33,633 nt of DNA. Origin: Actinomycetota bacterium. Its GTDB lineage: Bacteria; Actinomycetota; Actinomycetes; Actinomycetales; Dermatophilaceae. Position numbers and translations under genes: made by a program. This document shows, in pieces, positions 1-33,633 of the stretch; within the stretch, counting starts at the first letter, position 1; every line of letters starts with the position of its first letter. The stretch covers positions 1 through 33,633 of the forward strand of contig JAIUNK010000039.1 of the NCBI GenBank assembly GCA_020161845.1. The letters are read 5' to 3'. The notes below the pieces were generated by a model. It worked only from the letters and a program-made list of their open reading frames with translations, was not told the origin of the DNA and searched no databases.

Positions 1-114
1 AAGCAGTGGCGCGCCATCGCCACCCGCTACGACAAACTCGCTCTGACCTATCGCTCGGGCATCGTTCTGCGGGCGGTCACCCTCTGGCTACCAGCATTGG
101 GAGACACGCCCTAG
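1..114 (+). CDS. IS5-family transposase, C-terminal end only
   Basis: The open frame enters from the left edge and ends at TAG 112-114. The visible 37 residues include RAIATRYDKLALTYRSG, which matches the conserved C-terminal stretch of IS5-family (IS4-superfamily) transposases just after the catalytic region. The rest of the gene lies outside the window, so its integrity cannot be judged. The inverted repeat expected just downstream was not delimited. Positions 115-212 before the next gene show nothing recognisable. Confidence 0.7.
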   Translation, partial: KQWRAIATRYDKLALTYRSGIVLRAVTLWLPALGDTP

Positions 115-212
115 CCGATCCGGGTCTACCGTCGAGGACGTGAACACCGACCCCTCGGTACGACGTTCCAGGGCGAGCCGTGCCTGCGTGACCCGGGCAC
201 TCCGGATCTGAC

Positions 213-1067
213 GTGTGCCGCCTGTTCGGCCTATCCGCCGGGCGCCAACGGGTCACGGCCACGTTCTGGCTGCTCGACGCCCCCGACAATCTGCGGGGGC
301 AGTCCGTGGGGAACCCCGATGGGACGGGGCTGGGCACCTACGACGCCAGCGGCCGGCCGATCGTCGAGAAGCAACCCCTCCCGGCGTACGCGGACCCGGC
401 GTTCGCGGCCGAGGCGCGGGAGCGGGAGAGCACAACGTTCGTCGCGCACGTCCGGCGTTCCTCGGGGACCCCGGTCAGCGTCGCGAACACGCACCCGTTC
501 GAACGCGACGGACGCCTGTTCGCCCACAACGGCGCGATCGGGGACCTGGACCGGCTGGAGTCCCGCCTCGGTCATGACGTGGCCACGCTTGCCGGCCAGA
601 CGGACAGCGAGCGCCTGTTCGCGCTGATCACAGCCGAGATCCGGGCGACCGGCGACGTCGCCGCCGGCATCCATCGCGCGGTCGGCTGGGTGGTGCGCGA
701 GCTCCCGGTGCAATCGCTCAACTTCGTCCTGATCGCGGAGCGCGATCTGTGGGCCCTGCGCTATCCGGAGCATCACGAGCTGTGGCTGCTGGAACGCGCG
801 CCGGGGGCGCCGTTGGCCCAACGCACCTCGACGGGGGCCCGGATCGCCTCCGGTCACCTGCGCACGATCCCATCGGTCGTCGTCGCCAGCGAGCGTCTCG
901 ACGACGATCCGGGCTGGCGGTTGCTCGGGTCCGGCGTCCTGGTCCACGTGGACCCTGACCTGCTCGTGAGCGAGCACCTTCTGGTGGATGACTGCCCGCC
1001 GAAGCGGGTCAGCCGGGGACCAGCGGGAAGATGGGCAGCGCGTCCGGATGGTGGGCGTGCACGATGA
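213..1067 (+). CDS. Class II glutamine amidotransferase (YafJ/EgtC-like)
   Basis: The GTG at 213 is chosen because the next codon is Cys; in class II (Ntn) amidotransferases this Cys2 becomes the N-terminal nucleophile after Met removal. MCRLFG at the start, the RxxS stretch after HVRRSSGTP and the FAHNGAIGD motif near residue 105 are family hallmarks. At 284 aa it has the size of stand-alone GATase_6 proteins such as YafJ or EgtC. No ergothioneine genes are adjacent, so the substrate is unknown. There is no clear Shine-Dalgarno sequence. The 3' end overlaps the convergent CPBP-like gene by 59 bp. Confidence 0.85.
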   Translation: MCRLFGLSAGRQRVTATFWLLDAPDNLRGQSVGNPDGTGLGTYDASGRPIVEKQPLPAYADPAFAAEARERESTTFVAHVRRSSGTPVSVANTHPFERDGRLFAHNGAIGDLDRLESRLGHDVATLAGQTDSERLFALITAEIRATGDVAAGIHRAVGWVVRELPVQSLNFVLIAERDLWALRYPEHHELWLLERAPGAPLAQRTSTGARIASGHLRTIPSVVVASERLDDDPGWRLLGSGVLVHVDPDLLVSEHLLVDDCPPKRVSRGPAGRWAARPDGGRAR

Positions 1068-1851
1068 CGAGGAAGACGATCGCGTCGAAGAGGAGGTGCA
1101 CGGTCACGACGTACAGCAGGTTCTTCGTCCACGCGAAGATCCACCCCTGGATCAGCGCGAACGGGATCGTGAGCAGCGGTCCCCACGCCTGGTAGCCCAG
1201 CTCCCACAGGAACGAGACGAAGATCGTCGCCTGCAGCACGTTCGCCACGCCCTGGCTGAAGTGCCGGCGCAGCAGCGCGAAACACGTGCAGATGAAGAAC
1301 AGCTCGTCCCACAGGCCGACCGCGTTGACCCCGACGAACAGCCGCGCGATCTCGTGCCACTCGACGACGGCGGGCCAGTTGCGGTAGACGCCGGAGGTGA
1401 GGAAGTAGAAAGGCAGGATGAGGTACGCCGCGCCGACGACGAACACCAGGTAGGTCCACTGCCGGCGGGTCCAGCGGCGGCCGCCCCAGGGGAAGGTGAT
1501 TGAGCGCTCGCGGTAGAGGTGGCGGGAGATGAGGTACGGCGCAAGCACGGCCCACCCCAGCGCCACCGTGAACCGGGCGATCCCGGCGGGGGAGACGTCG
1601 GCGTGCAGCGAGATGAAGCTGATCCCGGTGAGCGCCACGACGATCAGCGCCAGGTCGTGAGTGAGGCGGTGGGAGCGGCCCGTGCGGTCCGTCCAGGCGG
1701 CCGTGACCAGGCCGGCGGCGAGCAGCGCGTACCCGGGCGCGTCGAGCATCGCCCAGAACAGGACCACCGCCGCCGCCGAGACCAGCGCCGCGGGCAGCAC
1801 CGCCAGCGGATGCGTGCTCGTCCCCTCGGCGGCGATGCGCATGCCCGCCAC
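1009..1851 (-). CDS. CPBP-family intramembrane protease-like protein
   Basis: A 280-aa hydrophobic protein with about seven or eight membrane segments. The motif WDELFF near residue 180, then FLWE and finally HLLFDA near residue 260, correspond to the Glu-Glu, second and His motifs of CPBP (Abi, Rce1-like) glutamic endopeptidases. The first motif is degenerate (DE rather than EE), so proteolytic activity is uncertain. The start can be GTG 1851 or ATG 1842, and neither has a strong ribosome binding site. It converges on the glutamine amidotransferase and shares its 3' end; its role is unknown. Confidence 0.7.
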   Translation of the reverse strand: MAGMRIAAEGTSTHPLAVLPAALVSAAAVVLFWAMLDAPGYALLAAGLVTAAWTDRTGRSHRLTHDLALIVVALTGISFISLHADVSPAGIARFTVALGWAVLAPYLISRHLYRERSITFPWGGRRWTRRQWTYLVFVVGAAYLILPFYFLTSGVYRNWPAVVEWHEIARLFVGVNAVGLWDELFFICTCFALLRRHFSQGVANVLQATIFVSFLWELGYQAWGPLLTIPFALIQGWIFAWTKNLLYVVTVHLLFDAIVFLVIVHAHHPDALPIFPLVPG

Positions 1852-1890
1852 CCTACGGATCGGCGGGCGTGGCCGGTCAGGCTGTCAGTG

Positions 1891-1904
1891 CGCATCATGA
1901 TGCG
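1891..1904. promoter_or_regulatory. 14-bp palindrome upstream of vapBC
   Basis: CGCATCATGATGCG is a perfect palindrome 24 bp before the antitoxin start codon. VapB-VapC complexes usually repress their own promoter by binding such palindromes, so this is the likely operator. Part of the half-site (GATGC) recurs at 1912 and 1920. The assignment rests on position and symmetry. Confidence 0.5.
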
Positions 1905-1928
1905 GGCCGCTGATGCTACGATGCGGCC

Positions 1929-2186
1929 ATGCGCACGACCATCAATGTGAACGACGATCTGCTGCGTCGGGCGCGTGAGCTGGCGATCCGAGAGGGTCGC
2001 TCCCTCGGCGATGTCGTGGACGACGCCCTGCGGGTGCTCTTCACCGAGCGCGCGCCAACGTCGGCTGTCGTGTCGCTGCCGCGGTACGGCGGGAGCGGGC
2101 TCCGCCCGGGCGTCGACCTCGAGGACAAGGGCGCCCTGGCCAGGCTGCTCGACGACCGGGACGGGACGCCGCATGCTGCTGGCTGA
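1929..2186 (+). CDS. vapB: VapB-type antitoxin (ribbon-helix-helix)
   Basis: An 85-aa protein. The N-terminus MRTTINVNDDLLRRARELA is the typical beta-strand and first helix of an RHH/CopG-like DNA-binding antitoxin, followed by EGRSLGDVVDDALR. The C-terminal half, rich in Gly and Asp, would bind and neutralise the toxin. The start ATG 1929 has no clear Shine-Dalgarno sequence and may be read from a leaderless or very short leader. The gene overlaps vapC by 14 bp, as expected for a co-translated pair. Confidence 0.85.
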   Translation: MRTTINVNDDLLRRARELAIREGRSLGDVVDDALRVLFTERAPTSAVVSLPRYGGSGLRPGVDLEDKGALARLLDDRDGTPHAAG

Positions 2187-2601
2187 CGTCAACCCGCTCA
2201 TCTACGCTCACCGGCCGGAAAGCCCCCGAGCCGATGACCACCGCGAGTGGCTGACCCGCGCGTTGGCGGGCCCCGAACCGTTCGGCGTCAGCGAGCTCGT
2301 CCTTTCGGCCGTGCTGCGGATCGTGACGAACCACCGGGTGTACGTCGAGCCCACTCCGCCGGAGGTCGCGGTGGAGTTCTGCGAGGCCGTGCTCGCCGCG
2401 CCGGCCGCGGTGCCGATCAGGCCGGGCGCGAGGCACTGGGCGATCTTCACGGACCTGTGCCGGAACGTGGGCGCTCGCGGCAACACGGTGCCCGACGCTT
2501 ATCTGGCGGCGCTGGCCATCGAACACGGCGCGACCTGGGTGACCACGGATCGGGGCTTCGCCCGATTCCCGGGCCTGCGCTGGCGCCCGCCGCTGGAGTG
2601 A
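2173..2601 (+). CDS. vapC: VapC-type PIN-domain toxin ribonuclease
   Basis: A 142-aa PIN-domain protein. ATG 2173 is chosen because MLLADVNPLIYA is the canonical N-terminus; longer in-frame extensions have no VapC character. The acidic residues expected for Mg-dependent RNase activity are present: Asp5, Glu41, Asp108 (VPDAYLAALA) and Asp126 (TTDRGF). It ends in the family-typical FARFPGLRW. It overlaps the antitoxin gene in the +1 frame. The toxin is presumed to cleave tRNA or mRNA until bound by VapB; the target cannot be predicted here. Confidence 0.88.
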   Translation: MLLADVNPLIYAHRPESPRADDHREWLTRALAGPEPFGVSELVLSAVLRIVTNHRVYVEPTPPEVAVEFCEAVLAAPAAVPIRPGARHWAIFTDLCRNVGARGNTVPDAYLAALAIEHGATWVTTDRGFARFPGLRWRPPLE

Positions 2602-2604
2602 GGG

Positions 2605-2680
2605 CGGCTCACGCCGTCATGCCGTCACGCCGTGCCCTGAAGCCGGCACGCCGTCGGAATGTCAGAACGTCACGCCGTCG
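2605..2680. repeat. Short CACGCCGTC repeats at duplication edge
   Basis: CACGCCGTC or near copies occur at least four times between the vapC stop and the end of the flavin dehydrogenase. A comparable run of GGTCACGCCGTC/GGTCAGGCCGTC-like units is found at 24430-24545, beside the second copy of the dehydrogenase. These short repeats flank both copies of the segmental duplication at the same end. Confidence 0.45.
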
Positions 2681-4325
2681 CTGAGGCGGCGGCGCGACCC
2701 GCCGTACGGCCCGAGAACAGGCAACCCCCCAGGAACGTGCCCTCCAACGCGTTGTAGCCCATCATCCCGCCGCCGCCGAAGCCGCTCACCTCGCCCGCGG
2801 CGTACAGGCCCGGGAACGCCTCGCCCCCGGGGCGCAGGCAGCGGCCGGACAGGTCCGTCTCCAGGCCGCCGAGGGTCTTGCGGGACAGCACGTGCAGCTT
2901 GACCGCGATGAGCGGGCCGGCCTTGGGGTCGAGCAGCCGGTGCGGGGTGGCGACCCGGATGAGCCGGTCGCCGCGGTAGTTCCGGGCGCCGCGGATGGCC
3001 GTGACCTGGGCGTCCTTGGCGAAGGTGTTGTCGATCTCGCGGTCCCGGGCCTCGATCAGCTCGCGGAGCGCGTCGACGGCCAGGGCCGGTACGCCGGGGT
3101 CGGCGAGCCGGTTCATGCCGGTCACCAGCTCTGGCAGCCCGTCGGCGACGACGAAATCGGCGCCGTGCCGCTTGAACGCCTCGACCGGGCCGGGCGCGCC
3201 GGGTCGGATCCGGGACGCCAGCAGGCGCAGATCCTTGCCGGTCAGGTCGGGGTTCTGCTCCGACCCCGAGAGCGCGAACTCCTTCTCGATGATCTTCTGG
3301 GTCAGCACGAACCAGGAGTAGTCGTAGCCGGTGGCGCGCAGGTGCCGCAGGGTGCCGAGGGTGTCGAAGCCGGGATAGTACGGCGCGGGCAGGCGCCGCC
3401 CCGCTGCGTCGAGCCACAGCGACGACGGCCCGGGCAGGATCCGGATGCCGTGGTTGTCCCAGATCGGGTCCCAGTTGCGCAGGCCCTCGACGTAATGCCA
3501 CATCCGGTCGGGGTTGATGAGGTTCGCCCCGGCGTCGCGGGTGATCATCAGCAGGCGGCCGTCGACGTGGGCGGGGACCCCGGCGACCATGCGCTGCGGC
3601 GGGGTTCCCAGGCGGCTCGGCCAGGCCCGGCGGACCAGGTCGTGGTCGCCGCCGATGCCGCCGGAGCTGACGATGACGGCCTGACCGTGCAGCTCGAACT
3701 CACCGGTCGTCACCCGGCTGGACCGCACCCCGCGGGGGACGTCGGTCGGTTCGAGGAGGTGGCCGCGCACCCCGACCGCCGTACCGTCCTGCACGATCAG
3801 CTCGTCGACCCGGTGCCGGAAGGCGAACCGGATCCGTCCGGTCTGCGCGTGCGCGCGGACCCTTCGCTCGAAGGGCGCAACGACTCCGGGCCCGGTGCCC
3901 CAGGTGATGTGGAACCGTGGCACGGAGTTGCCGTGCCCCTGCGCGCGGCCGTCGCCACGCTCGGCCCACCCGACGATCGGGAAGAGCCGGTGGCCCATCC
4001 GGCGCAGCCAGGCGCGCTTCTCCCCGGCGGCGAAGTCGAGGTAGGCCTGCGCCCACGCCCGCGGCCAATAGTCCTCGGCGCGGTCGAACTGGGCGCTGCC
4101 AAACCAGTCTTGGGTCGCCAGCGCCAGGGAGTCCCTGACGCCCATCCGCCGCTGTTCGGGGCTGTCGATGAGGAAGAGCCCGCCGAGGCTCCACCAGGCC
4201 TGGCCGCCGAGGTTCTGCTCGCCCTCCTGGTCGATCAGCAGCACCCGCCGCCCGGCGTCCGCCGCCTCCGCCGCGGCGACCAGTCCCGCCAGCCCGGCTC
4301 CCACCACCAGTACGTCCGCGTCCAT
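2670..4325 (-). CDS. FAD-binding dehydrogenase (KstD/fumarate reductase-like)
   Basis: A 551-aa flavoprotein. ATG 4325 is chosen because MDADVLVVGAGLAGLVAA places the Rossmann GxGxxG motif right at the N-terminus; the 28 codons upstream are Arg-rich and look non-coding. NLGGQAWWSLGG and the C-terminal GGGGMMGYNALEGTFLGG form the FAD-contacting elements of the 3-ketosteroid dehydrogenase/fumarate reductase family (FAD_binding_2). The family catalyses flavin-dependent dehydrogenation or reduction of C=C bonds; the substrate is unknown. A second, broken copy lies at 24532-25220. The 13E12 gene is divergent across a 241-bp gap. Confidence 0.85.
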   Translation of the reverse strand: MDADVLVVGAGLAGLVAAAEAADAGRRVLLIDQEGEQNLGGQAWWSLGGLFLIDSPEQRRMGVRDSLALATQDWFGSAQFDRAEDYWPRAWAQAYLDFAAGEKRAWLRRMGHRLFPIVGWAERGDGRAQGHGNSVPRFHITWGTGPGVVAPFERRVRAHAQTGRIRFAFRHRVDELIVQDGTAVGVRGHLLEPTDVPRGVRSSRVTTGEFELHGQAVIVSSGGIGGDHDLVRRAWPSRLGTPPQRMVAGVPAHVDGRLLMITRDAGANLINPDRMWHYVEGLRNWDPIWDNHGIRILPGPSSLWLDAAGRRLPAPYYPGFDTLGTLRHLRATGYDYSWFVLTQKIIEKEFALSGSEQNPDLTGKDLRLLASRIRPGAPGPVEAFKRHGADFVVADGLPELVTGMNRLADPGVPALAVDALRELIEARDREIDNTFAKDAQVTAIRGARNYRGDRLIRVATPHRLLDPKAGPLIAVKLHVLSRKTLGGLETDLSGRCLRPGGEAFPGLYAAGEVSGFGGGGMMGYNALEGTFLGGCLFSGRTAGRAAASATA

Positions 4326-4690
4326 GCAGCCATCGTCGCAGCCCCGATCGAGCGCAGCGCGCGGTCCGGTCCGGCGGCACGCGCCCACGCGCCGACGCGC
4401 CGTCGTCATAACCCGACATGTGATCTGGGTGACAGTTCTATGCGGGTTGAATTCGTTCGCCGCTCAGCGCCGCTCGTGGCGTCTGCCGAGTGATTCCGTA
4501 TTTAATATCGAACATAACGCGCATCGCTTCCTTGCGTGGTCGGTTAGGTGTTCGAGATAATGGGCTATGACCTCGACGGACACCTTCGCACCGGCTCCGG
4601 TGGCTGGGTTGTCGTCGTACGAGGCGGCGCGCTGGTTGGAGGACGCCGTACGTCGGGTGGGGTCGGGTCTGCGACACCTGACCGGCGGGG
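2686..4690. repeat. Dispersed segmental duplication, copy A
   Basis: Positions 2686-3265 and 4233-4690 have recognisable counterparts in the same order at 24547-25570. The shared block covers the 3' part of the flavin dehydrogenase, its 5' end, the divergent intergenic region and the first 35 codons of the 13E12 gene. Copy A is intact, while copy B lacks about 970 bp in the middle. Identity is high but not complete, so the event is not very recent. Confidence 0.8.
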
Positions 4691-6156
4691 GAGACGGCTC
4701 GCTCGGGCTGGGGGACGTGTTGGCGTTGGTGCCGACCGTCGAGCTGGCGGGGCTGTTCGGGGACTTGGTGGCGCTGCGGGCGTTGGCAGAAGGGGCCTCG
4801 GCGGCCGTGCTGGCCGAGGCCGTGTCCCGCGGGGTGGTCGCCGGGAGTGATGAGTCGCCGCGGCCGATCGGTCCAAAGATCACCGCGTGGGTGCAGGAGC
4901 AGGCCTCCGCGGCGGGGACGCCGGTCACGGCGGGCGTGGCGGGGACGTATCGGACGTGCTGGGAGCAGTCCCGCCGGCCCGAGCTGGCGCCGTTGACGGA
5001 GGCGGTCCGGAACGGTCGGATCTCCCTGGCCGTCGGCGCCCGACTCGGCGCGGATTTGTCGACGTTGGCGGTCAAGATCCCCACCGACTGGTGGGACGCG
5101 GCGGCGGGTGAGTTGATCGCGCACGCCGCCACCGGTGCCTCCGCGTCCCAGTTGGGCAGCCTCAAAGAAGCGTTGATCGCCAGCTACGGCGAGGAGGGTG
5201 ACTTCGAGGAGCAGCAGAAGGAGCTGCACCGCCAGCGGCGGTTCACCACCCCGGTCAAGGACGGCACCGGGATGTGGGTCGGTCGGTATGCGATGACCAA
5301 CGACGACTACGCCGCCCTCAAAGCCGCCCTCGACGCGTTGGCCGCGCCGACCCCCACCGCGGAGGGCGAGGTCGGTACCCGCACCGCGGAGCAGCGGAAC
5401 CTGGACGCGATCATCGAGATGGCCCGCGTCGTGGCCACGGACCCGACGTTGAGCGGCCACGTCCGACCGGGCTCAGCGGCCAAGGCCCAGATCATCATCA
5501 CCATCGACCACGACCTGCTGGCCGAGAAAGTCCGCGCCTATTACGCCCAGCGCGCCAGCCAGGACCGCGCTCAGCGCGCCGGCCAGGACGACGCCCAGGA
5601 GGACACGTGCGGCGTGCAGGCATCGACGGGCAGCGCCGGGTCGACGAGCGGCGCCGGGTCGACGAGCGGCGCCGGGTCGACGTGCAGCGCGGGGTCGACG
5701 GGGTCGGCCAGGTCAACGGGCAGTCCGGGGACAACCGGGTCGGCCAGGCCAGCGGGGTTGGCGGGTCGAGGGGCGGGGCGGGGGTACGGGCTGGATGGGC
5801 ACGGCACCCCGCTGACCCCGGCGACGGTGCGCCGGTTGGCCTGTGATGCCCGCATCATCCCGGCGGTACTCGGCACCGACGGCGCGATCCTCGACCTCGG
5901 CCGGGCAGCGCGATTGGCCAGCCCCGACCAAGTTCGCTACCTGCGCCTACGGGACAAGTGCTGCACGTTCCCCGGCTGCGACCGCCCACCAAGCTGGTGC
6001 GAAGCCCACCACCTACGCGAATGGACCACAGACCTCGGCGAGACCAACGTCGACAACCTTGCGCTGCTGTGTACCCGACACCACACCGACGTCCACACCC
6101 GCGGCCTCATCGGCCAGCTCATCGACGGCACCATCCGCTGGCGCCGCCGCCAATAG
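4567..6156 (+). CDS. 13E12-family protein: DUF222 plus HNH endonuclease domain
   Basis: A 529-aa protein. Residues about 10-300 form the helical DUF222 domain. The C-terminus (about 455-529) has CCTFPGCDRPPSWCEAHHL, then NVDNLALLCTRHHTDVH, an HNH nuclease with zinc-ligand cysteines. Between them (about 350-400) lies a low-complexity Gly/Ser/Thr linker made of GSTSGA-like repeats. This architecture is the 13E12 repeat family, abundant in mycobacteria and other actinobacteria and thought to be mobile or SOS-linked. The N-terminal 35 codons recur at 25466 fused to an unrelated protein. Confidence 0.88.
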   Translation: MTSTDTFAPAPVAGLSSYEAARWLEDAVRRVGSGLRHLTGGGDGSLGLGDVLALVPTVELAGLFGDLVALRALAEGASAAVLAEAVSRGVVAGSDESPRPIGPKITAWVQEQASAAGTPVTAGVAGTYRTCWEQSRRPELAPLTEAVRNGRISLAVGARLGADLSTLAVKIPTDWWDAAAGELIAHAATGASASQLGSLKEALIASYGEEGDFEEQQKELHRQRRFTTPVKDGTGMWVGRYAMTNDDYAALKAALDALAAPTPTAEGEVGTRTAEQRNLDAIIEMARVVATDPTLSGHVRPGSAAKAQIIITIDHDLLAEKVRAYYAQRASQDRAQRAGQDDAQEDTCGVQASTGSAGSTSGAGSTSGAGSTCSAGSTGSARSTGSPGTTGSARPAGLAGRGAGRGYGLDGHGTPLTPATVRRLACDARIIPAVLGTDGAILDLGRAARLASPDQVRYLRLRDKCCTFPGCDRPPSWCEAHHLREWTTDLGETNVDNLALLCTRHHTDVHTRGLIGQLIDGTIRWRRRQ

Positions 6157-6257
6157 CCCGAAATAGCCGGGTCACCCACCCGCTCCACGACCCCGGCTGC
6201 CTGGACCACGTCTGCCAGACCACCGGACGAAGCACGAGCGGCCCTGCGTCGGTGTAG

Positions 6258-6297
6258 CTGCGGCAAAAGGCGGTGCCGGCGCCGCCTTTTGCCGCAG
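6258..6297. terminator. Perfect 16-bp stem hairpin
   Basis: CTGCGGCAAAAGGCGG and its exact complement are separated by an 8-nt loop. It lies 101 bp after the 13E12 stop and 76 bp before the TenA-like start. There is no U-tract, but GC-rich stems without one serve as terminators in high-GC actinobacteria. A thiamine riboswitch was considered because of the TenA gene, but no conserved TPP-aptamer strings were seen. Confidence 0.5.
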
Positions 6298-6373
6298 GGA
6301 CCGGGTGGACGGCGAGCAGGGCACCCGGGCGACGCCGCGCCGGTGCGAACCCCGGCCGCCTATGGTGGGCCGC

Positions 6374-7030
6374 ATGCCCACCGGACTCACCGAGCGTCTC
6401 ATCGCCGTCAACGCCGCCACCTGGACGGCCGCGGTCGACAGCCGATTCGTCGACGAACTGCTCGCCGGGACGGTGGCCGACGAGGTCCTGGCCCGATATC
6501 TCGTGCAGGACTACCAGTTCTGCGATCCCTTCACGGCCCTGCTCGGCCAGGGCTGCGCCTCGGCGCCGGCCCTGCCCGAGCGTCTGGTGTTCGCCCGCCA
6601 GCTGGGCATGTTCGCCGACGACGAGAACACCTACTTCGTCGACTCCTTCAACGCGCTCGGCGTGTCCCCCGCCGACCGCGCGGAGCCACTGCGGCACCCG
6701 GCCACCGTCGCGTTCGACGCGGTGATGCGCGAGGCGCTGGCGAGCCGCTCGTACGCGCGGGTCCTCGCCGTGCTCGTCGTCGCGGAGCGGCTCTACCTGG
6801 ACTGGGCGACCCGCCCGGACGCCGACGATCTCGCGGCGACCCGGCCCGAACACGTCGGCTGGGTCGACCTACACCGCGGGCCGGCGTTCACCGCGTGGGT
6901 GGCCTGGCTGAGCGAGCAGCTGGACACCCACGCGCCGGCCGACCCCGCCGAACTGGCCGCGGTCGAGGACATCTTCTCCCGTGCCGTCGCCTGCGAGCGC
7001 GCGTTCTTCGCCGCGGCGTACGACGCCTGA
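6374..7030 (+). CDS. TenA/thiaminase II-family protein
   Basis: A 218-aa all-helical protein. The start ATG 6374 gives MPTGLTERL; ATG 6362 is an alternative. YLVQDYQFCDPF near residue 38-49 matches the conserved YLxQDYxF segment lining the pyrimidine pocket of TenA. The segment that carries the catalytic Cys in TenA_C enzymes reads AVLVVAERLYLDWA, without Cys, so the protein resembles the TenA_E subgroup in which Glu residues are used. The C-terminal CERAFFAAAYDA fits the final helix with its conserved Glu. A role in salvaging degraded thiamine pyrimidines is likely; no other thiamine gene is adjacent. Confidence 0.78.
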   Translation: MPTGLTERLIAVNAATWTAAVDSRFVDELLAGTVADEVLARYLVQDYQFCDPFTALLGQGCASAPALPERLVFARQLGMFADDENTYFVDSFNALGVSPADRAEPLRHPATVAFDAVMREALASRSYARVLAVLVVAERLYLDWATRPDADDLAATRPEHVGWVDLHRGPAFTAWVAWLSEQLDTHAPADPAELAAVEDIFSRAVACERAFFAAAYDA

Positions 7031-7141
7031 CCGCGGCCGCCCCCCGGGGGACGCGTGGCGTCCCTCGCGACGATCAATACCCGCCGATTCGCCCCGAAAT
7101 GGCCCTGAAGGCGGGGTGTTGGTCGTCGCGCGGGACGGAGG

Positions 7142-7993
7142 TCAGCGGCGCGGGTTGCCGAAACCGGTCAACATTTCGACGGTCTCGGGCGCGTAGTGCG
7201 AGAAGAACGCGCTCTCGCCCTCATCGAGCGCCCGGATCCGGTCGAGCTCGGCCGCGTCGAGGGTGAAGTCGAAGACCGCCAAGTTCTGCGCCATCCGCTC
7301 CCGGCGTACGGACTTGGGGATCACCACCACGTCGGACTGGATCAGGAAGCGCAGCGCCACCTGCGCGACCGACTTCCCATGCGCCGCACCGATGTCCGCC
7401 AGGACGGGGTTGGTGAACAGGTCCTTGCGGCCCTCGGCGAAGGGCCCCCAGGATTCGTGCACGACCCCGTACTTCGCCATCACCTCGTGCGCCGCCGCCT
7501 GCTGGTGCAGCGGGTGGGTCTCCACCTGGTTCACGGCGGGCACGACCTCGGCGAACCGGCAGAGGTCGATGAGCCGGTCGGGGTAGAAGTTGCTGACGCC
7601 GATGGCCCGCACCCGACCGTCGGCGAGCGCGCGCTCCATGGCCCGGTAGCTGCCGTAGTAGTCGCCGAACGGCTGGTGGATCAGCAGCAGGTCGATGTAG
7701 TCGGTGGCCAGCTTGCGCAGCGACTCCTCGATCGAGGCGGCGGCCGCGGCTTCGCCCGCGTTGCTGATCCACACCTTGGTCGTGAGGAACAGCTCCTCGC
7801 GCGGCACCCCCGACGCCGCGACGGCCGCGCCCACGCCCTCCTCGTTGCGGTAGGCCTGGGCGGTGTCGATCGACCGGTAGCCGACCTCGATCGCCTCGCG
7901 CACACAGCGCGCGCACTCGGCCGGGTCGACCTGGTAGACGCCGTAACCGAGCATGGGCATCACGACGCCGTTGTTGAGGGTGACGGTCTGCAT
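7142..7993 (-). CDS. Aldo/keto reductase (AKR5-like)
   Basis: A 283-aa NADPH-dependent oxidoreductase. It begins [18 protein letters not shown], the normal family N-terminus, from ATG 7993 (ATG 8002 would add three residues). The catalytic tetrad is visible: Asp43 (RSIDTAQAY), Tyr48, Lys73 (LTTKVW) and His106 (LLLIHQP). The cofactor region [16 protein letters not shown] is intact near the C-terminus. It resembles 2,5-diketo-D-gluconate reductase-type enzymes acting on small aldehydes and ketones. Its start codon overlaps that of the divergent gene within the same CATG. Confidence 0.9.
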
Positions 7994-8621
7994 GGTGGTC
8001 ATCGGGTGGGTCGCCGAGCGGCGGGCGCTCATCGACGACCTTGCCACGCTGACGCCGCAGCAGTGGGAGACCCCCTCGCTCGCGCAGGGGTGGAGCGTGC
8101 ACGACGTGGCGGCGCACCTGATCGACAACGCTTTAACGACGCCCGGGCGGCTGCTGCGCGGGATGGCCGCGGCGCGGTTCGACTTCGATCGGCAGAACGC
8201 CGCCGGTGTCGCCGCGAATCGGGGGGCCTCTCCCGCCGAGACGCTGACCAGGCTGCGCGCGGTGGCCGACCGGACGAGCGGGCCGCCCACGTTCCTGGCT
8301 GCGGAGGGCAGCCGGCTCGTCGAGGAGATCGCGCACGGCGAGGACATCCGTCGGCGGCTGAACCTCCACCGGGCCTACCCGCCGCAGTCGCTCGCCGAGG
8401 CCCTGGGTTACCAAGCCCGGACGCGGGAGGCGATGGGCGGCGCCAAGGGCCTGGTCGGCCGGGTGACGCTCGTGGCCACCGACGCTCCCGTCCGCCTCGG
8501 GCGCGGACCGGAGGTGCGCGGTACGGCGTTGGCGCTGCTCATGTTGGCCACCGGTCGACGGCACGGCAGCAGCGAGCTCTCCGGGCCGGGCGTGAGCCTG
8601 CTGCCGACCGACCCGGCGTAG
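7992..8621 (+). CDS. Maleylpyruvate isomerase/DinB-like family protein
   Basis: A 209-aa protein of the DinB-like four-helix fold. [24 protein letters not shown] then [10 protein letters not shown] near residue 35-45 is the hallmark of the TIGR03083/mycothiol-dependent maleylpyruvate isomerase-like family, where the His takes part in metal binding. The final part ([26 protein letters not shown]) matches the C-terminal domain of the family. These proteins are often mycothiol-dependent enzymes; the substrate is unknown. The possible starts are ATG 7992 and GTG 7995, both overlapping the start of the opposite-strand aldo/keto reductase. Confidence 0.78.
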
Positions 8622-8724
8622 CTGGTCGCCGACATCCGCAACCCCCGACAACGGCCGCTCCCTCGCGTGAACCTCACAGCGGCCGACGAGGCGATGACCC
8701 GGCGCTGACTCGGCGCGGGCGGCG

Positions 8725-9984
8725 TCAGAAGGGCGGGCTCCAGTCGGGAGGCGGATCCTCGCCGACCCGTCCGTCGACCGCCTCGCGCAGCAGGTCGGCG
8801 TGGCCGGTGTGCCGGCCGTACTCCTCGATCAGGTCGCAGACCAGCCGTCGCAGAGTGGCGGCGCCGTCCCCGACGTGCACGCGCTGCTCCAGGCCGCCGT
8901 TGGCCAGCGCGGCGGCCAGCCGCGCGCGACCACGACGTACGGCGTCGTCGTAGGTCGAATAGAGCAGCTCGGGGGCGTCCCCGGTCGCGGAGGTGAAGTC
9001 CCAGTCGGTGCTCCCGTCCCAGCCCCAGCCGGACCACGGCTCGCCGAGCGGCTCGCCGGACAGCTTCCAGCCCGTGGTGAAGTCCTCGACGGCGGCCAGG
9101 TGCTTGAGCAGGCCGGCCAGGGTCATGGTTGAGGCGCCGACGGTGGTGGCCAGGGCGGGTGCGTCGAGGCCGTCGGCCTTCCAGCGGAACGTGTAGCGCA
9201 GCCGGTCCAGCGCCCCGAGCAGCGCCTGCGCCTCGGTTCCGGCGAGCGGCGGTTCCCAGATCGGGTCGGGCCCAGACACGGGCGCCACCGAGCTTGCCTC
9301 GAACTCGGCGAGGAGCGGGTCGCGTAACCCCACCGTGTCGGTGGCCCAGAACGCCTCGGGGTAGACGAGCCGGCCGGCCATCCACGTCTCCCAGGCTCCC
9401 GTCACGACCATCTGAGCAGCGGCGGCGGGGACGCGCGTGGAGGGCGGGTCGACGCCGTGGGTGGCGGCGGCCACGAACCCGAGACGGCCGTAGTAGCCCG
9501 GGTCGCCTTCGAGGAAGACGGCCGGTACGCCGAGGCTGCGGGCCTGCTCCAGCGCCGCGGCGACCAGCTCCGCTCCCACGCCGAGGAGTCGGTGCTCGGC
9601 GGCGACGGCCAGGGGGGCGAGCACCAGGACCTCGACCAGAGCCGGCCGCGCGTCCACCCAGGCCCGGCTGAGGTGCACGTGGCCGATCACGCGCTCGGTG
9701 GCCCCGGCCAGTGCTTTGGTCCCGGCCGGCGCTTTGGTCCCGGCCGGCGCTTTGGTCCCGGCCGGCGCTTTGGTCCCGGCCGGCGCTTCGGTCCCGGCCG
9801 ACGCGTCGGTCCCGGGCGCGGCGGGCGAGGTGGCGGTCACGGCGACCAGCGAGGCGCGCCGGGCGGGACGCAAGGCGTCCAGGAGGGCCACGATCTGCGG
9901 GCCCTCGGCCTCGAACGCCGCGCGATGCAGGGCGTCGATGTGCGGGTCGTCCCCGTCCTGGGCCGCCCGGACGAGCCAACTCAT
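8725..9984 (-). CDS. GNAT acetyltransferase-DinB/DUF664 fusion
   Basis: A 419-aa two-domain protein from ATG 9984 (MSWLVRAAQDGDDPHID). Residues 1-190 are a GNAT domain: LVEVLVLAPLAV then GVGAELVAAALEQARSLGV is the acetyl-CoA-binding motif A, and GDPGYYGRLGFV is motif B. Residues about 230-415 are a DinB-like four-helix domain (LAGLLKHLAAVEDF, DLIEEYGRHTGHADLLRE) of the DUF664 type, a mycothiol- or metal-dependent fold. An in-frame six-residue repeat (APAGTK) interrupts the GNAT domain near residues 55-93. Substrates are unknown. The upstream in-frame ATG at 10068 is less likely. Confidence 0.82.
   Translation of the reverse strand: MSWLVRAAQDGDDPHIDALHRAAFEAEGPQIVALLDALRPARRASLVAVTATSPAAPGTDASAGTEAPAGTKAPAGTKAPAGTKAPAGTKALAGATERVIGHVHLSRAWVDARPALVEVLVLAPLAVAAEHRLLGVGAELVAAALEQARSLGVPAVFLEGDPGYYGRLGFVAAATHGVDPPSTRVPAAAAQMVVTGAWETWMAGRLVYPEAFWATDTVGLRDPLLAEFEASSVAPVSGPDPIWEPPLAGTEAQALLGALDRLRYTFRWKADGLDAPALATTVGASTMTLAGLLKHLAAVEDFTTGWKLSGEPLGEPWSGWGWDGSTDWDFTSATGDAPELLYSTYDDAVRRGRARLAAALANGGLEQRVHVGDGAATLRRLVCDLIEEYGRHTGHADLLREAVDGRVGEDPPPDWSPPF
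9706..9820. repeat. 18-bp in-frame tandem repeat in GNAT-DinB gene
   Basis: GCTTTGGTCCCGGCCGGC is repeated about five times with degenerating copies at the right side (TTT to TTC to GTC). On the minus strand it encodes APAGTK units in a loop between two strands of the acetyltransferase domain. The near identity of the central copies suggests slippage that would vary in number between strains. Confidence 0.85.
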
Positions 9985-10069
9985 CGTCGATCCGCTGGGG
10001 TCGCGCGGGCACCTGCCCTCAGGTTCGGCCGTGGCAGGATGCGTGATCGGTCCGGTAGGTCTGGCCACC

Positions 10070-11065
10070 TCATGCGGTGGACTCTAGAGCCGATCCCGCA
10101 GGAGCGGCGGCAGGCGCAGCGAGGTCCTGCAGGGAACGCACCGCCAACGCCACGACGACGCTCGACGTCACCGTGAGCAGCACCCACGCCAGGGCCGTCG
10201 CCCCAGCGCCCAGATGCGGCACCATCACGATCACCGCAGTAGTCAGCGCGGCCAGCGGGAAGGACAGCGCCCACCACGGCGGACCATAAGGCGCCTTTGC
10301 GACCCTGGGGGCACAGCCCAGCAGAAGCGCGGCGAACGTCGCAGCGCCGGCCAACAGCACCCAGGAATGCCAGCCACCGGTGCTCGACGGCAGGAGAGAA
10401 TGGGCCGCCACCAGGGCCACGGCGGGCGGGGCGATCAGGATCGCGAACACCGGTCGCAGGTGGCCCGGAACCGGCTGCGGGACCAAGATGTAACGCCCGA
10501 GGATGAGCGGCAAGAGGGCGAGGTAGAAGGCCACTCCGACGCCGAAGGCGATCCAGGACAGCGTGCGGCTACCGATCTGCGGCCCGGCCAGCGGGGTGAC
10601 CAGATTGCCGACGATGGGGATGAACCACGTGGGCAGGACCTGGGGCAGGGTCAGGTGACTCCCACCGAACCAGGACGTCAGGACGGCGACCGTGATCGCC
10701 AGGTGGGCCAGGGCCGCTGGCCACCAGATCACGGTGGCCAGCGCGGGTGCGGGTGTCGCAAAGGCCGTCGCGACCAGGAGCAGCGCCACCGTGATGGCTG
10801 CCGCGAACGGCATCCGCACGGGGTCGGTGATCTCCGCGCGCACCACGTCGGAGAAGCGGATGGCCTTGGCGACGTAGAGCACCGCGAGGGTCAGCCACAG
10901 CAGCGCTGCCACCACCGCGAGGACGTCGGCGACACTGCTTGGCGCAGCCAGTTGGTGACTCGCTCGGCGCCAGGCGAGTGACAGCCCGGCGATGCCCATC
11001 ACCACGGCGAACAGCCCGACCGGGGGCCTGCTGAATCGAGCGCGGAGAGCGGCCTGGGTCGTCAT
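10070..11065 (-). CDS. TDT/SLAC1-family transporter (TehA-like)
   Basis: A 331-aa protein with about ten hydrophobic segments. SRPPVGLFAVVMGIAGLSLAW at the N-terminus and the mid-protein LPTWFIPIVGNLVTPLAG are characteristic of the tellurite resistance/dicarboxylate transporter (TDT) family, which includes TehA, the plant anion channel SLAC1 and the fungal sulfite pump Ssu1. Given the sulfur genes that follow, sulfite or another anion is a plausible substrate, but that is inference. ATG 11065 is used; ATG 11080 is possible. It is divergent from a hypothetical gene, with a TGTCAGG palindrome 62 bp upstream. Confidence 0.8.
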   Translation of the reverse strand: MTTQAALRARFSRPPVGLFAVVMGIAGLSLAWRRASHQLAAPSSVADVLAVVAALLWLTLAVLYVAKAIRFSDVVRAEITDPVRMPFAAAITVALLLVATAFATPAPALATVIWWPAALAHLAITVAVLTSWFGGSHLTLPQVLPTWFIPIVGNLVTPLAGPQIGSRTLSWIAFGVGVAFYLALLPLILGRYILVPQPVPGHLRPVFAILIAPPAVALVAAHSLLPSSTGGWHSWVLLAGAATFAALLLGCAPRVAKAPYGPPWWALSFPLAALTTAVIVMVPHLGAGATALAWVLLTVTSSVVVALAVRSLQDLAAPAAAPAGSALESTA

Positions 11066-11126
11066 GGTGAAGGTCCTCATTCTCGATAGGCAGGGGCGAT
11101 TGATGTTGTCACCAACCATCCCTGGG

Positions 11127-11144
11127 TGTCAGGTATTCCTGACA
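11127..11144. promoter_or_regulatory. TGTCAGG-N4-CCTGACA palindrome
   Basis: TGTCAGGTATTCCTGACA has perfect 7-bp arms with a 4-bp centre. It lies between the divergent TDT transporter gene and the hypothetical gene that follows. The same 18-bp form is seen at 14166 and 18311 and twice at 17409-17451, which argues for a shared DNA-binding protein. The regulator is not identified. Confidence 0.65.
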
Positions 11145-11202
11145 ACCGAAAAGGCCCGGGGCGGGCCAACGGAACCGCCCCCGCCCTTGCCGCCGGTGGA
11201 AT

Positions 11203-11220
11203 ATCCGCACAGGTGCGGAT
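11203..11220. promoter_or_regulatory. ATCCGCAC-N2-GTGCGGAT palindrome over a start codon
   Basis: ATCCGCACAGGTGCGGAT has perfect 8-bp arms and its last two bases are the first two of the ATG at 11219. It could be an operator that blocks transcription near a leaderless start, or an RNA hairpin that hides the start codon. No second copy was noticed elsewhere in the window. Confidence 0.4.
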
Positions 11221-11614
11221 GGTTGGACACGGCATGATCGCCGCTGATGTCGCGCGCCGGCTCGATGCCGCGCACCGGGTCGCGTTGCAGCAGTGGGTCA
11301 CCGACGCCGATGGTCGCAGCAGCTGTCGGCGCGGCGGAACGGACGCCACCGATCTGCAGATCAAGGTCAGCGAGGGGGCCGCGGTGGCCCTGCGGGACGC
11401 GCGTCGGTGTGTCGAGCGGGGCGGCCGGACGCCCACCGAGGCGATCCGGTTCGTACTCGGGCAATGGCAGGAGATGGCCACGTTTCGGCGAACCCCAGAT
11501 TGGGTTGCCTATGTGGATGGGGGTCGCTCGGCCCTGATTCGGTTCCTGGCCGAGCTGGAGGCCGCTCGCCCGGCGGGCGGCGCGGAGCCGACGACCCCGG
11601 CCCCGGGCCAATAG
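11219..11614 (+). CDS. Hypothetical protein
   Basis: A 131-aa protein from ATG 11219; ATG 11234 is an alternative, and an in-frame GTG at 11126 would run through the palindrome at 11127 and is disfavoured. It is soluble and mostly helical: MIAADVARRLDAAHRVALQQW, a central LQIKVSEGAAVALRDARR, and VLGQWQEMATFRRTPDWVAY. It has two neighbouring-region cysteines and no motif I recognise. The position, divergent from the TDT gene with a shared TGTCAGG box, suggests it is co-regulated with the sulfur island. Repeated CCCCGGCCCCGGGCCA(A/G)TA follows its stop. Confidence 0.55.
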   Translation: MVGHGMIAADVARRLDAAHRVALQQWVTDADGRSSCRRGGTDATDLQIKVSEGAAVALRDARRCVERGGRTPTEAIRFVLGQWQEMATFRRTPDWVAYVDGGRSALIRFLAELEAARPAGGAEPTTPAPGQ

Positions 11615-11670
11615 GCTGCGCGGTGCCGATGGCCCCGGCCCCGGGCCAGTAAGCTGCCGGGCCCCGTGGG

Positions 11671-12048
11671 TCAGGCGGACGGTGCGTCGGCCTGCGCCTT
11701 TGCCACCTCGGCCCGAACGGCGGTCATGTCCAGATTGCGCACCGCGCTGATGAGTTCTTCCAGCGACGGGGCAGGTAGGGCGCCCGGCTGATTGAAGACC
11801 AGAATCCCGTCCCGGAAGGCCATCAAGGTCGGGATCGAGGTGATCTGTGCGGCCGCGGCGAGCTCCCGTTCGGCTTCGGTGTCAACCTTGCCGAAGACGA
11901 TGTCGGGATGGGTCTGCGACGCGGTCTCGAAGATCGGCCCAAACATCCGGCATGGGCCGCACCAGCTGGCCCAGAAGTCCACCAGAACGATCCCCTCCCC
12001 GGCGATCGTCTCCTCGAAGTTGTGCCTGGTGAGTGTTGTGGTGCTCAT
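11671..12048 (-). CDS. Thioredoxin
   Basis: A 125-aa protein with the complete thioredoxin fold: VLVDFWASWCGPC places the redox cysteines at 30 and 33, and ITSIPTLMAF carries the cis-Pro loop. A C-terminal extension of about 20 residues follows the usual end. It is the last gene of a minus-strand run (membrane protein, AhpD-like, CstR-like, thioredoxin) and starts 24 bp after the regulator. In this setting it probably reduces persulfidated or oxidised proteins, or regenerates the AhpD-like protein or peroxiredoxin nearby. The family call is firm; the partners are inferred. Confidence 0.93.
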   Translation of the reverse strand: MSTTTLTRHNFEETIAGEGIVLVDFWASWCGPCRMFGPIFETASQTHPDIVFGKVDTEAERELAAAAQITSIPTLMAFRDGILVFNQPGALPAPSLEELISAVRNLDMTAVRAEVAKAQADAPSA

Positions 12049-12072
12049 GATTGCCCTTTCGCAATACCCGGT

Positions 12073-12438
12073 TCACGAGAGCGCGAGGAAGAGTTTCTCC
12101 ATCGCTTTGAGGTCGTCGCTGGTGGCGCCGGGGGAGGTGACGCACTGGCGGACGGCGGCCTCGAGGAGCACGAAACCGCTCCGGTCGATGGCCTTTTTCA
12201 CGGCTGCCAGCTGATGCACGACCTCGCGGCACCCCCGCCGCTCTTCGAGCATCGTGGCCACCGCGCCGAGCTGGCCCTGGGCCCGGCGAAGCCGCAGGAC
12301 GACCTGCTCGAGCTCGTGGCTGTCGAGGGCCAGCTCGCCCGTGGTGACGTCGCCGGTGGTGACGTCGCCGGTGGTGACATCGCCGGTGGTGACATCGGCG
12401 GCCGCGCGTTTGGCGTGACGCTCCGCCGAGGCGGTCAT
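12073..12438 (-). CDS. cstR: CsoR/FrmR-family repressor, CstR (persulfide-sensor)-like
   Basis: A 121-aa regulator. LRLRRAQGQLGAVATMLEE is the first DNA-binding helix of the DUF156 family, followed by Cys70 (RRGCREVVHQL) and Cys99 (EAAVRQCV). The 29-residue spacing equals Cys31-Cys60 of staphylococcal CstR and Cys36-Cys65 of mycobacterial CsoR. The copper-ligand His of CsoR, four residues before the second Cys, is Ala95 here, so Cu(I) sensing is unlikely and persulfide sensing through the Cys pair is favoured. The N-terminus bears a VTTGD repeat. ATG 12438 overlaps the preceding stop by 4 bp. Its probable operators are six 16-bp boxes in this window. Confidence 0.82.
   Translation of the reverse strand: MTASAERHAKRAAADVTTGDVTTGDVTTGDVTTGELALDSHELEQVVLRLRRAQGQLGAVATMLEERRGCREVVHQLAAVKKAIDRSGFVLLEAAVRQCVTSPGATSDDLKAMEKLFLALS
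12336..12397. repeat. 15-bp tandem repeat in the CstR-like gene
   Basis: GCCGGTGGTGACGTC or ATC units occur four times in a row, with the first slightly diverged. On the minus strand they encode (VTTGD)n in an N-terminal extension, residues 16-34, ahead of the conserved fold. The extension is absent from typical CsoR-family proteins of 85-100 residues. Confidence 0.8.
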
Positions 12439-12803
12439 GACGGTGCCTGGTCCTTGGGCGGGGTGTAGAAGTCCATGAAAGCGGCCAGCGCCCGTGGCCC
12501 GTAGACGGTGCCCGGCCCGCCGACCATCAAGATCGCGACGCCGATCGCTTCGGCCGCTTCTTGGGGGGTGGCCCCGGCGCGCGCTGCGCCTCGGGCATGG
12601 GAGGCGATGCACCCGTCGCACTTCAAGCCGACGCCCATGGCCATGGCCATCAGCTCCTTGGTCTTGGTGTCGAGGGCCCCGGCGGTCAACGCGCCCTTGT
12701 GGGTGGCGGCGAACCCGGCGTACACGTCGGGGATCAGGGCGCGCAGCTCGCGGGTGTGCGGGCCGAGGTCCTCCAGGACCTGCTTGCCGTGGGAGTGGGT
12801 CAT
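12435..12803 (-). CDS. Carboxymuconolactone decarboxylase/AhpD-like CxxC protein
   Basis: A 122-aa helical protein. ATG 12803 is preceded by GAAAGGAGCCCCGAG, a strong ribosome binding site. LKCDGCIASHARGAARAG contains Cys62-x-x-Cys65-x-x-x-His69, the redox motif of the AhpD-like branch of the CMD family rather than the decarboxylase branch. Such proteins act as thiol-disulfide peroxidase reductants. The stop codon overlaps the ATG of the CstR-like gene (ATGA), so the two are probably translationally coupled. It likely serves thiol redox repair in the persulfide response; the specific partner is unknown. Confidence 0.85.
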   Translation of the reverse strand: MTHSHGKQVLEDLGPHTRELRALIPDVYAGFAATHKGALTAGALDTKTKELMAMAMGVGLKCDGCIASHARGAARAGATPQEAAEAIGVAILMVGGPGTVYGPRALAAFMDFYTPPKDQAPS

Positions 12804-12852
12804 CTCGGGGGCTCCTTTCAGGACGGTTCGTGCGGTTGTTGTTCGCTCGGTG

Positions 12853-14076
12853 TCAGACGGGGGCGACGGCCGCGACGGCCGGTTCGAGGCTGCTGGAGCC
12901 GGCCGGCTGTCCACCCATGAGCTTGCGGTTCAGGATCGTCAGGGTACGGATGGTCACCAGCTGGACCAGTGCCACGACGGCCACCAGGCCGTAGTGCGGG
13001 ACCGAGTCGCGCGCGATGATGCCCGGCTCGACGAGGCCCCAGTGGATGAAGAACATGAGCAGGACGGACAGAGCGACCCCGGGGCAGATCAGACCGTACG
13101 CGGCGACACTGCGTCGCGGCCCGGTCACATAGGTGGCGAAGTAGGCCTGGCGGCGCATGATGGCGTAGCCGAACAGGCCCATCACCAGCTGCGCTGCCAC
13201 CAAGAGGCCGAAGAAGACGAACCACACCACCGGGTTCACCGTCGCATGCAGCAGGGTGTGCGAAGTGCCCATCACGTCACGCAGCACGGTGATGCCGACC
13301 AGGGTCATGATCGGGATGCCCAGCCACAGGGTGGGGCCCGCCTCGACCGCCATACCGTGGCGCAGCATTCCGGCGAAGGCGACCGGCAGCTTGACCAGGA
13401 TCCACGCGGCAGCGGCGGCCAGGAAGATGAACGTTCCGACCAGGCCGATGACCACGACCGGCTTGGTGCTGCTCATCGCCGCGGAGGAGGAGTAGCCGAC
13501 GGCGATCATCGCGAAGGCGAAGCTCGGCAGGACCTGACTGAAGTGGTTGGTGTCCTCGATGTCGAAGCCCTTGTGAACCAGGATGCGGGTCAGGTAGCGC
13601 CCGAACACGACGAGCGCGTAGCCGGCGATCCCCGTCATCGCGAGCAGGGCGACGGGGAAGAGGTACTCCTTGGCGGCCCACATGCCGGGAATCGCCAGTG
13701 CGCCCACGACGAATGCGACGTTGACGCTCATGCCGAGCGTGAGGGGGATGGCCATCAGCGAGATCTCGGCGTTGCTCGCGCGGAAGGCGACGTACTCGGG
13801 GGTCCGCGTGAAGGCTCGGTAGGCGCGGATGTTGGCGATCAGGACCTGGTAGTGCCGCACCGCGAAGAAGAACGTGAGGCCGAGGATCACGCTCAGGAAC
13901 ACCCGACTCGGCACCGTGCCGTCGCGGTAGGCCGCGAGGACGTGGCTCAGGTGTGGGATGGGTGAGCCCGGGTGGGGGATCAGGAACATCAGGTAGACGA
14001 AGAACGAGACCGACAGCCCGCCCATGCCCAATGCGGCCAGGAAGTACAGCGGACGGTATGCGACGGAGAAGCGCAC
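12853..14076 (-). CDS. Polytopic membrane protein of unknown function
   Basis: A 407-aa protein with about ten membrane helices. GTG 14076 is chosen because AAAGGAGCCCCTC precedes it, the same ribosome-binding context as the next gene; a longer start would run into the operator region. Recognisable conserved-looking stretches are YFLAALGMGGLSVSFFVYLM, RTPEYVAFRASNAEISLMA and NHFSQVLPSFAFAMIAVGY. I cannot place it firmly; it recalls a family some databases label TsoY, but that name is from memory. It is the first gene of the minus-strand CstR run and faces the SQR-like gene across two CstR boxes and a TGTCAGG box. Transport or quinone-linked membrane function is possible. Confidence 0.65.
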   Translation of the reverse strand: MRFSVAYRPLYFLAALGMGGLSVSFFVYLMFLIPHPGSPIPHLSHVLAAYRDGTVPSRVFLSVILGLTFFFAVRHYQVLIANIRAYRAFTRTPEYVAFRASNAEISLMAIPLTLGMSVNVAFVVGALAIPGMWAAKEYLFPVALLAMTGIAGYALVVFGRYLTRILVHKGFDIEDTNHFSQVLPSFAFAMIAVGYSSSAAMSSTKPVVVIGLVGTFIFLAAAAAWILVKLPVAFAGMLRHGMAVEAGPTLWLGIPIMTLVGITVLRDVMGTSHTLLHATVNPVVWFVFFGLLVAAQLVMGLFGYAIMRRQAYFATYVTGPRRSVAAYGLICPGVALSVLLMFFIHWGLVEPGIIARDSVPHYGLVAVVALVQLVTIRTLTILNRKLMGGQPAGSSSLEPAVAAVAPV

Positions 14077-14108
14077 GAGGGGCTCCTTTGGATGAAGTGG
14101 CTGGTTGT

Positions 14109-14124
14109 ATACCCCCTGGGGCAT
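14109..14124. promoter_or_regulatory. Putative CstR box 1
   Basis: ATACCCCCTGGGGCAT is a near-palindromic 16-mer with a C-tract facing a G-tract, the form of CsoR/CstR-family operators. It lies 33 bp before the GTG of the minus-strand membrane-protein operon that encodes the CstR-like regulator itself, which suggests autoregulation. Confidence 0.72.
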
Positions 14125-14141
14125 GCTCTATCGACAACGAT

Positions 14142-14157
14142 ATACCCCGGGGGGTAC
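14142..14157. promoter_or_regulatory. Putative CstR box 2
   Basis: ATACCCCGGGGGGTAC begins 33 bp after the start of box 1, about three helical turns, so both boxes face the same side of the DNA. It is placed to control both the minus-strand operon and the SQR-like gene. Confidence 0.72.
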
Positions 14158-14165
14158 ATTGGCAA

Positions 14166-14183
14166 TGTCAGGTTCACCTGACG
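14166..14183. promoter_or_regulatory. TGTCAGG-N4-CCTGACG palindrome
   Basis: TGTCAGGTTCACCTGACG matches the 18-bp element at 11127 and 18311 apart from the last base. It lies 54 bp before the start of the SQR-like gene and 9 bp from CstR box 2, so this divergent promoter seems to integrate two signals. Confidence 0.65.
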
Positions 14184-14236
14184 GGGAGCCGGTGAAATTC
14201 CGCGGGCTTGCCTGGTCTCGGCAGAGGAGGTACGTC

Positions 14237-15694
14237 GTGTCCCGCACGGTCATCCTGGGCGCTGGGGTCGCCGGCCACACGGCCGCGCTACACCTGAGGC
14301 GCCTTCTCGGACGCAGCCACGAGATCGTGGTCGTCTCACCCAACAGCGAATGGAACTGGATCCCGTCCAACATCTGGGTCGGTGTGGGCGACATGACCGC
14401 CGACAAGGTGCTGTTTCCCCTGGCGCCGGTGTACCGCCGCAAGGGGATCGACTTCCACCAGGCCAAGGCCGTCGCGATCCGCCCGGAGGGGGACGGCGAG
14501 GACCCGCGACCCAGCGTGGAGATCGTCTCCACGCAGGAGGGCCGCGAGGGTGAGTCGACCCGACTGCGCTATGACTACCTGGTCAACGCGACGGGTCCCC
14601 GGCTGAAGTTCGAGGCGACGCCCGGATTGGGTCCCGAGCAGGGCCATACCGTGTCGGTCTGTACGGCAGACCATGCCACCCACGCCGCCGCCGAACTGCA
14701 GGCCGCCATCACGCGCATGCGCGAGGGCGAGACGTTGCGGCTCGTGGTCGGCACCGGACACGGCTCGTGCACCTGCGAGGGTGCCGCCTTCGAATACGTC
14801 TTCAACGTCGACCACACCCTGCGCCAGGCAGGCGTCCGGGACCGGGCCGAACTGGTCTATCTCACCAACGAGTTCGAGCTCGGCGACTTCGGAGTCGACG
14901 GAGCGACCTTCGACGAGCGGGGGTTCCAGACCTCCAGCAAGCTGTGGACCGAATCCCTCTTCCGCGAGCGAGGCGTGCGCGCCATCACCGGTGCCGGCGT
15001 CCAGCACATCGAGGCGGGGTCGCTGACCTACGAGCTCCTTGACGGCACGGTGGAGACCTTGACCTTCGACTTCGCGATGCTGCTGCCGCCCTTCGGCGGG
15101 GTCGGCCTGCAGGCGTTCGATCGCGCGGGCGAGGACATCACCGACCGGCTGTTCGCCCCGAGCGGATTCATGTACGTCGACGCCGAGTACGCCCCGCGAG
15201 CCTACGAGAACTGGCGGCCCGATGACTGGCCGCGGACCTACCAGAGCCCGCACTACGACAACATCTGGGCGGTCGGGATCGCGTTCGCGCCACCCCACCC
15301 GATCTCCCCTCCCCGCACCAGCCCGAACGGCACCGTGATCGCGCCCGCCCCACCGCGCACCGGCATGCCGTCCGGGGTGATGGGCAAAGCCGTGGCCATG
15401 ACCATCGCGGACCGGGTCCGCCGCGGCGCCCACGCGAAGGCGCACACCGCCTCGATGGCGGCGATGGGCGCGGCCTGCGTCGCTTCTGCCGGCACCGGGC
15501 TACGCAAGGGGTCCGCGGCGGCGATCACCATGCTGCCCGTGGTGCCGGACTACCAGCGCTATCCCACCGGACGCGATCTCTCGGAGACCAAGGGCGAGCT
15601 GGGGCTGGCCGGGCACTGGCTCAAGCTCAGCCTGCACCACCTTTTCCTCTACAAGAACAAGGGACTGCCCGGCTGGTCCCTGATCCCGGAGTGA
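14237..15694 (+). CDS. SQR-like FAD/NAD(P)-binding oxidoreductase
   Basis: A 485-aa flavoprotein. GTG 14237 is preceded by AGAGGAGG and yields MSRTVILGAGVAGHTAALHL with the FAD GxGxxG motif. NATGPRLKFEATPGL, GSCTCEGAAFEYVFNVDHTL and the late MPSGVMGKAVAMTIADRV follow the layout of sulfide:quinone oxidoreductases and FCSD flavoproteins. Cysteines at 142, 178 and 180 are candidates for the persulfide-carrying site; the last of the three canonical SQR cysteines, near residue 350, is not evident, so substrate use may differ. The C-terminal HHLFLYKNKGLPGW is probably a membrane-association segment. Two CstR boxes and a TGTCAGG box precede it. Confidence 0.8.
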   Translation: MSRTVILGAGVAGHTAALHLRRLLGRSHEIVVVSPNSEWNWIPSNIWVGVGDMTADKVLFPLAPVYRRKGIDFHQAKAVAIRPEGDGEDPRPSVEIVSTQEGREGESTRLRYDYLVNATGPRLKFEATPGLGPEQGHTVSVCTADHATHAAAELQAAITRMREGETLRLVVGTGHGSCTCEGAAFEYVFNVDHTLRQAGVRDRAELVYLTNEFELGDFGVDGATFDERGFQTSSKLWTESLFRERGVRAITGAGVQHIEAGSLTYELLDGTVETLTFDFAMLLPPFGGVGLQAFDRAGEDITDRLFAPSGFMYVDAEYAPRAYENWRPDDWPRTYQSPHYDNIWAVGIAFAPPHPISPPRTSPNGTVIAPAPPRTGMPSGVMGKAVAMTIADRVRRGAHAKAHTASMAAMGAACVASAGTGLRKGSAAAITMLPVVPDYQRYPTGRDLSETKGELGLAGHWLKLSLHHLFLYKNKGLPGWSLIPE

Positions 15695-15698
15695 GCTC

Positions 15699-15878
15699 AT
15701 GACGGACGCCAAGGACAAGGCCGTGGTCGGCGACATCGCCCGCCAGATCAGCAGCGCCCCGTTGCCCACCGAAGCGACCCTGCGACGTCGGCAGAGTCTG
15801 CCGTTGCAGACGCTGCGCTTCGCCGCCCTCAACGCCCGGATCATGCGGATGGTGCTCAAGGGCCACCACGGGACCTGA
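15699..15878 (+). CDS. Small basic protein, unknown, coupled to SQR-like gene
   Basis: A 59-aa frame starting at ATG 15699, 4 bp after the SQR-like stop, with GAGTGAG close upstream. The product begins MTDAKDKAVVGDIARQISS and continues with an Arg-rich helix (TLRRRQSLPLQTLRFAALNARIMRMV). It has no membrane segment or Cys. The spacing and consistent codon use suggest it is real and co-translated. It could be an accessory or docking peptide for the flavoprotein; I recognise no family. Its last 24 bases are tandemly duplicated just after the stop. Confidence 0.6.
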   Translation: MTDAKDKAVVGDIARQISSAPLPTEATLRRRQSLPLQTLRFAALNARIMRMVLKGHHGT

Positions 15879-15906
15879 TCCTCAAGGGCCCCCACGGGAT
15901 CTGATC
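15855..15906. repeat. 26-bp tandem duplication at gene end
   Basis: Two adjacent 26-bp units beginning CTCAAGGGCC and ending CTGATC differ at two positions. The first contains the last codons and stop of the 59-aa gene; the second lies just outside it. This is a simple local duplication. Confidence 0.85.
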
Positions 15907-15980
15907 CGCAGGGACTCGACGGTCGGCCGGCGCCGTGGCTTCGGCGTCGGCCGGCGCGTGGTCGCCGCGCGGCTCGGTCG

Positions 15981-16017
15981 CCTCAGAACAGGCCTCAGAA
16001 GCAGGCCTCAGAACAGC
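15981..16017. repeat. Three CCTCAGAA(G)CAG units
   Basis: CCTCAGAACAGG, CCTCAGAAGCAGG and CCTCAGAACAG follow each other at the 3' end of the exonuclease gene. The last unit overlaps its final codons, and each unit contains a potential stop TGA on the minus strand. Confidence 0.6.
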
Positions 16018-16643
16018 CGGGGCACCGCCACGCCGACGTCCGGTCCGACGGAATGACAAGGCACATAGGCCGATTCCGAAAGGCGACCCCAGGCAACGCC
16101 ACTCGCCGTGAGCAGGTCGTCAAGATCGTCGGCCTGCACCGACCGGGCCATCTGCAGGGTCAGCTCGGCGCACGCCACGGCGTCGGAGAGGGCGTCGTGG
16201 TGGTTCGTCAACGAAACGCCCGCGGCCGCACAGCAGGCGTCAAGCGTGTGTCTGTCGAGGTCGGGGAAGCGCTGGCGGGCCAGCACGAGGGAGCACGCCA
16301 CGTCGAGCTCGGGCCAGTCGAAGCCGCAATACGACGTCGCCTCCCGAATGGCGCCCATCTCGAAGTTGGCGTTGTGGGCCACCACCGGACGGCCGCGCAG
16401 CAGCCCTTCGATGACCGGCCATTGCGCGATGAACCGCGGCATGTGCTCGACCTGGGCAGCGGTGATGCCATGGACCGCCACGTGGTTGGCGTCGAAATTG
16501 TCGCGGCCCACCGGCGGGCGCACCAGCATGGTCCACGTGCGGGTCACCCGCCCCTCCGTCACCAGCGCCATGCCCACCTGGCAGATCGATCCGCGGAAGG
16601 CGTTCGCCGTCTCAACGTCCAGGGCCACGAAGTCGAAGGACAT
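16008..16643 (-). CDS. DnaQ-like 3'-5' exonuclease
   Basis: A 211-aa exonuclease of the DEDD superfamily. ATG 16643 gives MSFDFVALDVETANAFRGSICQVG, with the ExoI motif DxE (ALDVETA). ExoII is seen in VVAHNANFEMGAI (Asn/Asp position) and ExoIII in HDALSDAVACAELTL (HxxxxD). It resembles stand-alone polymerase III epsilon-like exonucleases (EXOIII domain) of actinobacteria that act in DNA repair or RNA trimming. It starts 4 bp after the stop of the Gly/His/Cys-rich protein, so the two may be cotranscribed. A longer in-frame start at 16883 would add 80 Ala/Thr-rich residues that are only the shadow of that gene. Confidence 0.85.
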   Translation of the reverse strand: MSFDFVALDVETANAFRGSICQVGMALVTEGRVTRTWTMLVRPPVGRDNFDANHVAVHGITAAQVEHMPRFIAQWPVIEGLLRGRPVVAHNANFEMGAIREATSYCGFDWPELDVACSLVLARQRFPDLDRHTLDACCAAAGVSLTNHHDALSDAVACAELTLQMARSVQADDLDDLLTASGVAWGRLSESAYVPCHSVGPDVGVAVPRLF

Positions 16644-16647
16644 GTCT

Positions 16648-16923
16648 TCAGTCCGCTCTGCGGGCGGAATCCGCCTGGCGCGGCCCACTCCGGGAGTGCC
16701 CCCGACCTCGACCGCCACAGGTGCCGTGCCCGCCACACGCGCCGTCGCCGCCGTCGTACCCCCCGCCGTGCCCGCCGCAGTTGCCGTGCCCGCCGCAGTT
16801 GCCGTGCTCGCCGCAGCGACCGGATCCAGCGCCGGGCCCGAGGTCTCGCTCGTGCTCCCGCCAGATCTGTGCCGTCTCGGCAACGACGGACTGCATCGAC
16901 TGCGGGCGGTGGGTGGGGTTCAT
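16648..16923 (-). CDS. Gly/His/Cys-rich small protein, possible metal binder
   Basis: A 91-aa protein from ATG 16923 with GGAAGG about 9 bp upstream. The first 30 residues (THRPQSMQSVVAETAQIWRE) are polar and helical. Residues 36-70 are a run of CGEHGNCGGHG-type units with six Cys and seven His, mirroring the tail of the divergent protein at 17020. Such tails can bind Ni, Zn or Cu, or could be a slippage product of an 18-bp repeat; both remain open. It is followed at once by the exonuclease gene. I recognise no family. Confidence 0.55.
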   Translation of the reverse strand: MNPTHRPQSMQSVVAETAQIWREHERDLGPGAGSGRCGEHGNCGGHGNCGGHGGGYDGGDGACGGHGTCGGRGRGHSRSGPRQADSARRAD

Positions 16924-17019
16924 GATGCAGCACCTTCCCTGGAGGGGTCACGCGGACTGGGGGAACAGCAATGCGGCTGTGGTGGTTGACTGAGGACGAC
17001 GACGCAGATGGGAGGCACG

Positions 17020-17364
17020 ATGCAGACCGACGAGGCGGTCAAGGCGCTCGCACGGGCGTGTCGATCCGTGCGTGAGGCTCAGGCGAGGCTCGAGCAGTCC
17101 GTGCGCGATGCTCGAGCGGCCGGCGCCACGTGGTCCCAGATCGGCGACGCGACCGGGATGAGCCGGCAGTCGGCTCACGAGCGCTGGGGGCACCTCCCCC
17201 GACTGGGCTGCCCGCGGCAGGACTGCGACTGCACGGCGCACGGCGGGGGTGGCTGTGGCTGTGGCCACGGTCCCGGCGGTGGCCGCGGCGGCGGTCGCAG
17301 TCGCGGCCGCGCACCTGGTTCCGCGCCGATCCAGAACGTTCGCATCGGGCCTCGGCCCGCCTGA
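17020..17364 (+). CDS. Helix-turn-helix protein with Cys/Gly/His-rich tail
   Basis: A 114-aa protein. ATG 17020 has GGAGG 4 bp upstream; ATG 17008 lies four codons earlier without such a site. Residues 1-60 include VREAQARLEQSVRDARAAGA then TWSQIGDATGMSRQSAHERWG, a clear helix-turn-helix of the kind found in small actinobacterial DNA-binding proteins. The remainder, PRQDCDCTAHGGGGCGCGHG, is Cys/His/Gly-rich and ends in Arg/Gly. It may be a metal- or redox-responsive regulator; its targets are unknown. The divergent gene encodes a protein with a similar tail. Confidence 0.65.
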   Translation: MQTDEAVKALARACRSVREAQARLEQSVRDARAAGATWSQIGDATGMSRQSAHERWGHLPRLGCPRQDCDCTAHGGGGCGCGHGPGGGRGGGRSRGRAPGSAPIQNVRIGPRPA

Positions 17365-17407
17365 AGCTCTTTCGTTGGGCATCGCACCACCAGCAGGTGA
17401 ATCACAT

Positions 17408-17452
17408 TTGTCAGGATTCCCTGACACTAGCAGTGTCAGGGAATCCTGACAA
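17408..17452. terminator. Perfect 21-bp hairpin built from two TGTCAGG palindromes
   Basis: Each half contains an 18-bp TGTCAGG-N4-CCTGACA element (17409-17426 and 17434-17451), and together they form a perfect 21-bp stem with a 3-nt loop AGC. It lies between convergent genes ending at 17364 (+) and 17545 (-), so it would be a good bidirectional terminator. The same 18-bp element elsewhere lies in promoter regions, so a regulatory double site is the other reading. The 90 bases after it hold no gene. Confidence 0.7.
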
Positions 17453-17544
17453 CGCACGACCTGAACCTGTGGCGCAGGCGGGATCGCTGCGAGGGAGCCG
17501 GCGGTGTTCCACCACGACTGCGCGATCGAAGCCGTGCTCTGCGG

Positions 17545-18264
17545 TCACCGCCGGTGGATGCGCTCCTGGATCTCCTCCAGCGGCAGTTCCTTGGTGCAGA
17601 AGAACCAGTCCTCGCACTCGACCCCCGCGTCGGCGCCGGCCATCCGGTCCTTGGCCGTGCCGCAGGAACCGGCCGGCGGGACGATGACGCGCTCGCCGGG
17701 CTGCCAGTCAGCCGGCAGGGCGACGTTGAAAGCGTCCGCCACCTGCAAGCCCTTGACGATCCGCAAGAGTTCGTCGAAGTTACGGCCCAGCGCCAGCGGG
17801 TAATACACAATGGTGCGGATCACGCCGTGCGGGTCGATAAAGAAGACCGCGCGCACGGCCTGGGTGGCCGCTTCGCCGGGCATGATCATCCCGTACTTCT
17901 GCGCGATCTCCATCGAGACGTCATCGATCAACGGGAATGTGACCTCGACGTTCGACATCCCGCGGAAGGAGATCTTCTCCTGGATCGTGCGTAGCCAGGC
18001 GATGTGGCTGTAGAGCCCGTCGACGGAGAGGCCGACCAGCTCGGTGTTGTGCAGCGCGAAGTCCTCGGCCATCGTCGCGAAGGTCATGAACTCGCTCGTG
18101 CACACCGGGGTGAAGTCTGCCGGGTGCGAAAACAGGATGACCCATTTGCCTTCGTAGTCGGCCGGGAAGCTGATGTCGCCCTGCGTGGTCTTCGCGGTGA
18201 AGGCCGGGGCCTTGTCGCCAATGCGGGGCATGCCGACGGTCTGGTCGACGGGGGACGTGGTCAT
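17545..18264 (-). CDS. Peroxiredoxin, Prx6/AhpC-TSA type
   Basis: A 239-aa thiol peroxidase. SHPADFTPVCTSEF places the peroxidatic Cys at 55 within the PxxxTxxC motif, and the long C-terminal arm (PLALGRNFDELLRIV, VIVPPAGSC, CEDWFFCTKE) is typical of the archaeal/bacterial Prx6 group. Further cysteines at 201, 217 and 223 could act as resolving residues. It reduces H2O2 and organic peroxides, and members of this fold can also reduce persulfide-derived oxidants. A TGTCAGG box lies 47 bp upstream in the region shared with the Fe-S gene. GAGGAGTCC precedes the ATG. Confidence 0.92.
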   Translation of the reverse strand: MTTSPVDQTVGMPRIGDKAPAFTAKTTQGDISFPADYEGKWVILFSHPADFTPVCTSEFMTFATMAEDFALHNTELVGLSVDGLYSHIAWLRTIQEKISFRGMSNVEVTFPLIDDVSMEIAQKYGMIMPGEAATQAVRAVFFIDPHGVIRTIVYYPLALGRNFDELLRIVKGLQVADAFNVALPADWQPGERVIVPPAGSCGTAKDRMAGADAGVECEDWFFCTKELPLEEIQERIHRR

Positions 18265-18310
18265 GATGGACTCCTCGTGGGGTGGGACCGACCGGCCCGG
18301 GACCGCTCGG

Positions 18311-18328
18311 CGTCAGGATTTCCTGACA
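18311..18328. promoter_or_regulatory. CGTCAGG-N4-CCTGACA palindrome
   Basis: CGTCAGGATTTCCTGACA is the 18-bp element again, located between the divergent peroxiredoxin and Fe-S genes and nearer to the peroxiredoxin. It differs from the consensus only at the first base. Confidence 0.65.
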
Positions 18329-18471
18329 ACTCGACCCTACGACCGGACCCTCCGAGGGTCCAGCCCGCCGTCAGCGATTCTGCCGATCGGAGCCATAGCG
18401 CCCGTCGATGTGTTGGTCGGGCCAACCGCGAACGCCGTACTCCTGCGGGACTTTTGGCCCGGGAAGAGGCC

Positions 18472-18487
18472 ATACCCCCAGGGGCAT
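18472..18487. promoter_or_regulatory. Putative CstR box 3
   Basis: ATACCCCCAGGGGCAT differs from box 1 only at the central base. It ends 36 bp before the start of the membrane Fe-S gene, a position suited to repressing that operon. Confidence 0.75.
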
Positions 18488-18523
18488 TCTGGAAAAGTCC
18501 GTCCGACTTTCGAGGTGTTCCCG

Positions 18524-19450
18524 ATGACCACAACCACCCGATCCGACCCCAGCCGGGCGATGCTGCGCAAGCGTTCCATGTCCCGACTGCACTGGGCGCG
18601 CTACGCCACCCAGGCCTTCTTTGCGGTCTTCATCCTGGTGGCCGCGCTCCGACATCAGCAGGAGAAACAGTCCGGAGCGCCCAGCGTCGACGCGCTGTGT
18701 CCGTTCGGGGCGGTCGAGTCGCTCTACACCTGGGTGACCACCGGCACGATGGTGCCCAAGTTGCACCCGAGCAACATGATCCTCGGCGCCGCGGTCCTGG
18801 TCAGCGTGCTGATCGCCGGGAATGCGTTCTGCGGTTGGATCTGTCCGATGGGCACGCTCGGGGACGTGCTGACCGGGCTGCGCCGGCGCCTCGGGCTGCG
18901 CGCCGTTGCAGTCCCGGATCGGGTGGATCGGGTGCTGCGCTACGGCCGGTACGTCGTGCTGGCCGCCGTCGTGATCGCGACGGTGCAGACGGGGCGGCTG
19001 ATCTTCGCCGAGTACGACCCCTATGTGACCCTGTTCTCCCTGCACTGGATCTTCGAGATGTCGAGTGCGTTGATCCCGGCGCTGGTCATCACCGTGGTGG
19101 TGCTCGCCGGCTCCCTGGTCGTCGATCGGCTGTGGTGCCGCTATCTGTGCCCGGCCGGGGCGGTCTTCGCGGTAGCGGGCCACCTGTCGTTCCTGCGGAT
19201 CCGACGGCACGCCTCCGCCTGCACCGATTGCGGGCTGTGCAACCCGCCGTGCCCGGTCGGCATCGACGTCGCGCACGCCCAGACCGTCAACACCGACTGC
19301 GTCGGCTGCATGGAGTGCGTGGCGACCTGCCCGTTCCCCGGTGCCCTCACCGTCACCGGGCCCACCTTCCTGGGCTCGATCGGCCGCCGGGGCGACGGCG
19401 ACGCCGCCGCGGGCCCCGAGTCGGCGACGTCGACGGTGGCACAGCGATGA
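18524..19450 (+). CDS. NapH-like membrane 4Fe-4S protein
   Basis: A 308-aa membrane protein with about four or five helices. It has Cys103xxxCys107-Pro (CGWICPMG) and Cys205xxxCys209-Pro (CRYLCPAG) near membrane ends, then two ferredoxin-type clusters, Cys233/236/239/243 and Cys259/262/265/269. This is the NapH/MauN/YccM layout, which moves electrons from quinol across the membrane to redox partners. ATG 18524 follows CGAGGTGTTCCCG. The gene overlaps the next by ATGA. In this island it may feed electrons to, or accept them from, sulfur-compound turnover; its true partner is unknown. Confidence 0.85.
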   Translation: MTTTTRSDPSRAMLRKRSMSRLHWARYATQAFFAVFILVAALRHQQEKQSGAPSVDALCPFGAVESLYTWVTTGTMVPKLHPSNMILGAAVLVSVLIAGNAFCGWICPMGTLGDVLTGLRRRLGLRAVAVPDRVDRVLRYGRYVVLAAVVIATVQTGRLIFAEYDPYVTLFSLHWIFEMSSALIPALVITVVVLAGSLVVDRLWCRYLCPAGAVFAVAGHLSFLRIRRHASACTDCGLCNPPCPVGIDVAHAQTVNTDCVGCMECVATCPFPGALTVTGPTFLGSIGRRGDGDAAAGPESATSTVAQR

Positions 19451-20133
19451 GCAGGGCGTCCCGTGGCGTGCCCGCCCACCGACTGGTGATGCCCGCTGTC
19501 GCGGTGGTGGCGATCTTCGGAACGTACGGCGTCACGTCGGCCACCGGCGTCTGGCAGTCCAGCGGCCGTACCGAGGTCACCAGCGACTCGCTCGCGCCCG
19601 CAGACCTCAAGGGATGGATGACGGTGCAGCAGGCCAGCGACGGTCTCGGCGTCGATATCCCCACGCTGCTGCGACTCGCCGGAGCCGACGCGGCAACCGC
19701 AGCAGCGGTGACGCCGGACACCCCGCTGAATCAGCTCGAGGCCACGCTGGGCGGCTTCTCGATGGAGGCGTTCCGAGCGGCTGTGACGGCCCATCTCACG
19801 TCCGGTGGCGCGCCCGCGCCGTCGGGGCCCTCCCCGTCCGCACTGCCCAGCACCGGCGCCTCGGGCGGTTCGGCGAGCCCGCATCCGTCGGGGACGGGCA
19901 CGGGGTCGCGGACGGGCGCCGCCTCGCCCAGCGGGACGGGATCGGCGTCCGGAGTGACGGGGCAGATGACGTTGGCGCAGGTCGCCTCGGCGTACGGCAT
20001 GGCACTGCCCGACCTCCTGGCCAAGGCCGGTCTGCCCGCCGATGCCCCGACCGACGTGCCGCTGCGGACGCTCAAGGATCGCTATCCGGACTTCGAGATC
20101 GCCACGGTGCGCACGGCCGTCGGCGCCGGCTGA
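19447..20133 (+). CDS. Membrane-anchored protein with two copies of a small helical domain
   Basis: A 228-aa protein. Residues 11-33 form a signal anchor. Two related domains follow: residues 56-115 (GWMTVQQASDGLGVDIPTLL) and 172-226 (GQMTLAQVASAYGMALPDLL), joined by a Gly/Ser/Thr/Pro linker. Each reads like the extracytoplasmic domain sometimes appended to NapH-like 4Fe-4S proteins. The start overlaps the upstream stop (ATGA), so it is made with the Fe-S protein and is probably its periplasmic partner. No cofactor-binding residues (CxxCH, His clusters) are visible. Confidence 0.65.
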   Translation: MSRASRGVPAHRLVMPAVAVVAIFGTYGVTSATGVWQSSGRTEVTSDSLAPADLKGWMTVQQASDGLGVDIPTLLRLAGADAATAAAVTPDTPLNQLEATLGGFSMEAFRAAVTAHLTSGGAPAPSGPSPSALPSTGASGGSASPHPSGTGTGSRTGAASPSGTGSASGVTGQMTLAQVASAYGMALPDLLAKAGLPADAPTDVPLRTLKDRYPDFEIATVRTAVGAG

Positions 20134-20176
20134 CCCGGCCCAGGCATCGCCGGAGTTCCGGAGTTATCCACAAGAT

Positions 20177-20236
20177 GACCGCTCGTGACCTGCCCGTTTA
20201 GCACCATGGTGCCAAACGGGCAGGTCGTGAGCGGTC
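20177..20236. terminator. 23-bp stem inverted repeat
   Basis: Arms 20177-20199 and 20214-20236 pair over 23 bp with two mismatches. The 14-nt loop contains the perfect palindrome GCACCATGGTGC. It lies between genes converging from 20133 (+) and 20296 (-), so a bidirectional terminator is the simplest reading. Its length also fits an intergenic repeat element. Confidence 0.65.
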
Positions 20237-20295
20237 GATAGTGAGTCGGAGACGGCGCGCGGCTCAGGGGTGGGCCTCTGCGCCGTGCCTCGGGG

Positions 20296-21141
20296 TCAGC
20301 TGCTGGCGCCCGCGCCGCGCCGCGCCATCGCCCCGGGACCCATGCCCTGTCCGGAGCTGCCCTGGCCCTGACCCGTTTGGCCCTGGCCCTGACCCTTTTG
20401 GCCCTGGCCCTGACCCTTTTGGCCCCGGCCCTGTTGGCCTTGACCGTTCTGGCCCTGGCCCTGCCCGTTCTGGGCGCCGGCGCCGCCGACCTGCCCGGCG
20501 ACCGCCCGCTCGTAAGCGGCCAGGTGGTTGCGCGAGCCCTTCAGCAGGTTGGCGTAGCTGGCCTTGACGTCGGCCGGCGCGTCAGCGGCCACCAGCTTCT
20601 CCAGGTCGGCGATGTCGCGCTGCTCCAGCTCGACGCCCACCTGGTAGGCCGCCTGGGGCGAGACGATGCCGCGCGTATACCAGTCGTCGTACAGCTTCTG
20701 CAGCTCGGCGTCCGCATAACTGCCGGCCTCCCGCCCGGCGGAGGGGTCGGCGATGCCGTAGCGGGTCAGCAGCGTCCCGATCTCGTCGAAGTGGCGCTGC
20801 TCACTCGTCGTGATCATGCTCATCGGCCGAGCCCCGTCATGCACCGCGGCGAGCGCGGCGTAGAGGTCGCGCGCCATCCGCTCCTCCTCGCGGCTGAACG
20901 TCAGGCCCGCGATCGTCTCCGCTGACAGCGACGCGACGGGGGTGCCCGGCGTTGCGGTGGACGACGCGACGGGGCACCCGCCGGAGCCGGGGCCGTTCGA
21001 GCCGGTGCCGGGGCCGCCGGCGCCAGGGCCTCCGGCGGCGTAGGCGGAGCCGGCGAGGGTGGCCGCCAGGGCGAGGCCGGTCAGCGATGCCGCTCCGATC
21101 AGCGCGGGTCGGCTGGGGGCCTTGCGGCTGCGGGTGAACAT
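20296..21141 (-). CDS. Secreted DUF2202 (ferritin-like) protein
   Basis: A 281-aa exported protein. ATG 21141 has CAAAGGAG upstream and starts a signal peptide ending near SAYAAGG. Residues about 68-225 form the DUF2202 four-helix domain: FSREEERMARDLYAAL, SEQRHFDEIG, ELEQRDIADLEKL and LKGSRNHLAAYE carry the Glu/His pattern of a possible di-iron or metal site. The C-terminal 60 residues are a GQGQ/GQGQK repeat. The function of DUF2202 is not established. A CstR box lies 77 bp upstream, placing the protein in the putative persulfide regulon. Confidence 0.85.
   Translation of the reverse strand: MFTRSRKAPSRPALIGAASLTGLALAATLAGSAYAAGGPGAGGPGTGSNGPGSGGCPVASSTATPGTPVASLSAETIAGLTFSREEERMARDLYAALAAVHDGARPMSMITTSEQRHFDEIGTLLTRYGIADPSAGREAGSYADAELQKLYDDWYTRGIVSPQAAYQVGVELEQRDIADLEKLVAADAPADVKASYANLLKGSRNHLAAYERAVAGQVGGAGAQNGQGQGQNGQGQQGRGQKGQGQGQKGQGQGQTGQGQGSSGQGMGPGAMARRGAGASS
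20338..20482. repeat. Gly/Gln-coding tandem repeat
   Basis: Units of the type GGCCCTGGCCCTGACC(C/G)TTTT are repeated and encode the GQGQ/KGQGQ tail of the DUF2202 protein. The repeat stays in frame. Confidence 0.75.
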
Positions 21142-21217
21142 GGTGCGCTCCTTTGCGTAGGGGGGCCTGGGATCTGCGGCCGGCGGGATCGCCGAGCTGA
21201 GGAGATCTCCCGGATTA

Positions 21218-21233
21218 ATGCCCCCGGGGGTAT
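21218..21233. promoter_or_regulatory. Putative CstR box 4
   Basis: ATGCCCCCGGGGGTAT is the same 16-mer class in reverse orientation (its complement begins ATACCCCC). It is 77 bp upstream of the DUF2202 start. TTGACA at 21234-21239 overlaps its right edge and could be a -35 element reading toward the dioxygenase gene. Confidence 0.72.
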
Positions 21234-21391
21234 TTGACATCTTCACTATCGGAGCCGAGCCTGTGCCCGGCCTGTGTGGCCGGCCAGAGCGTCGTATGTG
21301 ATGTCCCAGACAGATCGGGCGCCCGGCCAGAGGGTGTGCGGCGCGGGACTCGGCCGGAGGCGGGGTCGGAATGGCGGTGGGTGCCGAGTTG

Positions 21392-21407
21392 ATACCCCCT
21401 GGGGCAC
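21392..21407. promoter_or_regulatory. Putative CstR box 5
   Basis: ATACCCCCTGGGGCAC matches box 1 except at the last base. It is 69 bp before the dioxygenase-rhodanese start. Confidence 0.75.
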
Positions 21408-21431
21408 GCCGTACAGTGGCACCGATGGCAG

Positions 21432-21447
21432 ATACCCCCCAGGGTAT
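21432..21447. promoter_or_regulatory. Putative CstR box 6
   Basis: ATACCCCCCAGGGTAT starts 40 bp after box 5, close to four helical turns, and 29 bp before the ATG of the dioxygenase gene. The 334-bp gap 21142-21475 thus holds three boxes and otherwise nothing recognised. Confidence 0.75.
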
Positions 21448-21475
21448 GTCCAGACCCCGCTGGAGGAACCTTCAT

Positions 21476-22867
21476 ATGCCGCACATCGTCACCATCGAGA
21501 CCCCGTCGCTCGGCGACCGCAGCTATCTCGTCCACGACGGCTCGGTCGCCTTCGTCGTGGACCCGCAGCGCGACATCGACCGGGTCCTGGCCGCGGCCCG
21601 GAGCGCCACCGCGGACGGCGTACGCATCGCCGCCGTCTTCGAGACCCACATCCACAACGACTATGTCACCGGCGGCTACGCGCTGGCCCGCGAGACCGGG
21701 GCGACGTACTACGTCAACGGCGCCGACACCGTCGACTTCGACCGCACCCCCATCGCCGACGGCGAGACCGTCGAGGTCGGGTCCATGCGGGTGCGCGCCA
21801 TCGCGACGCCGGGGCACACGTTCACGCACCTGTCGTACGCCGTGGCGGGCGACGCCGCTGAAGGCACCGCCACGGGGACGAGCACGGCCACGGCCGTCTT
21901 CACCGGCGGCTCGCTGCTGTTCGGATCGACCGGCCGCCCGGACCTGCTCGGCGCGGCGCACGCCGAGGAACTCGCCCGCCACCAGCACGCCAGCGCCCAC
22001 CGCCTCGCTGCCGAACTGCCCGACGAGGCGCAGGTCATGCCCACGCACGGCTTCGGCTCGTTCTGCTCGGCCACCCAGAGTTCCGGCGACGCCTCGACGA
22101 TCGGCCAGGAGAAGCGCGCCAACCCGGCGCTGACCAAGGACGAAACGGACTACGTCGAGGAGATCCTGGCCGGGTTGGAGGAGTTCCCCGCCTATTACGC
22201 GCACATGGGCCCCGCCAATGCCGCCGGCCCGCTCGCCGCGAGCCTGGAGCCGCCGACGACGGCGGACGTGGCGCAGCTGCGCCGCCGCCTGGAGGCGGGG
22301 GAGTGGCTGGTGGACCTGCGCAGCCGTACGGCGTTCGCCGCGGGCCACGCGCCGGGGACGTTCAACTTCGGGATCGACGGGCAGTTCGCGACCTACCTGG
22401 GCTGGCTGATTCCGTGGGGCACGCCGGTGACCCTGCTCGGCGAGACCGCGGAGCAGGTCGCGGAGGCTCAGCGGGAGATGGTCCGGATCGGCATCGACCG
22501 GCCCGCCGCCGCGGCCACCGGCGGCCCCACGAACTGGACCGATGGCGAGCTGGCGTCCTTCCCACGGGCGACATTCCCCGACCTCGCGCAGGTGCGGCAC
22601 CACCGCGAGGTGGTGGTCGTGGACGTCCGGCGGCCGGGGGAGTACGCCGAGTCGCACATCGACGGGGCGGTCAATCTGCCCCTGCATGACCTGCTGCGCC
22701 GCGCGGACGACGTACCGGCCGGCGAACTGTGGGTGCACTGCGCCGGCGGCTACCGGGCCTCGATCGCCGCGTCCATGTTCGCCGCCGCCGGTCGCCCCGT
22801 CGTGGCCATCGACGACCAGTTCGACAACGCCGGCACGTCCGGCCTGACCCTGACGGAGCAGAAGTGA
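21476..22867 (+). CDS. Persulfide dioxygenase-like MBL protein with two rhodanese domains
   Basis: A 463-aa fusion from ATG 21476 (GGAGGA upstream). Residues 1-240 are a metallo-beta-lactamase fold of the ETHE1/persulfide dioxygenase group: His58, His60 and Asp62 (THIHNDYVTGG), His114 (PGHTFTH) and His191 (PTHGFG). Residues about 260-350 are a rhodanese-like domain with no Cys at the active loop, probably inactive. Residues about 370-460 are a second rhodanese with Cys422 (VHCAGGYRAS). It would oxidise low-molecular-weight persulfide to sulfite and transfer sulfane sulfur to it, making thiosulfate, functionally akin to CstB. Two CstR boxes precede it and the downstream gene overlaps by 4 bp. 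Confidence 0.9.
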   Translation: MPHIVTIETPSLGDRSYLVHDGSVAFVVDPQRDIDRVLAAARSATADGVRIAAVFETHIHNDYVTGGYALARETGATYYVNGADTVDFDRTPIADGETVEVGSMRVRAIATPGHTFTHLSYAVAGDAAEGTATGTSTATAVFTGGSLLFGSTGRPDLLGAAHAEELARHQHASAHRLAAELPDEAQVMPTHGFGSFCSATQSSGDASTIGQEKRANPALTKDETDYVEEILAGLEEFPAYYAHMGPANAAGPLAASLEPPTTADVAQLRRRLEAGEWLVDLRSRTAFAAGHAPGTFNFGIDGQFATYLGWLIPWGTPVTLLGETAEQVAEAQREMVRIGIDRPAAAATGGPTNWTDGELASFPRATFPDLAQVRHHREVVVVDVRRPGEYAESHIDGAVNLPLHDLLRRADDVPAGELWVHCAGGYRASIAASMFAAAGRPVVAIDDQFDNAGTSGLTLTEQK

Positions 22868-23532
22868 GCACCACCAGCGCCCCTCCCGCAGCCCCTTCCG
22901 CCCCGGCCGGCGCAGACGGCGCAGACGTGACGGACCTGCAGGGCCCCGTCGACCCCACCGCCGTACGGCCCATGCCCACCCGCGTCACCGCCGCCGAGCT
23001 GCGCGAATGGCTCACCCGCCCCGACCGCCCGCGCCTCGTCGACGTCCGTTCGGCCGCCGAGTTCCGCGCCGCGCACATCCCCGGCGCCTACAACGTGCCG
23101 CTGCCGCTCCTCAAGGAGCACCGCGACGAGTTCGCCGAGCCACTCGACGAGCAGGTGGTGCTGATCTGCCGCACCGACAACCGGGCGAGCCAGGCCGAGC
23201 AGGTCCTCGCCGCCGCCGGATTGGGGCGTCTGCACGTGCTCACGGGTGGGATGACCGCCTGGCAGCAGGACAACGGCCCGGTCCGGGAAACCGGCGGGGC
23301 GTGGGACCTGGAACGGCAGGTCCGGCTCGTCGCGGGCGGGCTGGTCGCCTCCGGCGTCCTCGCGAGCACCGTGGCGCCACGGGCCAAGTGGTTCGCCGGC
23401 GCGATCGGCGCCGGGCTCGTCACCGCTGCGCTCACCGATTCCTGCCTGATGGGCGCGCTGCTGGCCAAGATGCCGCACAACCGCAGCCAGGAACCCGACG
23501 CCGCCGACGTGCTCGCGTCGCTGGCCCGCTGA
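22864..23532 (+). CDS. Rhodanese with C-terminal DUF2892 membrane domain
   Basis: A 222-aa protein starting at GTG 22864, which overlaps the upstream stop as GTGA. After a disordered Ala/Pro N-terminus, residues about 40-145 form a rhodanese domain (RLVDVRSAAEFRAAHIPGAY) with catalytic Cys102 in ICRTDNRAS. Residues about 155-205 (WDLERQVRLVAGGLVASGVL, then WFAGAIGAGLVTAAL) form the DUF2892 two-helix membrane domain. It would handle sulfane sulfur at the membrane between the dioxygenase and the exporter. The family architecture is common in sulfide-detoxification operons. Confidence 0.9.
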   Translation: MSTTSAPPAAPSAPAGADGADVTDLQGPVDPTAVRPMPTRVTAAELREWLTRPDRPRLVDVRSAAEFRAAHIPGAYNVPLPLLKEHRDEFAEPLDEQVVLICRTDNRASQAEQVLAAAGLGRLHVLTGGMTAWQQDNGPVRETGGAWDLERQVRLVAGGLVASGVLASTVAPRAKWFAGAIGAGLVTAALTDSCLMGALLAKMPHNRSQEPDAADVLASLAR

Positions 23533-23546
23533 CGGCAGTCGCGGTC

Positions 23547-24314
23547 ATGGGCCAGCTGCTCGCCATCGTCCCGCTCGGCCTGCTCGTCGGCGTCGTCCTG
23601 GGCGCGCTCGGCGGCGGGGGGGCGATCCTGACGGTGCCCATCCTCGTCTACGTTCTGGGCCAGCGGCCCGCCGCCGCCACCGCCGGGTCGCTGGTCATCG
23701 TCTCGCTCACGGCTCTCGCCGGGATGGCGAGCCACGCCCGCAAGGGCAACGTCCGCTGGCGCGACGGCCTGATCTTCGGCGCCGTCGGCGTGGTCGGATC
23801 GCTGATCGGCTCCCGGCTCTCGACGGCGGTGTCCGGTCCGGTGCTGCTCACGGCGTTCGGCGTGATGATGATCGGGGTCGGCATCCTGATGCTGCGGCGC
23901 CGCGCCCGCGGCGGGAACGCTGTGGCCGACGGCGAGCGCCGCGGCGTAGGTGTCCTGGCCGCGACCGCGACCGGGGTGGGCTTCCTCACCGGCTTCTTCG
24001 GGGTCGGCGGCGGCTTCGCCGTCGTCCCCGCGCTCGTGCTGGCGTTGGGGTTCTCGATGCCGGTCGCGGTGGGTACGTCGTTGCTGGTGATCATCGTGAA
24101 CAGCATCGTCGCGCTCGGCGCCCGGGCCGCGGGCGGGCTGGCCATCGACTGGCCCGTCATCCTGGTCTTCAGCGCCTTCGGCGCCATCGGCAGCATCCTG
24201 GGCGGCCGCATCGCCGCCCGGGTGGATCCGCGCCAGCTCAGCCTCGCGTTCAGCATTCTGCTGTTCGCCGTGGCCGCTTACGTCCTCGCCATGAACATCC
24301 CCCAGCTGCGCTGA
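23547..24314 (+). CDS. TauE/SafE-family sulfite/anion exporter
   Basis: A 255-aa protein with about eight membrane helices arranged as two repeats. GALGGGGAILTVPILVYVLG in the first half and GFFGVGGGFAVVPALVLALG in the second are the duplicated signature of TauE/SafE (DUF81) permeases. It starts 14 bp after the rhodanese stop and ends the operon dioxygenase-rhodanese-TauE. Export of sulfite, the product of the dioxygenase, or of a related sulfur anion is the expected job. Confidence 0.9.
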   Translation: MGQLLAIVPLGLLVGVVLGALGGGGAILTVPILVYVLGQRPAAATAGSLVIVSLTALAGMASHARKGNVRWRDGLIFGAVGVVGSLIGSRLSTAVSGPVLLTAFGVMMIGVGILMLRRRARGGNAVADGERRGVGVLAATATGVGFLTGFFGVGGGFAVVPALVLALGFSMPVAVGTSLLVIIVNSIVALGARAAGGLAIDWPVILVFSAFGAIGSILGGRIAARVDPRQLSLAFSILLFAVAAYVLAMNIPQLR

Positions 24315-24531
24315 TCGAGCAGCGCCGCGCGCGGCTGTGAGCCTCGGGCGGCCACGGCGCGGGCCGTTTCCACCAGACCGCTGGTGCCCTCGGGGAGGGC
24401 CCGCGGCGGGCCACGCCTTCCAGGATCAGGATGATGCCGTGCCGTCAGGGGTCAGGCCGTCAGTTGGTCAGGCCGTCGGGCGGTCACCCTGTCGGGCGGT
24501 CACGCCGTCTGCCGCAAACGCTGTCGGGTGG

Positions 24532-25220
24532 TCACGCTGTGGCCAGGGCGGCGGCGCGACCCGCCGTACGGCCCGAGAACAGGCGACCACCCAGGAACGT
24601 GCCCTCCAACGCGTTATAGCCCATCATCCCGCCGCCGCCGAAGCCGCTCACCTCGCCCGCGGCGTACAGGCCCGGGAACACCGCGCCCCCGGGGCGCAGG
24701 CACCGGCCGGACAGGTCGGTCTCCAGGCCGCCGAGGGTCTTGCGGGACAGCACGTGCAGCTTGACCGCGATGAGCGGGCCGGCCTTGGGGTCCAGCAGCC
24801 GGTGCGGGGTGGCCACCCGGATGAGCCGGTCACCGCGGTAGTTCCGGGCGCCGCGGATCGCGGTGACCTGGGCGTCCTTGGCGAAGGTGTTGACGATCTC
24901 GCGGTCCCGGGCCTCGATCAGCTCGCGGAGCCGTTCGACGGCCAGGGTCGGTACGCCGGGATCGGCGAGCCGATTCATGCCGGCCACCAGCTTCTCGAGG
25001 GTGTCGGCGACGACGAAATCGGCGCCGTGCCGCTTGAACGCCTCGACCGGGCCGGGCGCGCCGGGTCGGATCCGGGACGCCAGCAGGCGCAGATCCTTGC
25101 CGGTCAGGTCGGGGTTCTGCTCCGACCGATGAGCAGCACCCGGCGGCCGGCGTCCGCCGCCTCCGCCGCGGCGACCAGCCCCGCCAGCCCGGCTCCTACC
25201 ACCAGTACGTCCGCGTCCAT
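24532..25220 (-). pseudogene. Deleted, frameshifted copy of the FAD dehydrogenase
   Basis: The start region (ATG 25220) encodes MDADVLVVGAGLAGLVAA exactly like the intact gene at 2670-4325. About 30 codons on, at roughly 25125, it jumps to the equivalent of residue 354, losing about 970 bp, and the reading frame changes at the junction. The C-terminal 190 codons (from SEQNPDLTGKDLRLLAS) are open in a different frame. A start in that frame would read the FAD-motif DNA as Arg/Gly-rich nonsense, so no functional dehydrogenase is possible. The 217-bp gap before it (24315-24531) carries only GTCAGGCCGTC-like repeats. Confidence 0.88.
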
Positions 25221-25570
25221 GCCGCCATCGTCGCAGCCCCGATCGTTCGCAGCGCGCGGTTCGGTGCACGGCTGGTGGGTCGGGTCGGCGTGAACGCGTT
25301 GGTGTCATAGCCCTACGTGTGATCTGGATAACAGTTTTATCCGGGTCGAGTTCGCCTGCCGCTGGCGGGCATTCGATTCCTGTGTCCCGAGATCCGGGTT
25401 CAATATCGAACATAACGAGCAGACATCGGTTGCCACATCAGCAGTATGTTCGAGATGATGGCGCCATGACCTCGACGGACACCCTGACACCGGATCCGGT
25501 GGCTGGGTTGTCCGCGTTCGAGGCGGCGCGCTGGTTGGGGGACGCCGTACGCCGGGTGCGGGGCGGTTTG
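24547..25570. repeat. Dispersed segmental duplication, copy B
   Basis: This copy matches 2686-3265 and 4233-4690 in order and orientation, with substitutions throughout (for example GVPALAVDALRE versus GVPTLAVERLRE in the encoded protein). It ends inside the 13E12 reading frame at about 25570, where unrelated TOPRIM-coding sequence begins. The intergenic part keeps the strings AATATCGAACATAACG and GTTCGAGAT found upstream of the 13E12 gene. Confidence 0.82.
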
Positions 25571-26479
25571 GGCATCGTCGAAGGACCCATGGACGCCATC
25601 GCCGTCACCCTCGCTGGGCAAGGCCGCTACGTCGGCCTGGCCCAGCTCGGCACCGCTCTGACCGAGGAACAAGCCGACCAGCTCGCCCAGCTCGGCCGGC
25701 ACCCGATCGTGGCCACCGACAATGACCTCGCAGGACAGATGGCCGCACATCGCGACTTCTGGCTCTTGGCCCAGCACGGTATGGACCCCGCGGTCGCCAG
25801 CTTCCCCGACGGGGCGGACCCCGCCGACCTTCTCACTAACCAGGGCGCCCATACCCTCGTCCAAACACTGCAGGCAGCCCGCACGCTCAGCGAGGTGCTC
25901 CTCACTAAACGTCTGGCCAACCTGACCGGCGATGACGCGATCACCGCTGCGGCCGACGTCCTTGCAGCTGGCTCCCCTACCCGCTGGGACGGCGGCTGCC
26001 AGCAGGTGGCGGCACAGCTTCCCGCCCAGCTAGGGCAGGTTCGTTCTGCCCTGGCTCGCGCAGCCCGTGCCTGGTCTGCCGACCCCCGGGCGGTGGTCTC
26101 TGAGCAGCTGTCACAGATGACGCGGATGCGAGCTCGCATCGCGCAGGCGGCGACCACTCCAGAGCAGTGGTGGCTATCCCTAGCCGAAAATATCGACCCG
26201 CGCCTGACCCGACAGAGCGACTGGCCATCCCTGGCGGCCATGCTGCAGCAGGCCCACGATGCCGGCCTTGACGTATCCCGACTGACCAGCGAGCTCACAT
26301 CCGCGCGTCCCCTGAACGAGCTTCCCGCGCAGGACCTGCGCTACCGACTGGTGGTACACCTGCCCCTAGATCGCCTCCGTAGCGATGGGGCTGCCCCGGC
26401 CGGTTCTTCGACGGGAGCCGAACACGAACGCCGCTCCGACACGGCCCGCTCACACCGGCCCGACGGGCCGCGTCGCTGA
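25466..26479 (+). CDS. Chimera: 13E12 N-terminus fused to TOPRIM/relaxase C-terminal part
   Basis: A 337-aa open frame from ATG 25466. Residues 1-35 (MTSTDTLTPDPVAGLSAFEA onward) copy the start of the 13E12 protein at 4567. From residue 36 the sequence changes to a TOPRIM domain: GIVEGPMDAIAVTL holds the catalytic Glu and IVATDNDLAGQMAA the DxD. The rest (EQWWLSLAENIDPRL, ELPAQDLRYRLVVHL) resembles the tail of TOPRIM-bearing relaxases or primases of actinobacterial conjugative elements. The fusion is in frame but lacks the relaxase and helicase parts, so it is likely a recombination relic, whether or not it is expressed from the duplicated promoter. Confidence 0.72.
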   Translation: MTSTDTLTPDPVAGLSAFEAARWLGDAVRRVRGGLGIVEGPMDAIAVTLAGQGRYVGLAQLGTALTEEQADQLAQLGRHPIVATDNDLAGQMAAHRDFWLLAQHGMDPAVASFPDGADPADLLTNQGAHTLVQTLQAARTLSEVLLTKRLANLTGDDAITAAADVLAAGSPTRWDGGCQQVAAQLPAQLGQVRSALARAARAWSADPRAVVSEQLSQMTRMRARIAQAATTPEQWWLSLAENIDPRLTRQSDWPSLAAMLQQAHDAGLDVSRLTSELTSARPLNELPAQDLRYRLVVHLPLDRLRSDGAAPAGSSTGAEHERRSDTARSHRPDGPRR

Positions 26480-26521
26480 GGGGCGTGCCTGTGGATGACA
26501 ACCCGGACCCCGGTCCCGGCG

Positions 26522-26850
26522 CTACGCGTCGAAGGGCGCAGCGGACAGACAGGCCGCGCGGAGGTGAGCTAAACCATCACGCCGGTGGGCCAGGAACCGG
26601 TCGCGCCGCTTGGGCACCGTCGGCAAACTGACCCCCAACCGGCGCACTACCGCCATCCACCGACCGGGTCATCCGCGTACGCCAGCACAATCCTCAAGCG
26701 CTGCACCAACCGCGCCCGCGACGTCGGACGACGTACCCAACCGGCCAGCACAGACCGCTCATGCTCGCTCAAAACCAACCACCTCGCGGCAGGAACCCGA
26801 CACGCCCGAAGTCTATCTAACCAGGAGCGAACTACCGCCTCACGACGCTA
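26522..26850 (-). pseudogene. IS630-family transposase N-terminal relic, frameshifted
   Basis: On the minus strand one frame gives RWLVLSEHERSVLAGWVRRP then RARLVQRLRIVLAYADD, ending at a stop at 26647-26649. The next frame continues with MAVVRRLGVSLPTVPKRRDR and FLAHRRDGLAHL to a stop at 26522-26524. Together they follow the N-terminal helix-turn-helix region of IS630 transposases. The catalytic DDE part is absent and a frameshift separates the halves. The right side is cut by the IS3 element. Confidence 0.72.
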
Positions 26851-26974
26851 GGGCCTCCGACGTCGGCCGCGTTCTGGACCGTGTCCGGTTCCGTTGATAG
26901 TGGCGATTGGCAGGTGGTTTCTCCCAGCTGTTGAGAGGGAGTTTTCATGGGATCGACACGACGGAGCTTCACTG

Positions 26975-27238
26975 ATGAGTACAAGGGCTGCTGCGGTAGC
27001 TTTGGTTCTGGAGGATGGTAAGAGCATCGCCGAAACAGCACGGAACATCGGCGTGCACGAGATGTCTTTGGGGAAATGGGTGAAAAAAGCACGCGAGCAA
27101 GGCGGGGCGCCGACGAAGGCGTTAACCGAGAATGAACGCGAGGAGCTTGAGCGCCTCCGTAAAGAGAATGCGCAGCTGTTGATGGAGCTGAGCTTCGCAA
27201 AAAAAGTGGCGACCTGGTTCGCGAAAGAAAAGCAGTGA
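26975..27238 (+). CDS. IS3 OrfA (helix-turn-helix), N-terminus frameshifted
   Basis: An 87-aa frame from ATG 26975: ALVLEDGKSIAETARNIGVH then EMSLGKWVKKARE is the IS3 helix-turn-helix, followed by a leucine-zipper-like ELERLRKENAQLLMELSF. The expected N-terminus MGSTRRSFTDEYK is encoded from ATG 26947 in another frame; removing one G from GGG 26985-26987 would join them as FTDEYKAAAVALV. So either a +1 mutation or a sequence error is present. The normal start would give about 97 aa. It ends at TGA 27236-27238, overlapping orfB. Confidence 0.8.
   Translation: MSTRAAAVALVLEDGKSIAETARNIGVHEMSLGKWVKKAREQGGAPTKALTENEREELERLRKENAQLLMELSFAKKVATWFAKEKQ
27199..27206 (+). promoter_or_regulatory. A7-G slippery site for -1 frameshifting
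   Basis: Seven A residues followed by G lie 30 bp before the orfA stop. orfB is in the -1 frame relative to orfA, so slippage here would produce the OrfAB transposase, the usual IS3 expression strategy. Confidence 0.75.
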
Positions 27239-28119
27239 GATTCGCTGCGATCGCGGACTGGGCGGACCGAAACGAGTACCCCGTGTCGTTCATGTGTGAG
27301 CGGCTGGATGTGACCCCAGCCGGGTATTACGCCTGGCGCAATCGCGAGCCTAGCGCCCACGAGAATGACGACGCCGAGCTGCTCGTCATCATCAAGGACG
27401 TCCACGCGCGCCTGCATGGCAATCCGGGTGTTCGCCGTGTCTGCGCTGAATTGCAGGCACTGGGACGCCGGGTGAGTTCCAAGCGCGTGTGGCGCCTCAT
27501 GAGGCAGGCTGGCCTGCAGGGACGCCACCCACGCCCCTGGCGTCGCACGACGACGCCAGGGGAGCAGCCAGTGCCGGCTCCGGACCTGCTGGGCCGCTGC
27601 TTCACCGCCGACAAAGCAAACGAGAAATGGTGCGGAGATATCACCTATGTGAAAACATGGGAAGGCTGGGCATATGTCGCAACCGTCATCGACTTGCACT
27701 CCCGTCGAGTTGTGGGATTCGCCATCGCCGATCATATGCGGACCGAGCTCGTCACTGAGGCGCTGCGCATGGCGTTAGCCCAGCGCAATCCTCCTCATGG
27801 CGTCGTTTTTCACAGCGATCGAGGCTGCCAGTACACGTCGAAGGAGTTCGCACAGTTCTGCACGGAGAACAACATCCGACGTTCCCCGGGGCGCACCGGA
27901 GTATGCTTCGATAGTGCTGTCTCCGAGTCGTTGTTCGCGACGTACAAGAAGGAACTTATCCACACTCGCCCCTGGGTGAATGTGTCCAAACTCCGGAAGG
28001 AGACGTTCACCTGGTTCGAATCGTACTATAATCGTACACGTCGGCACTCAACATTGGGCTACTTGACGCCCGCCGAGTACGAGATGGGATATCGAAGCCT
28101 GGCAGAAATCCCTGCCTAG
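27235..28119 (+). CDS. IS3 OrfB, DDE transposase domain
   Basis: A 294-aa frame open from GTG 27235, probably translated mainly as OrfAB. The HTH_21 region (VCAELQALGRRVSSKRVWRL) precedes the integrase core with Asp135 (CGDITYV), Asp195 (FHSDRGCQY) and Glu231 (DSAVSESLFATYKKE), a complete DDE triad with the IS3-type spacing. The C-terminus ends YYNRTRRHSTLGYLTPAEYE, standard for the family. The domain looks intact, but the orfA frameshift may prevent OrfAB production. Confidence 0.92.
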   Translation: MRFAAIADWADRNEYPVSFMCERLDVTPAGYYAWRNREPSAHENDDAELLVIIKDVHARLHGNPGVRRVCAELQALGRRVSSKRVWRLMRQAGLQGRHPRPWRRTTTPGEQPVPAPDLLGRCFTADKANEKWCGDITYVKTWEGWAYVATVIDLHSRRVVGFAIADHMRTELVTEALRMALAQRNPPHGVVFHSDRGCQYTSKEFAQFCTENNIRRSPGRTGVCFDSAVSESLFATYKKELIHTRPWVNVSKLRKETFTWFESYYNRTRRHSTLGYLTPAEYEMGYRSLAEIPA

Positions 28120-28153
28120 TCGCCCCATCAACTTTTCCGGAAACAGTCCATTC

Positions 28154-28549
28154 CTATCGAGCCCACTCCGGCCAACCCTTGTGATCCTCCCGCGCCAATA
28201 GCAAGGATGAATCCCCCTGCATAAGCCGCCATCGCTCCCCTTCGCTAACTGCTCCGATAGGGCCGCCGCCAGTAAGAACAGAGCCGACGACTCGAGCGGC
28301 GGATCGCCGCGCATAGTCAACGACGTCGGTGCTTCCAGATAGATTGTAGGAGATGCTACGCACAATCACATGGCTCGTATCGATAACCTCATACCTTGCA
28401 CTGAACCGCTTCACGCCGTCAAACCAAACCATTGACTGCGGCTCAATATGAAGCAACAGACCCAAGGCAGCAACGGATTCCTCGTCGCTGCCTTTGCAAG
28501 TACCGATGATTCGCCAGCTCCCAAGCGGCAGCCCCATTCGCCCACCCAC
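28154..28549 (-). CDS. Hypothetical protein downstream of the protease
   Basis: A 131-aa soluble protein from GTG 28549 (ATG 28537 is also possible). It reads LGSWRIIGTCKGSDEESVAA, WFDGVKRFSARYEVIDTSHV, then EGERWRLMQGDSSLLLARED. The alternating strands and the GSW start recall lipocalin-like beta-barrels, but I cannot assign a family. It lies 64 bp after the protease stop on the same strand and is AT-richer than the core genes. Its stop codon is one base from the IS3 target duplication, so the original 3' end may have been altered by the insertion. Confidence 0.55.
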   Translation of the reverse strand: MGGRMGLPLGSWRIIGTCKGSDEESVAALGLLLHIEPQSMVWFDGVKRFSARYEVIDTSHVIVRSISYNLSGSTDVVDYARRSAARVVGSVLTGGGPIGAVSEGERWRLMQGDSSLLLAREDHKGWPEWAR

Positions 28550-28613
28550 GATCCTTGAATTGCAGGCCGCTGGTTGCCCAAGGCTGCCAGTATAGCCAGA
28601 GTGTCTGTTACCA

Positions 28614-29939
28614 TTACGACGTTACGAGTTGCAGTCCTTGAGTGGCCAGAATTCGCCATTCCAAAGTGAAGAGAACATCCGTACTGCATTCATTCTGTAT
28701 GTCCGTGGCGGTGCCACATTGATAACCCCAAAGTGGCGGATTGGCACCCGCCTGAATCATGCCTGCCGCTAGCACTGAAGTACCATCAGACTGGGGTACG
28801 AAGACTGGCCCCCCGCTATCCCCTGCCATGGCTGCTATCCCGTACGACTGTTGGTACCCGCGGCTCATGTAGACCGCACCATAACCATCGTCATACAGGT
28901 ACCACATATTGCCGACCTTGATGGTGCAATGGACTCCCGAGTTACCCCCGCTTGTGCACACCTCAGCCCCGCTGGTCACATTTACACTTCCGGTGACATG
29001 CTTCGTATAACCGCTTTGGGTAACTGGGCCGTCGAACATAAGGGAATCGCCGTAGCTGGACAAAACGCGGGCAGCCCCCCCGTCGATACTAAAGGCTTCA
29101 GTCGAGCCGTATGACGCTCCGCCAACGCGGGCGTGGTAATCGCCATATCCGCAGTGCCTTGCTGTGGTCGTTCGAGGGACCCCATTATGGTAGACAGCGA
29201 AGCCAGTTGAGCACGACATGCCGGAACCCCAAGAGATCATATAGCCACCTGCATTAAAAGGGCTATAGTCATCGTTCCTGCCCGTGAATAGTCTCGGCTT
29301 ATGGGAGATGGGCCGCACTTTGACTGGCGCCCCATCTGCGAGGGATCTGAGCTGATCCCCGAGCGATTTTAGGTACGCCGCCTCATCGACGGGGGTCGCG
29401 CGAAGCGAGGAGGAGTCCTTATTGTAGACACCCTCCACCACAAGACCGTCAAAGGAGTAGTCGTCCCCGACCACCGCCGTGACATCCATTCCTCGAACAG
29501 AGCCCTTGCGGTTCATGAGAGAGTTCGATGTTGCGATCATTTGCAATCTGGAGATACTGCGCTTGCGGATCTCTAGAGTGATCCCCCTATCGTGAGCCTC
29601 TTGCAGCAGCTTGGCAGCACTCTTGGCTTCGCCCTTCCAGTACGCTGCCATTCGCCTCGTAGGGATATCCACTATGATCGTGTCAAAATATCCCTCCAGC
29701 TCGGAAGGTGGCATTTGCTCGATCCAGTCGCGGAACTTGAGCAGATCCATCTGCCCGTACATCAGCGAGCTATCAAATTGCGGGACATTCGCCGCTGGAA
29801 CAGGTACGGAAGCCCGATCCGAGGTAGTGGAGTCGGTAAGCGCATATGAGCTGTTGGTCGCCGAAGCCGCTGCAGCAATACAAAGGGCTGCGGCTATCGA
29901 TCCCAGTTTCGCCAAGCTGTTCCCCGTCCGGTAAACCAT
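28614..29939 (-). CDS. Secreted trypsin-like (S1) serine protease
   Basis: A 441-aa exported protease. ATG 29939 follows TTGGAGGGAATGAC. A signal peptide covers about residues 1-33 (LAKLGSIAAALCIAAAAS). Residues about 45-225 look like a pro-region. The catalytic domain has His262 (TTTARHCG), Asp298 (SYGDSLMF) and Ser375 (AMAGDSGGPVF), in the streptogrisin/alpha-lytic-type order, with paired cysteines around the His. It probably acts outside the cell after removal of the pro-region. It has lower GC than regions 1-2 and is followed by a hypothetical gene, with two small secreted-protein genes upstream on the same strand. Confidence 0.87.
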   Translation of the reverse strand: MVYRTGNSLAKLGSIAAALCIAAAASATNSSYALTDSTTSDRASVPVPAANVPQFDSSLMYGQMDLLKFRDWIEQMPPSELEGYFDTIIVDIPTRRMAAYWKGEAKSAAKLLQEAHDRGITLEIRKRSISRLQMIATSNSLMNRKGSVRGMDVTAVVGDDYSFDGLVVEGVYNKDSSSLRATPVDEAAYLKSLGDQLRSLADGAPVKVRPISHKPRLFTGRNDDYSPFNAGGYMISWGSGMSCSTGFAVYHNGVPRTTTARHCGYGDYHARVGGASYGSTEAFSIDGGAARVLSSYGDSLMFDGPVTQSGYTKHVTGSVNVTSGAEVCTSGGNSGVHCTIKVGNMWYLYDDGYGAVYMSRGYQQSYGIAAMAGDSGGPVFVPQSDGTSVLAAGMIQAGANPPLWGYQCGTATDIQNECSTDVLFTLEWRILATQGLQLVTS

Positions 29940-29981
29940 GTCATTCCCTCCAATTCGCCACAAATTGCCGATTATCTCACT

Positions 29982-30272
29982 CTATTCGCTCCATAAGAGC
30001 CAAAGACGCCAGGTGTAAGGGTACGGCAGACTATCATCGCGAATGCACGTGTAACCGATTATGACCACACCGTCATATGCGTCCCTGCCGGCTTGCCAGC
30101 AGCCGCTTTGAGTGATGTAAGTGCCGGCCGGAAGGTAAGCAGCTTCGATACGGTTTGGCGCAGGTGATTGCCGAGCGAGTGGGGAAGCATTTGCAGAGAT
30201 AGGCGTTACCGCTACTGCGGGTCCGCTCAGAGCCAGAAGGACGGTAGCTAGCCAAGTCTTAGTAGCACGCAT
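29982..30272 (-). CDS. Small secreted Cys-containing protein A
   Basis: A 96-aa product from ATG 30272 with a signal peptide (MRATKTWLATVLLALSGPAV, cleavage near ASPLA). The mature part contains QSGCWQAGRDAYDG, then IGYTCIRDDS and ends WRLWLLWSE. The two Cys probably form a disulfide. The pattern Cys-x-x-AGRD, then Y-x-Cys-(I/V)-R-(D/E)-D, then W-x-L-W recurs in the next gene, so the two are paralogues. No known family recognised; an inhibitor, chaperone or substrate of the neighbouring protease, or a toxin-like peptide, are possibilities. Confidence 0.62.
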   Translation of the reverse strand: MRATKTWLATVLLALSGPAVAVTPISANASPLARQSPAPNRIEAAYLPAGTYITQSGCWQAGRDAYDGVVIIGYTCIRDDSLPYPYTWRLWLLWSE

Positions 30273-30285
30273 GACCACTCTCCGA

Positions 30286-30510
30286 TCAGTCGGTAGCTCC
30301 GTCATTAACCCACAGTGTCCATAGTCCATCTTCACGTACGCAGTAGTAGAAGTCGGTCCCGGATCTTTCGCCAGCATATTGACACGCAGTTAAACTGGCG
30401 TAGACTCCCCACACCGTCATGGATTGGGTCCGTGCGTTGGCAACTGCGGGAGACGCCAGCAAGCTTAGAGCCAAGGCGCCAATGGCTGCGGCTTTGTATA
30501 CTGATCGCAT
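30286..30510 (-). CDS. Small secreted Cys-containing protein B
   Basis: A 74-aa product from ATG 30510 with TTAGGAGATCGAGAT upstream. The signal peptide is MRSVYKAAAIGALALSLLAS, with cleavage near NARTQ. The mature peptide has TACQYAGERSGT, YYCVREDGLWTLWV and two Cys at the same relative places as protein A. It starts the four-gene minus-strand cluster (B, A, protease, hypothetical), with 13 bp between B and A. Confidence 0.62.
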   Translation of the reverse strand: MRSVYKAAAIGALALSLLASPAVANARTQSMTVWGVYASLTACQYAGERSGTDFYYCVREDGLWTLWVNDGATD

Positions 30511-30597
30511 ATCTCGATCTCCTAATGTTGTTTGCGGGAGAGTGCTGTCGGGTGAACTGATACTTGCGCGCTAACGTTTGGGTGAGAGGCGTGGAAA

Positions 30598-31077
30598 ATG
30601 GAGGACGAACATAAGAGACTCCGCTCGCTACTGTGCGCGGTGGCCGCATGCGCGCTGCTCCTCCTGTCATTGCTGGCGAAAGACTCGCATTATGACCTTG
30701 CTAATTCCGAGAAGGCCGCGAGGGAATCTGGGTCACGTAGGCTTGACTTGGGTTCTAGTTGCGACGGCGCTATTGAGGTAGCGTTCGGCATCCGCCGCGA
30801 GGACTCAGCGCAATTAAGGGTAGCTGTCGACCCCTTGAAAATAGCCCGAAAGGATCGAGTCAACCTTACGTTAACAATTTGGGATAAGGCCACACTTAGC
30901 GTTCTGGGATCCTGGGCGGTGGACGCTACTTCGCCAACAACAGGCGTGATTGTGGTATATCATGGCGAGCCCTACCATTTGGGATATGAGCTGCTTGAGG
31001 TCGGCGCGAACGAGAGGATCTGTTCGAGCGATTCCACCGGGGCCAATGTTAGGGGCGTGGATACCGTTGCGGACTAG
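30598..31077 (+). CDS. Hypothetical membrane-anchored protein
   Basis: A 159-aa protein from ATG 30598, divergent from the small secreted proteins. Residues 8-27 (LRSLLCAVAACALLLLSLLA) form a signal anchor; the rest is extracytoplasmic with two Cys (SSCDGA and ERICSS) and strand-rich sequence (RVNLTLTIWDKATLSVLGSW). AT-rich codon use resembles the protease cluster. No family recognised. The 157 bases after its stop show nothing. Confidence 0.5.
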   Translation: MEDEHKRLRSLLCAVAACALLLLSLLAKDSHYDLANSEKAARESGSRRLDLGSSCDGAIEVAFGIRREDSAQLRVAVDPLKIARKDRVNLTLTIWDKATLSVLGSWAVDATSPTTGVIVVYHGEPYHLGYELLEVGANERICSSDSTGANVRGVDTVAD

Positions 31078-31234
31078 TATGGATAGTGCGGAGGGCGAAC
31101 CCGAACTCCCGGAGCGCCTAGGTGGCGCATCTCTCTGTTCAGGATTGAGGCACTAACTGGTGATGTCGCCAGTGTCGTCAATGGACGGTTTCTACGCAAT
31201 ACCCCCGCCAATGGGATATCCGGCTCTTCCCAGG

Positions 31235-31805
31235 TCAGGGCCTGATGCTCCTATTGCGTGTCAGGCGCTGATCAGCGGCGTTGAGCCAGGAGCGGTAGCG
31301 GTGGGCGAGGTCCTCGTTGGGCCGTCGTCCGAGTTCGAGTTGGCCGACTGTGGCTGGCCATAAGCCCAGGTGTTCAGCTGCTTGGGTGAGGGTGAGGTTC
31401 TTGGCTTGCCGTGCGGGGCGTAGGTCGGAGTAGTCGGGAGCGGCGATGTGGCCTGCCAGGGCGTGGAAGACCTCGCGGGCGACGGCGCGTTTGAGGGCGC
31501 GGAACACGGCCTTGTTGGTCCAGCCTTTGGCGAGGTGGGTGTCGCGGTAGGCGCGGGTCCGCGGGTCGTAGGACATGCGGACCTTGACGATGTGGTGCAA
31601 GGCGGCGTTGGCCTGCCGGTCCCCGCCGCGGCAGAGGCGGTGTCGGCTGGTCTTTCCGGAGGAGACCGGGATCGAGACGGTGCCACACAGGGCGGCGAAC
31701 GACGCGGAGGTGCGAAGTCGGTCTGGGTTGTCGCCGGCGGTGATCAGCAGCTGGGCGCCGACGGCCGGTCCGACGCCCTTGATGGCCATCAGGGCCGGGT
31801 TGGTC
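31235..31805 (-). pseudogene. IS110-family transposase, C-terminal half
   Basis: The minus-strand frame encodes ALMAIKGVGPAVGAQLLITA, FAALCGTVSIPVSSGKTSRH and ANAALHHIVKVRMSYDPRT, the Transposase_20 part of IS110 enzymes with the conserved Ser of the active site. It is followed by a helix-turn-helix-like tail (NLTLTQAAEHLGLWPATVGQ) that is common in actinobacterial IS110 members. The N-terminal DEDD half is missing; upstream sequence belongs to a different IS, so this is a remnant. Confidence 0.8.
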
Positions 31806-31807
31806 CG

Positions 31808-32152
31808 ATGACCGCCTCGAAGTGCCGGCCCGGTCCCGGGGGACCTCAATGACGACCTCCCCGGCGGCCTCGGTCAACACCGTCTTGGCCCGGGTCCCGT
31901 TGCGGATATTGGCGACGCCCCCGTCGGGGACCTGGTGCTTGCCGTGACCGAGGTGATCGGTCATCTCCTCTTCCAGCACCGTGGCGGTGATCGACTTTAG
32001 CAGCCCCTCCGGGCCGGTGATGTCCTCACCCCGTTCCCGGGCGGCCTTGACCAGCTACCCGATCGCGACGTTCTCCGCCGGTATCGCGGCCGAGGACGAC
32101 CGCTTCTTCGCATCCTTAGGCATGGAGCTCACGCTCGTGATTGTCTCGGTCA
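31808..32152 (-). pseudogene. IS256-family transposase N-terminal remnant
   Basis: From ATG 32152 the frame reads MTETITSVSSMPKDAKKRSS, meets an in-frame TAG at 32056-32058, and continues LVKAARERGEDITGPEGLLK, VLEEEMTDHLGHGKH, GTRAKTVLTEAAGEV and PRDRAGT, the conserved start of IS256 (mutator-type) transposases. A one-base loss near 31822 shifts the frame, and at about 31808 the sequence passes into the IS110 remnant. The DDE region is absent. Confidence 0.78.
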
Positions 32153-32375
32153 TGACCTGACCATCCTTCGCACCAGCAGTCCTGGCGTGTCAGGCCACAA
32201 ACACCGTTGTCCGGACAGTCCCGTTCGTGGCACACCAGGTCTTGACAATTCCTCTGGCCCGGCTGTGAGGATGGAGAAGAAGCCCGGGTAGTGGTGGGAT
32301 ATGGTCGTCGATCCCGTTAGAAAGGGCGCGGAATTCTTCGTAGAGGTGCTGAGCTGTTTCTCAGAAGATGACGCC

Positions 32376-32729
32376 TCATAGGCCAGTGACTTGGCACCCG
32401 GGCATCCAAGATCGCAATAGATCGGCGGCGGTAGCCATAGTTCGCAAAGCATAGAGGTGAAGATCCTGGCAGGCAGCCTGGCCTAGCTCCGTTGTCGTGA
32501 AGTAGTGGCGAGCGCGGCCGGCAGAAATTCGAATCTGTGTCGGCGCTATGTAACCAGTTCGTTCTAGTCTTTGGAACAGAGCACCTAGATCATGGTTGGA
32601 AGTTTTAAGGCCACAGTCCCGCAGCGTCTTGTCCACCTGGTATGGATAGGATTCGTGCAGTTGGAGGAGTGTGAGAACAAGAACTGGCGCGAGAGCGCGC
32701 TCTAGGGTCTTCAAGTCGTCAAAGCACAT
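32376..32729 (-). CDS. PadR-like winged-helix regulator
   Basis: A 117-aa protein from ATG 32729. LERALAPVLVLTLLQLHESY, YQVDKTLRDCGL, then LGALFQRLERTGYIAPTQIR and ARHYFTTTELGQAA follow the PadR N-terminal winged helix, including the wing before YFTTTELG. The C-terminal dimerisation helix (LYALRTMATAADLLRSW) is short, as in subfamily-2 PadR proteins. PadR regulators usually repress adjacent stress or efflux genes, but here only IS remnants and non-coding DNA flank it, so its target is unclear. The segment 32153-32375 shows no gene. Confidence 0.65.
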   Translation of the reverse strand: MCFDDLKTLERALAPVLVLTLLQLHESYPYQVDKTLRDCGLKTSNHDLGALFQRLERTGYIAPTQIRISAGRARHYFTTTELGQAACQDLHLYALRTMATAADLLRSWMPGCQVTGL

Positions 32730-33417
32730 TTCAAACACCCCGAGTGGTTGAGTCCAACAGATGGATGGGCGAGGTGGCCATTTGTCCGGGCCTCTGCAAC
32801 CGTGTACGGTGACGTGCTCTTGGGCGCTGTCACCGCCGAGTCCGGCCAGGCAGACCGACCTACGCCCAGGATCGATCAGCCGAGTGCACCCCAGATGATT
32901 CAGTGAACTGATCGTAGCCTGCATGGACGCCCGCGAGGTCTGAGGAGCGCGCGAGACGGTATGAGGGGACTGCCGGGCCACTTCATTCACGGGTGTCGCC
33001 TCTCGTTGCCGTGCGCACGCCAAAGCCTGGCGCGGGTAGTGGCTGAGGAGATCGCCGAACTCGTTTCAGGTGCTGCCTTGTGTTGCCTGATCCCCGGCGT
33101 GCGCAGGGCCGGCGGTACCCGTTTCGCGGCCGTGTTGGCGGCGTTGACCGCGGCCACCTGCGCGGGGTGACCTGCTACGTTGCGGCGGCGAAATGGATCG
33201 CTGGCCTGCCCCGATCGGTGTTGTCCTGGATCGGGATGTAGTCAGGCAAGGCGATCTCGGCGCTGCGGCGGATGGGTGCTGACCGCCGACGCCGACCTGC
33301 TCGACGCGGTGTGCTGCGCCTGGCTCGCCGCGCGTAGCGGCCGCCGAAGGACCAAGCTCAGGGTTTCCCATGCTCGTGGCAACGAGGTGGTCCCATCACG
33401 CTGGCAAGCGACACTCC
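32730..33417. other. 688-bp stretch without a supportable gene
   Basis: All frames are short and none has a convincing start or family. A plus-strand piece near 33270-33330 (LTADADLLDAVCCAWLAAR) weakly resembles the end of a DUF429-type protein, with stop codons upstream, and could be a gene remnant. GC content rises from left to right, so the stretch is probably a junction of unrelated DNA. Confidence 0.45.
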
Positions 33418-33486
33418 TCAGTCGAGTACTTCACCGGTGTGGGTGTCGATGCGTTGGCCGTCGATGACGTGCAGGCGCGGGACTGA
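33418..33486 (-). pseudogene. Possible transposase C-terminal scrap (IS481-like)
   Basis: A 22-residue minus-strand frame, SVPRLHVIDGQRIDTHTGEV, ending at 33418, recalls the C-terminal beta-strand region of IS481-type transposases. It is too short for a firm assignment. Confidence 0.25.
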
Positions 33487-33546
33487 GCATGGTGGCGACG
33501 TACGCGTGGGCTGCCCGGTGATTCTCGGACTCGCTTATTGGATTTG

Positions 33547-33633
33547 TCAGGCGGCCATGCTGGGCTCTTGGTAGCCGTGTAGGACTTCCCAGGGTGTTCG
33601 GTACCCGAGCCGTGAGTGGTGTCTGCGTCGATT
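33547..33633 (-). CDS. IS3-family OrfB, C-terminal end only
   Basis: The frame enters from the right edge and reads NRRRHHSRLGYRTPWEVLHG then YQEPSMAA before TGA at 33547-33549. RRxHSxLGYxTPxE is the invariant end of IS3-family transposases (rve_3). It differs from the IS3 copy at 26875, so a second, different IS3-type element begins here and continues outside the window. Confidence 0.78.
   Translation of the reverse strand, partial: NRRRHHSRLGYRTPWEVLHGYQEPSMAA

What the first reader, a model, noticed from the sequence alone, without database searches (positions are those of the whole stretch)
10070..24314. A complete-looking sulfide/persulfide detoxification island
Within 14 kb are an SQR-like flavoprotein, a persulfide dioxygenase with two rhodanese domains, a membrane rhodanese, a TauE/SafE exporter, a thioredoxin, an AhpD-like CxxC protein, a Prx6 peroxiredoxin, a TDT/SLAC1 channel and a CstR-like regulator. 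Known cst loci (Staphylococcus) are shorter. This version adds a NapH-like Fe-S protein with a repeat-domain partner, a DUF2202 protein and a polytopic membrane protein, all next to matching operator boxes. The set as one regulon in an actinobacterium seems undescribed, though I cannot check the literature.
Basis: partly seen in the sequence, partly recalled or inferred. Interest (0 to 1): 0.85.

Follow-up and report, generated by a model that had tools for sequence, protein, structure and literature searches.

The report
Sulfide-detox island with two operators
An actinobacterium carries a cluster of genes that look made for disposing of toxic sulfide, and the cluster seems to be switched by two repressors: a known type of sulfur sensor and a small, uncharacterised DNA-binding protein whose likely target sequence was found nowhere else in this genome.

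Summary
The gene set is real. It is an actinobacterial version of the known CstR/CsoR-like persulfide circuit: SQR relatives occur in 19 of 186 same-family genomes, and CstR-type boxes precede SQR in 17 of 20 relative loci (control 0). A four-gene version is published for Streptomyces coelicolor, so the kind is known.

Two things were missed. A 59-residue protein follows SQR in 19 of 20 relative loci. The boxes are of two kinds: CstR boxes and an 18-bp palindrome, TGTCAGG-N4-CCTGACA, found (up to 1 mismatch) five times in the 4.39-Mb genome, all in this island: before SQR, TDT and Prx6, plus a twin site.

I trace the palindrome to a small ClpC2/RelI-type helix-turn-helix family with one member in the island (17020-17364). 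In 87 loci centred on such genes, it lies upstream of 9 of 11 members with recognition motif R/K-Q-S (permuted controls 0) but 1 of 50 with R/K-Q-A, of which 11 carry the published ClpC2-type operator. The island member is RQS-type with a cysteine-rich tail.

So a second repressor probably overlays CstR. No binding or sulfur sensing was tested. The polytopic protein is a TsoY-family member.

The parts
10070..11065 (-). TDT/SLAC1-type transporter (candidate sulfite/anion exporter); palindrome in its promoter, no CstR box within 300 nt
   Evidence: Pfam SLAC1 7.7e-40 on ORF 10070-11119; box distances
11127..11144 (.). Palindrome TGTCAGGTATTCCTGACA, 61 nt before TDT and 89 nt before the + strand ORF 11234-11614
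   Evidence: Exact match; distances
11234..11614 (+). 126-aa ORF of unknown function, divergent from TDT; possible member, no family match
11671..12048 (-). Thioredoxin, last gene of the probable TsoY-CMD-CstR-Trx operon
   Evidence: Pfam 6e-25
12073..12438 (-). CstR-like CsoR-family repressor
   Evidence: Pfam PF02583 1.1e-18 on the longer ORF 12073-12621; both Cys kept, CsoR His position is Ala in the alignment to 4m1p
12435..12803 (-). AhpD/CMD-like protein with CDGC motif
   Evidence: Pfam CMD 6.3e-20
12853..14076 (-). TsoY-family polytopic membrane protein (function unknown)
   Evidence: NF047644 430 bits, cut-off 150
14109..14124 (.). CstR box, 32 nt before TsoY (divergent region with SQR)
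14142..14157 (.). CstR box, 79 nt before SQR
14166..14183 (.). Palindrome TGTCAGGTTCACCTGACG, 53 nt before SQR (89 nt before the divergent TsoY)
   Evidence: One mismatch
14237..15694 (+). SQR-like flavoprotein (485 aa)
   Evidence: PDB sulfide-quinone reductases 7.8e-40; 19 of 186 family genomes
15699..15878 (+). 59-aa cationic SQR-companion protein, no Pfam or NCBIfam match
   Evidence: After SQR in 19 of 20 relative loci; no family hit
17020..17364 (+). 114-aa ClpC2/RelI-type HTH protein, recognition motif SRQSAHERW, Cys-rich tail; proposed second repressor
17409..17426 (.). Palindrome, first half of a perfect 45-bp inverted repeat
   Evidence: Exact match
17434..17451 (.). Palindrome, second half, 25 bp from the first
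   Evidence: Exact match
17545..18264 (-). Prx6-type peroxiredoxin; palindrome 46 nt upstream, nearest CstR box 207 nt upstream
   Evidence: Pfam 9.8e-32; NF009668 323 bits, cut-off 211
18311..18328 (.). Palindrome, 46 nt before the Prx6 start
   Evidence: One mismatch
18472..18487 (.). CstR box, 36 nt before the NapH-like gene (207 nt before the divergent Prx6)
18524..19450 (+). NapH-like 4Fe-4S membrane protein
   Evidence: Pfam Fer4_5 on ORF 18173-19450; TIGR02163 111.7 bits, below cut-off 213
19447..20133 (+). Partner protein with two copies of a repeat domain (by eye), ATGA overlap with the NapH-like gene
   Evidence: No family hit; read from the sequence
20296..21141 (-). DUF2202 protein
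   Evidence: Pfam 7.9e-29 on ORF 20296-21246; box upstream in 3 of 3 relative loci
21218..21233 (.). CstR box, 76 nt before DUF2202
21432..21447 (.). CstR box, 28 nt before PDO; a weaker copy lies at about 21392-21407 (by eye)
21476..22867 (+). CstB-like persulfide dioxygenase with two rhodanese domains
   Evidence: Pfam two Rhodanese stretches on ORF 21371-22867; 3tp9 2.6e-56
22864..23532 (+). Membrane rhodanese
   Evidence: Pfam Rhodanese 1.1e-19 and YgaP-like_TM 5.5e-9
23547..24314 (+). TauE/SafE exporter
   Evidence: Pfam 2.6e-49

Best explanation
This is an H2S/persulfide disposal island of an actinobacterium with two layers of repression. Layer 1 is the conserved CstR circuit: the CsoR-family repressor sits on RTACC-N6-GGTAY boxes before the TsoY-CMD-CstR-Trx genes, SQR, NapH, DUF2202 and PDO-rhodanese-TauE, and is presumably released when sulfane sulfur modifies its cysteines. 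Then SQR makes persulfide, PDO oxidises it to sulfite, rhodaneses and Trx/CMD/Prx6 handle the rest, and TauE and TDT export sulfite. Layer 2 is a small ClpC2/RelI-type HTH repressor (17020-17364), proposed to bind TGTCAGG-N4-CCTGACA before TDT, SQR and Prx6. SQR would answer to both repressors, TDT to the second alone, and Prx6 mainly to the second. Shown here: gene identities, both box sets, conservation of layer 1, and the link between RQS-type HTH genes and this palindrome. Inferred: binding, repression, the sulfur signal (perhaps through the Cys-rich tail), and enzyme activities.
For: Layer 1: families; boxes genome-wide 16, control 0; conservation in 20 relative loci, control 0; same operator shown for S. 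coelicolor ScCsoR (PMC7533328, passages). Layer 2: 5 palindromes (up to 1 mismatch) in 4.39 Mb, all inside 7.2 kb, control 0. Exact palindromes in 18 other genomes (6 of 395; 12 of 393; the samples overlap); an HTH relative lies downstream of the palindrome in 12 of 18, one of them weak, in several 3 nt before the start codon. Reverse test from HTH genes: 9/11 RQS-type against 1/50 RQA-type; the RQA type has the ClpC2 operator CGTCAAC-N5-GTTGACG in 11/50 against 0/11. Controls with 100 permuted half-sites each, same windows: mean 0.00 of 11 and 0.15 of 50, maximum 3. HTH profile matches RelI 2.9e-13 and Rv2667/ClpC2 4.4e-4. ClpC2 represses itself through such a palindrome next to its start codon (PMC10030653, passages). 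In this genome only the island member is RQS-type among the 4 members with a readable helix, of 8 hits.
Against: The island HTH gene has no palindrome within 300 nt upstream of itself; the twin site lies after its stop, between convergent genes. The palindrome is in none of 20 relative sulfide loci, so its link to sulfide genes rests on one genome. By the 300-nt rule used on the relatives, Prx6 here does have a CstR box, 207 nt upstream. The contig carries another possible regulator, a PadR-like frame at 32376-33023 (Pfam 2.2e-6), 14 kb from the nearest palindrome. No relative with the Cys-rich tail was found among 394 class genomes; the one other hit at E<=1e-9 is a short RQS protein without such a tail. 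The tail is predicted disordered. The 11 RQS-type loci include related pairs, so they are not 11 independent events. Six of 18 palindrome loci show no HTH neighbour. With a looser core and one mismatch the genome has 31 sites against 7 for the control, so weaker sites elsewhere are not excluded. Foldseek found no significant fold match for the HTH model.
Confidence: 0.68

Rival explanations
1. The island is a plain CstR regulon. The palindrome is the site of another regulator (for example the PadR-like protein at the right end of the contig, a NarL/NreC-type response regulator or a TetR protein), and the HTH gene nearby is a bystander.
For: Bacillus licheniformis pairs a CstR-like repressor with the NreBC two-component system on its sqr cluster (PMC9918477, abstract and sections 6 and 13). 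A PadR-like frame lies at 32376-33023. The HTH gene is not autoregulated here in the usual position.
Against: The palindrome tracks RQS-type HTH genes in other genomes, with permuted controls at 0. The PadR-like frame is 14 kb away beyond transposase genes.
Confidence: 0.22
2. The palindromes are relics or RNA hairpins (terminators, attenuators) or traces of a mobile element rather than operators.
For: The twin site is a perfect 45-bp inverted repeat between convergent genes, and the contig carries transposase genes further right.
Against: Three of five sites sit 46-61 nt before start codons; no copies with up to 1 mismatch elsewhere in the genome; elsewhere the same palindrome sits before HTH genes.
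Confidence: 0.1

Closest known systems
Streptomyces coelicolor ScCsoR circuit (PMC7533328, passages)
   Same: Actinobacterial CsoR-like sensor, PDO, rhodanese and sulfite transporter; operator ATACC-n6-GGTAT
   Different: Four genes, set apart by its authors from circuits that hold SQR; no TsoY, TDT, DUF2202, Prx6, 59-aa protein or second operator in the passages I saw
Staphylococcus aureus cst operon (CstR/CstA/CstB/SQR/TauE; recalled, cited in PMC7533328)
   Same: CstR-type sensor, PDO-rhodanese fusion, SQR, TauE
   Different: Shorter; no second palindromic operator that I know of (recalled)
Bacillus licheniformis yrkD-nreBC-sqr-pdo cluster (PMC9918477)
   Same: CstR-like repressor plus a second regulator that acts on sqr
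   Different: The second regulator there is a two-component system responding to sulfide, not a one-component small HTH protein
ClpC2 autorepressor (PMC10030653) and RelI antitoxin (PMC13284704) HTH family
   Same: Same HTH family by profile; palindromic operator beside the start codon, often in twins (ClpC2)
   Different: ClpC2 operator is CGTCAAC-N5-GTTGACG; here TGTCAGG-N4-CCTGACA, set before sulfide genes instead of its own gene; Cys-rich tail; RelI paper reports no inverted repeat upstream of its operon
TsoY family (seleno)protein NF047644 (selenoprotein TsoY is listed in PMC13188914, passage)
   Same: Window protein scores far above the family cut-off
   Different: Complete frame without a stop, so no UGA-encoded residue needed; here under a CstR box

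Membership tests
CstR (persulfide-sensing CsoR-family repressor) | CsoR/DUF156 family | tested here: met
   Pfam PF02583 1.1e-18; InrS and CsoR structures
CstR (persulfide-sensing CsoR-family repressor) | Two conserved Cys, without the copper-ligand His of CsoR | tested here: met
   Alignment to 4m1p: both Cys kept, His position is Ala (meaning of the His recalled)
CstR (persulfide-sensing CsoR-family repressor) | Operator RTACC-N6-GGTAY before sulfide genes | tested here: met
CstR (persulfide-sensing CsoR-family repressor) | Released from DNA by persulfide/polysulfide | not testable with these tools
   needs gel shift
CstB-type PDO-rhodanese | Metallo-lactamase PDO domain plus two rhodanese-type domains | tested here: met
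Sulfide:quinone oxidoreductase | Homology to solved SQR with catalytic Cys positions | tested here: inconclusive
   7.8e-40 to 3sz0; two Cys regions align, the C-terminal Cys lies outside the aligned stretch
ClpC2/RelI-type HTH | Sequence homology to the family HTH | tested here: met
ClpC2/RelI-type HTH | Palindromic operator immediately upstream of its own gene (ClpC2) | tested here: not met
   No site within 300 nt upstream of 17020; twin site after its stop
ClpC2/RelI-type HTH | Clp N-domain (ClpC2) or adjacent RelS toxin (RelI) | tested here: inconclusive
   No Clp domain among Pfam hits of the protein; right-hand neighbour is Prx6; no search for RelS was run
TsoY family NF047644 | Score above curated cut-off | tested here: met
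   430.2 against 150 bits

The most novel reading that the evidence does not exclude
The 114-aa protein is the first member of the ClpC2/RelI-type HTH family wired to sulfur metabolism: a small persulfide- or redox-sensing repressor (through CxC clusters in its tail) that has taken TDT, Prx6 and part of SQR control away from CstR. The family also has a readable specificity switch, one residue of the recognition helix (Q-A against Q-S) choosing GTCAAC-N5-GTTGAC or GTCAGG-N4-CCTGAC.
Probability: 0.4. Interest if true: 0.75.

Novelty: new variant of a known kind. Interest (0 to 1): 0.6.

Why it matters
It links an uncharacterised operator to a family of small actinobacterial regulators across many genera and gives a testable rule for their DNA specificity. 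It also adds TsoY, DUF2202 and a 59-residue SQR companion to the likely bacterial persulfide response, so their functions can be tested directly.

Tried and rejected
Split SQR matches in G017, G181 and G103 looked like programmed frameshifts. Reading the frames showed a frame change, an unresolved base and a missing stretch, so assembly error is likelier.

TsoY structure: the model has mean pLDDT 43.6 from two sequences, so no fold search was run on it. Foldseek with the HTH model gave nothing at E<=0.001. TsoY in genome contigs gave one relative; TsoY relatives on three plasmids of Pseudomonadota and Campylobacterota showed no CstR box in the fetched stretches.

Literature: searches for the palindrome as text, for small HTH regulators and for RelI by name listed no paper on this operator; I saw only titles and abstract starts there. 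'Not in print' is limited to those searches and that open-access library.

Considered and rejected: palindrome as CstR site (no G/C core, different geometry); NapH and its repeat partner as core members (1 of 20 loci).

Full report
1. What is there. The window is a complete contig of 33,633 bases of a 4.39-Mb draft genome in 82 contigs. The polytopic protein without a Pfam name is a TsoY-family protein (NF047644, 430 bits against a cut-off of 150). Two genes were missed: a 59-aa gene directly after SQR (15699-15878) and a 114-aa HTH gene (17020-17364).

2. The CstR layer. Boxes of the form ATACCC-N4-GGGTAT with up to one mismatch occur 16 times in the genome, with 0 for the control. Five are in the window, 28-79 nt before TsoY, SQR, NapH, DUF2202 and PDO. 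Of the other eleven, two flank a second SQR-CstR-Trx locus on C28 (70% identical SQR), two lie at a PDO/rhodanese/SQR-like locus on C28 near 163 kb, one inside a predicted deacetylase-like frame on C28, one before a CoA-disulfide-reductase-like gene (C5), one before a type III SQR (C54, 599 bits against 525). Those on C50 and C59 lie near genes without an obvious sulfur role; the two on C27 were not looked at.

3. Conservation. The SQR (E<=1e-60) occurs in 19 of 186 genomes of the family, own included, in 13 of 53 genera; the three other listed genomes of the same genus lack it. I took 20 of the 21 other SQR places, all but the partial one of G049. They include the second own copy and two genomes with two loci each; the two of G045 (L034, L035) look like copies of one island. 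Within 300 bp upstream a CstR box precedes SQR in 17/20, PDO 10/10, DUF2202 3/3, Trx 6/8, TDT 5/8, TauE 3/5, Prx6 2/3, CstR 5/11; the control pattern gave 0 throughout. Boxes of divergent neighbours count in this rule, and some contigs are cut, so absences are soft. TsoY is rarer: 3 of 186 genomes. A CstR box lies close upstream of it in L059 (Bowdeniella) and L066; none was found in L065, where the contig ends just beyond the gene, or in the three plasmid loci L060-L062. The 59-aa protein follows SQR in 19 of 20 loci with a largely conserved core (APLPT..TLR.RR...Q..RF..FN.R..RMV.KGH); it has no Pfam or NCBIfam match.

4. The second operator. TGTCAGG-N4-CCTGACA with up to one mismatch occurs five times in the genome, all between 11,127 and 18,328; the control is 0. 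With the shorter core GTCAGG-N4-CCTGAC one further exact site lies on C55 inside a predicted coding frame; with one mismatch there are 31 sites against 7 for the control. The island sites lie 61, 53 and 46 nt before the starts of TDT, SQR and Prx6; a twin site, a perfect 45-bp inverted repeat, lies between the ends of the HTH and Prx6 genes. TDT has no CstR box within 300 nt; Prx6 has one 207 nt upstream, 36 nt from the divergent NapH start. In the relatives L030 and L047, TDT and Prx6 lie together and a CstR box lies about 90 bp before Prx6. None of the 20 relative sulfide loci has the palindrome.

5. Who owns it. Exact palindromes occur in 6 of 395 other genomes of the order sample and 12 of 393 of the class sample (the samples share some genomes). 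In 12 of these 18 loci an HTH gene related to the island's lies downstream of the palindrome (L209 weakly), in 6 none was found. For L071 the best query in that call was its own copy, but the island protein also finds it. In L199-L204, L161 (same place as L071) and L174 the palindrome ends 3 nt before the predicted start codon. Reverse test: a search with the island HTH protein in 297 genomes gave 101 genomes with E<=1e-4. I took 88 loci other than the window from it (one of them from the own genome), not all listed matches, plus L198 from the pattern search; L198 and one locus without a central match were dropped, leaving 87. Sorted by recognition helix: R/K-Q-S, 11 loci, palindrome (>=12 of 14 within 600 bp upstream) in 9, the other two scoring 11; R/K-Q-A, 50 loci, in 1; other or unread, 26 loci, in 0. 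An earlier, looser sorting gave 9 of 13 and 1 of 74, Fisher 1.3e-8; related loci make that value optimistic. Controls: 100 permuted half-sites gave a mean of 0.00 of 11 in the Q-S class and 0.10 of 50 in the Q-A class; 40 permuted half-sites over 81 whole loci gave 0-1 loci in 34 cases and 2, 2, 2, 3, 4, 7 in the rest, against 11 (10 without L198) for the real one.

6. The family. A profile of ten members matches RelI (9sdc, 2.9e-13) and Rv2667/ClpC2 (8ada, 4.4e-4). ClpC2 is an autorepressor with operator CGTCAAC-n5-GTTGACG one to two nucleotides before its gene, often repeated (PMC10030653, passages). RelI homologues are described as a small actinomycete HTH family related to ClpC2 (PMC13284704, passages); that paper found no inverted repeats upstream of its own operon. 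Testing the ClpC2 operator on my 87 loci: at >=12 of 14, Q-A 11 of 50, others 5 of 26, Q-S 0 of 11; at >=11, 16 of 50, 11 of 26 and 1 of 11. Permuted controls in the Q-A class average 0.15 of 50, maximum 3. So the residue after Q goes with the operator type. The one further class genome with a strong match (G697) also has a Q-S helix, and a 12-of-14 site upstream. Within this genome, of eight hits four had a readable helix: island RQS; the others RQA, KQG and RQA, of which the KQG one has a 13-of-14 ClpC2-type site upstream. The island protein is thus the fitting owner of the island palindromes.

7. Mechanism. CstR would release its boxes on persulfidation, as shown for ScCsoR (PMC7533328, passages). 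SQR feeds persulfide to PDO; sulfite leaves through TauE and TDT; Trx, CMD and Prx6 handle persulfide and peroxide by-products (established roles of the families, recalled). The HTH protein adds a second repressor on SQR, TDT and Prx6. Its tail holds CxC pairs, and four longer relatives (L113, L124, L126, L198) have a single CxC in an N-terminal domain, which suggests but does not show redox or metal sensing. The HTH part models as three helices with high confidence and the tail as disordered. Dual control of an sqr cluster has a precedent in B. licheniformis (PMC9918477, abstract and sections 6 and 13).

8. Weak points. The wiring of the palindrome to sulfide genes rests on one genome; the HTH gene lacks the usual self-operator; the twin site is unexplained; Prx6 may also be reached by CstR; a PadR-like frame at the right end of the contig is another possible regulator; no binding or expression data exist.

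9. Verdict. A real and conserved sulfide regulon of known kind, with a probable new second control layer, a conserved 59-aa SQR companion, and a regulator-operator rule that can be tested at once.

Noticed in passing
window 26894-28119 and 31235-31849: Two-ORF transposase (HTH_Tnp_1 plus integrase core) and an IS110-type transposase frame flank a stretch of low G+C (0.55-0.60), suggesting a mobile or recently acquired right end of the contig.
   Followed up: partly
window 32376-33023: PadR-like transcriptional regulator frame (Pfam PF03551 2.2e-6, just above cut-off) near the contig end.
   Followed up: partly
window 28614-29963: Secreted trypsin-like protease-like protein (449 aa) in the low-G+C stretch, judged by eye; no Pfam match at 0.01.
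   Followed up: partly
window 8725-10068: GNAT domain fused to a mycothiol-S-transferase domain just beside the island, possibly related to low-molecular-weight thiol persulfides.
   Followed up: no
L107:3205-4551 (G000 contig C54): A further SQR type in the same genome scores above the cut-off of NF049943 (selenoprotein-subtype SQR III model) with a complete reading frame and a CstR box about 55 bp upstream.
   Followed up: partly
L200-L204: HTH relatives, some of whose C-terminal parts resemble PASTA domains by eye, with the palindrome 3 nt before the start codon; a different possible sensor domain on the same HTH.
   Followed up: no
L068 near 5826-6283: HTH relative with a four-cysteine finger like that of ClpX (by eye), palindrome upstream and a second similar site before a divergent MFS-like transporter.
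   Followed up: no
L062 (Aliarcobacter plasmid) 5851-7960: TsoY relative beside short stretches matching TDT, a second case of TsoY near a TDT-type transporter.
   Followed up: no
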